Below are positions 1 to 64,000 of a DNA stretch of 64,000 nucleotides, piece by piece. Source of the stretch: Brachypterus glaber (Eukaryota > Arthropoda > Insecta > Coleoptera > Kateretidae); assembly GCA_958510825.1 (NCBI GenBank), contig OY294047.1, forward strand, positions 5,456,001 through 5,520,000, written 5' to 3'. The notes beneath the pieces were generated by a model, which saw nothing but the letters and a program-made list of their open reading frames with translations, made no database searches and had not been told where the DNA came from. The translations under genes and the position numbers were made by a program. Position 1 is the first letter of the stretch. The number at the start of each line of letters is the position of its first letter.

Positions 1-479
1 GTGAGGTGATGGAATTTTTCTAAGAACAGATTCGCATTCTACGCCCTTAAATTGGTAAGAAACATTTACTTTCAGATTGGACAAAAAAGAAAGTTGCTAT
101 TTGTTGCCTAGTATAATTATTACCAGAGCTCGAATCGAGGTATTCGCAAAAATTAGAATTTTAAAAATTTATTTTTAAGTAAATTGACACATAACACTAT
201 ATTTTACTAACTGGACTATAATGTCGACGCAGTTATTGCATAGTAAGTCACTTGGAACATGAAAAAAAAAATATTTATTTACTTTAAAAATAATTTTTTT
301 TATTTTAGTTTTTGCTTGCCTTGGTAATTGAATACTTTGATCCCACCAGTGAATATTAAACTATAGTGCTTATACGCTGTTTGGAATATAATAAATAAAA
401 ATATCACATTATAATACGCTAGTTCCTAATTTTTCAAAATCGCCAAAAACCGTCATAGACATAAAAAAATCGTGATTAT

Positions 480-637
480 AGTAATTAGTTATTTATTTAC
501 AATAAATAGCTTAGAAATTCATATTTTTATTAAAAATTTTAATGACATTTACAAGAAAATAATTTTACAAGTGACAGTTGAGTGGCTTAGATAAATAATT
601 GTCCAATCTATAAAATAAAAGCCACGTGTGTTATCCA
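480..637. repeat. Dispersed repeat fragment, precursor of array
   Basis: AATAAATAGCTTAGAAATTC to AAAAGCCACGTG is shared with 34,248-34,380 and 43,066-43,138, and the final part with 20,690-20,780. It is a dispersed element fragment directly in front of the tandem array. Positions 1-480 hold no recognisable feature. Confidence 0.6.
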
Positions 638-2125
638 ACACGTCTTTATAATCACAAAGGTGTCATTAGGTCTAGTAGTACTTGTCGTTAGGTCTAATAA
701 TACTTGTCATTATGTCTAATAATATTTGACAAAATTCTATGGACCTAGAATAACATTTAATTTGATCAGGGCCGGTGAAAGACAAAAAGGTTGACCTGTC
801 GAACCACTGATTAAATTAAATTAAATTAAATTGCCAATAATTGAATTAAATTAAATTGTCAGTTTGTAACCATTAAAAATGTAATTATAACTCGTTAACT
901 AAAACAAAATAATCAAATTGAAATCTTTAACAAATGCTGACACAAAATAAATAACATTTATCCAACACATCTTTATAATAACAAAGTTGTCATTAGCTAT
1001 AGTAATACTTGTCGTTAGGTCTAATAATACTTGTCATTAGATCTAATAATACTTGTCAAAATTCTATGGACCCAGAATAACATTTAATTTGATCAGGGCA
1101 GGCGAAAACGAAAATGTTGACCTGTCAAAACACTGATTAAATTAAACTAAATTGTCACTGATTAAATTAAATTAAATTATCAGATTGTAACAAATAAAAA
1201 AGTAATTATAACTCTTTAATTAAAACAAAATAATCAAATTGAAATCTTTAACAAATGCTGACACAAAATAAATAATATTTATCCAACACGTCTTTATAAT
1301 AACAAAGGTGTCATTCGCTATAGTAATACTTGTCGTTAGGTCTAATAATACTTGTCATTAGGCCTAATAATACTTGACAAAATTCTAAGGACCTAGAATA
1401 ACATTTAATTTTACCAGGGCCGGCGAAAGACAAAAATGATGACCTGTCAAAACACTGATTAAATTGTCACTAATTAAATTAGATTAAATTAAATCAAATT
1501 GTTAGTTTGTAATAAATAAAATTAAACATAATTAAATTAAATTGCCACTGCAATGCACTGAATAAATTAAATTAAACTGACTGTTTATAACAAATAAAAA
1601 ATGAATTATAACTCGTTAATTAAAACAAAATAATCAAATTGAAATCTTTAACAAATGCTGACACAAAATGAATAATATTTATCCAACACGTCTTTATAAT
1701 AACAAAGGTGTCCTTAGCTATAGTAATACTTGTCGTTAGGTCTAATAATACTTGTCATTAGGTCTAATAATACTTGACAAAATTCTATGGACCTGGAATA
1801 ACATTTAATTTCATCAGGGCCGGCGAAAGACGAAAATGTTGACCTGTCAAAATACTGATTAAATTGAATTAAATTGTCACTGATTAAATTAAATTAAATT
1901 AAACTGTCAGTTTATAACAAATAAAAAATCAATTATAACTCGTTAACTAAAACATAACAATTAAATTGAAATCTTTAACAAATGCTGACTCAAAATATAT
2001 TATATTTATCCAACAGTCTTTATAATGACAAAGGTGTCATTAGGTCTAATAATACTTGACAAAATTTGATGGACCTAGAATAATATTTTATTTGATCAGG
2101 GCCGGCGAAAAAAATGTTGACCAAA
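638..2125. repeat. Tandem array of ~325-bp units
   Basis: Units start at CAACACGTCTTTATAAT: 638, 963, 1,283, 1,684 and 2,010 (the last partial). Each contains two or three copies of TAGGTCTAATAATACTTGTC, a (TTAAA)n-type tract and the end GATCAGGGCCGGCGAAAGAC. The third unit is longer (401 bp) owing to an extra TTAAA-rich stretch. The array is AT-rich satellite-like and ends at a GC-rich tract next to FLY-21. Confidence 0.85.
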
Positions 2126-2208
2126 AAAGAGAAGAAGTAACGAACGGGCGGCCCGGTTAGCCCTGCGCTTCCGCCGACCCTGGATTTGTTACAATTTTGT
2201 TAAAAAGA

Positions 2209-2459
2209 TCAACTCCTGATAATCGAAACTTTTTGCAGCAAAAAATTTTTGACCGTTCTTGGTTTTGGGTCATGGTTATGTTTGTGTTCGTTAACATACA
2301 CCATTCTTCCACTGGTTAATATTTTCGATTTGCATTTGGTTTTAAAGTAAAAAGAACAAATCCAATTGGTTTTAGATTCGGTCTTCTTTTGCATATTATA
2401 ATCAAAATCGTCGACTATTAGTTTTGGATATTTTGTACCCACATCTAAATAAATCGTAT
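2209..2459 (-). CDS. mod(mdg4): FLY-21: last FLYWCH exon in the window, mod(mdg4)-like
   Basis: Acceptor TTTTAG at 2,460-2,461; AT completes Asp: D-T-I-Y-L-D-V-G-T-K-Y-P-K-L-I-V-D-D, 83 residues ending VSIIRS. P12, Y21, W33, C35, C43 and H61-N-H63 are the core; W-R-C is W-I-C. Immediately downstream is a short GC-rich tract (about 2,138-2,182) and then the 325-bp tandem array. Further exons may lie left of position 1. Confidence 0.88.
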
Positions 2460-3187
2460 CTAAAAAGAATTAAAAAATTAAAAATAAATTTTAATTCAGT
2501 TTATTGCCAATCTAAATCAACATATCAAAAGTACGAAACAAGTGAATTTTACAAAAAATAAAAATTTCGGATTGCTCAAAAGTTAATAGTCTATTCTCTA
2601 TAAACTAACGACTTGAAGTTAGCAGTAAACACCATTTTTTGCGAGTCAACCATTTCGAATTTAGTGCTAGAGGCGTGCTTGTGTTGAGATGATGTGGTTG
2701 TGATGGCCAATTTGGTGAGTAATTCTGTTGTAATTTATTGATAATTGTTTTGATCAATTTTTTGATAAACTAAAAACGCCAGTATTTCATTTCAATCAAA
2801 GATTTTCTTTGTTTTTCAAGAAATTCATCAGTCCCTTGTCGTCAGTCCCTTGGTCGTAAAAGTAACAAGAGAGTGATACGCTGATACCAAAAATATAGGC
2901 ATTAATATTTTTAAAATAAAATTATCAAAGAAAAATATTTTTTTACCGCGTGACTAAAAAAATCATATAAGTGTCGGTTCCTTTTAAATACGTTATAACC
3001 TACCCGTTTTCCATTAAAAATGTTATGAAAGAACAGAATTAAAATTAAAAACTATGTGACTCAAATTCATCTGCTAAGTTACCCGACTTTCGTAGAAGTA
3101 CCCATACATATTACTGTGCTTAATAATCATAGTGTTCGTCAGAAGAAAAATTCCATATAGTCGTAAATTTTAATTTATTAATTAATA

Positions 3188-3441
3188 TTATTTCCTTATA
3201 ATTGTAACGAATTGGGATAGTAAATTTTCGTATCCCTTATTTTTAACAAGTGATTCATGCTCGTGATATCCATTGACCTGGACAATTCTTCCACTTGTGA
3301 TTATTCTGCATTTGCACTTGGTCCTATAATACTGAGCACATCTCCATACCGTTTTGTTAATTAACTTGGAATGTATAACGAAGTCGTAATCATCAACTAT
3401 CAATTTCGGATGTTTTTTTCCCATATCGAAATATATTATAT
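3188..3441 (-). CDS. mod(mdg4): FLY-20: alternative terminal FLYWCH exon, mod(mdg4)-like
   Basis: Acceptor TTTTAG at 3,442-3,443; AT completes Asp: D-I-I-Y-F-D-M-G-K-K-H-P-K-L-I-V-D-D, 84 residues. P12, F21, W33, C35, C43, C45 and H60-E-H62 are present; the Asn between the histidines is Glu, but both zinc ligands remain. It pairs with FLY-21 by PKLIVDD and the same spacing. A minus-strand AATAAA (TTTATT at 3,173-3,178) lies about 10 bases after the stop. A large perfect inverted repeat starts 25 bases upstream in the intron. Confidence 0.9.
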
Positions 3442-3529
3442 CTAAAAGTTCAATAATAATAAGTTAAGAATTGACAGTCTATAAAAATATATACTGCACG
3501 TTTGTCGGTTAATAACCGAAAAATATATA

Positions 3530-4318
3530 TAAGAAAGTTATCTATCTGTCGTTAAAATCAAATGGACAGGAAACAGTGAATAGTACCATTTCATCCTTTT
3601 TGGGAATCATCAGCACTGTGTATCCTGTATGTTGCTAATATTCAAATAAAACGTTAGATAGATATAAAAGCATGGTTCCATCTATTGATGTGGTCACTGT
3701 TATCTGTTCACTTGTTCCCAAAAGGCAAATCGCCACAATTTAGGGTGTACAGTAACGTGCATTCAAAATGCCACGGACCTAAACCATTATATGAACCTTT
3801 AGCCGGTTAAGAAGAGTTAAATAAGTTAAGAATTGACAGTCTATAAAAATATATACTGCACGTTTGTCGGTTAATAACCGAAAAATATATATAAGAAAGT
3901 TATCTATCTGTCGTTAAAATCAAATGGACAGGAAACAGTGAATAGTACCATTTCATCCTTTTTGGGAATCATCAGCACCGACAAACGTGCAGTATATATT
4001 TTTATAGACTGTCAATTCTTAACTTATTTAACTCTTCTTAACCGGCTAAAGGTTCATATAATGGTTTAGGTCCGTGGCATTTTGAATGCACGTTACTGTA
4101 CACCCTAAATTGTGGCGATTTGCCTTTTGGGAACAAGTGAACAGATAACAGTGACCACATCAATAGATGGAACCATGCTTTTATATCTATCTAACGTTTT
4201 ATTTGAATATTAGCAACATACAGGATACACAGTGCTGATGATTCCCAAAAAGGATGAAATGGTACTATTCACTGTTTCCTGTCCATTTGATTTTAACGAC
4301 AGATAGATAACTTTCTTA
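3530..4318. repeat. Large perfect inverted repeat (340-bp arms)
   Basis: Arms 3,530-3,869 and 3,979-4,318 are reverse complements, with no mismatch that I could find. The 109-bp spacer repeats part of arm 1, so 3,466-3,616 and 3,826-3,978 are also direct repeats. A fragment (CGTGCAGTATATATTTTTGTAG) recurs at 14,236-14,283. It lies in the intron upstream of FLY-20. Confidence 0.85.
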
Positions 4319-4447
4319 TCAATAATAATAGTTATTAACCATAATATATTCCGAATATTCATAGAAATACATAAGTAATATTTAAAACCAAAACTTATTT
4401 AGCTTTCAATGAGTAAATATATCACTAGTTAGCAAGTTACATCGGCT

Positions 4448-4613
4448 CTTAGGGAACGTTCAAGTATTATGTAACGCTTCTAGGGGGGGGGGGTCATTTT
4501 GGAGTCATTTTGGAGTGTTACGCCCATGTTAATGGAATAGGAAAATAGCGTTACAGGGGGGGGGCTCCAAAATGATCAAAATTTGCGTTACGTAATACTT
4601 GAACGTTCTCTTA
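4448..4613. mobile_element. MITE A, copy 1
   Basis: Ends are inverted: CTTAGGGAACGTTCAAGTAT...ATACTTGAACGTTCTCTTAG. The middle contains runs of G on both sides of GTCATTTTGG. A second copy is at 44,458-44,704. Non-coding. Confidence 0.75.
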
Positions 4614-6604
4614 GTGCTACTAAGAGTGCCGATGTATTGAAATATTCGCCGAAAAGTAAAAATCTTTGACCACGTTTTTTTCACATTTCTCGACCATTCG
4701 AGTCGAAATCGGTAAAAAAAAAATTTGCGTCCGTCTGTTTGTCTGTCTGACTGTCTGTCTGTCTGTCTGGCTGTCTGTCTGGGTGTAAACTCCATTTCTA
4801 CATGAGATATCGACTTGCGGTTTTTGGCATATTGTTTCTTATCGAATTCCGAAGAGCTGATTAGATTTTGGGGGTAAACGATTGGGAGTAAGGGGGTAAA
4901 AATAGGGTAAAACTCCTATTTTTAGCGTTTTTTGTTTATAATTAAGGCAATTATTATTGTATTTGGTTAATTTAGCACTTATATAAAAGATAATTTTGAA
5001 TTGGTCAAAAAATGTTATAAACAACGTTTTTCTAAAACGCATTGTTTTCGAGATATTGGCGTTTAAAGCAGTAAAAGGTTTTTTTAGCATATCTCACATA
5101 TTTATAACCCGATTTCAAAAAATTATATTTTAAATAAAAGCTCTTTGTAAGCTCTATAAAAAATGTTATATACAGTTTTTTGCTAGAATATAATGTCTTA
5201 AAGATACAGAATTTAAAATCAAACAAAACACCTAGTTTGAAATTTTCAAACTAGATGGCTCTAGTGTACAATAGTGCCGATGTTTTGACAGGGTGCTTGC
5301 AACGTTTCATCTAGTTTTTAAAATGATTCCGACGCAGAACTTTATATTATATGATATATTATACATTTGTGTAAAGTCCTAATAAGCTATAAATCAATAA
5401 ATGAAATTAAAAAAATATTCATAGATTGTCAGTAGTAATATCATAAGTGCATGTTGAATTATCGATAATTTTTTTACTGCATTAAAAAAATATTTTGCTT
5501 GGCAATTGTTTGAGTGCATTTTTCATGTTACAAAATTCCGAGACCGCAGGTATTTTCTAAAAGTTAATTGCTTTCCCATTTTAAAAATTTTCAAATTTTT
5601 GGGAAAGCCTTTTAAGCTTGTATTCGGGCAAAAATTTTCATTTTTTTGCGCAGTTTTGCGTTTTATGACGTTTTATGTAGGTATAAATCAAAACAAAATT
5701 GTCCATCGATCGGTTGATCGGTTGATCGGTCGTTCTGTCCGGGAAATCTTGTGAACACGATAACTTAAAAACGCTTTAAGCTAAAAACTTAAATTTTGGC
5801 ATACAGGTATGTTATAAAAAGTTTTTGCTCGGGATTCTTTTTGGTAAACATTGGGGTAAGGCAACGCGGGCAAATGCGGAAAATACTATATTTTTTTTAC
5901 ACAAATTTGAAAATTGCTATAGGGGTTTTTGAGGTTACTGAAATTTATACTGATAATTTTGTAACTCCATCCGCACGGGTGTGAGGGGGTAAATATTTTT
6001 AAATGTTTTCAATATTTTCGTCAAAATTGGTATCTTATAATAATTTTTTTCTAAATTCACCCCCTGAGGGGCGGGGGTAGTTTTCATGAAAATTAAGGTC
6101 GTTAAAACTGAATATTAAAATATATTTGTTCTAAATCCACCCCCTGAATGGCGGAAAATAGTAATCGTGAAAATTGGTATATTGGACTTTTTGGGATGGA
6201 GTGAATCAGGAAATAGGAAACTGAATAGTACCATTCTTTTTTTTTAATATTTTTTTTATATAGAAAGAAAAAAGATAGCATTATGAAATTTTGTAGGTAT
6301 GTTTATTTATATTTAAAAAACACAAAAAAACATAGATTTTTAAAGTGCCATATTTCGGCCATAAAATTATTTTGAAAAAACAACTAAAAACGGTGGTCGC
6401 CAAATGACCGGAATTTGGATCGACTGAAAAAAAAAACAAGACGGGATATTATTCAGTATTGAAGTGCTATAGCCCGAACTAGAAGAAAATTTTTTGGCCA
6501 TAAAATAACAAAATCGTGACGTTTTTCAAAACTTTTCAAACAAAATCTAATATTTATTACGTACTACAGATGGATCAATTTAACAGTTGCGAATATAAGA
6601 AATT
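4614..6604. repeat. Repeat-rich stretch without genes
   Basis: Contains a (GTCT)n run at 4,733-4,783, a (GATCGGTT)n run at 5,703-5,735 and segments related to 55.6-56.1 kb (AAATCCACCCCCTGAGGGGC). GAGTGCCGATGT and its near-repeat mark about 4,627 and 5,272. Short frames here are AT-rich and unsupported. Confidence 0.5.
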
Positions 6605-6885
6605 TTAAATTCTCTCGAAGTATCGAGCCTCACTCGTCCTGTATACTTTAACATATTGCATAGTTTTATAAGTCATTTCGTAATTAGTTCTGTTTTTCGG
6701 ATGATTATGTTCCTTGTTAATATTAACAGAATTGCAGCTTGTTGTTAACCTTGTTCTGCACTTGGTTCTGTAGTATGAAGTGCACCTCCACTGTGATTTG
6801 TCCTTGGATCGACCATTAAGAACAAAATCGTTCCCTTCGAAAACTAGTTTTGGGTTCTTATTTCCAACATCAAAGTATATTATTC
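6605..6885 (-). CDS. mod(mdg4): FLY-19: alternative terminal FLYWCH exon, mod(mdg4)-like
   Basis: Acceptor TTTTAG at 6,886-6,887; G-I-I-Y-F-D-V-G-N-K-N-P-K-L-V-F-E-G, 93 residues to TAA. P12, F16, F21, W33, C35, C43 and H60-N-H62 are conserved. Tail: QYVKVYRTSEARYFERI. The exon lacks a Met near its start, so a Met-based ORF search misses it. Its start is the closest to the array consensus. Confidence 0.88.
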
Positions 6886-7344
6886 CTAAAATTTTGTATA
6901 ATTTAAAAACGACATCCTAAAACTTTTACTTTATCTTTATAGAAGACATCCCAACTAGCAAAATAATTTTTATAAAGGCTGTTTAAAATGCTATACAGCA
7001 TATCTTTAAATACCACTATATAATGTCTATACAGTCAAAAAGGGCCCTATTTTATAAAACATTTCAGTAATTTAGAAGTTTCTTTTAGTAAAGTACACAA
7101 CCATTATAAAATAGTAAATGTGATGCTTATGAAACTGTCCTATAAGTATGTTATAATATAGATAGTATGACTTATGCAATCACTTTGTTTTCTACTATTG
7201 AAATTCAGAATAGAATCATCACAAGAATATGCAGATTTATGTTGTTTTATGACAAAAATAATTATTTTACCTATTTAAGTAACTAAATCGTTTAAGATCC
7301 ATCATGCAGTATGGTGTATCTGTGTATTATATTAAAAATAAACC

Positions 7345-8057
7345 TTTTTCTACGACTGCTTTAGAATGAATGCAAATATACACACTTTTCAAACACAGAA
7401 TAAATCTATTCTAGCTCTAGATACGGTATAAATATTCCGTATCAAGTGTTAGAATGAGCACTTGTAGTGCCATCTCTTGTTTATAATTAAAGAAAACTGT
7501 AGCAAAATTAGCAAAAATATATATATTTTACCATGAAATATTGAATAATTTAATGCAATTTAAAGTTTTGCGTTAAAATTAGATAAAGTTTATTAGTTTT
7601 TCTTAATATTTAACCAGTTTTTTATTAATTTAGTTCAAAAAATTAAAACTGATCCATCTATTGTTAAATATTTAAACCTGATATCTGTCACAGCAATCTG
7701 ACATAACCTTCAATTTTTGCTTTATAATTTGTAAATATGTGCTAAAATTAAATAAAAATCTTTTTTAAGTACTGATTTGATAAAATTATCAAATAACATT
7801 AATTGCTTTATTTAAAAATGTGTGTTTTGTTGCATTTACAATGTCGAGTCACAAAAAACATAGTTTTTAACCTTGTCCGCAGTTTAAAGCCATACAGTGT
7901 TTTATATTTGCAGTCGAAGAAAAAGTATAGTCTACAACACGTATGGAATAGTCATTCCGCGCTCGCGGGACCGTCATACTCGCCTGCCGGCTCATATGAC
8001 AAACTTTCCGCTCGCGCGGAATATTGTCTATTCCATACTAGTTATAGAATATGCTAT
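7345..8057. mobile_element. TE-B, copy 1
   Basis: Runs from TTTTTCTACGACTGCTTTAG to TTATAGAATATGCTAT. Full relatives are at 28,594-29,566 and 46,252-46,977. The right end has a GC-rich core (GGAATAGTCATTCCGCGCTC) in otherwise AT-rich sequence. No protein-coding capacity is visible; short frames are not conserved between copies. Confidence 0.8.
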
Positions 8058-8115
8058 TCTGATACACACCGATGGGAATAAAATTTTCTTGCGCAGCCAC
8101 ATTTTCTGACAAATA

Positions 8116-8850
8116 CAGGGTGATCCATAACTGGCATGCCAAAATTTAAGAGGTGATTCTAGATCCAAAAATATAAAAAAAGTTCCTATAAAGGTTGGTC
8201 CGGAAATGAGCCCTAAGGGATCTAGGGCCCTTTAAAATTGTAATAAAAATAAGGTTTTTAATTAATAACTCGGGTACCGTTTAAGCTAGAGCGGCGAGCT
8301 TTTGCATGTATACTAGTATTAATAAGGGCAATAAGTTTATGTTAATTTATTTTTTTAATTTATCCAGAGGCGTGCCCAGACGGACAAAATATATGAGGCT
8401 TAAAACATTTTTGCCCCAAACTTTTCTATGTGTATGTTTTTTGGATTTGTTGTAAAAAATATAGATTTCTAGAGTAAAAATACATATAAAATATCATATA
8501 GTGTAACACTGTAGGAGCAACCGTTATCAAAAAAAAATGCAATTAAGGGGAAGTAACATTTTGTGCCACCAAAAACGTTACTTTTTAAAACACTATTACT
8601 CCTTTAGTATTAAATTTAGGTGTTTTGGTGAAGAATACTTTTTTGCTCGGTTTTAAATGAAGAATCACCCTGCAGCATTAAAATTTTATTGGTGCTTTTT
8701 TTTGTTCCCCATTCAATACGTCATCTTCGAAGGGCCGTAGCTCCCTTAGGGCTCATTTCCGGACCAACCTTTATAGAAACTTTTTTTCATATTTTTGGAT
8801 GTAGAATCACCTCTTAAATTTCGGTACGCGAGTTCTGGAACAGGCTGTAT
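8116..8850. mobile_element. TE-C long-inverted-repeat element, copy 1
   Basis: Starts CAGGGTGATCCATAACTGGC and ends GTTCTGGAACAGGCTGTA. Some 110 bp at the two ends are inverted copies (AAGAGGTGATTCTAGATCC.../...GGATGTAGAATCACCTCTT). Other copies: 11,808-12,383, 50,150-50,782 and 52,078-52,816. Non-coding. Confidence 0.8.
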
Positions 8851-9601
8851 GTATATATTTTTGACGAAAAATTAAAGCGCCGCAATTTGGCATACATTAG
8901 TCAGGATTGTTGAGAAAAAAAAATAAATATTTTTTTAATGAATGTCTATACAACAGCTTTTTGGTAACCAGTCTATTTAGACAAAATTATCGTATTAAGA
9001 CGCACTAAAAAATAAAATTGTTCTATAAGCGGCGTAGGACAATAGTTATAAAATATTTCCGTTCTTTTAGGGGTCTATCTTGCTAGTTGGAATGTCTATA
9101 TCTATCGACAGCTTATAGGGAAATTCCGGACTGGCACCGGAAATGGTAATTTTCATATCTATTTGTATGTAAAAGTATTAATATTGCCCCCTATCAGGCT
9201 TCTAAAAGTCCACATAATATAAGTGATGGTTAATTTTTGAATTAATAGTATTTTTTATATCCAAAAAATCTAGTAGTTGTTGGTCCAAAAAACAAAAAAA
9301 TATATTAATTTTTTGGCGTTTTAACTAAAAAGTTCGTATGGATAACCACAAATTTACTACTGTATGTTTAAAGTTAAAAGGACATCGTTAAAAGATCAGT
9401 TACCTTTATACTTAAAACTTTATATTTAAAAAAGATACAAACAAAAGTTTTTATCTTCATTGTTTGACAAAATAAGTACATTAACCAATCTCAAAGTACA
9501 CCTAGAGTATTTTCTCGTTTGGACTTTTTAAGATAAAAATGTCAAAACTTAAAACTCTAAACTCTAAAAATTTTACGTATAGGTAATTTAAATCATACGA
9601 C
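8851..9601. other. No gene seen
   Basis: AT-rich sequence without conserved frames or recognisable repeats. Confidence 0.4.
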
Positions 9602-9786
9602 TTCAACGACGGCCATATTTAGAAGTTTTCCCTATCTCCCTCTCTCTTTTTCTCTTCTGTTTATTGGCATTGTCATAAAGAAACTCAAAAGAGACTGGGT
9701 GAGAGAGAGGAAGAGAAAGAGAAAGAGAGAGAGAGGGGGAAAGAGAGAAAGAGAGAGAAAACTTTTAAATATGGCCGCCGTTGAAG
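9602..9786. repeat. Inverted repeat with GA/CT-rich arms
   Basis: TTCAACGACGGCCATATTT at the left is matched by AAATATGGCCGCCGTTGAAG at the right; between them lie CT-rich and then GA-rich microsatellite tracts that also pair. MITE-like structure. Confidence 0.65.
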
Positions 9787-10345
9787 ACATATAACTTGTC
9801 ATATATCTTTGTTGTTTTTGTGGGAGAGAAAGAGTATGTTTCGGTGAAGGTTTTCGTTACTGTTTTTTTTCTTTTACCGCTGGTTTAAGTTTTAAATTTA
9901 TTTTAACCTAAAAAAATATTAAAAATTTATTTATACAAAATAAAAGAAAGCTTTTACAAAATATATTTTTATTTTAGAAGAAATACACATAAAATATAAA
10001 TCATAACAAGAAATAAATATTGCAATAAACTTAAAGTACTGTCCGACAACATAACCTTGGCAAGCGGGGCATCGGTAAGCGGAAAGATATGTCTTGCCTC
10101 TCCTATAGATCCAAATACACATTATTCATAGGAGGCGAAATTCCATAAACTGGCCAAGGTTATGTTGTCAGTAAGTCTGTAATCTTTCTTTGTAAGAGCT
10201 ATTTTTACAAGAAGAAAAGGTCAACTTAATTTACCAGAGATCGCGGATTTGGTATTCATGCCAGCCACAAACGGATAATTTATGTTTAAATTAAATTTTA
10301 TTTGATTAAATTAAACTCATACTAGACTGGACTAACACATACTAT
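9787..10345. other. No gene seen; short inverted repeat
   Basis: Contains GACAACATAACCTTGGC (10,047-10,063) and its inverse GCCAAGGTTATGTTGTC (10,152-10,168), a possible small palindromic element. A 63-codon minus frame across it has no support. Confidence 0.4.
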
Positions 10346-10463
10346 ATAAAGAACTTTCGGGTTTAGACCGTGTTAATAGATTTTCACTTTCCGACGTTTC
10401 GTCTTTTACTGCTAGATACATCTTCAGGGTCTAAGTGTGTGGCCGTGAAAGCTCAAAATCTAT
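10346..10463 (-). mobile_element. Solo Penelope terminal repeat, decayed
   Basis: Matches the 57-kb element from GAACTTTCGGGTTTAGACC to GGCCGTGAAAGC. The hammerhead core CTGAAGA...GAAACGTC is still readable on the minus strand (10,373-10,432), but helix II is mismatched (GTATCT against AAAAGAC) and the outer helix I is lost. Probably an inactive old copy. Confidence 0.7.
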
Positions 10464-11518
10464 AATACATAATATATTAATATATTAATTAATATGTTGC
10501 GTAATTATTTATAAACAATAAATAAAGTAGAACATGATATGAATACCAAATCCGAAAACAAAAAAAACCCAAGCAAAAAAAAAAACGAAAAAATCTCGAA
10601 ATTTTTTTTCAAAAAAGAACTTCAACCTTTTTTATTTTATTTTTTTTATAGTTTTTTAGTTTTCTTTTTCGAAAAACGAATTTTTTTGAAAATGATAGTT
10701 TTTTCGAGAGGTTTTTTTTTTAACGCACCATAACTTTTTTGTTTTTGGGGGATTACTTTTAAAATTGGTAGAATTGATCCTTATAATAAAAGTATTTTTT
10801 TCTGAAAAAGTTAAGTTAATCGGAATTTTCTTTCAGCTTTTTCAATTTCTTTAAGACTTTTTTTTAAGACTTTAACCTCCCATAACTCTTTTGTTTTTGG
10901 GGGGATTACTTTCATAAACAATAAGGATCCCCCTCGTAGAACTTGATTTTTCCTGAAAATTTGATCGTATTATTCTTTCTTGAGTTATCGTGTTCACAAA
11001 AATCGTGACATCGGGGGGAGAGATGGATAGACTGACGGACGGACGTACGGAAAAAAATTGCTTATTTTTTCATGAAACAAATTTATATCCAACGATTTTT
11101 TGTCTATGGCGACTTTTGAAGTTTTTTGAAAATTCGAAACTAGCGTATAATACGGTATAAACTTAAGCTTTAATTCGATTTTTTTAATTTTTTTTTAAGT
11201 ATTTGGGAAAATGCAATATATCATTTACTGTGAATAGTATATAATGGAATGTGAGGATTACATATCTTCACGGTTTGTTTTTAGTTATGGGATCTTCGAG
11301 GATTTTAACCACACAAAAATAAGTAAGAAAAATATAGTCCTGTTAAGAGTATTTGACTTTATTTTTTTGTGGGCCTGTGTAATTATTTATTATTTAAACA
11401 TTATAAAAATAGATAAAAAGATTAACATTAAATATTAAACAATTTTAAAAACTTTTAGTATTCATATGTTCAATGGACTAAGTACAATTTTAAAATTATT
11501 TATTTTATGTGAAGGTAA
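10464..11518. repeat. Repeat-derived stretch without genes
   Basis: T-rich tracts, then a segment with GAGTTATCGTGTTCACAAAA and GACGGACGGACG that is the inverse counterpart of material near 5.7 kb. At 11,367-11,380 TGTGGGCCTGTGTAA is the end of the element seen at 30,893-31,334. Confidence 0.45.
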
Positions 11519-11666
11519 AGGGCATATCCACAGTCTCGCATAAGAACGTAATACATAAGAATGCGATGCCGTGATTATCTTGATGTGCCGCCATGTATCT
11601 TGTAAGCCCCTCACGGCATCGCATTCTTATGTACTATGTTGTTATGCGAGCTTGTGGATATGCCCT
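11519..11666. mobile_element. MITE with 5'-AGGGCATATCCAC ends
   Basis: AGGGCATATCCACAGTCTCG...CGAGCTTGTGGATATGCCCT; inner segments around TAAGAATGCGATGCCGTGA and TCACGGCATCGCATTCTTA also pair. Almost fully palindromic, 148 bp. Confidence 0.75.
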
Positions 11667-11693
11667 AAATTCTAACTATGAAAGATACTATAT

Positions 11694-12770
11694 ACAGAGA
11701 GGTCCAAAAGCCTAACTAGTGAACAAGTGAAGATATCGACTTCAAATTTGAAACATTTAAATAAAATAACTTAAACTATCTTTTTAAATATATTTGACAT
11801 ATACAGGGTGTATTTGAAATAGCGTAGGAAATTTTAACAGGTGATTCTACATGATAAAATATGACAAAAAGTTCCTATAAACATATGTCTAAAAATGCGT
11901 CATAAGGGAGCTACGCCTCTTTGAAATTGGCTAAAAAAATCGGTTTTTATTTAATAACACAGGAACCCTTTGAGATATACTAACGAGGTTTTGCACGTGA
12001 ATTAATCCTAATAAGGCCCATCTTTGTATGTCATTTTCACGTACTTATTTAAACTAGGGATGTGCGAAACGGGGGGGCCTTATCAGTTTTTTGTCCCAAA
12101 CTTTTTTCTGTGTAACTTTTTTGCAATTTTATTTTTGAAATATGATTCCTTAGGTCAAAATACATAAAAAAGGTACTCTTGTTGTAATACTGTAGGATTA
12201 ACCGTTTTCGAGAAAAGTTCATTTGAAAGTGAAATTTCACGGTTCGAGGACGAAAAATTAAATACTAAAATGTCGAAAACCAAAATTTTAATGATGCAGG
12301 GCGAATATACATTAAAAACTAAGAAAAAAACCTCATATACAGGTACTTCCAATCCGACGCTATTTCAAATACACCGTGTATGTATGTAGCTTTTAAATTG
12401 TGGGCAGAGGGGGATTTTTTTTTTAATGGAGAGGGGGTCGTGTAGGACAATGTACATCATTTCCAAGCTTATAAAATTCTCTATTTGGCCATTTATTTTT
12501 AAATTTTTTTAGACATTTTTTCAGGGTTTAAAATGGAGTTAAAATGAAAATTTTCGTTAAAAATATCAAACAATTCTTGATAAATGGTTAATGTTATAAG
12601 TCCAAATCTTAAATTTTATACTTTTAAACCAACATTTTAAAAGCTACAAATATAAAATTTAGGTATACCAAATGATAGTTTAAATTCTTATTTAAGTGTT
12701 CCAAATTGGGTCGATATCTCAACTCGTTAAAAAGTTGGACCCCACTAAATATTATAGGTACGCTAGATGC
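11694..12770. mobile_element. TE-D, old copy split by TE-C
   Basis: Flanks (11,694-11,807 and 12,384-12,770) match the GGTCCAAAAGTC...ATATCGACTTCAAATTTG elements at 54.2, 58.8 and 60.3 kb. The middle 11,808-12,383 is a TE-C copy (ACAGGGTGTATTTGAAATAGC...). The nested order shows TE-C inserted after TE-D. Confidence 0.75.
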
Positions 12771-12792
12771 AATTTTTTACTAAAATGCAGGA

Positions 12793-13079
12793 CTAATCGT
12801 AGGTATTATTCTTTCGATAAACGTAGACATATTCCTTAATCACATTTTTTGGATTCAAAACTAATATTTTCGCTTCATGGTTATGCAATTTACTAACATC
12901 AATCTGACAAACATTTGGTTTTGTTGTTATCCTGGCTTTGCATTTTGTTTTGTAGTACTGTGTACATCTCCATTGAAGGTTGGACTTGTCACCTGAATAT
13001 TTTCCATTGAATTCAAACGAATGTCCCTCGAATATAAGTTTAGGATATTTGGTTTTTCCATGTTCATAATAAATAACAT
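12793..13079 (-). CDS. mod(mdg4): FLY-18: alternative terminal FLYWCH exon, mod(mdg4)-like
   Basis: Acceptor TTTTAG at 13,080-13,081; AT completes an Asp: D-V-I-Y-Y-E-H-G-K-T-K-Y-P-K, 95 residues. P13, F17, F22, W37, C39, C47 and H66-N-H68 form the core, with a long loop before W (NGKYSGDKSNLQ). The frame is open upstream of the acceptor to 13,191, but the acceptor and the sibling alignment fix the exon start. An old inverted-repeat element ends some 20 bases past the stop. Confidence 0.9.
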
Positions 13080-14306
13080 CTAAAATCACAAGAATTTTAT
13101 TGAGGATGCTAGTGAATGGAAGCTTCATGTTAAAAAAAATTGTTTTTAAATAAATGAAGATATTAAAATATTCATAGATCGCATTATACAACCCTTAACA
13201 TCATAACCCTTAAACATAACCTAGAATCTACTGGTAATATACATCAACATTGTAGATAATGAAGGAGTTATTGATTAACTTTCTCTTTTATGTAGCTAAT
13301 GCACAGAACTTTATTATGATTAAGAGCTTCATTATGAAGCTAAAAAGCTAAAAACTTCAAAACAAAAGAAAAAGATAATTATGTCGTCTTGAAACGTCAG
13401 ATTTTTACTTTAGTAATAAAAGGAATATTAAAATGCAGAACAATTACTTAATAATGGTGGCTCCTTAAAAAGTTATAAGAAAAATATGTTTCAATATCGA
13501 ATATTAATATATTATAAAAACTAAATGATAATTTAAAAGCAAAAATAATTGTGTAAAAATAATCAAAAATTTGACATCTTACCAAAAACACCCAAAAAAG
13601 TAATATCCTGCATCTGCAATAATTTCATAAAAATGTGTTTTTCTTAGTAATGTAATTTTATAAATGGATTTGAAATCTAGGTGAAAAATAGTATTAAAAT
13701 CAATATTTAACTGTGGAGAATCAGTGAAAAGTCAGGTTAATCCTGAAAAAATGTTAAGCCATTATCTCCCAAATATAAACCTTTACATAGATACTACAAT
13801 TTTTTATATCTTCATCCACTCATGTTTTCAATTGTAAGGCACAACAAAAAAAAAAATTCTGGCATTGGACCAATTTTTTTAAGTCAATATTGGGTCGTAG
13901 ATCTGTATTCATATTTTTCGGGTCAGGTTAGGATTTTTTTCTATATGCACTTAAATTTGTCAATTCAATCTGGTTTGTAAAAGAAATTAAACAAGTTTTA
14001 AAGACATGTAATTGTTATTTGACATAGTTTCACAATAAATCGGATAATAAACCTACCTATCTAGTGCTTTAGGGATAAGTAAGTAAGTATGTCACCTTTT
14101 TTCTCTTGTTTTTTTTATTTTATAAATGTGATATGTTAAATGTGATACTTATGTTTAGATTCAATAGTTTTATCAGTTTCTACTATTGCTAAATAAAACA
14201 AAAAAAATAAATAAAACAATATTTTCAATTTTTAATCAACAAACGTGCAGTATATATTTTTGTAGATTGTCAATTCTTAATTTAAAAATCAAACATTTCA
14301 TTAAAT
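13080..14306. other. Intron, no gene seen
   Basis: AT-rich. Only the fold-back fragment at 14,236-14,283 is recognisable. Confidence 0.45.
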
Positions 14307-14575
14307 TTATGTAAAGGTATCTTGATTTATACGAAAAACCCTTACAAAATCCTTGGCTTCATATTTATTGTATGATGTTCCAACATGATTGTGCAGTTTA
14401 CTGACAATAATTTTACTTTCAGCCATTTTTGTTGTTACCCTGCATCGGCATTGGGTTTTGTAATAACATACGCATCTCCAAATGGTTCTTATGTTGTTCA
14501 TGTTATTCACTTCAAAAGTATGCTGTTCGAATATTAATTTAGGCCTCTTTCCTCTTTGATCGTAATAAACTATTC
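14307..14575 (-). CDS. mod(mdg4): FLY-17: alternative terminal FLYWCH exon, mod(mdg4)-like
   Basis: Acceptor TTTTAG at 14,576-14,577; G-I-V-Y-Y-D-Q-R-G-K-R-P-K, 89 residues. P12, F16, F21, W33, C35, C43, C45 and H62-N-H64 are in register. It shares VSKLHNH and a two-residue insertion before the His pair with FLY-18, so these two are duplicates. The tail is DFVRVFRINQDTFT. A fragment of the 3.5-4.3 kb fold-back element lies just downstream (14,236-14,283). Confidence 0.9.
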
Positions 14576-15357
14576 CTAAAAATACACCCGAATAAAATTA
14601 TATTACATTTTTTTTTCTTGGACAAAAAATAGGAATTGGCAAAAACAAGATCTAGTTCTAAAGAACACGCATTTTGTTAACTAACATTTATTACCATAAT
14701 AATGGTTTTCTATTTGTATTTCATGAAGATCAGACTGAAAACACTATGGAACTAAACTATAAATCCTCTGGTTTCCACCTGTTGTCCCCTAAACGTTTGT
14801 CGTCTTAATAGATATAAAGATTTCCTGTCCAGTTTTTATTGACAAATTATATGCATTGATAAACTTAATTAAGTTTGTAAGACTTTTTCCGCTGATTTTA
14901 AATTTTGCATAAAGCGTTATTATATCTTAAACTTTCTTATGGTGGCAAAGGAAACAAGGGAGACTACCAAGTTTGGCCTGTAAATAGGGAGTGTGGGAGA
15001 AAGTGCACGAATGACAATAACAAACTGAATGTATTAAGGAGGCAAGGACTAAAGAAAAAAAGAAAAATATAAACTCAGATAATGTAAAAAAAAAGTTCTG
15101 CTAATTTTTCCAAAATCATATGATTTATAACACTATATTTTTTATGCATAAAATAAATATCTATACTACGGAATTTCAAAAAAATACGTATTTCTGAACG
15201 TTTTATGCCCCCCCATGTGTAACTAGTCTATAATACTATGCAGATAAGATATAGCTCTAAATCGATCTGTAGCTGCTACAGTTTAGTGATAGTTTTGCTC
15301 ATCATCACATAACTATAACAAATGTGACAAAAGTCAAAATTTTCTTAATTTTATAAA
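14576..15357. other. Intron of FLYWCH locus and upstream region of MYCBPAP-like gene
   Basis: AT-rich; no element is recognisable. It must contain the promoter of the plus-strand gene if that gene is expressed, but no clear TATA or Inr can be singled out. Confidence 0.35.
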
Positions 15358-18300
15358 ATGTCAGATGCTCAAGACATTAATGAATATGGAGATTGTTCGA
15401 AAGACCAATACATTGATAACAAAAATACACAAATCTCAAAATTAGTTTGTCCTGAAGAGCACGCGGATAAATTATTAAATGCAGAGAAATGGCGTTCACA
15501 AAGAGAAAAAATTAACTTTACTATGGGACTGTGTTTAAACAGAAAGCCAGGAGAATTACTAATGAACTATGCAGATGACATACGTAAAGTAACAGAAGAA
15601 AAGGAACTATTAGAATATGCTAAAATGAATAGGAACTTTGACAAGTATAGAGGTAACCCTGCATTCTTTAAAGTTCCACCTGGCTTAGTTCATAAGTGTA
15701 AATGTAACTGTATATGTTATAAGAAATTAGATCCTTGCTATTTGGTGACTCCAAATAAGCCTTTTTATAACGAAATACCTTCCATTAACTTTATTGGTAA
15801 AGTGGATTTTGATAATTTATCACAGACAGAAAGAAGTATTTATAAAACTTGGAAGAAGAATAAGTACAGAGCAAAAATGTTAGAAAAGATGAAGTCTAAA
15901 ATAAGAGATATTCAACCTCATATACCCAATGCTTCTAGTATATTTATAATTGGAAAGGGTGTGACAATGTTTGATAAAGATAACTTAGCTATTTCTAATG
16001 ATTTAAGAAAGAAAAGTCAAGAAGATATTTTAAACAACATTAATAAAGTAGTTGAAGTATCGAATACAAATTTAAATAAATTTAGTAGTCCCCCAAGATT
16101 ATGTTTCATGATAAATAATATTTTGGTCTCAGAGGAATATAAAAATATTGGAAGGAAAAAGGTATATGTGATATTTGATTATGAAATCGGCACAGTTAAA
16201 TCAATTGTTCAACCTATTACATTTAAAAATCTTGGTAATGCTACTTTAAGGTTTGGATTTAGTAAGTACGAAAAGTTTAAATTGTTTAAAGACTATCAAG
16301 AAGTTATTAGAAAAAAAGATCCGTCATTTTTCTTTGACAAAAATGAGTTAGTAGTAATTCCAGGACAAAAGATAGAACTGCCTATTTGGTTTACCACAAA
16401 ATATAGTGGACAGTATTCGGAAATTTGGGAAATTACCACTCTTCCCAAAATGTGGGATGACGAATTTAGGTTATATTTATATTTACAAGGTTCTGCATAT
16501 AATGGAAATTTCCACCAAAGATCACTTGAAATTAAATCTAAATTAGAAGAAAAAGCTAAATATAAAGTAATTAAAGATATTTTATTAGATATTACGAATT
16601 CTTTATCATATAAAGAATCACCAGTGGATAAAACAACATTCTATGAACAACAAATATTTGAATTTTCTAATAATGAAGAAAACTTGTTTAAAACACCTTC
16701 AAAATATATTTATAATAAATCTTTAGTAGAAGAACTAAGTAACTTTTATTTAACAGTTAGACAAGAAAAACATCCATTAAAATGGAATTACAATATTAAC
16801 TTTTTAAAAATGATTACACGAGAACGAGATTTAATGGTATATGTAGAAAACGAATCAAAAAAGGTAATAACTGCAAGAGAAAATCGAAACGAATTAGAAG
16901 CTAAATTGAAGGAAGAAGAAAGAATAAGATTAGCTGCGGACAGTGAAATGAAAGGTGGAAAAGAAAAGTCAAAGAAAGGAGAAAAACCCCATAAAAAAGA
17001 TAAAAAGGGAGATAAAAAATCAAAAGGATCGAAAAAATCTGACAAATCAAGTGATAAGGGAAAAAAAGGTAAAAAATCAAAACCAGATGCAGAAAAACCA
17101 ATATTTTTAGAAACATTATATGACTTGGAAGATACATATTACAACAAATTAAAACTAATATTGGAAAAATTAGAAAGACCATCTGTTATTGAAAACAAAC
17201 ATAGGATTAAATATCTTCACTGTTTCTTCGTTATGACATCTTGTTTTGAAAAAATGTGCCAGGATCTATACGATTTAGACAAAACTTTTAATATTTATGA
17301 AAACAAAGTGTATCCAAACACCGCAATTAACTTAAAAGAGACAAGTTTTCCTGAAAGACTAATCTATGAAACATTTGACGAAACACTTGTTGAGCGTACT
17401 AAAATAATTCCTACTGAAAGTAAACCTTTGATAAAATGTACACCAAAACCTGAAAACTTGAAAGATATACCAGCTGACGATGCTGAAATTATCTATAAAA
17501 CCTATTTTAATATATCTCCAGAAAAATCTAGCCCAAAGGGTAAGAAAGGCAAAGGAAAACAAGGGAATAAAAAAGAAAAGAAAGTTAAAGAAAAGAACAA
17601 GGAAACAAAATCGAAAAAAAATGATTCAAAACTTAAAAAGGCTAATGCAAATTCCGATAAAGTAAAAGACTTTGATCCGTTTGAAGAAATAGTATTCCCG
17701 ACTATTCAAGCATCCAAAGAAAGTGTTGAAGAAGAAACAAAATCTTTAATTTCAACATCAGTGGCTAGTAAATTTGATATGCAAGATTCTGATACATACA
17801 ATACGTATCAAAAAAATTTATATATAATAATATATTTACATTTAAAAGAAGCAGTTAACGCTCTAGTAGATACACTGGAGTCTTGTAAAGAAAAAACCGT
17901 AACTGGTAACATTTTTCAAGATATTTTAGGTTCTAAATTAGATAAAGGATGTATATTTAGCCCAAGAGTTAGTATTTTAAAGAAAAGTTCAAATTTGTCC
18001 TTACTAGAAGTCCTGGAACCAGTATTTACTTCCAAAGATACTCAAGCAGAAAATTATTTAGAAGAGAAGGATATAGGTAAGAGTGAAGATAGAGAATACT
18101 ACGAATTTTTACTGCGGCAACACTGGAAGAAAAACCAAAAAACAAAACAATATTTAATTAAAGGAATGACAAAGCAGTTAAAGAGTGACCCTAAAGTTCC
18201 TCCGGGAGTTTGGAGCTTTATGAAAGTAAATGAAATACCAAGAACTCCATCTGAAATTCAAAGCTCATTACATGAAGAAGAAGAAGAAGAAAATTCAGAA

Positions 18301-18513
18301 CTAAGTCAAAAATCTTTAGCGCAACAAACTTCTTTTGATTATATTGATTTAGAAGAGGATTTAAAAATAGATAAAACAAAGAGTAGAGAATCAAAAACTA
18401 TGTTTGCTGAAGAAAAATCATCAGATATATTCTATTACTTAAATGATAGTATTGGTGATTTGGATAACGTGGAATATTCTAGTACAGAATCTAATAAAAG
18501 CCAACATATTTAA
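15358..18513 (+). CDS. MYCBPAP: MYCBP-associated protein-like, intronless, antisense to the array
   Basis: One uninterrupted 1,051-codon frame. Residues 45-60 (WRSQREKINF) and a Cys cluster at 114-128 precede a beta-rich ASH/MSP-like domain (about 250-385: ITFKNLGNATLRFGF, then VIPGQKIELPIWF and YSGQYSEIWEITT), the arrangement of MYCBPAP, a family linked to the axonemal central apparatus and sperm flagella. Lys/Ser/Asp-rich low-complexity tracts occupy 531-581 and 722-765; a Glu run is at about 973. MYCBPAP of vertebrates has similar length (about 950). The start ATG follows a stop-rich AT leader; AATAAA is at 18,572. Intronless structure inside a minus-strand host locus suggests a retrogene or an intron-lost gene. 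Codon use is AT-rich like the surroundings. Family call is from remembered motifs. Confidence 0.75.
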   Translation: MSDAQDINEYGDCSKDQYIDNKNTQISKLVCPEEHADKLLNAEKWRSQREKINFTMGLCLNRKPGELLMNYADDIRKVTEEKELLEYAKMNRNFDKYRGNPAFFKVPPGLVHKCKCNCICYKKLDPCYLVTPNKPFYNEIPSINFIGKVDFDNLSQTERSIYKTWKKNKYRAKMLEKMKSKIRDIQPHIPNASSIFIIGKGVTMFDKDNLAISNDLRKKSQEDILNNINKVVEVSNTNLNKFSSPPRLCFMINNILVSEEYKNIGRKKVYVIFDYEIGTVKSIVQPITFKNLGNATLRFGFSKYEKFKLFKDYQEVIRKKDPSFFFDKNELVVIPGQKIELPIWFTTKYSGQYSEIWEITTLPKMWDDEFRLYLYLQGSAYNGNFHQRSLEIKSKLEEKAKYKVIKDILLDITNSLSYKESPVDKTTFYEQQIFEFSNNEENLFKTPSKYIYNKSLVEELSNFYLTVRQEKHPLKWNYNINFLKMITRERDLMVYVENESKKVITARENRNELEAKLKEEERIRLAADSEMKGGKEKSKKGEKPHKKDKKGDKKSKGSKKSDKSSDKGKKGKKSKPDAEKPIFLETLYDLEDTYYNKLKLILEKLERPSVIENKHRIKYLHCFFVMTSCFEKMCQDLYDLDKTFNIYENKVYPNTAINLKETSFPERLIYETFDETLVERTKIIPTESKPLIKCTPKPENLKDIPADDAEIIYKTYFNISPEKSSPKGKKGKGKQGNKKEKKVKEKNKETKSKKNDSKLKKANANSDKVKDFDPFEEIVFPTIQASKESVEEETKSLISTSVASKFDMQDSDTYNTYQKNLYIIIYLHLKEAVNALVDTLESCKEKTVTGNIFQDILGSKLDKGCIFSPRVSILKKSSNLSLLEVLEPVFTSKDTQAENYLEEKDIGKSEDREYYEFLLRQHWKKNQKTKQYLIKGMTKQLKSDPKVPPGVWSFMKVNEIPRTPSEIQSSLHEEEEEENSELSQKSLAQQTSFDYIDLEEDLKIDKTKSRESKTMFAEEKSSDIFYYLNDSIGDLDNVEYSSTESNKSQHI

Positions 18514-18571
18514 TATAAAAATCAAAAAATTGTTATTTCAAAGTTTAAATTAGATAAGTGTAGTTTGTTAT

Positions 18572-18577
18572 AATAAA
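18572..18577 (+). terminator. Polyadenylation signal of the MYCBPAP-like gene
   Basis: AATAAA, repeated with AATAAAATAAAATG, 59 bases after the stop codon and before the candidate solo LTR. Confidence 0.55.
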
Positions 18578-18618
18578 ATAAAATGTTAGGAGTATAATTT
18601 TATATTATTGCATAATAT

Positions 18619-19077
18619 TGTCACGAATAAGGGGGTCTTTCTTGTCACGAATGATGGGTTTTCGTGTTACGAATAATGGTCTTCCTCTCCATTTTGCTGG
18701 ATACGAGTTTGGGGTAATTGAAATACTTCTTTATAACACAACCACTTTAGGTTACAGAGATGTCAGAGGTACTTTGCCCAATGGGCACTGCCCACTTTGG
18801 GACTACCCAACTATCGACTCTACGCTATTCAATCTGATAATCTAACTTTATAATTCTTATTCTAATTTATCATTTGATCTAAGTATCGTATTTATACTAA
18901 AATCTTTTACAAACAAACCTAGTTTATTTAATTTCAATGCTAGTTTACAATAACACTAAAATGCTTGGTGTGCAAAACAAGGTACTAATTATGCAATACA
19001 AGGTACTTATTTATAAATAATAAAATTGTTTTATGAAATTTAGGTAAAGCCTGTAATTACCTAGCCAACTCTTGACA
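18619..19077. mobile_element. Candidate solo LTR
   Basis: A 459-bp segment begins TGTCACGAATAAGG and ends CAACTCTTGACA, with 5-bp inverted ends (TGTCA/TGACA), TG...CA termini and a 4-bp direct repeat ATAT on both sides (18,615-18,618 and 19,078-19,081). It is locally GC-richer in its first half. No gag or pol sequence is nearby. Assignment to a Gypsy-like family is a guess from the TSD length and TGTCACG start. Confidence 0.55.
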
Positions 19078-19088
19078 ATATTATTATT

Positions 19089-19319
19089 TAAAGAACTTTC
19101 ACTTTCGGGTTTAGACCGTGTTAATGGATTTTCACTTTCCGACGTTTCGTCTCTTACTACTAGAGACATCTTTAATCTGAAACAGGTTCAGATTAATCCC
19201 TGAAGATGTCTCTAGTAGTAAGAGACGAAACGTCGGAAAGTGAAAATCCATTAACACGGTCTAAACCCGAAAGTGAAAGTTCTTTATATCTTAATGGCCG
19301 TGAAAGCTTAAAATCTAAA
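19089..19319. mobile_element. Palindromic pair of Penelope terminal repeats
   Basis: Two copies of the Penelope terminal repeat lie head to head (TTTAGACCGTGTTAATGG... and its complement), joined near 19,180. The unit ends in GGCCGTGAAAGCTTAAAATC as in the 57-kb element. It is flanked by the 11-bp direct repeat ATATTATTATT (19,078-19,088 and 19,320-19,330). No coding sequence remains. The arms read as Penelope sequence in both directions, a structure known for aberrant insertions of this class. Confidence 0.8.
19193..19254 (+). ncRNA. Hammerhead ribozyme motif, plus-strand arm
   Basis: The same core as the 57-kb copy is intact on the plus strand (C at 19,200 begins CTGAAGA; GAAAC at 19,227-19,231; cleavage C at 19,234). 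The opposite arm has lost the CCCTG part of CTGAAGA (it reads TTAAAGATGTC), so only this arm could fold into a ribozyme. Confidence 0.6.
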
Positions 19320-19694
19320 ATATTATTATTAATGAGATATTATCTATTACCTGTTAGCCTATTGGCTTTAAATAATATTATAACAAAGCTAATTTACAAC
19401 AAATAAAAAATAATTAACAAAAATAAAAAGGTCTTATAAGTTAATATATTTATTAAATTCAACTAGAATTATAATGTTGCGATGCATACCTAAGTGAAGC
19501 AGCTATATTCTAAAGAGTATATAAATTACGGTAATACTATAATTATGCTAGTACTATAATTTTACTACTTTTAAGTAGATATATATGTAGTTTGGGCATA
19601 TCAGGAAAAATAGCTGAAAAAATTAATATAGTTTTCATATTTTAGAATTATGCTCCCTATAAGAAGTAGAACAAAGGCCTTTGCACGCTAATCT

Positions 19695-20342
19695 TGAATA
19701 GACATTAGTAGTAGTAGTAGTAAAAGGTGGGTAGGCTCCGACGCCTGACAAGTAGGCCCAATGGCCCTTTTTGTCTGCCCCAAGATTACCTACCCAACCT
19801 GCTGCCTATCCTCCCTCTTCCTGAATCTGCCAGACCTTCTGATGAAGTTCATAACATCTGACCAGGCTAGGAGGCTCATCTCTTCCTTCGCTAGTGTTAC
19901 CACTCCGAAGACGTCTTGTCTGAGCCTGCCCAGAGCCTCACACTCCCCTATGAAGTGGTAGGGCGTTTCCTCGTCCATCCCACACCCAGGGCAGGTCGGA
20001 TCGTTTACCGTCCGCATGAGGCTTAGGTGTCGCATAAGCCCACAGTGGCAGGTAAGAACCCCTGTAAGGAGGCTTATGGTTGCTCGGCCCCTTCCTAGTA
20101 GCCAGACCGACCTAGCTTTGCTTGGCCTGGTCAAGAATTCCTTTGCCTGCCTGCAACCGCTAAGCTCGGTCCAGTGTTCTTTAAGCTGACTTTCCACCCA
20201 AGCGTTGAGGGCAGTCTTCACTTGTTTCCTTGTGATACCGAGAATTGGTTCAGGACCCAGGCAGGGCTTTCCGGCACCCAGTCTGGCGAGTTCATCCGCC
20301 CTCTCGTTGCCTGGAATGCCGCAGTGACCTGAATAGACATTA
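19695..20342 (-). mobile_element. 5'-truncated non-LTR retrotransposon (RNase H end)
   Basis: Insertion 19,708-20,329 bracketed by a 13-bp duplication TGAATAGACATTA (19,695-19,707 and 20,330-20,342). The minus strand encodes the end of RNase H (GHCGIPGNERADELARLGAG) followed by a CCHC-like zinc motif (CPGCGMDEETPYHFIGEC) and the ORF2 terminus; the 3' end is a (TAC/CTA)n tail. GC content is far above the surroundings. The start is cut within RNase H. Jockey/I-like lineages with RNase H are the likely source. Confidence 0.88.
19790..20329 (-). CDS. ORF2 C-terminal fragment of non-LTR retrotransposon
   Basis: About 180 element-derived codons: RNase H C-terminal motif with the conserved G-N-E-x-A-D, then a zinc-knuckle-like Cys/His cluster and FIRRSGRF near the end. 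The open frame extends to 20,377, but those first codons are host DNA beyond the target duplication. It lacks the reverse transcriptase and cannot act alone. Confidence 0.8.
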   Translation of the reverse strand, partial: GHCGIPGNERADELARLGAGKPCLGPEPILGITRKQVKTALNAWVESQLKEHWTELSGCRQAKEFLTRPSKARSVWLLGRGRATISLLTGVLTCHCGLMRHLSLMRTVNDPTCPGCGMDEETPYHFIGECEALGRLRQDVFGVVTLAKEEMSLLAWSDVMNFIRRSGRFRKREDRQQVG

Positions 20343-21012
20343 AGTTTAAAAGACTCTTTTTTCCAATACCAATGCAAACCAAAAGTTAATCCTGTTAGTA
20401 GGAAGTCTCCACACTATAAAACCATTAACAGAAAATCTGATGTCCTCGGTTTCGAAACATAATGGAGTTTATTCCTTAAAAATGAGAATAGTATACTTAA
20501 TTTTTCTTCATTTTATCCTGTTTTAGCTTATTCAAAACTCATATATTTTTTTAAGAAAACAACGTTAGATAACAGATGATGTATATATAGAATATGGATA
20601 TTTAGCTCTAGATTCAATTTTATAACATACAATTTGTAGCAAAAAATTTTGGCCTTCCAAACGGTTTGGACTTTGCAAGTGGTAAAGTAAAAGCCACGCG
20701 TGGGTTATTTACAAGTTTCTCTGTTTAAAATGAAGCTAGTAATTGTCTTATTACATTTGGGTATTGGACAAAATATTTTAGCTCCCGTAGCCCATAGCAA
20801 AAATCCTCCTTTGTTCAACACAAGCAAAACTAATTTATTAATATCGAATATATGTATGTTGCTTATCTTTAAAGGGCATGTACCCACTGTTTTCTTGGCT
20901 CAACCAGATCACCAATTAAATACGGACTAAATGCTTAAATGCAACTAAACTTAAATCTGATAAGGACAACAACACAACTTGTTGTTGCGAGAAAAAAAAC
21001 TTTTAAGGATAT
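20343..21012. other. No gene seen
   Basis: AT-rich. 20,690-20,780 (AAAAGCCACGCGTGGGTTATT...) is a fragment of a repeat also at 34,365-34,450. Confidence 0.4.
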
Positions 21013-22747
21013 GGTAAGCACAACAATTGTCTTGTTACGATTCGATCACCGCAGTAATGAGAAGAATCTAGCACATGCGCACTGGTTTTTTTATTTTTGT
21101 TTTGACGGATGTCAAAAGTGGCTTCCGTTTAGGCAGTTGTAGTTTTATGAAATAGTTTAATTTGAGTGGGGTTACGGTGCGCATCAGGTCCACAAAAATG
21201 AACTATATTTTTGCACTGATTTCTGGTTTTATTACTAAAACTTACTGTCTTGAATATAATTAGGTGCGGAAATGCCAGCAGTTTTTTTGTGTTAGAATAT
21301 ATAGCAAAAGATTTTTAAAATACTCACGAATTTCTGTTTGATTTTTTTAATGGGGGCGTTGGTTTACGTTAACAATGGTTTGGTTTGGTAGTCTGCTGGT
21401 TTGGTGTTTTTTTTTAATGGGAGGCGTTGGTTTACGTTAACAATGGTTTGTTTTGGTAGTTTGCTGGTTTGGTGTTTTTTTTTTAATGGGAGGCGTTGGT
21501 TTACGTTAACAATGTTTTGGTTTGGTAGTTTGCTGGTTTGGTGTTTTTTTTTAATGGGAGGCATTTTTCAGATACGATATTTCAGAATTTAGAAGGTGAT
21601 ATATTTCAAGAATCAAATGTTTATTAATGAATATCCCGCAATTTTTTTTTACGAAAATACTATTAAAAGCGAGTACTTTTTCGCAAAGAAAAAAGTAGAT
21701 ATTTTTGTAAAATTCTGGAAAAGAATGTTACATAACCTTAAAATAATTTTTGGCATAGAGGAAAGTCGCCTAATTTCGGATACCATTTACAATGTATTCA
21801 ATATTTAATACTCGGTATTACTTTTTGATATTTTTTTTTATAACCAGATACAAGTTATTACAGCGAACCATGATTTATTATAAAAGCAATTTTATTACAG
21901 TTTATTTTTTCCAAAAAACACGGTTAAAAAAAAATCAGCGCATTTTTGTGCATTTGAAAAAGGGCTCCTAATTTCGGACATATCCGAAAATTTTTTTTCA
22001 AGAGTAGATCTGGATCCCATTGCTTATGTTTCTTGTTATTCCTTCACATTTAAGACGTAAATTAATCATTAAGCGATTTTCTACGAAATACTATAGGAAC
22101 TATAATTTTAGATTCCCAATTTCGAATATCTTAGTATCTTAGGTAATTTTCGTTTTTTCAAAATTGTTTATCTTAGTTTGTTGTATCATTATAAAAATAA
22201 TAATTAATGGTTGGTTATCCTGAATAATAATTACCTTGCGGATATCCGAAATTGGGAATCAAATGCACAAAAATGGTCTATCCAAAATTAGGCAACTTTC
22301 TGCTTTTTAGATTAGAAATTTGTAGAATGTTTACGTTTTCAAATTGCTTAATTATGAATAGTGGATCAACTTAACTAACATCATAACTTACCCAAGACAG
22401 AATCACGAACTTTTAAAACGATTATTTATAAAATAAACAAGCATAATAATGCAACTGAGCACAAAACTGCCATTTGCAATATAAACGATTTGTGCTGCCA
22501 TTTAAAGGGGAGAAGCTCTACCGTTATCATATTACAGGACGGATTTAGTTTGACTTTTGGCTTCACATAAAAGTAGGTTTCTGTTTACCTTTGCAGACAG
22601 TATCTTAAATACACTACTACCCGAAATTTGGAAACCATCCGAAATTAGGCGCATTTCCTCTACGTCAAAACAAAAATAAGAAAATCAGTGCGCATGCGCT
22701 GGATTCTTCTCATTACTGCGGTGAGTGAATCGTGTGTTGTCCTTACC
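21013..22747. mobile_element. TE-E, 1.7-kb inverted-repeat element with internal minisatellite
   Basis: Ends are inverted: GGTAAGCACAACA...CGCAGTAATGAGAAGAATC and GATTCTTCTCATTACTGCGG...GTTGTCCTTACC. At 21,357-21,565 a ~70-bp unit (TTTACGTTAACAATGGTTTG) is repeated three times. Non-coding; short frames over the repeat are artefacts. A shorter copy is at 48,128-48,865 in the opposite orientation. Confidence 0.75.
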
Positions 22748-22902
22748 AGATTTCAGGTTGCACAACCAGAAAAATACTTGTTCCATATTTAAATACTGAT
22801 CTGGCAGTCCCAACCACTGGTTGACACTGGTTGATACAGATCTTTTTTCAGTGCTTTATTAAAAATGAGGCCCCCTCTCTATAGAAAAGAATATTCTGAC
22901 AT

Positions 22903-23195
22903 TTATCCCACTGATGTGTATGATTTTTCATCAAATCCAAATATTTTATATACCACTTCTTTTTTCTTCGCTGCACCTTTATACCGTTTAAAATCCGTTG
23001 GACTATGATTGTGCTTTTTTCCAATATAAACATATCCTTCAGTTGTTTTTACTCTTGCTTTACATTTGGTGTGCTTTCTTTGATTACAATACCAGATGCG
23101 GCCGTCTTTTCCTTTATACTTGGTGTCTAAAGTATAGTTATTACCCTCAAATAGGAGTCTTTCATTTTTGTTGCTCAAAACATAATATAGGTTAG
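22903..23195 (-). CDS. mod(mdg4): FLY-16: divergent terminal FLYWCH exon, mod(mdg4)-like
   Basis: Acceptor TTTTAG at 23,196-23,197; CT completes an Ala, the only one in the array: A-N-L-Y-Y-V-L-S-N-K-N. It encodes 97 residues. F16, Y21, W35, C37, C45 and H62-N-H64 remain, but the P-K is E-R, W-R-C is W-Y-C and the inter-Cys segment (NQRKHTK) differs from the common Y-Y-K-T-K. The tail is acidic-aromatic (FGFDEKSYTSVG) rather than basic. It stands apart from the other exons, about 4 kb from its nearest FLYWCH neighbour upstream and 8 kb from the next downstream. Confidence 0.87.
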
Positions 23196-23297
23196 CTAAA
23201 ACAACAAAGTATTAGTAAATAATAATAATTTATGAGTTTTTTTATTATTAATGATAAAATCATTAATAAATTGTATTATAATCTAAATGAATATAAG

Positions 23298-24446
23298 TAG
23301 GGGAGTGTCGTACAGAACCGGGTTTTAGTTGAAAAAAATTTCTGTATTGAGTGCAGTTTTACCGAAGCAAACATTAATTTAGTTTTAACATATTACTAAA
23401 TGACTTTAGTGTGTAGTGTACCATTATCAGTTATTAAAAATATTTTCATAGTTAGTCAAAACGATTTCTTTTCTGCTAAAACGTCCAAGTACCCGGTTTT
23501 GTCAAACTGGTATAGTAAAACCGTATAGTAATATAAATACTAAGTAAATAAGTAATAAAGAAAAAAAAAGTGTTCAAGAAATAGGAACACAAAAGCAGGA
23601 GAGGAATAATATTTTTCTTCAAGCGTACTAAAATGTTCATATTTTATAACTGAACACACTAGTTAGAAGTGGTCTATTTTTTTACAGTAAAAAAATGAGT
23701 TCATTGTTGTACGCCGTAAAAAAAGGTTAGTTAGCAAAACCACCACTGGCGGCAGCACTCTTTGACTTTGATGACAGCCATACTTCAAACTACTACTGCG
23801 GAGAGGATGAAACATCCTCTCATTACTTAGCCGAGTGTGTCAGATACGACAGGATCAGGTTGCAAGTCTTTGAAACTCAAAGACTTAACCAAGAGGAACT
23901 AAGAGATCTCCCCTGGGCCAATATCCTGACCTTTATTGAAAGGACGGGCAGGTTCAAGGAGGACTCAATTAGTAAATGGCTGGGATTGCCTGGGGTGACA
24001 AAAAGGGCCAGAAATGGCCTAGTTGTCCGGCTTTGGCCAACCCAAAAATTTACTACTACTACTACCCGGTTTTGTAAAACTGCACATTAAAAGATTAAAT
24101 CGTTTGTCAAAATTTTAGGTTATAAAATATAAGTCAAAATCCTATACCAGTTTAAAGGAAATTTATTAGGCTGCATGCAAAGTGTCTCAAAAACAATATC
24201 AATCGGTCATTAAATAAAAAATGTTAGTAAAAAGTCCAAACGTACCTAAAAACTCAAGTTAAATGCACTTAAAATCTGAGATTATCGACATCATGCAATT
24301 TATGAATGCGGAGACCATCACTCATATTAAGTGACTCTATTTACATTATTATTTTGGTGTTAGCGGACAGATGACAGCAACTGTTTATAAAAATGGACCA
24401 GTACCCGGTTTTATCATACTACCCGGTTTTGTAAGACTCTCCCCTA
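23298..24446. mobile_element. Inverted-repeat element F carrying a non-LTR insertion
   Basis: TAGGGGAGTGTCGTACAGAACCGG at the left pairs with CCCGGTTTTGTAAGACTCTCCCCTA at the right, and inner ACCCGGTTTTGT motifs recur. The retrotransposon end 23,735-24,064 interrupts it. Confidence 0.65.
23735..24064 (+). mobile_element. 3' end of a second non-LTR retrotransposon copy
   Basis: Plus-strand reading gives YYCGEDETSSHYLAECVRYD and LPWANILTFIERTGRF, the same ORF2 terminus as the 19.7-kb copy, then a 3' UTR ending GGCTTTGGCCAACCC and a (TAC)n tail. Only the last few hundred bases were inserted. It lies inside the inverted-repeat element 23,298-24,446. Confidence 0.8.
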
Positions 24447-24468
24447 CCTACTTACTTTTTTCAAATAC

Positions 24469-25329
24469 ACCGGCACACAAAAAAAATTAAGTAGAATGTG
24501 CATTTGACCGGACCTACCTACGCGTACGTATTTTGGTCCGCTGAATCAGAATTCGAGGTCAGTTTGACCCTACACCCTCGAAATTTCGAGAAAACTTCGA
24601 AAAACCGTAAAAATGATGAAAATCGGCAGTTTTAATGATAAAAAAATTTTTTGGAACTAAACTAAGCGTGATTTTCATGTATTTCGATCCGCTGAATATG
24701 AATCGAAACTTTATTGAGACCACGAGCCGTTTTAAATGTAAAAAAATCACACAAACCCTCCAAAATTATGTCTTGTGTTTTTCACAGATTTCAAGTTATT
24801 TGATATATCTACGTTATAGAGTATTTATTTTAGGCATTAAATCATATTCAATCAATTTTTTTTCTGTCACGAATGGTCATTTTTACAATTTTTTCGAATT
24901 TTTCCAGCTTTAGAGGGTGATTCGACTAAAAAATTTAAGATGCGAATTAAAGACATCAAAAGATATAAAATTTTATCTGAATTGGACCAGAAGAAGTTTT
25001 TTTATCACGAAAACTATATTTTTTCGGAATTTTCGAGAGTTTTGTGTGATTTTTTCACATTTAAAATGGCTCGTGGTGTCAATAAAGTTTCGATTCATAT
25101 TCAGCGGATCGAAATACATGAAAATCACGCTTAGTTTAGTTCCAAAACATTTTTTTATCATTAAAACTGCCAATTTTCATCATTTTTACGGTTTTTTGAA
25201 GTTTTCTCGAAATTTCGAGGGTGTAGGGGTAAAACTGACCTCGAATTCGGATTCAGCGGACCAAAATACGTACCCGTAGGTAGGTCCGGTCAAATGCACA
25301 TTCTACTTATTTTTTTTTGTGTGCCGGTG
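24469..25329. mobile_element. Fold-back element G, ~280-bp arms
   Basis: CACCGGCACACAAAAAAAATTAAG... is the inverse of ...TTTTTTTTGTGTGCCGGTG. Both arms contain GAAATTTCGAGGGTGTAG or its complement and GTAGGTCCGGTCAAATGC. Apparent frames on both strands come from the palindrome and have no family match. Confidence 0.8.
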
Positions 25330-25392
25330 ATATTAATAAAACAGTGATATTTTAAGATTTATTTTTATTTATAATCTTATTTCTGAACTAAA

Positions 25393-25816
25393 CACGGAAA
25401 AAAAAATTATAGCTGGGGGGGCTATAACACACATACCAAACAAATTATAATCGCTTATTATATAAATACAAGGCTTTCTCTTACAATTATGGCAGTCAGT
25501 GTAAAAATTTATATGAAATACTTTAATTGTTTAGTGAATAATAAAATATAACAAATAGTATGGCATTTATAGCTTAAATAGATTTAATTATTGTCCGTGC
25601 TAATAATTTTTATAATATAATAAAATTTCTGTAAATTTATAATAGTGCCTGTAATAAATATAATCGTGTCTGTAATATATATAATCGTTTCCAATTTATT
25701 TTTAACATTATTAGTTATTGTGTCCCTTATAATCTATAGCTTAAATCACTATAATTTGCCACTGTTACCAAATATCTTATAATGTATAGCACAGAGCCCA
25801 CTAATTTCTTTCCGTG
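25393..25816. mobile_element. MITE H, copy 1
   Basis: Begins CACGGAAAAAAAAATTATAG and ends CTAATTTCTTTCCGTG; the inverted ends CACGGAAA/TTTCCGTG bound an AT-rich body. Nearly identical to the copy nested in TE-B at 28,799-29,213, so its activity is recent. Confidence 0.8.
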
Positions 25817-25889
25817 TATATGCATCATTAATAAAATTTTGCTAATAACGTGGTATTTTATGAGTAAACTAAATTTGCGACTTCCTCAG

Positions 25890-26165
25890 GATATGCTTTT
25901 GTTACTATCCCATGGATATACCTCGTACATCCGAAATGTCCTTCGTGTGTCCCAGGGACGTCCGGAGGGGTATTTCCCGGGGACATACTACCCGTGTATC
26001 CCAAAGGATATCCCCGAAGCATCCCCTCGGGATGTCCCTGGGATGTACGAAGGACATAACGTATATCCTTGGGACATACGGGCAGTATATCCTCAGGACA
26101 TACCTTTTGGAATGTACCGGGACATGCGACATTAAAAGGACATTGACAGGATATCCGGGGGATAT
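25890..26165. repeat. Degenerate GGACATCC-type short repeat cluster
   Basis: Some dozen half-palindromic motifs (GGGACGTCC, GGGATGTCC, GGATATCC, GGGACATAC) recur every 15-25 bases in both orientations and give long frames on both strands. Composition is much GC-richer than the flanks. Not a gene. Confidence 0.6.
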
Positions 26166-27382
26166 TATGTGCTATATGGAAAACGTTAAATTATTAAAAC
26201 ATGTACAAGTATAATTATAAGTTAAATAAAATTCTTTGTAAAGAATTTGTATTATATTATATATTCTATAGAAGCAATTATTTATTCCGAAAAACACTTA
26301 AAAATATAAACTCAATTCAATTCAATTCAATTTTTATTTGATAATAAATGAACAATTTTTACATAATATTCAATAAACACAGAAAATTTATAGTTTTTGC
26401 TTAAGTAACCTATAAGTCTAGCTTGTGCTGGTTATTATAGACATATTTTTTTATCTCAAAGGTAAGTATTGAACATTAGCATTAATAAATTAACTAGTGA
26501 TATAAAAAAGAAAATTAAAAATGTTAAGAAAGGTCAGTTGTATGTTGTTATTTTATTTTTAACTTACACATACAGTTTTAGGTAATGTTTTTAATACTAT
26601 TTAAAAAGAGATTTATATTTTGTTTTAAATAGTTTTTACTTTGTAGTTTAAAATGATTTAGGTTACTAGTATTTCTTACAATAATAAGAAAATAATAAGA
26701 AAAATATGGGTCTCCATGGCAAAAGCTAGTAGATAGCCTTTATTTAGCTATACATGTAGCTTGTTTGATGTATATATATTTTATTTTGATTATTTCCCTC
26801 ATAGACCAATTAGAATTCAGGATTTGTTTTTAAAACTTTTAAAAGCCATTAAACCAAAGCTGGCTTTTTATAAAATTTAACAGTAAGTGGTTAAACCAAA
26901 GCTATCAAATTAAATTTTTTAATTTGTTTATTTAGGAAATAATCTTAAACATTAATTCCTCGTTTTATGAATTTTTCCAACTAACCTAAGGATGCCTGTA
27001 TTTTTGACAAATTTTTGCTTAAAAGCAAATATTTTTAGGGATACTTTACAAGTGGTTATTATCGGGAAACTTCTTAAAATTTTGGATATATTAATCCCAG
27101 CCACGAAAATGCAACGGTCGCGCAGGGTGAGTTGCTTTTTCTCAAGATTGGCACAATGCAACGTTGCCAATAGCAACCATAGTCTAAGCAAAAATTTGCA
27201 CATAAAAAACTACCAGCAGTTTAACTGAAAAATAGTCTCGGGTTTTAATCTATGTTATTTATTATAAGCTCCAAGAAAAACTGATTCATTTTACATAAAC
27301 CAAGTGGTATAAATTATATTGGATAATAGGACAGTAAACTGTCATCATTCCCATTACAGCACACGTATAAAAAAAATAAAAA
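26166..27382. other. Intron, no gene seen
   Basis: AT-rich; (AATTC)n at 26,310-26,330. Overlapping frames on both strands around 26,950-27,230 are shadows of each other and match nothing I recognise. Confidence 0.4.
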
Positions 27383-27657
27383 TTATTTAGGCAGAAGTTT
27401 ACGAATGTTATCTGAGTAAATTATGTTAACGTAATGGCTCTTCAATGCCTTGTTATCCACACACATAAAAGTGTGGTTATGTGGTTTCCCAACGATAACA
27501 TTTTGGCCACTTGTTGTTATTCTTGCTTTACATTTTGTCTTGTAGTACATGGTGCATCGCCATTGAGTTTTTATCAGATCTTTCTTGCATACTGCAAACT
27601 CGTTGTTTTGGAATACCAATTTTGGGTTCTTCTTTGCCACTTCAAAGTAGATTATTC
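27383..27657 (-). CDS. mod(mdg4): FLY-15: alternative terminal FLYWCH exon, mod(mdg4)-like
   Basis: Acceptor TTTTAG at 27,658-27,659; G-I-I-Y-F-E-V-A-K-K-N-P-K-L-V-F, 91 residues. P12, F16, F21, W33, C35, C43 and H60-N-H62 are conserved and spaced as in FLY-13 and FLY-14, its nearest relatives. The tail is longer than usual (about 29 residues after H-N-H) and ends DNIRKLLPK. Confidence 0.9.
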
Positions 27658-28190
27658 CTAAAATATTTAAAAAATAAAATAAATAAAGCTGTCATGAATT
27701 GATATTTTATTTGGTATTAATTAAAAAATAATAACAAAAGTTAACTTAAGTTTTACTTTTAACCTTCCGGAACTCTGGTGCGGTCTCCCATTCCGACGTC
27801 ATTTCGTGTACCTTCATGTATTACGATCCCGATCGTTAGACTGTGAGCACAGAGACAATTAGGCGTTAATTTACTAGATTTAAAATTAAAATTTAATTAA
27901 ATAATCACATGTTCTATCAAAAATTGACAAACGATACATGTTTTTACTCAGAATTCAATTCTGAATCAATATATGTAAAATATGCAGGGTGTTCCATTAT
28001 AAAATCAAAAGAAGGTCACACCCGACGCAACCGGAAGTGACATAATTATTTTTATAATGTCAAAAAATTCAGTTTATTCAATTATATACATCTTTTAAAT
28101 TTGGATTTGTTAATAAATAAACAATTTATAGGGGAGTACCACAAATTTGTGGCACCCGGTATAACTTAAGTATGACCCGTGTATTAGAGG
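27658..28190. other. Intron, no gene seen
   Basis: Contains GCAGGGTGTTCCATTATAA at 27,984-28,002, like the start of TE-C-type elements, but no full copy. Confidence 0.35.
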
Positions 28191-28408
28191 TACAGTGAGT
28201 TAGGCTAAATGTGACACCCAGGGTAATTGTGACATGTCCTTTTATAATTCTTCTAAACAAGTTTAAATCAAATCGAAATTTTACGCGAAATATTTAATAC
28301 TGTCAAAAACCTAATGCCAGGGTTGGATTGGATATAAACTAGTTTAGAAGAATTATAACAGGACATGTCACAATTACCTTGGGTGTCACATTTAGCTAAT
28401 CCACTGTA
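28191..28408. mobile_element. MITE K
   Basis: TACAGTGAGTTAGGCTAAATGTGACACCC pairs with the inverse at the right end (GGGTGTCACATTTAGCTAAT...CACTGTA). Arms of about 65 bp, including GGACATGTC. Non-coding. Confidence 0.75.
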
Positions 28409-28593
28409 CGTAACATATTAAAAGATTCATTAAATATGTCAAAATCAATTACAATTTTATGATTATTTAGCCTTTACAATAATTCACTCTTTGGTGGTCT
28501 GTTAAGTAAATTGCATTACCAATTTGAGAAAATAACTTATTTTTTACATATAGGCATATTAGAATGATTGTAATGGTTGCAAAGCAGAATACC

Positions 28594-29566
28594 TTTTTTC
28601 TACGACTGCTTTAGAATGTAAGCAAATACACACACTTTTCAAACACAGAATGAATCCATTCTAGCTCTAGATATGGTATGAATATTCCGTATCAAGTGTT
28701 AGAAGGTTTATTAGTTTTTCTTAATATATGACCAGTTTTTTATTAATTTACTTCATAAAATTAAAACTGCTCCATCTATTGTTAAATATTTAAACCTGCA
28801 CGGAAAAAAAAAATTATAGCTAGGAGCGCTATAACACACATACCAAGCAAATTATAATCGCTTATTATATAAATACAAGGCTTTCTCTTACAATTATGGC
28901 AGTCAGTGTAAAAATTTATATGAAATACTTTAATTGTTTAGTGAATAATAAAATATAACAAATAGTATGGCATTTATAGCTTAAATAGATTTAATTATTG
29001 TCCGTGCTAATAATTTTTATAATATAATAAAATTTCTGTAAATTTATAATAGTGCCTGTAATAAATATAATCGTGTCTGTAATATATATAATCGTTTCCA
29101 ATTTATTTTTAATATTATTAGTTATTGTGTCTATAGCTTAAATCACTATAATTTGCCACTGTTACCAAATATCTTATAATGTATAGCGCAGAGCCCACTG
29201 ATTTCTTTCCGTGTGATATCTGTCACAACAATCTGACATAACCTTCAATTTTTGCATTATAACTTGTAAATATGTGCTAAAATTAAATAAAAATCTTTTT
29301 TAAGTACTGATTTGATAAAATTATTAAATAACATTAATTGATTTATTTAAAAATATGTGTTTTGTTGCATTTACAATGTCGAGTCACAAAAAACATTGTT
29401 TTTAACCTTGTCCGCAGTTTAAAGCCATACAGTGTTTCGTATATCACGTATGGAATAGTCATTCCGCGCTCGCGGGACCGTCATACTCGCCTGCCGGCTC
29501 GTATGACAAACTTTCCGCTCGCGCGGAATATTGTCTATTCCATACTAGTTATAGAATATACTATAC
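28594..29566. mobile_element. TE-B, copy 2, interrupted by MITE H
   Basis: Same ends as the 7.3-kb copy, but split by a 415-bp insertion (28,799-29,213) and carrying a deletion around 28,700 and 29,440 relative to the other copies. It is itself inserted in relic group R3: sequence matching FLY-14 stops at 28,593 and resumes at 29,567. Confidence 0.85.
28799..29213. mobile_element. MITE H, copy 2, nested in TE-B
   Basis: The insertion splits TTTAAACCTGATATCTGTCA, which is intact in the TE-B copies at 7,672 and 46,596. The only extra host bases are TG, so the target duplication appears to be 2 bp. This gives exact element ends. Confidence 0.85.
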
Positions 29567-29996
29567 CAAACGTAATTAGTCTAGAGCTGAATTTAGTTAA
29601 ATAGTTATTTAATTATAATTATAAATAATAAATTAAAATTAAATAAATAATATAAATTAACATTTAGGTAGTCAAGCTATTATAATAAATACCATTAACA
29701 ATTTCTGAAACTTATTTATTTTTGATCTTTATGCTCAGTTACGATGATTGTGTTGGTTACAAACCAGAACCTCTTTAAACTTGCCGTGTAATTAGTTTAA
29801 ATTAATTATTAGGATGATTGTATTGGTTACGAAACAGAAAATTTTTACTGCTTATTTAGTCTAGCCCTGTATTTTGTTAATTTATATCATTAATTTTAAT
29901 TAATAAATTAAACTTAAATAAATAATAGAAATTAACAATTAATTTTAGAGACTATAATTTAGCAATAAATATATACATGGCATTAACAAAATCTAA

Positions 29997-30660
29997 AAAT
30001 AATTTTTTCACTACCAGCTCAAAAGCACATCTTTATTACTGTTCTTTTCATTGGTAGAAATATTATTTCTCTACCTGACGTCAGAGGTTCTAAAAATAAT
30101 GTAATTGCACCATGGTTAATAATGAATTTTTATTCAGCTGTTTTGGAATCTAACGTTTCACATAATTATTAAATCACATTGCTATTTACAAGTGTCTTTA
30201 GGCACCAAATTTATTTATTGCATGATAAATTAAAAAATATTAACTAAATTAGTACCTATAAAATATGTTTTACAAATAAACACTTCGAAAAGTGAAAATC
30301 ATAGATCATAGATTACTAGAGGTACAATATATTAGGTATTAGATATTCAACTCGTAAAACGACAATGTTTTATAGGTTGCATATGCCTTGCTCCAAGCCT
30401 TGCGCATTTTGCGCAGCATAAATAATCTGGTCTTTTGTTGTGCTAAAGTTTCTGAGTGTTCTATATGAGGTGAATTTGTATCAAAGATGTGGGGTACTGT
30501 GGGGTTTTCCGGTTCATTAAAATCAGTAGACAGAGTTGTATTGAAGAGGGAAGAACTTGAAGAAAAATTAACTAAAGAAATTCTCTTTTTCATTAACTTT
30601 TAGTAAAATAAATAAATAAATAGCTAATTAATTGTACTGGTAGTGAAAAAAATACTATAT
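29997..30660. mobile_element. Inverted-repeat element N, copy 1
   Basis: Ends TTTTTTCACTACCAG and CTGGTAGTGAAAAAA. A longer copy in the opposite orientation is at 38,256-38,972 and a partial one at 63,695-63,877. An 84-codon minus frame at 30,339-30,593 is found only in this copy; I do not recognise it. Confidence 0.7.
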
Positions 30661-30892
30661 TTTCCACGTGAGTGAAGATTTAACATTTTAGACCGCATCT
30701 TGCGTGCTTCGCGCTAGCGCACTCATCCCGCAATTTTACGCAGGTCAAAAATGTTAAACTTATCTCACTTGGTAAATAATATACTATTATTTTTGCTCTT
30801 TATACTATTAGTATTACTATTTGTATCAGAACATCTTTACGACTCGTAAGTAGTCTAGAACTTAATTTTGTTAAATGACTGAATGAATAATA

Positions 30893-31334
30893 ACACAGGC
30901 CCACAAAATAAAAAAAGTGGTATGTGCTGGGTTTGAGACCCACCTACTCTTATGTATTTTGGGATGCTGAACACGAATCTGTCATAAAAAAAGTCACTTC
31001 ATCAGCTGATTTCTTTGCTACACTGAAAAAACTGTCTAAAATGGTAAAAATCTCATATTATTTCAGTGTAACAAAAAAATGAGCCATTGAAGTGCATTTT
31101 TTATGACAGATTCTTGTTCACCATCTCAAAATACATAAGAATAGGTGGGTCTAAACCCCAGCACAGACCACTCCTTTTTTTGTGGCCCCAGACAGTTTTT
31201 CCAGTGTAGAAAAAAAATGAGCCTATGAAGTGCCTTTTTTATGACAGATTTGTGTTCAGCATCCCAAAATACATAAGAATAGTTAGGTCTCAACCCCAGC
31301 ACAGCCCACTTTTTTTTCTTTTGTGGGCCTGTGT
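30893..31334. mobile_element. Palindromic element L
   Basis: ACACAGGCCCACAAAATAAAA... pairs with ...TTTTGTGGGCCTGTGT; inner segments (ATGTATTTTGGGATGCTGAAC and GTTCAGCATCCCAAAATACAT) also pair, and a third inner copy gives a partial triplication. End fragments recur at 11,367 and 42,619. Confidence 0.75.
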
Positions 31335-31375
31335 AATAATAATAATAAAAATAATTAAACAATAGAAATTAAAAT

Positions 31376-31641
31376 TTAAGTGTGCAGACTATTACTATAT
31401 ATTACATTAACAATTTGTGAAAATAATTTATTTTTGCTCTTTATAGGTCTGTAAGGATGATTGTGTTGGTTGCAAACCAGGATATCTTTACCACTCGTAA
31501 TTAGTCTAGCCCTGCATTTTGTCCTAAAATAAGACGTACATCTCCATTTTACTTTTCTTTCGTCCTTATTGTAAACAACGAAATCATGACTTCTGTATAT
31601 TATTTTTGGATTTTTGTTTGCCACGTCATAATATACAACAC
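31376..31641 (-). CDS. mod(mdg4): FLY-14: alternative terminal FLYWCH exon, mod(mdg4)-like
   Basis: Acceptor TTTTAG at 31,642-31,643; GT completes Gly: G-V-V-Y-Y-D-V-A-N-K-N-P-K, 88 residues. P12, F21, W33, C35, C43 and H60-N-H62 form the core. Downstream, from 30.9 to 28.5 kb, several decayed partial copies of this exon's 3' half are found (relic group R3), and a palindromic element (30,893-31,334) separates the live exon from them. Confidence 0.9.
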
Positions 31642-33088
31642 CTAAAACATAATGGTGAATAGATTGCGTTCACGTTAATCCACATACTTTTGGACCAACC
31701 ATTTTTGATTTTGGGAAAAAAGCTTAAATTGTAATAAAATTTATTTAATGTTGAATTAAACAACATGTACTACATAAATGTACGAAATAAATAGTTATTT
31801 TCTTAAGTAGTGTATTAAGTGGATAAAATCACTTAATACACGAGTTGAGAATTTAATTTTATCCAACACCTTTTATTTTTAAATAAAAATCTAGAATTTT
31901 GCGAAAAATTATGTCAAAAATATTAAGATTAAGTTTTCTTAATACTAAGATAATAGGTAGCCATGGCCTAAGTATGCCTATTAAAAATAAACAATTGCTA
32001 GTTTTACATTTCTTACAAACGTCAAAATGGACGCGGTGATGACAGAATTTTTAATAAAAACAGTATTTTATTCAAAAACTAAAGAATAATTTGGGGTTTT
32101 CTTTAATTTTTATGGTTTAGTTAACGAGCTTCTATTTATATAATACTTAATTAATAGGGTATGTAACTAATTTTGGGTGAGATCAAAAGCTGTACGTAAA
32201 AGAGTGGGTGAAAAATTTTTTAGTCACTAGTGGAAAAAAACTCACTTTTGACATTTAAAATAGTGCTCAAAACAAGTGTTTCTGTGAAGGTGTTGGATAA
32301 AAATATTTAAAACTAAAATTTAAAATGAAATTGTAGTTTAAAATATGAATTTTTTCCTAAGCGCTTTTTCCTATCCCTCCTATTTCTATAATATTTTTTA
32401 TTATAGAAATATTAGTGTAAAATTTGTTTTTTTTATTATCCATTTTAAAATTTTTCATTTATACAGGGTTATAAAGAAATAAGCAATTACAATAGAAAAT
32501 AAACATGCATATTTAAATATGGCGATTATGTAGTAGTAGATTATAGGTCGACTCGGAAAATAATACTTTTTCGAGACCATTTATAGGTCGAGGCGAAGTA
32601 CCATTTTCCGAGAGACATGTATACTATTTTATTCGCAACTGTATTTATTTAAAGATTAAGTACTATTTTTTTTTTTTTTAAACCTAGATGTTCGAATTCA
32701 AATGAAGAATATAATACTATAATATTTTGTTTTTCAGTTCTTTTCATATTTACCACAAATCGTTTTCCTGCATTACACAGGAAAAGCACAATCATATAAA
32801 ACTGAAGTTTCACATATGCGCAACCCAAAAAAAACAACCACAAAAAGCATTTGTTGATAGCTCACAAGGCATATATTAGTTTTTATCGACGTACTTTGGT
32901 GTTTATCATGATAATCGGTGGCACCATCTAGCGGAAATTAATGATTTATAATGTAGACCAGTAATAATTAGGTTACTAGTCTCTATTTTTCATTACAGCT
33001 CAGGTCCAGGCATGGAAAACAGTGATACAAGAATACAAGAAATCACGCACTTCCCAAACTTTATTCATACAAGTAATGTATGTATTAC

Positions 33089-33095
<7 letters not shown>
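31642..33095. other. Intron, no gene seen
   Basis: AT-rich. At 32,520-32,632 a short GC-richer dyad (TATAGGTCGACTCGG...CCGAGAGACATG) resembles the cores at other sites. Confidence 0.4.

Positions 33096-33139
<44 letters not shown>
33096..33139. repeat. (TA)n microsatellite
   Basis: About 22 uninterrupted TA units. A similar run is at 37,786-37,814. Confidence 0.95.
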
Positions 33140-33141
<2 letters not shown>

Positions 33142-33612
33142 GAAACTTAAAGTTCTTTTTACCATAAAGTATTTTTTATGGGTAGATATTACTTCAATAA
33201 CTACTTAAAAGTTCTCTTACTTATTAGTCATACACATAAAGTTCCAAAACAGTGGCCGGAACCTACGTTAAAATAATAGTTACTATAAAGTTAGAATTTA
33301 GTAACTTCTTATTGTGACGCCGACTAACCTGTTGGAACTGAAATGTTATTATCACTTGTTAATACTTTTATTAGTAATTTTGTGGAACTATAATATTCAT
33401 ATTGGTAAGGTAAGTAATAAAAGTAATGTTTTAGGTAGTAATTACTCGTTATTACTAATCTGCAACATTTATATTTTATAGTATTTAACACAATACAGTC
33501 AGATTTAAGTAATGTCAACCCATGAATGGTAACAATTCCAGCTATTTAGTTAGCAACTACAAAAATGCTAGCTAAAAACTAAAAATATGGTGTTTTATAA
33601 TCCTTTATGAAT

Positions 33613-33863
33613 TTATTCTTGTCGTATAACATTAACTATTTGGTTCCTTAAATTTCTTAAATGAAAACTCCTATTGTGATGATTATGTTGTTTATAAACG
33701 TGGATATTTCCTCCAGTTGTGACGATTCTTGACAAACATTTTGTTCTGTAATAGGACGTGCACCTCCATTTTGTACTGTTAACCTCTCGGGAATAAATTG
33801 CGTAATCGTTATTTTCAAAGATTATTTTTGGGTTTTTCTTTGCTACTTCGAAATATATTATGC
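33613..33863 (-). CDS. mod(mdg4): FLY-13: alternative terminal FLYWCH exon, mod(mdg4)-like
   Basis: Two tandem AGs occur (TTTTAGTAAAAG); the second, at 33,864-33,865, gives the family phase and the start G-I-I-Y-F-E-V-A-K-K-N-P-K. It encodes 83 residues with P12, F16, Y21, W33, C35, C43 and H60-N-H62. Use of the first AG would add TAAAAG, which puts a non-family start in the same frame. Very similar at its start to FLY-15 (EVAKKNP). Tail QIVNVIRQE. Confidence 0.88.
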
Positions 33864-33865
33864 CT

Positions 33866-34667
33866 TTTACTAAAAACATTTTATAGTTATTTCTTTTAAT
33901 CAAATTATAAAAACGCAAAACATAAAATACATAAAAACCAACAGATTCCGATAACATTTTGTTAATGCATTTTATTTCTCTAAAAAAAAGTCCACATTGG
34001 TACCTGGACTGTCACAAAGTAGCATTTCTTTGCACTCTTCTGCTTTCCAAATGTAAATTTTTTAAAATGGAAAAAAAATATTTTGAAAATTAGCAAAAAA
34101 AAAACAGTATAATAGTTATTTATGGTACTAGTGTGTAAAGTAAGATATTGCCCATGAGAAAATTAACCTGCAAGGAGTCAGCCAAGCAGGTTAATTTTCG
34201 AGAGGGCAATATCGGTTTACCCATGAGTGCCATACAAGGTTTTATCCAATAAATAGCTTAGAAATTCATATTTTTATTAAAATTTTTAACGACAGTTACA
34301 AGAAAATAATTTGACAAGTGACAGTTGAGTGGGTAAAATAAATAATTATCCACTCAATAAAGTAAAAGCCACGCGGGGGTTATTATTGAGTTTATCTATT
34401 TAAAATAAAGCTGGTAATTGTCTGATTATCTGTATGTATTGGATAAAATGTTTTATACTGTTCAGTAATGAGTTGTAGCCTATGCCTATGACTTGCAGGG
34501 TGAACCTAAAAAAAAAATCAGGAATTTTGAAAAAGGAATAGGAATACTTTTTTTTTTGTTTTTCTCTATGAATCTGTAATATAATTAATAACAAATAAAT
34601 AATTAAATAAAGAGCAAGAGAGCTTATGCTACTTAAAACATTTTGTTGGCGACAGAAATTCACACAA
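33866..34667. repeat. Intron with dispersed repeat fragments
   Basis: 34,145-34,230 (CCCATGAGAAAATTAACCTG...GAGGGCAATATC) matches 42,968-43,032; 34,248-34,450 matches 500-640 and 20,690-20,780. Confidence 0.5.
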
Positions 34668-35455
34668 AAAAAAAAGGTTATCTTGGCAGAAGATAGTAAA
34701 TTATCTTAGATTTATATTATCTTAAATCGAGGTAATAATCTTCTTTTAAGATCATGTATCCTCGGTTTAAGATTATCTGTGACTTTGGTTTCCTTTAATT
34801 ATTCTTTTGGTAGAAAAATCCTTGTGTCAAGGAATCAATCTTGACTCAAAGCCCCTGTTGTCTTACGGTAAAGAGTTTTCCGGCCTCATCCCACGTACAG
34901 TAGACTCGCCCGTTGTTATTGTTGGCTGGTAGACAATTTGCGCAGCAGTTCAAGATATGCGCGGGAGAGAAGTTAGGTTTGTTTTTTTTTTTTGCCGTCA
35001 GTTGTCTTTAAAGGTGTATCATTGTTTTTATCTACTTTAAAATGGACGAATTTGTATCTGTTACCCTCAGACGATGGGGATTTTCAAATTTACTTAAAAA
35101 ATTCACAAGTAGCTTTAAATAAATTATACCTATAATCTCAAATCAAGATTATAATTCTCTTCATTCAAGATTATATTATCCTTAACCAAGACTTGGTGTA
35201 AGATAATATGATTTTGGATAAAGATAATATGACCTTGAATCAAGATAATTACATACTTGGTTTAAGATAATATGATATTAAATTAATGGTTTAAGTGGCT
35301 TTGATTTAAGGAAATGTTCTTAAATCTAGGACCTTAAATGCCAAGATCACGGCGGACTTGATCCAAGACAGTCATGGCGTTGACCATATCGAAAGTCATG
35401 GCGGCCTTGGTTCAAGATCGTTTTGCTTTGATTCAAGATATCCTTTTTTTCTCTG
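34668..35455. mobile_element. Element M with AAGATAATATGA repeats
   Basis: Inverted ends AAAAAAAAGGTTATCTTGGC and TTCAAGATATCCTTTTTTTC enclose many CTTGATTCAAGAT/AAGATAATATGA motifs. Similar in design to the 44.1-kb palindrome. 34,860-35,050 is GC-richer and not repeat-like. Confidence 0.55.
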
Positions 35456-35984
35456 CACTAAACGCGTTAAGTGGCAGATTTCTTCGAAAATATATATAGT
35501 TGAGTAAATTGAGGGGTACAGTTGGAAAATTGGGTGGTAAATTGGGTCAGGGGTAAAGCTTTTTTTTTGAGTTGGGAAAATTAAAGTAGAGTTGGAATAT
35601 AAACAGAAATGTGGGTCCTGTAATAAATCATTTTAAAGCTTATGAAATTCTCTATTTAACAATATATTTTTTATTTTATTTGGGGGGTTTAAAGTATTTT
35701 CGTCAAAATTTCTTTAAAAAAATGTGTATTTCAATACTTTTAATTTTAGAATTCTAAAATATAAAAGTAAAAATCACACAATTATTGAAAAATTAATTAT
35801 TTTATGTTGCAAAAATTTAAATTATACTTAAACAAATTTTAATTTATATAAAAATTCACAAAAAAATCTTAAAAAATGTAATTTTATTATTCTTTCAATA
35901 AGTAACATATAACATAAAATATAAACATATAACATTTAAAAATAAAATAAAATAAAAGCAAATACAAAATAAAACCGTGGCTCT

Positions 35985-36971
35985 TCAAAGATGTTCGTAA
36001 AATAATATGTAGGCATCTGCTGTTACGATTGAATTTTTTGAAACAGAAGAGACCCTATAGTCGTCGTATATATGCCACCTGTGACTATACGGATGCTTAC
36101 AAAAGGCGGTATAGTGTCCGCTATACATGTTACCATTATGATTGGAAATGGCGTACAAGTTATAACTGCAGGGTGCGTCGGACTCTGCGGCATAACTGCT
36201 CATATCTAAACCTTCCAGAGGGAAGTCTACCATAACGCTGAGTTTTCTTTGAAACTGTTCCGTCGAGGAGAAGCGTTTGAGGTGGATTACTAGAATTTTC
36301 GGGAATTTTTGAATTGTAAAGGATATTGTGCATTTTCGGCGATCTTTGCATTTTGAACATGTAGGTTTTTCATCATCGTCCAACGTTTCTTCCCGCATTG
36401 AAACTTCCAAACATTGCGACAACCTTAATTGACCGGTCCGTTGTGGAAGTGAAAGAGAAAGATCCCAGAACGGGTCAAAGGAGACGGAACAATGACCGCA
36501 ATGAGTGCACTTGACAGTGGTTTTCAGTTGGCCGACGAAGAGGTCCAAAATGCGAGAGTCGTCCATCCGGAGGTAACTGGACCATGAAGCTGCAGATTTT
36601 TCGTTATCATTTAATTTTTCGACTATCTCGGCCAAAGTAGGTTTAGATTTTTCCGTGACCCTGTTGACGTCTTCGTGAAGTCCCTCCAAAAGATACCGCA
36701 AAAATTCTTGTGCGTCCTGTTGTGCGTATCCCATAAATCGGGGGGCGAAATGCTGGATTTGGTTCTTTAGGGAAATCGTGTTCACTATCCGGTCAGACGA
36801 ATCTTCCGACCACAGCTCTTTTATCACCTCGGAAAACGCCTTAATTAAAGCTCCACGCATAGTAGAAATATTAGTATTGATGTCCCGAACATAAATGTCC
36901 TTCTTCAGGTATTCCATCAAAAGTTTTGTGTTTGAAAGGCATTGAATCACCGAGTTCATAAAGCAGGTATT
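35985..36971 (-). CDS. Usp2: USP2-like ubiquitin-specific protease, 5'-truncated intronless copy
   Basis: About 329 residues of USP catalytic domain without introns. The Cys box NTCFMNSVIQCLSNT begins at 36,971; the QQDAQEFLRYLLEGL motif, two CxxC zinc sites (CTHCG, CSKCK), KFPKILVIHLKRF, the His box YSGHYTAFC and DAYILFYE follow in order, closest to USP2/USP21. The upstream GLRNLG half of the Cys box is absent: the frame runs into an AT-rich stretch with no good acceptor, though it stays open to 37,052. It looks like a 5'-truncated retrocopy whose coding part is intact. It removes ubiquitin in the parent family; whether this copy is expressed is unknown. It could also be a terminal exon of a multi-exon gene. 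Confidence 0.72.
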   Translation of the reverse strand, partial: NTCFMNSVIQCLSNTKLLMEYLKKDIYVRDINTNISTMRGALIKAFSEVIKELWSEDSSDRIVNTISLKNQIQHFAPRFMGYAQQDAQEFLRYLLEGLHEDVNRVTEKSKPTLAEIVEKLNDNEKSAASWSSYLRMDDSRILDLFVGQLKTTVKCTHCGHCSVSFDPFWDLSLSLPQRTGQLRLSQCLEVSMREETLDDDEKPTCSKCKDRRKCTISFTIQKFPKILVIHLKRFSSTEQFQRKLSVMVDFPLEGLDMSSYAAESDAPCSYNLYAISNHNGNMYSGHYTAFCKHPYSHRWHIYDDYRVSSVSKNSIVTADAYILFYEHL

Positions 36972-37074
36972 TTTTAGTAAAAAAAATATAAAAATTAAAA
37001 CCTTAATAAAAAGTTTAAAAAGAAATAAAAAAATATAGGTTTCATTAAGCATCTTTATATGTACAATAACTGGT

Positions 37075-37411
37075 CACTGCCACCTGAGGAAACACAAGCA
37101 TACCATCCGTGTGTATAGGGACGAGCCAATATGCAGGCTGAGGAGGCGGAAACAGCCTCTCATGTTCTTCTTGACTTTATGGCTCTACATCGGTGGAGAC
37201 GCCGGCAACCTGGCAATGGTAACCCAGAAGTCATGTTCTCCAACGCAAATCTAGTAAAAAGCCTAGTAAGCCCGATAAAGGAAACGAATCTGTTCGACTA
37301 GAATGAGACCCAAGGACAACACAATAGGCACACAGGGGGCCGCAGTGTTAGAGGTACGAACCCTCATCTTGTCTCTCTTCAATCAATCAATCAATTAATC
37401 AATCAATCATC
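37075..37411 (+). mobile_element. 3' end of a non-LTR retrotransposon with (CAAT)n tail
   Basis: The plus strand contains a degenerate EEAETASHVLLDF motif typical of the C-terminal zinc region of ORF2, followed by a GC-richer 3' UTR and an (AATC)n tail at 37,379-37,411. It is frameshifted and short. It lies between the USP2-like copy and FLY-12. Confidence 0.65.
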
Positions 37412-37450
37412 TTTATGGATAAATAAATAAATAAAATAATAAATATATAT

Positions 37451-37707
37451 TTATTCTCTTCGAAATACATTAACAATATGATTTTCTAATAAAACATGCC
37501 CTGTAGTTTTGTTGGCATGGTTATGGAACTTGTGCAAATAAATACAGTTTCCATTTACTGGAACAATTATTCTTGCTAGACACTTGGACCTAAAATACGA
37601 CGAACATCTCCATTTATTTTTCTTCGGGTGTCTATAATATAGCGTAAAATCATTATGTCGAAATATTAGTTTGGGATTTTTTCGGCCTACATCATACGAT
37701 AGTATAT
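37451..37707 (-). CDS. mod(mdg4): FLY-12: alternative terminal FLYWCH exon, mod(mdg4)-like
   Basis: Acceptor TTTCAG at 37,708-37,709; AT completes an Asp and the exon reads D-I-L-S-Y-D-V-G-R-K-N-P-K, 85 residues ending in VNVFRRE. P12, F16, F21, W33, C35, C43 and H62-N-H64 are the core. The loop between second Cys and His is longer and contains an extra Cys (NGNCIYLHKF). There is no Met near the start. A truncated non-LTR retrotransposon ends in a CAAT repeat 40 bases downstream. Confidence 0.87.
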
Positions 37708-37779
37708 CTGAAATAAATATGCTCTAGTTAAACTTTTTTTTATTAAAATTAGAGTAAAATCTATAATTTATTTGAGGCG

Positions 37780-37819
<40 letters not shown>

Positions 37820-38255
37820 GCCCTTTCGCTCCAGCCGGTTTTTCAAAGTACATGTCCCCACACCAGATTAAAATGTATATGGAAAATCCCGTAAACAAAT
37901 AACCAACTGTGGATATTGCAGCATATTTTGCTATACCTACAAATATCCATAAGTGGATACAATGGAGTTGAAGGGGTTAATACTATTATTAATTTGAGCC
38001 TCAATGATTATTTATATCGATAAAAAAACTAAAACAGAAAATAAAAAATTGAAATTGTCTTCAGGCGCACCTGATTTGATTGATTTTGATTGATAAAACC
38101 AAATATTGCACAAATTCTTTCAAAAACTAATAATTTTCTTTGAAAACGATTTATCAAGAATTTCATTAAAAATTCTACATTTAGTCAAAATTTTTAAACT
38201 AGCGCGAAACCCGCAAGACGCGGTCTAAATTGTTAAATCTTCACTCACGTGGAAA

Positions 38256-38972
38256 ATATAGTATTTTTTTTACTACCAGTACAATTAATTAGCTATTTAT
38301 TTATTTATTTTACTAAAATTTAATAAAAAAGCTTATGAATTTAAAATACCAACCTGGCCGTTCGCGGCCATTAAAAAAACAAATGAATAACTTGACATTT
38401 CCGGCAGAAATTTTCTGGTGATCTGCTGAAATTATTAAGTTAGAAAGTGTTTCCGTGTTAAGTGTAATAAAATATATAAAAATGAAAAGTGAAATGCAAA
38501 GTGATGATTCTGGTACTCCCCCAGAAATAAGATGACAGGCGAAAACTGTGAGGGAGAATCTATTGCCTCAAAAATAAATATATGGGGGTTGTACCTCTAG
38601 TAATCTATGATCCTTAAGGTAATATATGGGTTGTATAATCTATGGTTGAATACGATGGACCAATGATTTTCACTTTTTGATGTGTTTTTTGTAAAACATG
38701 TTTTATAGGTACTAATTTAGTTAATATTTTTTAATTTATCATGGAATAAATAAATTTGGTGCCTAAAGACACTTGTAAATAGCAATTTGATTTAATAATT
38801 AAGTGAAACTTCAGATGCCCAAATAGCTGAATAAAAATTCATTATTAACCATGGTGCAATTTCATTATTTTTAGAACCTCTGACGACATAGGTAGATAAA
38901 TAATATTTCTACCAATGAAAAGAACAGTAATAAAGATGTGGTTTTAGGCTGGTGGTGAAAAAACAATCTTAT
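38256..38972. mobile_element. Inverted-repeat element N, copy 2
   Basis: TTTTTTTACTACCAGTACAATTAA at one end and GGTTTTAGGCTGGTGGTGAAAAAA at the other. The end next to FLY-11 lies 20 bases from that exon's stop. Confidence 0.7.
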
Positions 38973-38992
38973 ATATTTCTACGTTTATTTAA

Positions 38993-39261
38993 CTAATAAA
39001 TAGATCTAAAAATATTTACAATAGCTTTTGTAGGTGTTAATTTTTCCAAATTTAATTTTCTCATTATATGATTATGATGTCCATAAATAAAAGCTTGACC
39101 AGTAGCCGTGGTAATTCTGCATGGGCATTTATGTTTATTATATTGCGCACATCTCCAACGCGTTTGAGAGTTAATATTATTTTTTCGTAGAAAATAATCG
39201 TAGCCTTCAAATACTAGTTTGGGATTTACATTCTTTTGGGAAGCACAAAAATAGAGAACTC
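38993..39261 (-). CDS. mod(mdg4): FLY-11: alternative terminal FLYWCH exon, mod(mdg4)-like
   Basis: Acceptor TTTTAG at 39,262-39,263; reads G-V-L-Y-F-C-A-S-Q-K-N-V-N-P-K and runs 89 residues to TAG. P14, F18, Y23, W36, C38, C46, C48 and H63-N-H65 are in place. It has no Met near the start and is not found by Met-initiated ORF searches. An AATAAA signal on the minus strand lies only 3 bases after the stop (38,984-38,989), and an inverted-repeat element (38,256-38,972) begins just beyond it, so the 3' UTR is either very short or transposon-derived. Confidence 0.88.
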
Positions 39262-39388
39262 CTAAAATATATAAATATATGCATATTGTTTTTCTTTTTA
39301 ATTTATAATCCTATTATGCATACAAATAAAATCCTTAGCTTTATACATTCATGCAAATTTTTTACAAGGTTTCAATGTATTATGGGAG

Positions 39389-39625
39389 GATTGGTGTAGT
39401 AGACTACCGCGTCGTACTTGACGAGTTTACTACCCAAAATAGTGTGAGTTCGATTCTTACCGGCGACGATTTGGAATATTTCAGTTAATTAATAATTGAA
39501 ATTTGGCGAAGGCATAAGTGAAGCCCTCTACTACTAGCCCACACAAGTCCTGGACTTAGGGGATGCCTTATTAAGTAGAATAGTACGAGGTTAAACAAAA
39601 ATGTAAAAAAATGTAATGTAATAGA
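39389..39625 (+). repeat. tRNA-derived SINE
   Basis: The head resembles a tRNA with pol III boxes: TTGGTGTAGTAGACTACC as the A box and GAGTTCGATTCTTACC as the B box, about 45 bases apart, followed by a tRNA-unrelated body (GGCATAAGTGAAGCCC) and an AT-rich end. It does not fold as a functional tRNA. Confidence 0.7.
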
Positions 39626-40804
39626 GAGCACCAGGGCATTTTTTTAAGAAAATGTGCTAGGAGTGCCAAAACTACACACATTTTTAATGATTTAATATAA
39701 AAAAGTTTTCTTTTGCAAACAGTTAGCTGACTAGGTACCTTATACTCTCATTCCAAATTTAGTGTGATTATCTTTATTTGCTGCAACTTTTTAACAAATA
39801 AATATCTTTATTTTCTATAACTTTTTCACAAATTAAGATAACCACTTTAAATTTGAAATGGGTACCTTATTCACGGTGGTTTTTTGCAAATTTAACCTTT
39901 TTGTTTCCGACCCCTGATTTTTTTTCATAAATTGATTAAACACACCATAAGAAGCAATTTAGGAAAATATAAAAAAAAACGACCGGATCGATCGTTTTTT
40001 TACGTTTTTTCTAATTTATTGTACTATGTTCATAGGACGTGCCTGTAGAGCAGTAAAAAGAAATATATATTTTATATATAGTAGTAAAATTATTATTTAT
40101 AGTCACTACATTAAAAAAAGCCGTATCTCCAATGCCAAAGGTCATATAAATTATTGTTTTAGGGTTAAGTCGAGCGAAATTTCCAAAAATACCATGTTGG
40201 GGGTGAAGTTGTTTTTTTTTTTTTTTCAGCCAAATTATTCATCGGAGGTTAAAAATGGTTATAAGCAAACTTGTAGCTCTTGACATTCTCTATAAGTTTT
40301 ATACATTGTGCATTTTCACAAGTATTTTGCTGCGGTTACAGTGGGCGCTGAAAGTCGAGTTGCGCCCTCTGAAACCATACCAAAGTACCTGAAAATTTAT
40401 AATATATGAATATCAAGAGCTACAAGTTTTCCCACTTTTATCGTCCGGTGAATATTTTGGCTGAAAAATGAAAAAAAAAACAATTTCATCTCAACATGGC
40501 TATTTTTAAATTAACTCGATTGTAATTAATATATTAAAAAAATGATCCAAACAAAAATTGTTGGAAATTTCCTTCTTTACTAAATTGGTTATATTCATTT
40601 TTATCTTAATATGCATATTAAGCAAGTCACCCCCAAAATTCAAGATAGCGGACATCCCTTAAGCAAATCACCCGATGTGAACCAACAGGAGTGTTCTGTT
40701 ACCATCCACTACTACCCTTTAAAATATCAGCCCGTGTACATTTATTATTGACTGGACTATATTGTTTGTTAGTAAGTTAAAACTGATAATAAATCTGAGA
40801 AATT
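39626..40804. repeat. Repeat P, copy 1, and flanks
   Basis: From about 40,190 to 40,750 the sequence (GAAAGTCGAGTTGCGCCCTC; AGATAGCGGACATCCCTTAAG; CCACTACTACCCTTTAAAATATC) matches 55,056-55,530. 39,626-40,190 holds nothing recognisable. Confidence 0.6.
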
Positions 40805-41073
40805 TTAAAGCTTAAAAGCTCTTGAAATGTTAACAATAGTTTGGGATGTCTTTATATATTGTAAATCACGTGGCCTTGAATGATTATGCAACCCATAAAT
40901 CACAGCATTTGCTCCTGCTGTGGTGGCAATTCTGCATGGACATCTACATTTCCAATACATAGAACATTTCCAATCGGTTTTTTTCAAACCTTTTTCTTTT
41001 AATCGAAAATCAAAACCATCATATACTAGTTTTGGATTTACGTTCTTTTTTGAAGCACAGAAGTAAAAGATTC
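40805..41073 (-). CDS. mod(mdg4): FLY-10: alternative terminal FLYWCH exon, mod(mdg4)-like
   Basis: Acceptor TTTCAG at 41,074-41,075; starts G-I-F-Y-F-C-A-S-K-K-N-V-N-P-K, 89 residues. P14, F23, W35, C37, C45, C47 and H63-N-H65 are present, with one extra Cys at 43 (WKCRCPC). The start is nearly identical to FLY-11 (CAS-x-KNVNPKLV), so the two are a duplicate pair. The tail ends IVNISRAFKL. The Met in mid-exon is not an initiator. Confidence 0.9.
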
Positions 41074-41739
41074 CTGAAAATAAATTTATTGAAATAACAA
41101 TTTTTTATTTAGGAAACTTTGGGTAAAGCTACTTCCTCGAGTTTAGAGATATACTAAATATTTTCTGGTCCTGACTTTTAACTAAATACATATTAACAAA
41201 TAGATTTATAGTTAACTAGTTTAATTTATAGTGCGAGAGCCCAGGCACAGAAATTTTTTTTATTACCTCACCGTTGAGACTTTGTAAATATGTTCTTTAT
41301 GTCCAGCCAAACAACTTCTTACATTAGAAAATTCTAGAGAGGCGTTTTTTTTTTGGGACCAACCCTTAACTTTAGGGCGTTCGACAACGATATTGTCCGA
41401 AAATTTTTGTCGGACAAGGTTACCACTTGATTTTAAATATTTTTATTAAACGATCCTAAAAAAATAAGCTCTGAATTGATAAATCTTATGACGTCATAAC
41501 TTTACCATGTTAGGTAAGCGGGCTTCCGGACTATCAGGGAGTATATTTGAATTATAGATATGAACGAAAAAAAAAACGGTAAAAATTTAAGAAAATCCAG
41601 TTAATTCTCACAGAACTAGTTCTTACTGGTAAATGTTAAGCATCTCTCATATTCCTCCCACATTACTTAACCTTGATAGATGTATTTAGATAATAATTTC
41701 GCTATTTACGTTTAAATATTCCATCAATCTATTTTCTAA
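41074..41739. other. Intron, no gene seen
   Basis: AT-rich, no conserved frames or repeats recognised. Confidence 0.4.
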
Positions 41740-41757
41740 TCATCATACAGAGTGATA

Positions 41758-41801
41758 TTGGTAGACTGCAGTTTCGGGCTGCTGACCCTCTTCAGTACCA
41801 A
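41758..41801 (-). ncRNA. Type I hammerhead ribozyme, copy a
   Basis: On the minus strand: TTGGTA-CTGAAGA-GGGT-cagca... with GCCC-GAAA-CTGCAGTC-TACCAA. Helix I is TTGGTA/TACCAA (6 bp), helix II GGGT/GCCC with a G-T wobble, helix III the palindrome ACTGCAGT, and the cleavage base is C. All conserved core positions are present. Confidence 0.8.
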
Positions 41802-41873
41802 GAGTCAACTCTGCACGCTGATTAATGAATAAACTCAACAAATATTTTCTTAATCAGCGTGCAAAGTTGACTC

Positions 41874-41914
41874 TTGGTACTGAAGAGGGCCAGCAGCCCG
41901 AAACTGTCTACCAA
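41874..41914 (+). ncRNA. Type I hammerhead ribozyme, copy b
   Basis: TTGGTA-CTGAAGA-GGGC-cagca-GCCC-GAAA-CTGTC-TACCAA. Helices I and II are perfect. Helix III is shorter than in copies a and c (CTGTC in place of CTGCAGTC), leaving a minimal stem that may need dimerisation. Confidence 0.75.
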
Positions 41915-42223
41915 TATCACTCTGTACTATGAGAAAATAGACTAATTGAATATTTAAATAATATTTTTATATTTTTTTTTAATTAAAATTTTCTGTTCCT
42001 TAAAATTTACGTCTAACCACACATTTTAGTGGGTACTATGCTTGAGATATACAAATTGTTTTCAACTTGCTACCATTTTAAGTCTCCAGGATTAGGAGAA
42101 TAAATGAGTAGTTTTCTACATCTAGCAATAGATGGGGCGCAAGAGAACATCTATCTTATGACATTATTCATTTAGTGAATAACGTCAACAAATATTTTCT
42201 TAATCAGAGTGTAGAGTTGACTC

Positions 42224-42267
42224 TTGGTACTGAAGAGGGCCAGCAGCCCGAAACTGCAGTCTACCAA
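42224..42267 (+). ncRNA. Type I hammerhead ribozyme, copy c
   Basis: TTGGTA-CTGAAGA-GGGC-cagca-GCCC-GAAA-CTGCAGTC-TACCAA. It has all core nucleotides, perfect helices I (6 bp) and II (4 bp) and a self-complementary helix III. This is the cleanest of the motifs. It sits in a partial direct copy of the element at 41.74-41.94 kb (42,178-42,300). Confidence 0.82.
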
Positions 42268-42652
42268 TATTACTCTGTACCATGATTAGAAAATAGATTG
42301 ATGGAATATTTAAATAATATGTTTATAATTTTGTTTAAATTAAAAAATTCTGTTCCTTAAAATAGTTTACTTGCTCGAAAACTTTGAAGATCTCAGATTT
42401 TTAAAATTTATGGGACCATTGAACTTTTTCACTGTTAAATTCGTTTTAAACACAACAAATGCGTAAGAAAACGATGGGGTTAAGAGTAATTTGTACACAT
42501 TTTTATGTAACATTTATAACTTTATCCATATTTTTTTACTATATTTTCTTTTTGACAAATGTAAATACTGGAATGTATATTAGCATGAAATAAATAAATA
42601 ATTGTCCTTTTATTATTTTTTGTGGGCCTGTGTTAATTAAAAAAAAAATCTA

Positions 42653-42909
42653 CTATTTACATCTTGTCAAATTAACTACAACTTTTGTAGACTTTGAATA
42701 ATTTAATTTAATTTGTCTTTGGTGATTATGTTCTCCATATATCGCAGCGTTTCCTCCAGAAGTAGTGACAATCCTGCTGCCACATTTGTTTTTGTAGTAC
42801 ATACAACATTTCCAAGTTGTCCGATCGGATGATCTGTCTTTGAAAAAAAAGTCGTGGCCCTCAAATACAAGTTTTGGTCTGTTACGTCCAGGGCAAAAGT
42901 AAAATATTC
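42653..42909 (-). CDS. mod(mdg4): FLY-9: alternative terminal FLYWCH exon, mod(mdg4)-like
   Basis: Acceptor TTTTAG at 42,910-42,911; starts G-I-F-Y-F-C-P-G-R-N-R-P-K, 85 residues. P12, F16, F21, W33, C35, C43 and H61-N-H63 are the core; the accessory Cys two residues after the second ligand is Ser. The SGGNAAIYGEHNH segment matches FLY-7 and FLY-10, placing it in the same subgroup. The tail is VVVNLTRCK. The naive ORF extends into the intron as far as 42,973. Confidence 0.9.
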
Positions 42910-44063
42910 CTAAAATACAACATTGTAAAACAAAGTTATCTGGTGCGAGAGAGTAAACTGAGATATTGTCCATGAGAAAATTAACCGACGAGGCTGAGGG
43001 CAGAGCGGGTTAATTTTAGAGAGGGCAATATTAGTTTACTCAAGAGTAACTAACAAAGTTTTATCCAATAAACAGCTTAGAAATTCATATTTTTATTAAA
43101 AATTTTAATGACATTTATAAGAAAATAATTTGACAAGATATAATAGTATATTAAAGTACTAGTTTCATAACATACGTTTTTAGCGCACGAGTACAAGTTT
43201 AGAAAACGAGCCGCTTGCGGCAAGTTTTCTAAAGTACTAGTGCTCTAGAAACGTGTTATGAAACGACTGCTTTATACAATTTTTTTTATTTTGCTCTAAA
43301 ATTTAAAAAACTTACATTTAAATTGATGACTGATTTAGGGATTTTTGTTTTGGGTTGGCATTACAGTTTACACTGTTTAAAATTCTAAGAACAAATGATA
43401 TTTTGATATATTTTACAGTCATCTCTTCTTTTTTCACTGTAATTAACCAGTCCACAATTTTAACACGGTAAAAAATAACCCAAACACAAAATTTTGTAAA
43501 AAATTAAACTTTAAATCGACATTGACATTTGCACGCAAAACGTCAAGAGATAGGCTTTTGTATGTTGCCAACCCAACAGAAAAAAAAGTAGAGACCTCTT
43601 ATGGGCCTATAAGAATACGCAAAATGCGTGTGATTATGAGCTTATAAGAGTAAATGAGCTTATAAGAGTAAATGAACTTATAAGAGTAAATAGAAAAAAT
43701 TATTATTAAATAATACAGATTTACTTATGTATGTATACTTGATTATTAATTTTTATGTTTCAGAAATAAAATTTGTTCGTGTTAGATATATGTATCTACA
43801 ATAAGATTTACTAGTTATAAATAATATAATAGTAATATAATAATATAATAATAAAAGTATAAAGATCAATTTACTCTTAGCTATAGTTTATAAATTACCT
43901 ACCACCGTATACTACTAAGAAACTTTTTCGTCCTTGTATGATAAATAAATATTATACAGAGAATTTAAAAAGTCTACGTCAGTTTGCGATGAAGCGAAGA
44001 GATTACAAACTTAGGTGAAGCTGAAAGAGAGATAGAAGGGGGGAATTCAAATGCTTTGCCCTG
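42910..44063. repeat. Intron with repeat fragments
   Basis: 42,960-43,140 matches 34,140-34,320. 43,141-43,275 is a dyad with a GC-richer core (GAAAACGAGCCGCTTGCGGC). (GAGCTTATAAGAGTAAAT)n occurs at 43,638-43,692. Confidence 0.5.
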
Positions 44064-44321
44064 CATAGAAAAAACGGACTCCTTGAACCAAGGACACGTG
44101 TCTTTGGATATGTTCAAAGCCATATTTTCTTGTTTCAAGGCTGGCATTTTATTGAACCAAAGTCAAGTCCTTGAATAAAGAGCGCGGATTTTTATTCCAA
44201 AACCCGTGCTCTTCATTCAAGGACATTGACTTTGGTTCAAGAAAATGGCAGCCTTGAAACAAGAGAATATGGCTTTGAACTGTATATGTGTCCTTAGTTC
44301 AAGGAATCCGTTTTTTCTATG
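44064..44321. mobile_element. Palindromic MITE with TTCAAGG motifs
   Basis: CATAGAAAAAACGGACTCCTTGAAC pairs with GTTCAAGGAATCCGTTTTTTCTATG; the interior (CATATTTTCTTGTTTCAAGGC etc.) continues the palindrome over nearly the full 258 bp. Confidence 0.8.
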
Positions 44322-44329
44322 TAATTACA

Positions 44330-44457
44330 AGCATCGTAATTACAGGTTTCGTGGACAACTGCAGATTTTCCGTCAGTTGTAACAATTCTGCACTTGCATT
44401 TCTTTTTTTGAAAATTCCTTGCATTTTCCTTTCATTCAAAAATCAAAAATTTTCGCC
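44330..44457 (-). pseudogene. Relic FLYWCH exon R2 (paralogue of FLY-8)
   Basis: The minus strand contains KCKCRIVTTDGKSAVVHET, matching the KCKCGIVTIEGKSAIINET stretch of FLY-8, but the following H-N-H has become C-N-Y and the W-K-C region is frameshifted and poorly preserved. The 5' part of the exon is lost where a MITE-like element with TTAGGGAACGTTCAAG ends begins (44,458). This is a dead duplicate, cut by the insertion. Confidence 0.7.
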
Positions 44458-44704
44458 TTAGGGAACGTTCAAGTATTACGTAACGCAAATTGTATCAAAA
44501 TTCATACACTACATACCCCGGTTCTCGCGTTATTATAGATTATAGAGATTAATTATTTTGGATACCCCCCCCTAATAGGGGCTGTTTTAGGGGGGGGTAG
44601 CCAAAATATGAAATCTTCACAGCCTTGAATGACCCGAGAACCGAGGTATGAAGTGTATGAATTTTGGTACATTTTGCGTTACGTAATACTTGAACGTTCC
44701 CTTA
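44458..44704. mobile_element. MITE A, copy 2
   Basis: TTAGGGAACGTTCAAGTATTACG...CGTAATACTTGAACGTTCCCTTA, a longer relative of the 4.4-kb copy with a C-run/G-run palindrome at its centre. Inserted in relic exon R2. Confidence 0.8.
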
Positions 44705-44854
44705 GTTGCAAACGCAAAAATGGACCAAGTAATAAAGGACAAAGAAAATAAAGATTAAGTGATCCCACAACCGTGCAACGTGCTAACATAGCCTAAGTAT
44801 TTCCTTTTAATTTAAAAAATAGTTTTGGACTTTAACCGACAGCGAAACTTTTTA

Positions 44855-45111
44855 TTACATTTTTATTCTTTTAACTTTTACCACAGTTTTTTTGGATTTT
44901 GGATGCATTAAAAATTTGGGCTCGTGATTATGAGTTTCGTTGATAATCGCCGATTTTCCTTCAATTGTAACAATGCCGCATTTGCATTTTTTTGAAAATT
45001 CCATGCATTTCCATTTTATCCAGTGGTTCGAAAGCTTCGCCTCAATTACAAACGCATGTCCCTCAAATATCATTTTCATGTGGGGACTTTTCCCAAAAAA
45101 ATATAAGGTCC
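44855..45111 (-). CDS. mod(mdg4): FLY-8: divergent terminal FLYWCH exon, mod(mdg4)-like
   Basis: Acceptor TTTTAG at 45,112-45,113; GG completes Gly, then T-L-Y-F-F-G-K-S-P. It encodes 85 residues. W34, C36, C43, C45 and H61-N-H63 are present, but the C36-C43 spacing is one residue shorter than in the siblings (MEFSKK instead of x-x-Y-Y-K-T-K) and the P-K is replaced by H-M-K-M. The tail is strongly basic (KSKKTVVKVKRIKM). Relic R2 at 44.3 kb is a decayed paralogue of this exon. Confidence 0.87.
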
Positions 45112-45113
45112 CT

Positions 45114-46251
45114 AAAATAATGATTTATTTAAAACTAATGCTCTTAAAATTATGCGTAAAATAAACCAAAAAAATATTTTGGAGATACCATTTAGAAAAT
45201 AGTAAAATTTATAAAATTAAAATAATATGATACATAATTAAATAATTAAAATATCTTATAGTATAAAAATTAAATTTATTTAATATAAGGTAAGCAGGAA
45301 ACTTAAAAAGGATATATAAAAATCACAAAGTTTATAATAGACAGGTTTAAAAATTTTTTTAGTGATGGATGTTGATAGACACATTTATTGAATAAAGCTT
45401 ATTTGGGTCCTGAAAATATAACCTTTTTGGGGCCCCTAAAACCCTAATTTTTCATATATTTAAAGTTTACAAATATATCATATTTAAAAATTAGAAAAAA
45501 TTAATTATAAACTTATTTATACTTTCACTCAGAACATACTTACGCATTTTCAGATATGCCCCTAAATTTATATATAGTACGCCCTTTGAAATAAATAAAA
45601 TATACAATTTTCTATGAGCGTTTCGAGTTCCCATTACTACGACAAGAAACAAAGACCTATTTCACATACCTAGATGGAGGACGAATTATTATAACATGTC
45701 GCCACTTTTAATATGTGTCGACTTTTTTAATCAGTCGCAGCATTTTCTTTGTAAGAGACGGATGTGGCCGCTTAGGCGGATTTACTCCTGCATCAGCCTG
45801 CTATCGTAGATATGCACAGAACTTGATTTATTTTATTTTATCTTGTTTTGTGAAAATATTACTTTAATAGTAAAGTTTTAAGTGAATCGTGAATATTTAT
45901 GTTTTTTTATTGTGTGATATTAAATTTTAACGTGGAACTGTTGAACATGTAGGCCGAAAATTATATTAGATTGAGCTGGCAAACTATCCTATGAAAAATG
46001 CCATTATTGGAATTGGAATTGGACTTTTTTAATATTGGATTGAAATCTGCAATTTTGGAAATTAACCTTGGAACTATTTAGATTGTATTATTATAATTTC
46101 GTTAAAAAATTAACTGATCTTTTAATTAAATCTTATTGATCTGTATGGACTGTAAATAAATAAATAAATAAATAAACGATAATTTAAAGCAGCAATAATG
46201 TGAAATTTTTAGTGCAGTAATTTCTAATAGATGTTAAAGCATAAAATATTA
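45114..46251. other. Intron, no gene seen
   Basis: AT-rich; a moderately GC-richer patch at 45,740-45,800 has no recognisable content. Confidence 0.4.
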
Positions 46252-46977
46252 TTTTTTCTACGACTGGTTTAGAATGTAAGCAAATACACACACTTTTTTA
46301 AACACAGAATGAATCCATTCTAGCTCTAGATACTGTATGAATATTCCGTATCAAGTGTTAGAATGAGCACACGTAGTACCATGTCTTTTTTATAAAAGTA
46401 AAGAAAACTGTAGCAAAATTAGCAAAAATATATATATATATATATATTTTACCATGAAATATTGAATAATTTAATGCAATTTAAAGTTTTGCGTTAAAAT
46501 TACATAAAGTTTATTAGTTTTTCTTAATATTTGACCAGTTTTTTATCAATTTAGTTCAAAAAATTAAAACTGCTTCATCTATTGTTAAATATTTAAACCT
46601 GATATCTGTCACAACAATCTGACATAACCTTCAATTTTTGCATTATAATTTGTAAATATGTGCTAAAATTAAATAAAAATCATTTTTAAGTACTGATTTG
46701 ATAAAATTATTAAATATCATTAATTGCTTTAGTTAAAAATATATGTTTTGTTGCGTTTAGAATGTCGAGTCAAAAAAAACATTGTTTTTAACCTTGTCCG
46801 CAGTTTAAAGCCATACAGTGTTTCATATTTGCAGTCGAAGAAAAAGTATAGTCTAAAACACGTATGGAACAGTCATTCCGCGCTCGCGGGACCGTCATAC
46901 TCGCCTGCCGGCTCGTATGACAAACTTTCCGTTCGCGCGGAATATTGTCTATTCCATACTAGTTATAGAATATACTA
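46252..46977. mobile_element. TE-B, copy 3, abutting FLY-7
   Basis: Runs from TTTTTCTACGACTGGTTTAG to TAGAATATACTA, close to the 7.3-kb copy along its full length, with a (TA)n run at 46,430-46,446. Its right end lies 3 bases from the FLY-7 stop codon. Confidence 0.8.
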
Positions 46978-46979
46978 AT

Positions 46980-47239
46980 CTATGATTGTCTTTTAATATT
47001 AACAACCGTTCTTCTACATGTCGAATAATCCAAATTTCTTGGAGCATGATTATGTCTCCCAAAGATAATAGCATTCCCTCCACTGGTGGTAAAAATCTTG
47101 CAATGACATTTAAACTTATGGTATTGAGCGCATCTCCATTTGGTTTGATCAGAGAACCTTTCATGCACTTGAAAATCGTACTTTTCAAAAACTATTTTTG
47201 GGTTTACCAGTTGTCGAGATGGTAGAAAGTAAAGTGTTC
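46980..47239 (-). CDS. mod(mdg4): FLY-7: alternative terminal FLYWCH exon, mod(mdg4)-like
   Basis: Acceptor TTTTAG at 47,240-47,241; starts G-T-L-Y-F-L-P-S, 86 residues. P14, F18, F23, W35, C37, C45, C47 and H63-N-H65 are conserved; the tail is short and basic (VVNIKRQS). The stop TAG at 46,980-46,982 lies only about 3 bases from the end of transposon TE-B (46,252-46,977), so TE-B must supply the 3' UTR or be transcribed through. The intron upstream is open in frame, which makes the naive ORF longer (to 47,378). Confidence 0.9.
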
Positions 47240-47241
47240 CT

Positions 47242-48127
47242 AAAATACAACTATTTAAAAAATATGTTTTTTTTTCAAACGTTAGAAAAACAAGACTTTG
47301 AAGTTTAAACAACTCAATTTTCAAAGTTATACTTACATACATCAATATATTAATAATAATTAAATTCATATCATACAAACTACACGGTATTTATTATGAA
47401 AATTTCATAGTTATACTAAAAAATATGTCTAGCTATCTCCACTTTCAGCTTATTGACAGGTCTTTTCAGTTTGTAAGTTTGTAAGATTAAGTCTGTTTTT
47501 CGCATTCAAAGAAAAATAATATGTTTTATTTGTTCGAGGTAAAAGTGATATTTTGCTAGTTTTCATTAAAATGTTAAGTCTAAGATAAATCTGCCCTCCT
47601 TAGTTAAAACGTCCTAACTAATATTTTTGTCATTTTCAACTTATCTGCATATACCAGTTGTTCCATATTTATCTATTCTCTAGGGTTCCCACCAGTCATG
47701 GAAAACAGGAAAGTCAGGGAAAAGTCAGGGAAATTAAAATTGAAACCTGGAAGTCAGGGAATTTGGCCAAAAAATAGGGAAAATAGCAATGTTAGGACGT
47801 TCTAACTAAGTGATATAAGAACAGCCGCAGCAACGAACTAATAACTCTTCTCTCTAGAATAGGCATTTCATTTGTAAAAACTGAAAAAAACGTAGCCAAT
47901 ATATACATTTGTCTGTCTTACTCACACAGCTTTGTTCTAACACAGACAACAATAACAGTACTGGTAATTGTTATTGTTCAGGCCTGAATATACCTACTAT
48001 TTGTTTACAAACAAACCGAGATGTTGTCGATACTTTATATTAACGGTATGCGTATTCTAGAGAGAAGAGTTGTTAGTTCGTTAAGCCGCAGCAGCAGCAG
48101 CAGCAGCACGAGATACATTGTTTTGAA
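47242..48127. repeat. Intron with two short elements
   Basis: 47,683-47,790 (AGGGTTCCCACCAGTCATGG, GGAAAGTCAGGGAAA) resembles the ends of widespread hAT-type MITEs. 47,826-48,090 has inverted ends ACGAACTAATAACTCTTCTC/GAGAAGAGTTGTTAGTTCG. (CAG)n at 48,089-48,108. Confidence 0.5.
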
Positions 48128-48865
48128 ACGATTCACTCACCGCAATAATAAGAAGAATCCAGCGCATGCGCACTGATTTTCTTATTTTTGTTTTGACGTA
48201 TGCCAAAAATTATTTTAAGGTTATGTAACATTCTTTTGCAGAATTTTAAAAAATATCTACTTTTTTCTTTGCGAGCTAACAGTTTTTTTTAATTGGCTAA
48301 AAGTACTCGCTTTTAATAGTATTTTCGTAAAAAAAATTGCGGAATATTAATAAACATTTGATTCTTAAAATATATCGCCTTCTAAATTCTGAAATATCGT
48401 ATCTGAAAAATGCCTCCCATTAAAAAAAAAAAAAACAAACCAACAAACTACCAAACCAAACCATTATTAAAGTAAACCAACGCCTCCCATTAAAAAAAAA
48501 ACACCAAACCAGCAAACTACCAAACCAAACCATTGTTAACGTAAACCAAAGCCCCCATTAAAAAAATCAAACACAAATTCTTGAGTATTTTAACAATCTT
48601 TTGCTATATATTCTAACAAAAAAACTAGATTTTTCGCATCTAATTATATTCAAGACAGTAAGTTTTAGTAATAAAACTAGAAATCAGTGCAAAATATAGT
48701 TCATTTTTGTGGACCTGATGCGCACCGTAACCCCATCAAATTAAACTATTTCATAAAACTACAACTGCCTAAACGGAAGCCACTTTTGACATCCGTCAAA
48801 ACAAAAATAAGCAAACCAGTGCGCATGTGCTAGATTCTTCTCATTACTGCTGTGAGCAAATCGTG
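48128..48865. mobile_element. TE-E, shorter copy
   Basis: ACGATTCACTCACCGCAATAATAAG at the left and CATTACTGCTGTGAGCAAATCGT at the right, with two copies of the ~70-bp minisatellite unit on the opposite strand to the 21-kb copy. It ends about 70 bases before the FLY-6 stop. Confidence 0.7.
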
Positions 48866-48934
48866 TTTTGAACAATCAGGCAATCAAATCAACGCCCATA
48901 CTAGTCCAAATATATAAAATACAGTTTTTATATT

Positions 48935-49338
48935 TTATGTATCTGTAGTCGGCATATATGTACTCGAGACATTTATAGTCGGCATGTTTGTAGTCGGCAT
49001 ATTTGTAGTTGGGATATTTGTAGTCGACATATTTGTATTATTATATATATTTGTATACGACTTAGAATCATCTACTTTTTTTATGTTCATAATAACTCGT
49101 GCAGCGCTAGAATATTTTAAGCATTTATAATTTATATGGTTATGATTTCCATAAATAGTTGCGTTAAATCCAGGATTGGTGACGATGCGACATTTGCATT
49201 TGTGTCTATTATAAACTCCACATCGCCAAGATTTCTTTCCATCATTGTGTTGAATTTTGTCTTTCAGAAAAAAATCGAATCCCTCAAATATTAGTTTTGG
49301 ATGTATATTTTTTTGCGTCTTACATATAAAAAATATTC
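48935..49338 (-). CDS. mod(mdg4): FLY-6: FLYWCH exon with a repeat-derived C-terminal tail
   Basis: Acceptor TTTTAG at 49,339-49,340; begins G-I-F-F-I-C-K-T-Q-K-N-I-H-P-K. P14, F18, W38, C40, C48, C50 and H66-N-H68 form the finger; the W is preceded by a longer loop (KDKIQHNDGKKS). Unlike all other exons the frame runs on past the usual end (V-x-x-I-K-K) for about 45 residues to give 134 in total. Residues 96-134 are imperfect Thr-Asn-Met-Pro-Thr units encoded by a 15-bp minisatellite at 48,942-49,055. The tail is seen directly; whether it is functional is unknown. The exon has no Met near its start and is easily missed by ORF callers. Confidence 0.85.
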
Positions 49339-49340
49339 CT

Positions 49341-50149
49341 AAAACGAAACTGAATTAATAAGAATAATTTATTTAGCTCAGCTATTTTAACTATTAAAAT
49401 CCTTTTTAATCCATTAAAATGTAGACTTTAACGTATTTTTTTTACTAACAATAAAAAAATAAGTACATAAGCCATATAATTAAAAAAATATATATTATAT
49501 TTTTTATTAACTTAAGTAATTACTACAGTAAGTATATACTTACAGTGTAAGTAAAATATCTGTCCCACACAATAACTACCAATAAAATAAACTACTTATA
49601 TAATACTAAAAAACGACTACCAGAAAAACTAAGTTGAATAACTATATAATATATATATATACTATAAACAGTATATAATATAATAATTATGCGGTGCATA
49701 ATATGCACATAGTATGCGAACTAAGTCTTTAGTGTTCGAGACTGAAGTTTTTTGGCTAAGACGAAATCGAGGCAAAAAATCAGTCGAGAACACTTAAGAC
49801 AGGTGCATATCCAAAAAACAATTAAAGATATAGGTAGTTTAAAAATTGTTTTGACATAGCTGTCAGTTTGACAAATAAGTTAGTAGTTGTCTTAAATGTT
49901 TTCATTATTGACCGTCGTCAATAAACAATGGACAATAATATACGAGTCTACTAATTTTATTGGTTCTAAAGCTTAACAAACCTTGCCAATGCTGCCGTGC
50001 TAAGTTGAAAGGTCCTATCTACATAGGGTTAACATACACAGATAGGACCTTTCAGCTTAGAAAGGCACAATGGTAGTAAATATCTATGCTAGGTAGTAGA
50101 AAAAAGTTATATTGTTTTAACTTATTAACATAGGTCTTGGAAGCAACAT
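49341..50149. other. Intron with small palindromes
   Basis: 49,705-49,805: GC-richer dyad (GTGTTCGAGACTGAAG...CAGTCGAGAACAC). 50,000-50,065: AAGTTGAAAGGTCCTATCT and its inverse AGATAGGACCTTTCAGCTT. No gene. Confidence 0.45.
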
Positions 50150-50782
50150 AGCAATTTTGTAGTTTTATTTAAAAATGACATTGAATGGGGAACAAAAAAA
50201 AACATCAATAAAATTTTAATGCTGCAGGGTGATTCTTCATTTAAAACTGAGCAAAAAAAAGTATTTTTCAGCAAAACACCTACATTCAATATTAAAGGAG
50301 TAATAGCCTTTTGAAAAGTAACGTTTTTGGTAGCTCAAAATGTTACTTCCTCTAAATTGCATTTTTTTTAAACGGTTTGTCCTACAGTGTTACACTATAT
50401 GACATTTTTTATGTATTTTTACTCAAGGAACCCATTTTTTTACAATCAATCCAAAAAAAGTAAGAATAAAAACGTTTGGGACAAAAATGTGTTAAGCCTA
50501 CAACATTTTTCCGTCCAGGGACGCCTCTGGATAAATTCAAAAAAATAAATTAACATAAACTTATTGCCCTTATTAATACTAATATACATTCAAACGCTCG
50601 TCGCTCTATCTTAAAGGGTACCAGAGTTATTAATTGAAAACCTTATTTTTATTACAATTTTAAAGAGCCCTAGCTCACTTAGGGCTCATTTTCGGACCAA
50701 TCTCTATAGGTACTTTTTTGATATTTTTGGCTGTACCACTTAAAGTTTGGCATGCCAATTATTATTCACCCTGTATGTATAA
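50150..50782. mobile_element. TE-C, copy 3 (one end incomplete)
   Basis: Matches TE-C in reverse orientation, ending TTTGGCATGCCAATTATTATTCACCCTGTA; the opposite terminal repeat is mostly missing. Confidence 0.7.
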
Positions 50783-52077
50783 ATTGACTTTAAATAAAAA
50801 AATGCGGTAATGAAAATATAATTTATTTAGAAATAAAATTTATTTATATTTAATATAAACGAATAAATCAGTATTATCATAGGTGAAAATATTGAACTAT
50901 CAGTCTTTAAAAATATATAATTTACATAATCATCAAAAGTAAAAATTTATAGCTGTTATCATCAAGTAAAAATATATCATTATCATTATCAGCATCAGCA
51001 TAGATGAAAATATAAAATTATTACCAGTATCTTAACAAAGTAAAAACGTTTGTATGATATTACATAAAAAATAACAGGTACTGATTTTGCTTTTTTTTCT
51101 TTAATTTAGTTCTGACATAAATTTAGCAGAAATAACATTATTTTACTTTAATTTGTTTTTATCTAAACACCTTTTAATTTTTATTTGTCGATAACTTTTT
51201 TCCCACCTTACTCGTTTAAATGGAATCATTAAAAAAAATCAAGATAAAAAGAAATAAAAATGTAAATATTTAAAACCTAGCCTCAACGCTAGAGTCGACG
51301 CGGCGCCTATGAGGGTACAGGAAATTCTCCGACTATTGTTAATAATAAATTGTTAATTTTAAACGTTTCCCTGTTGAAAATGACGGGTCTGAGCGGGTAT
51401 AAATGGTGCACAAACCCGTCATTTTCAATAGGGTTCAACTAGGGTCACTTTATCCAGCTGAATGAAGTGATCCTATTGTCAATCAAAGATATACTGCCAC
51501 AGTAAGTAAAAGAAACGTATCTTAAAATCATATTAAATAACATAATATGTTACATATTATGTAACTATAACTTTTACATATTATGTATAAATTTTATACA
51601 TATGTTATAATACATGTATATAACATTATATTCGCATTATGCATGTTATAATATATAACAATATTATATGTATATTAAATAAATGTATAGAACTAGTTTT
51701 ATAATACATATTTTTAGCGAACGAGCACAAGTTTAGAAAACGAGTGCATTATACAATTTTTTTTCTATTTTGCTCTAAAATTAAAAAAAAAACGTATAAA
51801 CGTTTAAAATGATTTATGACAGGGATTTTTGTTTGGGTTGGCATTACAAGTTTTACTATGTTTAGAATTCAAAGAACAAATGATAATTTAATATATTTTA
51901 TTGTCAGCTCTTTTCTACTGCAAGTAACCAAGCATAATTTTAACTTAAAACAACATTTTGTAGTTATAAAGAATCTATGCTTATTTAGAATATATCGATG
52001 AATCTAATTTAGACCGTGTATAAATATACTAAATTTAAAAATAAGTAACAATAATAGTCGCAAAATAGAAAAAATAT
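50783..52077. other. No gene seen
   Basis: AT-rich. 51,375-51,435 is a palindrome (TTGAAAATGACGGGT...ACCCGTCATTTTCAA) next to GGGTCACTTTATCCAGCTGAATGAAGTGATCC; 51,700-51,760 resembles the 43.2-kb dyad. Confidence 0.4.
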
Positions 52078-52816
52078 ATACAGCCTGTTCCAGAACTCGC
52101 GTACCGAAATTTAAGAGGTGATTCTACATCCAAAAATATGAAAAAAAGTTTCTATAAAGGTTGGTCCGGAAATGAGCCCTAAGGGAGCTACGGCCTTTCG
52201 AAGATGACGTATTGAATGGGAAACAAAAAAAAGCACCAATAAAATTTTAATGCTGCAGGGTGATTCTTCATTTAAAACTGAGCAAAAAAGTATTATACAC
52301 CAAAACACCTAAATTTAATATTAAAGGAGTAATAGCCTTTTAAAAAGTAACGTTTTTGGTGGCACAAAATGTTACTTCCTCTTAATTGCATTTTTTTTTT
52401 GATAACGGTTGCTCCTACAGTGTTACACTATATGATATTTTATATGTATTTTTACTCTAGAAATCTATATTTTTTACAACAAATCCAAAAAACATACACA
52501 TAGAAAAGTTTGGGGCAAAAATGTTTTAAACCTCATATATTTTGTCCGTCTGGGCACGCCTCTGGATAAATTAAAAAAATAAATTAACACAAACTTATTG
52601 CCCTTATTAATACTAGTATACATGCAAAAGCTCGCCGCTCTAGCTTAAACGGTACCCGAGTTATTAATTAAAAACCTTATTTTTATTACAATTTTAAAGG
52701 GCCCTAGATCCCTTAGGGCTCATTTCCGGACCAACCTTTATAGGAACTTTTTTTATATTTTTGGATCTAGAATCAACTCTTAAATTTTGGCATGCCAGTT
52801 ATGGATCACCCTGTAT
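52078..52816. mobile_element. TE-C, copy 4, near full length
   Basis: Inverse orientation relative to the 8.1-kb copy and closely similar along its length: ACAGCCTGTTCCAGAACTCG to CAGTTATGGATCACCCTGTA. Confidence 0.8.
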
Positions 52817-52929
52817 ATTATTGATTGAACTGACATGAGATTAATTAACAAATATAATTTTGAGGTACGTTTCTTTAGCTTGATAAACGTAGCCATTATT
52901 ATCGTACAGTGGCAGTATGAATACGCCAA

Positions 52930-53195
52930 CTACCATATTCTTGTAATCTTCACAAAGGTTTTATTACCAGTCAGATATTTCAGATTGGTTGGTGCTAAAT
53001 GATTATGATTTCCGTAAACTAAGGCATTTGATCCAGCCAAAGTAACCAAACGACAGCTACATTTTGTCCTAAAGTAACTAGTACATCTCCATGTTGTTTT
53101 TTCAGCTGAATTTCTAGCTTTTACTTGGAAATCGTAGTTTTCAAACACTAATTTTGGGTTAATATTTTTGTTAGTTGTTGTGAAATAAAGTATAC
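52930..53195 (-). CDS. mod(mdg4): FLY-5: alternative terminal FLYWCH exon, mod(mdg4)-like
   Basis: Acceptor TTTTAG at 53,196-53,197; GT completes Gly and the exon reads G-I-L-Y-F-T-T-T-N-K-N-I-N-P-K, 88 residues. P14, F18, F23, W36, C38, C46, C48 and H64-N-H66 are in place. The tail ends KTFVKITRIW. It belongs with FLY-4, FLY-6, FLY-10 and FLY-11 by the K-N-(I/V)-(N/H)-P-K linker. A 740-bp inverted-repeat element ends about 110 bases downstream of the stop (52,078-52,816). Confidence 0.9.
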
Positions 53196-53430
53196 CTAAA
53201 AATGATTCATATATATATATTATTATTATAAGCAATACCGTTAAGTTTCTGGATAAAGTTAGGGACTAAGATAATACAAAACAGCTTTAATTTTTAAAAG
53301 CATTCATTATTAATTACTATATTAATTACTATACACTGATAAAACAAAACATAATTAGTATAATAAATATTGGGATTTAACTATAACCCCTTTCTGCCTT
53401 TAATATAAACGTTAAATAAAAACTGTGGCT

Positions 53431-53544
53431 TGGTTCTAAAAGGGCCAATGTCACTTTGTCAATAGCAGAGTTTTTACATCAACTCTGATGTAATATTTTG
53501 AAAACGCTGCTATTGACAAAGTGACATTGGCCCTTTTAGAACCA
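53431..53544. mobile_element. Small MITE
   Basis: GGTTCTAAAAGGGCCAATGTC...GACATTGGCCCTTTTAGAACC; arms of about 45 bp. Confidence 0.75.
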
Positions 53545-53815
53545 AAAGACAGAATTAATGGCGATATTTCCCGTTAGATTAGACAGGGACAAAAGTTCTA
53601 CCCAAAAAGGATAGAAGACATACATACACTCCCACTTCCACCCAACCAAACAAATTCTGTATGTGTTCTTTGTTGAACAAATACAATATTTACTTGGCCG
53701 GGCGAAAAGTGTATCTATTATATTTTTATTAAAGAAATTAGTGGCGTCATCTAAATTTTAGTAGAATTATCTTATTCTACAGATTCACATTAGCTATGTT
53801 CGTTCGTGCCGCTCA

Positions 53816-53907
53816 GTGCTACACTTTCCGGCCATCCAAATAAATACTGTATTTGTTGTATGAAAAACAAATACAGTATTTATTTGGCTGGCTGGAAAGT
53901 GTAGCAC
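53816..53907. mobile_element. Small palindromic element
   Basis: GTGCTACACTTTCCGGCCATC...GGCTGGCTGGAAAGTGTAGCAC around AAATACAGTATTT/AAATACTGTATTT. A half-copy is at 53,650-53,712. Confidence 0.7.
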
Positions 53908-54167
53908 AAATGAGATAGAGATAGGGTAGACGTCTTTTATTTCATAATTCTAGTTGTAGAGAACTCCATTGAAGTAAATACTTTTTTTAATAAATCTTAC
54001 GGTTCAAGAATTAAATATGTATTGTTTACTGTTTATTAAAGTTTTAATAGTTGAGATAAGTTTAAAAATTTAACTAAAAATATTTAACATGACAACTTAT
54101 TTACACTGCTGATGTAGCAAATTTTTCACTCGGTAAATTTTGATTTCGTAACGTGACTTCTTAATGT

Positions 54168-54893
54168 ATGAGAGCGGTCCAAAAGTCACCCCCCCCCCCT
54201 CTTAATTTTTTAACCAGTTGAGATATCGACTTCAAATTTGGAACTTTTAAATAAGACAACTTAAACTATTTTTTAGCATATATTTAATACTTTCAGCTCT
54301 TAAAATGTGGGCAGGGGGGCATGGGGGCACATTTTTTTAAATGGAAAGGGGGGACGTGTAATACATCATTTTAAAGCTTATAAAATTCTCCATTTAACTC
54401 CATATTTTTAAATTAAAAAAAAATGGGTTTAAAATGGGGTTGAAAATGGGTATTAATTTCAAAATTCCTCTAAAAAAAAAACAAATAATTTTTTAAAAAT
54501 GCCTAATTTCATCATAAAAAAATGTTAATTATACTTTTAAACTAATTTTAGTTGACATAAATAAAAATTTATAAAAAAAAAACTTAAAAAATCGAATGTT
54601 TTAGCACAAAAAATTGAAAAATCAAAACCTTAAAAAACATTTTTAAAAAAATTTAAAATGTTAGTTTAAATAGGGAATTTTATAAGCTTTAAAATATTGT
54701 ATCACAGGACCGCCCTTTCCATTTTAAAAAATGTCCCCCCATGCCCCCCTGCCCACATTTTAAGAGTTGAAAATATCAAATATATGCTAAAAGATAGTTT
54801 AAGTTGTCTTATTTAAGAGTTCTAAATTTGAAGTCGATATCTGAACTCGTTCAAAAGTTAAAAGGGGGGGGGGTGACTTTTGGACCGCACTGT
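54168..54893. mobile_element. TE-D, copy 2
   Basis: GAGCGGTCCAAAAGTCACCCCC at the left, GGGGGTGACTTTTGGACCGCACTGTA at the right; arms of about 300 bp contain ATATCGACTTCAAATTTG and TGTGGGCAGGGGGGCATGGG. Confidence 0.85.
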
Positions 54894-54894
54894 A

Positions 54895-55055
54895 TATTTA
54901 TCTATATTTGAGTGGCTGGGAATGATATAAATTACTGCAAATATCTTTCGATAGGTTACGATTCGACAATGACATTTAGAGACGAAAAATACACATCTCC
55001 AATTATCTTTTTCTCTATTAAGTTTTTCCGACAGCTGAAAATTATTTCCTTCAAA
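54895..55055 (-). pseudogene. Relic FLYWCH exon R1, truncated by a repeat
   Basis: On the minus strand the segment reads FEGNNFQLS...DNWRC...SKCHCRIVT, a recognisable FLYWCH first half with W, C and C in register. The H-N-H is degraded (IPSHSN) and there is no normal tail. The exon start (G-x-x-Y-F...P-K-L) is missing: the sequence switches at about 55,055 into the repeat that also occurs at 40.2-40.75 kb, and on the other side a long-inverted-repeat element ends at about 54,893. Insertions on both sides explain the loss. Confidence 0.7.
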
Positions 55056-55530
55056 TAGGTACTTTGGTACGGTTACAAAGGGCGCAACTCGTTTTCACCA
55101 CCCATTGTAACCGCAACAAAATAAATATGAAAATTCATAAAATATAAAACTTATAGAGAATTTCAAGAGCTACAAGTTTGCTCATAACCACTTTTAACCT
55201 CCGATGTTTAATTTGGCTGAAAACTCGAAAAAAAAAAATTTTAGCCACATGGCCATATTTGAATATTTATAACTCGATTGTCATTAATATAATAAAAAAA
55301 TGATCCAAACAAGACTTGTTCGAATTTATTTCCTTAACAAAATTGGTCATACACAGTTTTATCGTAAGATGGATATTTAGCGAGATTACCGCTCTCATCC
55401 CTAAAATTATAGATAGCGGACATTCCTTAGGCAAATCACCGGGAAAAACTAACAGGAGTGTATTGTTACTATCCACTACTACCCTTTAAAATATCAGCCC
55501 GTGTACATTTATTGCAATTTAACATAGGAA
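55056..55530. repeat. Repeat P, copy 2
   Basis: Starts AGGTACTTTGGTACGGTTACA and runs in parallel with 40,190-40,750. It truncates relic exon R1. Confidence 0.6.
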
Positions 55531-55761
55531 TTTTTCGTTATTTGACTGGACTAGATCAATTATTACAGGTGAAGTATTTACATTACCAAAAGGGGTTTGG
55601 GGAAAATACATTTTTTTACAAAAATTCGAAAATTGCTATACATCTATATGTAAAAAGAAAAACCCCCATGGGTATTTAAGATTGCTAAAATTGAATCTGG
55701 TAATAAATTTTTCTTTATCCCCGTGGGGGTGAGGGGCACTTTTCTTGAAAATTGGTATATT

Positions 55762-56106
55762 GGGGTTTTGAGGTTGCTAAAACTGAATCTTAAAATAAAA
55801 TTTTTCTAAATCCTGAGGGACAGGGAGTGTATTTGGGGTTTTTAAGGTTTCTGAAAGTGAATCTGATAATAAAAAATAAAAAATTCACGCGCGGACTTGA
55901 AAAGTCCAAACTCCACCCCCTGAGGGGCGGGGGGTAGTTTTCTTGAAAATTGATATATTGAGGGTTTTGAGGTTGCTAAAACTGAATCTTAAAATAAAAT
56001 TTTTCTAAATCCTGAGGGACAGGGAGTGTATTTGGGGTTTTTAAGGTTTCTGAAAGTGAATCTGATAATAAAAAATAAAAAATTCACGCGCGGACTTGAA
56101 AAGTGG
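55762..56106. repeat. Direct duplication of ~145 bp at 201-bp spacing
   Basis: GGGTTTTGAGGTTGCTAAAAC to CACGCGCGGACTTGAAAAG occurs at 55,762-55,906 and again, seemingly identically, at 55,963-56,106, with a related unit at 55,670-55,760. The flanking CACCCCCTGAGGGGCGG recurs at 6.06 kb. Confidence 0.75.
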
Positions 56107-56119
56107 GAAAGCTCTTTTA

Positions 56120-56391
56120 CTAGACAGTATATTTTTTATTTCGTCTTTCAACAGAAACCAAAAGTCTCTTTGAGTTCTGAAAGTTTTTGAATAAATTACA
56201 ATGATTATGCGTCCCTCGAACAGATGCAGTTTGGCCTCTAGTAGTTATTTGGCAGCCACACTTCGTCTTATGATATTGCGTACAGCGCCAAGCTGTATAC
56301 TTGCCATTTATTTCTTTCACGCGGAAATCATTGTCTTCAAAAATGATTTTTGGATGGATATTCCTGGTAGTTGTGGTGAAGTATATAATTC
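56120..56391 (-). CDS. mod(mdg4): FLY-4: alternative terminal FLYWCH exon, mod(mdg4)-like
   Basis: Acceptor TTTAG at 56,392-56,393; starts G-I-I-Y-F-T-T-T-T-R-N-I-H-P-K, 90 residues. P14, F23, W35, C37, C45 and H62-N-H64 form the core. The start is one residue longer than FLY-1 to FLY-3 and carries a Thr run shared with FLY-5. The stop lies about 13 bases from the end of a tandemly duplicated, transposon-like 201-bp segment (55,762-56,106), so the 3' UTR of this isoform is probably repeat-derived. A Met at the middle of the exon is not a start. Confidence 0.9.
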
Positions 56392-56393
56392 CT

Positions 56394-56965
56394 AAAAAAA
56401 TAGATCATATTTTATTTGATACGGAAGCCCATGGCGATCAAGCGGGAATACATCAGCGGAATGACAGCTTTCGAATGTAGTTTTTTCGAACTTGAACTTT
56501 TCAAGTGTCATATCCAATTGAAGGCAACTCAATCAGTAGGTAATACTCCGCTTGAGCAGACAAACTGCTCTGAACAGCTTTTGAACAGCTTTTGAACAGC
56601 TTTTGAACTGCTATTGAACTGCTTTGAATTGTCCTAACTAGTCTTTACTAGATGAAGTTTGGTCTAGTCAGGACTAGGAAAAACTTTACAGATCTTAGTA
56701 ATTTGATTGGACTTTTTAGATCATTTTGTCCTAACTTCTCAGATAGAACTAAGTATAGTACTGTAGATTCTACAGTACTACACCTATTTAAATTAGTATA
56801 GAATAGAATAGAATAGAATTTTATTGCCACTTAAATCTACATAAGCAAATTACAGGCAGACGTCATAAATAATTACATAATTTTAAATGAGTTTTCATAA
56901 TTTAAATAACACAGGCATAAAAAAGAAGAATTTAATACTTTAGCAGCTGTTTTTTTGTTTTCAAT
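56394..56965. other. No gene; short minisatellite
   Basis: (GAACAGCTTTT)n at 56,570-56,632. An imperfect palindrome around TAGTACTGTAGATTCTACAGTACTA lies at 56,755-56,780. Confidence 0.5.
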
Positions 56966-57011
56966 TATAGGTTTATTTATAAAGAACTTTCACTTTCGGG
57001 TTTAGACCGTG

Positions 57012-57073
57012 TTAATGGATTTTTTCTTTCCGACGTTTCGTCTCTTACTACTAGAGACATCTTCAGGGATTAA
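57012..57073 (-). ncRNA. Hammerhead ribozyme motif in Penelope terminal repeat
   Basis: The minus strand reads TTAATCC-CTGAAGA-T-GTCTC...GAGAC-GAAAC-GTC-GG...ATTAA. CTGAAGA and GAAA are the conserved core, GTCTC/GAGAC is helix II, ACGT is the minimal helix III with C as cleavage site, and CC/GG plus TTAAT/ATTAA form helix I. An extra T follows CTGAAGA, which is non-canonical. Hammerheads in Penelope terminal repeats are established; this instance is inferred from base pairing. Confidence 0.65.
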
Positions 57074-57109
57074 TCTGAAACTAAGTTTCGAATCAACTTG
57101 TGTCACTAT

Positions 57110-57760
57110 TTATGACGAGTTGTGGTTATTCACCCGTGACGAGGTTTTTCCTATCAAAGACTTCCATATTGCAGGTAAGTGGTAACCAGTGTCCCGATTG
57201 ATATTGTTAGGATGCTTGATGATTTCTATCGATTCCCGTATCTTCCTTGGCATTTTTCTGTTTTCTGTTAATATTTGTTTTGTTTCAGACAAATTGATTT
57301 TATGACCTGTTTCATGTACATGTTCGGCTACTGCCGATAAGGAAATTTGTTTCTTTCTTATATTGCGCTCATGCTCTTGAAGTCTTGTAGAAATTTTTCT
57401 CTTAGTTTCACCTATGTAAACCGTACCACAGGAGCAGGGTATTTTATATACGCCTTCTGAACTCAGGGGTATTTTTTCTTTTGTTGAAGTCAAACATTGA
57501 CCTAATTTTTGGTTGGACCGAAATATAGGCTTAATATTTGACTTCTTCAAAAGTTTACCTATTTTATCCGTGATACCGCTTACATAGGGAAGTATAACTT
57601 GTGTCTGTCTGTCATTGTCACTATTGTCCTGTTGTTTGGGTCTGGAATTTCTGTATTTGTATATGGTCTTATTAATGTCTTTTTTGGTATAACCGTTCAT
57701 GGTCAAGGCTTTGGTTAGTTTAAGGAGTTCTGTGTCTAGGGAATTCTTGTCTGAAATCAT
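57110..57760 (-). CDS. Penelope-like element GIY-YIG endonuclease fragment
   Basis: 216 residues from the C-terminal part of a Penelope-like retroelement polyprotein. YKIPCSCGTVYIGETKRKIS is the GIY-YIG-type endonuclease signature with its CxC; SAVAEHVHETGH follows as in Penelope/Poseidon-type elements, and TGYHLPAIWKSLI is near the end. The reverse transcriptase is missing, so the copy is 5'-truncated. It lies inside the element 56,978-57,826. The first Met is not a native start. Confidence 0.85.
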   Translation of the reverse strand: MISDKNSLDTELLKLTKALTMNGYTKKDINKTIYKYRNSRPKQQDNSDNDRQTQVILPYVSGITDKIGKLLKKSNIKPIFRSNQKLGQCLTSTKEKIPLSSEGVYKIPCSCGTVYIGETKRKISTRLQEHERNIRKKQISLSAVAEHVHETGHKINLSETKQILTENRKMPRKIRESIEIIKHPNNINRDTGYHLPAIWKSLIGKTSSRVNNHNSS

Positions 57761-57996
57761 GAAAGCCCTAAACCCGAAAGTGAAAGTTCTTTATATCTTA
57801 ATGGCCGTGAAAGCTTAAAATCTAAATATAGGTTTATTATTAATAGTTATAGTGATGATAAGAGTTACTTTCATGATTTGTTATCTTTAATAGTAATTTT
57901 GTATTTTTGTCCCATTCAATAATACCGTTTTCTTAAATGGGACGTAAAGTTACGTTTTTTTTTAATGCTTGTAGTTTTGGTAAAAATAAATAATAA

Positions 57997-58540
57997 TGGC
58001 AGACTAACATCTCTACTCTAAATTTCTCTACTCCCTAACATCCCTACTCCATAACATCCCTACTCCACAACAACTCTACTCCGTAACATCTCTACTCCAT
58101 AACATCTCTACTCCGTAACAACTCTACTCCACACTATAGACACTCGATTAGCCACTTGTCTTAACTCAAAAGAATATTTGTCACTGTCAAAAATGAATTC
58201 AGTTTATTAATTACTTACATATTAGTGCATGTTAAGAGTACGCGGTCATTGTTGCTTTTAGAATAATTCATTTATGATTGTTCTAGATTTACATTTAAAG
58301 ATAAACGTTTTCTAGGAAAAAAATAAAATAATCTAGAAGAAGAAGATTCTTTGTTCTTTGAACTGCTCATTTATTATTAAGTGGCTAATAAAGTGCATAT
58401 AGTGTGGAGTAGAGTTGTTACGGAGTAGAGATGTTATGGAGTAGAGATGTTACGGAGTAGAGTTGTTGTGGAGTAGGGATGTTATGGAGTAGGGATGTTA
58501 GGGAGTAGAGAAATTTAGAGTAGAGATGTTAGTCTGCCAT
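57997..58540. mobile_element. Fold-back element Q with 16-bp minisatellite arms
   Basis: TGGCAGACTAACATCTCTAC...GTAGAGATGTTAGTCTGCCA. Each arm contains about eight copies of a 16-bp unit (TCTACTCCATAACATC and variants) in mirror order, and AGTGTGGAGTAGAGTTGTT at the inner border. The unpaired centre is about 210 bp. Confidence 0.85.
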
Positions 58541-58797
58541 AATAATTAGGTTTAAAACTTGGACTGTGTTCTTTTGTTTTAAAATTTGATAACTAGCAAA
58601 GATCGAATATACTGTCATTTTGAAACAACAAACAACCATTTAAGTAGTTACTATAACAATTAACATTTAACAATTAACAATTAACATTTAAGACGGTTCC
58701 TACGAAGATTTATTGATGTCAAAATTATTTATTTTTTTTTTAAGTACTTCAAATGTCTGTAAAAGTTTAAACTTGGTTCAATACTATGTCTAATATA

Positions 58798-59528
58798 CAG
58801 TGCGGTCCAAAAGTCACCCCCCCCTTTTAACTTTTGAACGAGTTGAGATATCGACTTCAAATTTAGAACTCTTAAATAAGACAACTTAAACTATCTTTTA
58901 GCATATATTTGATATTTTCAGCTCTTAAAATGTGGGCAGGAGGGCATGGGGGATATTTTTTTAAATGGAAAGGGGGGTCGTGTGATACATCATTTTAAAG
59001 TCTTTAAAATTCTCTATATAACCATATATTGTTAAATTTTTTAAACATGTTTTTTAAGGTTTTGATTTTTCAGTTTTTTGTGCTAAAAAAATAATTTTTT
59101 AAGTTTTTTTTTGTTAATTTTTATTTATGTCAACTAAAATTAGTTGAAAAGTATAATTTACTTTTTTTCATTATGAAATTTGGCATTTTTAAAAAATTGT
59201 TTGGATTTTTTAGAGAAATTTTGACAAAAATACCCATTTTCAACCCTATTTTAAACCCAAAAAAAATGTTTAAAAAAAATTAAAAATATACAGTTAAATG
59301 GAGAATTTTATAAGCTTTAAAATGATGTATAACACGACCCACCTTTCCATTTAAAAAAATGTCGCCCCATGCCCCCCTGCTCACATTTTAAGAGCTAAAA
59401 GTATTAAATATATGCTTAAAGATAGTTTAACTTTTCTTATTTAAGAGTTCTAAATTTTAAGTCGATTTCTAAACTCGTTCAAAAGTTAAGAGGGGGGGGG
59501 GGGGGGTTTGGACTTTTGGACCGCTCTG
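58798..59528. mobile_element. TE-D, copy 3
   Basis: CAGTGCGGTCCAAAAGTCACC to GGACTTTTGGACCGCTCTGTA; the G-run near the right end is long (about 14). Flanks FLY-3 on its downstream side. Confidence 0.85.
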
Positions 59529-59594
59529 TATGTATAATTTTTTGATGTAGGAAAGTTTATTGGTATGGTAATTTTTATTTATGTAAATATTAAA

Positions 59595-59875
59595 TTATAT
59601 GTTATATACATTTATTACATTCTTCAATCTCCGACATACGTTAACCGTTTGGCTTTTTAAATCATCAATATCCAGGCGAGTGGGCGTGTGATTATGGAAC
59701 CCCCTTACTGTGATGTTGGAACCACTTGAAGTAATATGACAACGGCATTTTCTTTAATGATATGACGTGCAACGCCAAGAAGTCGTGCTTTTCGACTTAC
59801 TGTTTATAGAATACATGTTATTTTCGAAAATCATCTTTGGTAGTTTTTTTGCTGTTACATCGAAATAGATAACAC
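59595..59875 (-). pseudogene. mod(mdg4): FLY-3: FLYWCH exon with one in-frame stop
   Basis: Acceptor TATAG is at 59,876-59,877 and the exon opens G-V-I-Y-F-D-V. It aligns without gaps to FLY-1 and FLY-2 (P13, F17, W34, C36, C44, H61-N-H63) and runs to a natural stop at 59,595. Residue 41, where siblings have Lys (AAA), is TAA at 59,754-59,756. Nothing else is broken, so the change is recent, polymorphic or a base error. If real, the isoform stops after the first Cys and has no finger. The exon sits between two copies of the same long-inverted-repeat element (58,798-59,528 and 60,264-60,968). Confidence 0.85.
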
Positions 59876-60263
59876 CTATAAAATAATAAAATTATTAATC
59901 TAAACATGAATAAAGGGAACATAAATGTAGCATTAAAAGACTACAAGGTTCCAATTCCAATTCCATATTAATTTTTGGCTTTTTCCTTCCGGATAATTAG
60001 CCACTAACTTCTATTATTCTTTGAGTTATGCTAGAGTAATGAGAACCCTCTGGACGTATCCAAGCACAATACCTTTTTGGACTTGGATACGTCCAGACGG
60101 TTCCCAGCTAAAAGGGTATTAGCCTATTTTGGTACATCCTGCATCATGATGCATCAGGTAGTGGGGCTTGGGGCTCTGAGTCCCCGATAATCAAAATCGA
60201 ATTCATTGGAAACTGGATACGCTCGAATTTGAAAGAGAATTTATTTGTATAAGGGCCATTATA

Positions 60264-60968
60264 CAGAGCGGTCCAAAAGTCACCCCCCCTCTTAACTTTT
60301 GAACCAGTTGAGTTATCGACTTCAAATTTGTAACTTTTAAATAAGACAACTTAAACTATCTTTTAGCATATATTTAATACTTTCAGCTCTTAAAATGTGG
60401 GCAGGGGGGCATGGGGGACATTTTTTTAAATGAAAAGGGGGGTAGTGTAATACATCATTTTAAAGCTTATAAAATTCTCCATTTAACTCCATATTTTTAA
60501 ATTAAAAAAAAAATTGGGTTTAAAATGGGGTTGAAAATGGGTATTAATGTCAAAATTCCTCTAAAAAAACAAATAATTTTTTTAAAAATGCCTAATTTAT
60601 TCATAAAAAAATGTTAATTATACTTTTAAACTAATTTTAGTTGACATAAATAAAAATTTATAAAAAAAACTTAAAAAATCGAATGTTTTAGCACAAAAAA
60701 AATTGAAAAATCAAAACCTTAAAAAACATTTTTAAAAAATTTAAAAATGTTAGTTTAAATAGAGAATTTTATAAGCTTTAAAATGATGTATCCCTTTCCA
60801 TTTAAAAAATGTCCCCCCATGCCCCCCTGCCCACATTTTAAGAGCTGAAAATATCAAATATATGCTAAAAGATAGTTTAACTTGTCATATTTAAGAGTTC
60901 TAAATTTGAAGTCGATATCTCAACTCGTTCAAAAGTTAAAAGGGGGGGTGACTTTTGGACCGCACTGT
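60264..60968. mobile_element. TE-D, copy 4
   Basis: CAGAGCGGTCCAAAAGTCACC to GGTGACTTTTGGACCGCACTGTA. Flanks FLY-3 on its upstream side. Very close to the 54-kb copy. Confidence 0.85.
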
Positions 60969-61187
60969 ATATTTTTACCTAAAAGTAAAGTATCTGTTAA
61001 CTTTACCGATGGGATTAATGCCAAGTGAATGCTCTATTACTAAAACAAGTTTATTTCATACTAGAAAAATATACATGTTACAGGAACACATTTTATAAAT
61101 ACAACACACCAAATAACTAAATTAAATCATTAATTAAAATATCAGTTAAGACCTTTATAAAGCTGGCTAGATTATTTTTTCTTCATA

Positions 61188-61450
61188 TTAAACAGGATGA
61201 TTTTTTCTGTATACATTAACTATTTGAAAAATGGAACTATCGTAATTTTCTAAACTATCTGGGTGATTATGATACCCTTTTACAGTTACAGTCCTTCCAG
61301 AAGAAACTATGCTACATTTGCATCTAGTTTTATAATAAGATACACATCTCCAAATTGTTTTGTTTTTCCAGTTTCCATTTACAGCAAAATTATTATTTTC
61401 AAATATAAGCTTCGGATGGTTTTTAGCCGTTGATTCAAAGTATATAGTTC
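61188..61450 (-). CDS. mod(mdg4): FLY-2: alternative terminal FLYWCH exon, mod(mdg4)-like
   Basis: Acceptor TATAG at 61,451-61,452, start G-T-I-Y-F-E, 87 residues. Core residues are P13, F22, W34, C36, C44 and H61-N-H63, exactly the spacing of FLY-1; the sequence between the ligands (YYKTRCKC) is nearly identical to FLY-1, so the two look like a tandem duplicate pair. The tail ends in VYRKNHPV. The intron upstream stays open in the same frame for some 100 bases, so a plain ORF call over-extends to 61,553; the acceptor and the aligned family start show where the exon begins. Confidence 0.9.
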
Positions 61451-61452
61451 CT

Positions 61453-62534
61453 ATAAATAGAGAGTATGTTAGATTAGTTATTTTCCTACGTTCCTCTTTG
61501 AAAATGACATTTAGCACACTCTCTTGTTCTTTAGAAAACGCCTCATATCGCACTAGTTTGATATTTTTACATCACACTCGTGTGATATTTATGTATGGAG
61601 GTTTGCCTAATTTTATTTAGATATTTACCTCGTAGATTCTACGAATTTTATTCATCTTGTTTTATAAACCATTTTCCACCTTTAACCACAGCCTTTTTTG
61701 ATATATTTTATGTTTTTTAATCCAAATATTTCTGTTTTTCATGTCAAAAATAGAAACTGTAGTTATAACGTTACTATTTTGACCACTACTGTCCAGTCTA
61801 GACAGTCTAGATCTTATAAAAATTACTTATTTTTTTATTTAGTTTCCTTATATTACATAAAAAACATCAAAATACACAGTATTTTTCTTATGAAATGTAA
61901 AGCGGTACAATTTTACTATCTTATATGGCAGCATAACCACAGAAATCTAATTTAATAAGCAAACTCAATTTTGCATTTATTTAGGAATAGGCAACCCATT
62001 AAAAAGCTATGTATTGTATTAAATATAAAACCAAGAAAACTAAAGCTAAAAGGAAATTATATTTCCTCTTTGACATACATACATATATAAATTTGAATAC
62101 TATTTATAATTTTTTGTGCTTTGTTTTTCTGAAAAATTAATAAAAATTAGAAAATTTTAAAATAAGAAACTTCATATTTTTTCGGGATCGTAGGAAAAAT
62201 AGTGTACATAACTCGTTGGAAAGTGTATTTCATACACTCGTGGGGTTTCCTCACTCGCCTGGCGGCTCGTTCGTAATCCTTCCCACCCGCGTGAAATATG
62301 TCACTTTCCACACTAGTTATGTAATATACTATTACATTGCCTATAAAATGGCGGTTTCGGTTTCACTTCCGGTTTCTTTAGTCTAGTTGAAAAAGAAGCC
62401 GGTATATGTCCAATTGGACATTAGATTTGAATTAAGCGCCTCAAAATGCATAAGAATGAATAGGTCCCTACCCCAGGACAATACACTTTTTTCATTTTGT
62501 GTTGTTTAATGCCTGAGTTATAAGTTTCCACTTT
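61453..62534. other. Intron, no gene seen
   Basis: 62,185-62,335 is a GC-richer dyad (GGCGGCTCGTTCGTAATCC) like the right end of TE-B. 62,440-62,500 carries a fragment like element L (CATAAGAATGAATAGGTCCC). Confidence 0.45.
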
Positions 62535-62812
62535 CTAAAGATAAAAAATTGGCTTGCGCTTATTTTTTCTAAATACTTTAACCACTTGATTAGTCTCATT
62601 TTCGTAATTTTTAAAAATTTCGGAGTGATTATGAAATCCTTTTATAGTTACAGTGTCCCCAGTGGTGGCCAGATCACATTTACATCTGGTTTTGTAATAG
62701 GAACAACATCTCCATATCGTTCCATTCCTCCTTTTTTGATTAACAACAAAATCGTTGTCTTCAAAAATTAGCTTTGGATTATTTTTGGTTGTTGTTTCAA
62801 AATAAATAATTC
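62535..62812 (-). CDS. mod(mdg4): FLY-1: alternative terminal FLYWCH exon, mod(mdg4)-like
   Basis: First FLYWCH exon in transcription order. The acceptor (TATAG) is at 62,813-62,814; the exon adds GA to an upstream phase-1 base, giving Gly-Ile-Ile-Tyr-Phe. It encodes 92 residues: P13-K14, F22, W34, C36, C44 and H61-N-H63 are the FLYWCH core and zinc ligands, followed by a basic tail (RKNKRKP). In mod(mdg4) such exons give each BTB-protein isoform its own C-terminal protein- or chromatin-binding module. Closest relative in the window is FLY-2 (same spacing, GFHNH/GYHNH, similar tail). The initiator Met lies in upstream exons outside the window. The FLYWCH call is certain; the locus name rests on architecture. 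Confidence 0.9.
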
Positions 62813-62814
62813 CT

Positions 62815-63694
62815 ATAAATAAATGTATATTAGTAAAATAATTTTCTTTTAGCACGACCAAGGGAATAAAAATCACGGCAACCTTGATAATATTAAAATA
62901 TTATACTTACTATGTGCTTTGCTGGTTCAAAAATTAGGTTTGGTGGTGTTTTGTAATAAATTAGCGATTCAAAACAATTTATTTGATTTTAACAAAGAAA
63001 ACCTTTAAAAATAACATTGTTATAACAATTTATACATAACTTAAAATTTATCATCTTCGTCCATTTTTTTGGCGTTTGTGTCAACCATATTAAAAAACAA
63101 TTGAAATCGCGATAGCCATGAAACTGACTTTTCGCAATTTACAGGCATCTTGATTAAATTACGAAAATAAAACAACCGATTTTAGACGCGTGGTTTTTAA
63201 TTTTAATTTTATCTACCTACCTAAATTATGTTTGGTCCTGCAAAAAATAGTGTATATACCTCAAGACTAAACTTTGCTGTTTTAGTCCCTTGCACTAATG
63301 CAGCGGGACTAAAACAACCAGTTTAGTCCCTTGGTATATAAATAACTATTGCTATATTTAATTTCTACATGTTATAAAAATACTGCTACCAAAAAAGAAT
63401 TTATACAAAAATCGAAAAAAAAAATTTTTCAATTCTTTTTAAAAATGTTTCTTTTTTGACAAAAAATTGTTGTATAAATGCCTTTATTAAAAGATCCTAG
63501 AAAGTATATAAGGATTTTATTTTTTTAACAAAATAGACTTAACCCTCTATGGCCCCTTGTTACGTTTAGGTAACATACCCAATTGGATTTATTTAAGGCA
63601 AATGTATTGGGTTTTGGGCTTTATATTGCTTTATATATCCTTTATTATGCATCTATCTACAGTTTTAATATATTTTTTGATGTCAGAGTCTAAT
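62815..63694. other. Intron, no gene seen
   Basis: 63,245-63,355 holds a palindrome (AGACTAAACTTTGCTGTTTTAG.../GGGACTAAAACAACCAGTTTAG). Otherwise AT-rich. Confidence 0.4.
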
Positions 63695-64000
63695 ATATAT
63701 TTTTTTTTCACCACCAGCCTAAAACCACAACTTTATTACTGTTCTTTTCATTGGCAGAAATATTATTTCTCTACCAATGACGTCAGAGGTTCTAAAAATA
63801 ATGAAATTGCACCATGGTTAATAATTAATTTTTATTCACCTGTTTTAGCATGTGACGTTTCACTTAATTATTAAATCACATTCCCAATTAAAAAAAAAAT
63901 TGAAATTTTGACAAAAATCCTATTTTCAACCCCACTTTAAACCCAAAAAAAAGTGTTTATAAAAAAAATAAAAAATATATAGTTAAATGGAGAATTTACA
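63695..64000. mobile_element. Fragments of element N and TE-D
   Basis: 63,695-63,877 repeats the end of element N (TTTTTCACCACCAGCCTAAAACC...). 63,892-64,000 is an inner part of TE-D (CAACCCCACTTTAAACCC), cut by the window edge. Confidence 0.65.

What the first reader, a model, noticed from the sequence alone, without database searches (positions are those of the whole stretch)
2209..62812. Phase-locked array of 21 FLYWCH terminal exons on one strand
Seen: 21 minus-strand exons spread over 60 kb, each preceded by an AG acceptor, each 2 modulo 3 in length, each reading into the same G-x-(I/L)-Y-(F/Y)...PKL...W-x-C...C...H-x-H frame and ending in its own stop. Known: mod(mdg4) of flies and moths makes isoforms this way. 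Inferred: this is the 3' half of that locus in another insect, with the BTB exons right of 64,000. Twelve of the junctions complete Gly with GA, and all are compatible with one shared upstream G.
Basis: partly seen in the sequence, partly recalled or inferred. Interest (0 to 1): 0.9.

Follow-up and report, generated by a model that had tools for sequence, protein, structure and literature searches.

The report
Giant array of alternative gene endings
One insect gene appears able to end its protein in at least 140 different ways, each with its own zinc-binding FLYWCH domain, by choosing one of 140 interchangeable last exons spread over 636,000 bases.

Summary
The window has 20 intact FLYWCH terminal exons plus one with a premature stop, all minus-strand. 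Each has an AG acceptor at the same aligned position and a length of 2 mod 3. The window is C10:5,456,001-5,520,000 of its genome; the array runs from 5,022,840 to 5,658,409. I checked acceptor and phase of 140 exons (101 read across the domain, 39 at the junction only): 140 of 140 are minus-strand and phase 1. The predicted donor lies upstream on the same strand: a BTB exon and two further exons read 261 aa, and the latter two end in phase 1 with one G. Drosophila Mod(mdg4) shows the same phase: 119 of 119 isoforms have V/A/D/E/G at the junction. Published loci that I read about have 9-41 tail combinations. A second, small BTB-FLYWCH locus at C10:42.7 Mb leaves one-to-one orthology open. No RNA was available: exon use, and cis versus trans splicing, are inferred.

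The parts
62535..62812 (-). FLYWCH terminal exon, intact, junction Gly (GA)
61188..61450 (-). FLYWCH terminal exon, intact, junction Gly (GA)
59595..59875 (-). FLYWCH terminal exon with one in-frame TAA (probable young pseudo-exon or assembly error); acceptor TTATAG and phase kept
56120..56391 (-). FLYWCH terminal exon, intact, junction Gly (GA)
54858..55094 (-). FLYWCH exon fragment beside a foldback repeat (54190-54433 / 54630-54873)
52930..53195 (-). FLYWCH terminal exon, intact, junction Gly (GT)
48935..49338 (-). FLYWCH terminal exon, intact, junction Gly (GA), with a 46-residue tail
46980..47239 (-). FLYWCH terminal exon, intact, junction Gly (GA)
44855..45111 (-). FLYWCH terminal exon, intact, junction Gly (GG)
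44294..44431 (-). 3' fragment of a FLYWCH exon
42653..42909 (-). FLYWCH terminal exon, intact, junction Gly (GA)
40805..41073 (-). FLYWCH terminal exon, intact, junction Gly (GA)
38993..39261 (-). FLYWCH terminal exon, intact, junction Gly (GA)
37451..37707 (-). FLYWCH terminal exon, intact, junction Asp (AT)
33613..33869 (-). FLYWCH terminal exon, intact; best acceptor TTTTTAG at 33869 (Val), an alternative AG at 33863 (Gly), same phase
31376..31641 (-). FLYWCH terminal exon, intact, junction Gly (GT)
27383..27657 (-). FLYWCH terminal exon, intact, junction Gly (GA)
22903..23195 (-). FLYWCH terminal exon, intact, lowest profile score of the 20, junction Ala (CT)
14307..14575 (-). FLYWCH terminal exon, intact, junction Gly (GA)
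12793..13079 (-). FLYWCH terminal exon, intact, junction Asp (AT)
6605..6885 (-). FLYWCH terminal exon, intact, junction Gly (GA)
3188..3441 (-). FLYWCH terminal exon, intact, junction Asp (AT)
2209..2459 (-). FLYWCH terminal exon, intact, junction Asp (AT)

Best explanation
This is a tenth of the length of a mod(mdg4)-type 'one head, many tails' gene of an insect, probably a beetle. A common head (BTB exon plus exons B and C, 261 aa, C10:5,754,455 down to 5,749,438) ends in phase 1 with a single G. Any one of at least 140 FLYWCH terminal exons on the same strand, 91 to 727 kb downstream, can be joined to it, because every one starts with an AG acceptor and two bases that complete a G-codon, then encodes one FLYWCH domain and its own stop. 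Each mRNA would thus give a BTB protein with one of 140 different FLYWCH tails. By analogy with Drosophila, the BTB part multimerises and the tail helps choose the partner. Shown from sequence: exon structure, phase, strand, donor, tandem-duplication history, signs of purifying selection. Inferred: that the exons are spliced to this donor, that splicing is probably trans from local promoters (about 60:40 over one giant pre-mRNA), and that the product works in chromatin insulation or repression.
For: Acceptor plus phase 1 in 20 of 20 window exons, 101 of 101 exons read across the domain and 39 of 39 further ones checked at the junction (count confirmed). W/H-x-C..C..H-x-H kept in 101 of 101; Pfam FLYWCH in 48 of 48 scanned. 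All 121 matches of one array exon in a 648-Mb genome (150 of 202 candidates scored) lie on C10 between 5,022,632 and 5,658,407, all minus. BTB exon upstream on the same strand, 59% identical to fly Mod(mdg4), E 3.6e-38 (Pfam BTB). Exons B and C open, with GT donors, reading 261 aa with the BTB exon and leaving one G. Fly Mod(mdg4): 119 of 119 anchored Drosophila isoforms have V, A, D, E or G as first variable residue, that is a codon split G|NN. Twelve fly tails used as tblastn queries hit 19 of the 20 intact window exons and the broken one at E 1e-3 or better. 16 of 20 window exons have no in-frame ATG between the upstream stop and the acceptor. Model of the exon product: FLYWCH fold, best PDB match 2rpr, rmsd 1.6, E 0.0037. 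Neighbours are closest relatives: 71 of 101 exons have their nearest relative within 3 ranks, 6 expected.
Against: No RNA: not one junction is shown. Exons B and C were picked by eye, and the acceptor of B (CACCTTATAAAG) is not T-rich next to the AG. The part of the head after the BTB matches fly only weakly (a 19-residue acidic stretch, E 0.019). A second BTB locus with at least two phase-1 FLYWCH exons (C10:42.74-42.75 Mb) is as close to fly mod(mdg4) as this one (60% against 58%). The FLYWCH profile alone does not single out mod(mdg4): human FLYWCH1 scores within the range of fly tails. Poly(A) and core-promoter signals near the exons show no consistent enrichment.
Confidence: 0.9

Rival explanations
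1. Same locus, but ordinary cis alternative splicing: one primary transcript from the BTB promoter runs up to about 730 kb and is cut at one of 140 terminal exons by alternative polyadenylation. (Compatible with the best explanation except for the splicing mode.)
For: All 140 exons share the donor's strand, unlike fly and moth loci where tails lie on both strands (PMC4667647, passages and section 8). That paper calls the beetle and bee homologues canonical cis genes.
Against: At a recalled 1-2 kb/min the farthest exon is 6-12 h from the promoter. An antisense intronless 1054-aa ORF of the MYCBPAP family sits inside the array (15349-18513 +). No clear enrichment of poly(A) signals. Mosquito tails also share the donor strand and are thought trans-spliced (PMC4667647 section 8). 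Fly mod(mdg4) mRNAs are made by trans-splicing only (PMC12692577, introduction).
Confidence: 0.38
2. The locus is not the mod(mdg4) orthologue but a lineage-specific duplicate of it (the orthologue being C10:42.7 Mb) whose tail array exploded. (Compatible with the best explanation, which claims the type and not the orthology.)
For: The two BTBs are 67.5% identical to each other and 58-60% to fly. The 42.7 Mb locus has two known FLYWCH exons with phase-1 acceptors and slightly the better BTB score (142.1 against 138.8 bits). A 2014 survey gives Tribolium one BTB-FLYWCH gene (PMC4033408, table seen in passages).
Against: The eight best matches of each 42.7 Mb tail are array exons, not fly tails. 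No tree with other insects could be built.
Confidence: 0.45
3. A cluster of independent FLYWCH genes or of transposon-borne FLYWCH copies.
For: FLYWCH domains do occur in transposons; this genome has a separate dispersed FLYWCH family, 87-96% identical in protein among the five copies examined, on four chromosomes. 4 of 20 window exons do have an ATG upstream in frame.
Against: Array exons share only 30% identity on average, keep acceptor and phase in 140 of 140, and share little flanking DNA (1 of 210 pairs upstream, 7 of 210 downstream, window exons). The dispersed copies examined lie elsewhere and match array exons at only 24-37% (three best matches each).
Confidence: 0.03

Closest known systems
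mod(mdg4) of Drosophila (also Danaus, Bombyx, Plutella, Anopheles, Aedes)
   Same: TTK-type BTB head, common exons ending in phase 1 with G, many FLYWCH 3' exons (PMC4667647, PMC5666082 passages)
   Different: At least 140 tails against 31, 9, 40, 41, 35 and 34 exon combinations listed for six species (PMC4667647 section 8); all on the donor strand; junction sits at the very start of the domain in most tails (fly tails have a variable spacer); a second small BTB-FLYWCH locus exists
lola of Drosophila
   Same: BTB head with alternative zinc-finger 3' exons, trans-splicing (PMC11426971 passages)
   Different: C2H2 fingers, 20 isoforms; here FLYWCH
Dscam1 exon clusters and chelicerate sDscam cassettes
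   Same: Tandem array of paralogous exons, one chosen; duplicated neighbours alike (PMC5775551 passages)
   Different: Internal or 5' exons of an adhesion receptor; largest clusters in the passages read are 48 (fly exon 6) and a block of 62 (Metaseiulus sDscam-alpha)
FLYWCH1 domain (PDB 2rpr)
   Same: Same fold, rmsd 1.6 over 64 columns; profile match E 5e-6
   Different: Here an N-terminal strand starting at the splice junction and a C-terminal strand complete the exon

Membership tests
mod(mdg4)-type locus | TTK-type BTB/POZ in the common N-terminal exons | tested here: met
   BTB exon C10:5,754,108-5,754,449 (-), 59% to fly Mod(mdg4), E 3.6e-38; Pfam BTB 94 bits. That the BTB is of the TTK subtype rests on this similarity, not on a separate test
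mod(mdg4)-type locus | Common part ends in phase 1 with G | tested here: met
   Exons B and C end G|GTAAGT and G|GTAGGT, leaving one G after 261 codons (genomic sequence only); fly phase from 119 of 119 isoforms
mod(mdg4)-type locus | Many alternative 3' exons, mostly FLYWCH | tested here: met
   140 of 140 acceptor and phase; FLYWCH 48 of 48 scanned
mod(mdg4)-type locus | Tails joined to the head in mRNA | not testable with these tools
   no transcript data
mod(mdg4)-type locus | Trans-splicing (tails from own promoters, some antisense to donor) | tested here: inconclusive
   No antisense tail found; promoters not detectable by composition or simple motifs; mosquito tails also share the donor strand (PMC4667647 section 8)
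mod(mdg4) one-to-one orthologue | Closest BTB-FLYWCH locus of the genome to fly mod(mdg4) | tested here: inconclusive
   C10:42.74 Mb 142.1 bits, this locus 138.8 bits
FLYWCH domain family | W-x-C, C, H-x-H ligands and fold | tested here: met
lola | C2H2 zinc-finger 3' exons | tested here: not met
   Pfam gives only FLYWCH for the 48 exons scanned
FLYWCH-bearing DNA transposon (MULE) | Transposase or shared flanks around copies | tested here: not met
   No MULE domain in the 13 window proteins scanned; flanks shared in 1 of 210 pairs upstream and 7 of 210 downstream

The most novel reading that the evidence does not exclude
A single BTB gene with at least 140 usable terminal exons at one splice junction, the largest exon choice I know of. 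It would be a repertoire gene in which a duplicated mod(mdg4)-type locus has become a fast-growing library of FLYWCH tails, fed from one donor over 727 kb by trans-splicing, perhaps to recognise many genomic or transposon targets. A BEN-domain exon (C10:5,661,487-5,661,271) has the right phases to be swapped into the head.
Probability: 0.45. Interest if true: 0.92.

Novelty: new variant of a known kind. Interest (0 to 1): 0.78.

Why it matters
The architecture is known, the scale is not: at least 140 tails on one donor, against 9-41 tail combinations in the mod(mdg4) loci I read about and 48-62 in the largest Dscam clusters in the passages read. If the tails are used, one gene makes more BTB-adaptor isoforms than any mod(mdg4) in those papers. 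All tails share the donor's strand and reach 727 kb from it, so this insect offers a hard test of cis against trans splicing. Recent duplicates next to 13%-identical old copies make the birth, phase constraint and death of tails directly measurable.

Tried and rejected
Independent FLYWCH genes: rejected (16 of 20 window exons lack an in-frame start codon upstream). Transposon copies: rejected. Poly(A) signals, GC, CpG, Inr and TATA as marks of separate transcription units: no consistent enrichment; (19 of 20 exons, 18 bins) the clear GC shifts are the T-rich acceptor and the coding part, and single bins of Inr (z 2.3 at -500) and TATA (z 2.7 at +200) stand out without a pattern. BTB inside the window: none (best E 0.12). 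RNA families and tRNAs: none (the tRNA scan used the bacterial code). Relatives in viral contigs: none for one exon. Protein search with one exon: none; with the exon alignment: one beetle protein, Asbolus verrucosus, 98 aa, E 3e-19, among 299 candidates, the only taxonomic hint; it is about equally close to several window exons, so no one-to-one orthologue. The candidate lengths allowed by that search exclude full-length isoforms, and the full-length search listed only Drosophila among its best 120 of 1930 as far as rows carry a name. Tree of window exons with fly tails: few supported forks, long branches, fly row P0022 and the beetle protein fall inside the window set; used for no claim. Viral fold library: best match a baculovirus FLYWCH protein, E 0.03. 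USP-like ORF as a spliced exon of the same gene: no acceptor at the domain start.

Counts and drops: one search kept 101 of 114 rows. Dropped were second rows for three exons (5176168, 5304984, 5505215), fragments 5500416 and 5511048, the broken exons 5515875 (2 rows) and 5597879 (2 rows), and four divergent FLYWCH ORFs at 5.68-5.73 Mb. Three of the 101 (5272291, 5362234, 5539776) run off the fetched stretch, so their stop was not seen. The 39 added were read only over 100 bases at the junction; their open frame rests. 140 is a lower bound: searches score a limited number of candidates, 5.02-5.456 and 5.52-5.56 Mb were not read end to end, and one search found only 30 of the 45 exons of the fully read stretches. 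Acceptors were chosen by a score of mine that prefers T-rich AGs near the domain start; the other two phases were scored the same way and were lower in 101 of 101 and 39 of 39.

Full report
WHAT WAS CLAIMED AND WHAT IS THERE. A strict motif search finds 20 on the minus strand and none on the plus strand; a profile built from them adds one full exon with a single in-frame TAA (59595-59875) and two fragments. In all 20 intact exons an AG stands exactly before the aligned junction codon, and the length to the stop is 2 mod 3. With a donor G the first residue is Gly in 15, Asp in 4, Ala in 1; GA occurs 11 times, not 12. The exon at 33613 has a better acceptor 6 nt upstream in the same phase. Searching only for T-rich AGs followed by a long phase-1 frame recovers all 20 among 25 minus-strand results (the other five lie in transposon-like, USP or unassigned frames), with 9 and 6 in the other phases and 6 on the plus strand.

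SELECTION AND HISTORY. Window exons share 19-59% of residues, yet W, C, C, H, H are invariant. In the 7 of 14 closest pairs with a finite dS, dN is below dS; the other 7 are saturated. 19 of 20 exons stop 1-10 residues after the last predicted strand, so they look like terminal modules. Identity falls with distance along the array (Mantel r -0.28, 4 of 5000 permutations, 21 window exons; r -0.52, 0 of 2000, 101 exons).

THE PRODUCT. AlphaFold on the 20-row alignment gives pLDDT 86.9: a mostly beta fold whose first strand begins at the splice junction and whose last strand ends just before the stop. The best PDB match is a FLYWCH1 domain, 2rpr, rmsd 1.6, TM 0.62, E 0.0037; no match reaches E 0.001, and WRKY domains follow weakly. 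Pfam FLYWCH is met in all 48 array exons scanned.

THE WHOLE LOCUS. The genome search, after many busy replies, placed the window at C10:5,456,001-5,520,000 of a 648-Mb genome and showed FLYWCH hits on the minus strand of C10 from 5.02 to 5.66 Mb, besides dispersed ones elsewhere (150 of 513 candidates scored). I read 5.56-5.76 Mb in full and short stretches at the other C10 array hits. 101 intact exons result: 51 left of the window, 20 in it, 5 in 5.52-5.56 Mb, 25 in 5.56-5.66 Mb. All are minus, all carry the ligands, and in 101 of 101 the phase-1 acceptor is the best-scoring one (TTTTAG in 85). One array exon used as a query finds 121 matches in the whole genome, all inside this interval and all minus; five contain a stop: the window's broken exon and a tandem set of four at 5,345,173-5,346,117. 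39 of the 116 unbroken ones were new; 39 of 39 have the acceptor and phase (TTTTAG in 38). The total is at least 140 over 635.6 kb. In the stretches not read end to end, the overlap of the two searches (47 of 56 refound, 39 new) would put the true figure near 147 by simple capture-recapture, my arithmetic.

THE DONOR. Upstream on the same strand lies a BTB exon (MASEQFSLCWDNF..., hit C10:5,754,108-5,754,449) whose donor is phase 0, then exon B (5,750,820-5,750,526, phase 0 to 1) and exon C (5,749,569-5,749,438, phase 1 to 1). Together they read 261 aa without a stop and leave one G before GT. Exons B and C were found by eye among ORFs with splice sites, and have no transcript support; the acceptor of B is weak. 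A head ending in phase 1 with G is what the tails require. In Drosophila the common part ends ...GNTEAQ and the next residue is V, A, D, E or G in 119 of 119 anchored isoforms (of 121 fetched proteins; the others are the beetle protein and one isoform with a different end), all from one genus as far as named and so not independent; that is the same split codon. The phase match alone would be a 1 in 3 coincidence; position, strand and BTB similarity add to it.

WHICH GENE. The array BTB is 58-59% identical to fly Mod(mdg4). Another BTB on C10 at 42.736 Mb is 59-60%, and one on C4 53-54%. The 42.7 Mb locus has two known FLYWCH exons with phase-1 acceptors. So the genome has two mod(mdg4)-like loci, and I cannot say which is the orthologue. 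Beyond the BTB the head resembles fly only in a short acidic stretch (E 0.019).

HOW IT WORKS. Inferred from the fly: over 30 isoforms, all by trans-splicing, tails from their own promoters, an intronic terminator that stops read-through (PMC12692577 abstract and introduction; PMC11727487 passages). The FLYWCH tail contributes to recruitment of the one isoform studied and the BTB multimerises (PMC5666082, PMC11426971 passages). Here all tails share the donor's strand, as in mosquitoes (PMC4667647 section 8), so strand cannot prove trans-splicing. The 91-727 kb distances and an antisense ORF inside the array make trans-splicing somewhat likelier.

COMPARISON. PMC4667647 (section 8 and passages) lists 31, 9, 40, 41, 35 and 34 tail combinations in six species, 24 acceptor genes over 550 kb in the monarch, and calls the homologues of Tribolium, Apis, Camponotus and Daphnia canonical cis genes. 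PMC5094011 (passages) finds Mod(mdg4) transcripts across Neoptera. PMC4033408 (passages) counts one BTB-FLYWCH gene in Tribolium. Dscam clusters in PMC5775551 (passages) reach 48 and 62. PMC10027918 was seen in passages on FLYWCH in transposon-derived factors. My ten searches of the held library showed no FLYWCH locus of this size in listings or passages. Automatic annotations of other beetles, and papers outside the library, were not examined.

VERDICT.

Noticed in passing
window 15349-18513 +: Intronless 1054-aa ORF of the MYCBPAP family (Pfam E 8e-35) antisense inside the array; retrogene or nested gene
   Followed up: partly
window 35985-37073 -: USP2-like deubiquitinase catalytic domain, open but starting abruptly at NTCFMNS with no acceptor there; looks like a 5'-truncated copy
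   Followed up: partly
L082, L094, L095 (C10:42.735-42.755 Mb, +): Second BTB-FLYWCH locus with phase-1 acceptors on two FLYWCH exons
   Followed up: partly
L009 (C10:5,661,487-5,661,271, -): BEN-domain exon (25.7 bits, cut-off 23.2), phase 0 to 1, ending G|GTATGT, 3 kb upstream of the first tail: phases fit insertion between BTB and a tail
   Followed up: partly
L013 (C10:5,706,557-5,706,292, -): Cysteine-rich terminal exon with TTTTTAG and phase 1 but no FLYWCH: possible non-FLYWCH tail; cysteine-rich ORFs also at 5,704,535 and 5,748,394, but without a clear phase-1 acceptor
   Followed up: partly
L003, L004, L005, L007, L008: Separate dispersed FLYWCH family: five copies on four chromosomes, 87-96% identical in protein with about 540-720 bp of shared DNA, probably a mobile element; many further dispersed hits were not examined
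   Followed up: partly
C10:5,345,173-5,346,117 -: Four tandem FLYWCH copies about 240 bp apart, each with one TAG: an amplified dead tail
   Followed up: no
window 57110-57790 -: ORF with a GIY-YIG-like stretch, recalled as Penelope-type; no Pfam match
   Followed up: no
window 19790-20413 -: Weak RNase H match below the Pfam cut-off, probably a retrotransposon remnant
   Followed up: no
L011, L012 (C10:5,686,431; 5,689,070; 5,693,065, -): Three related ORFs of 326-334 aa between head and tails, mobile-element-like by repetition only
   Followed up: no
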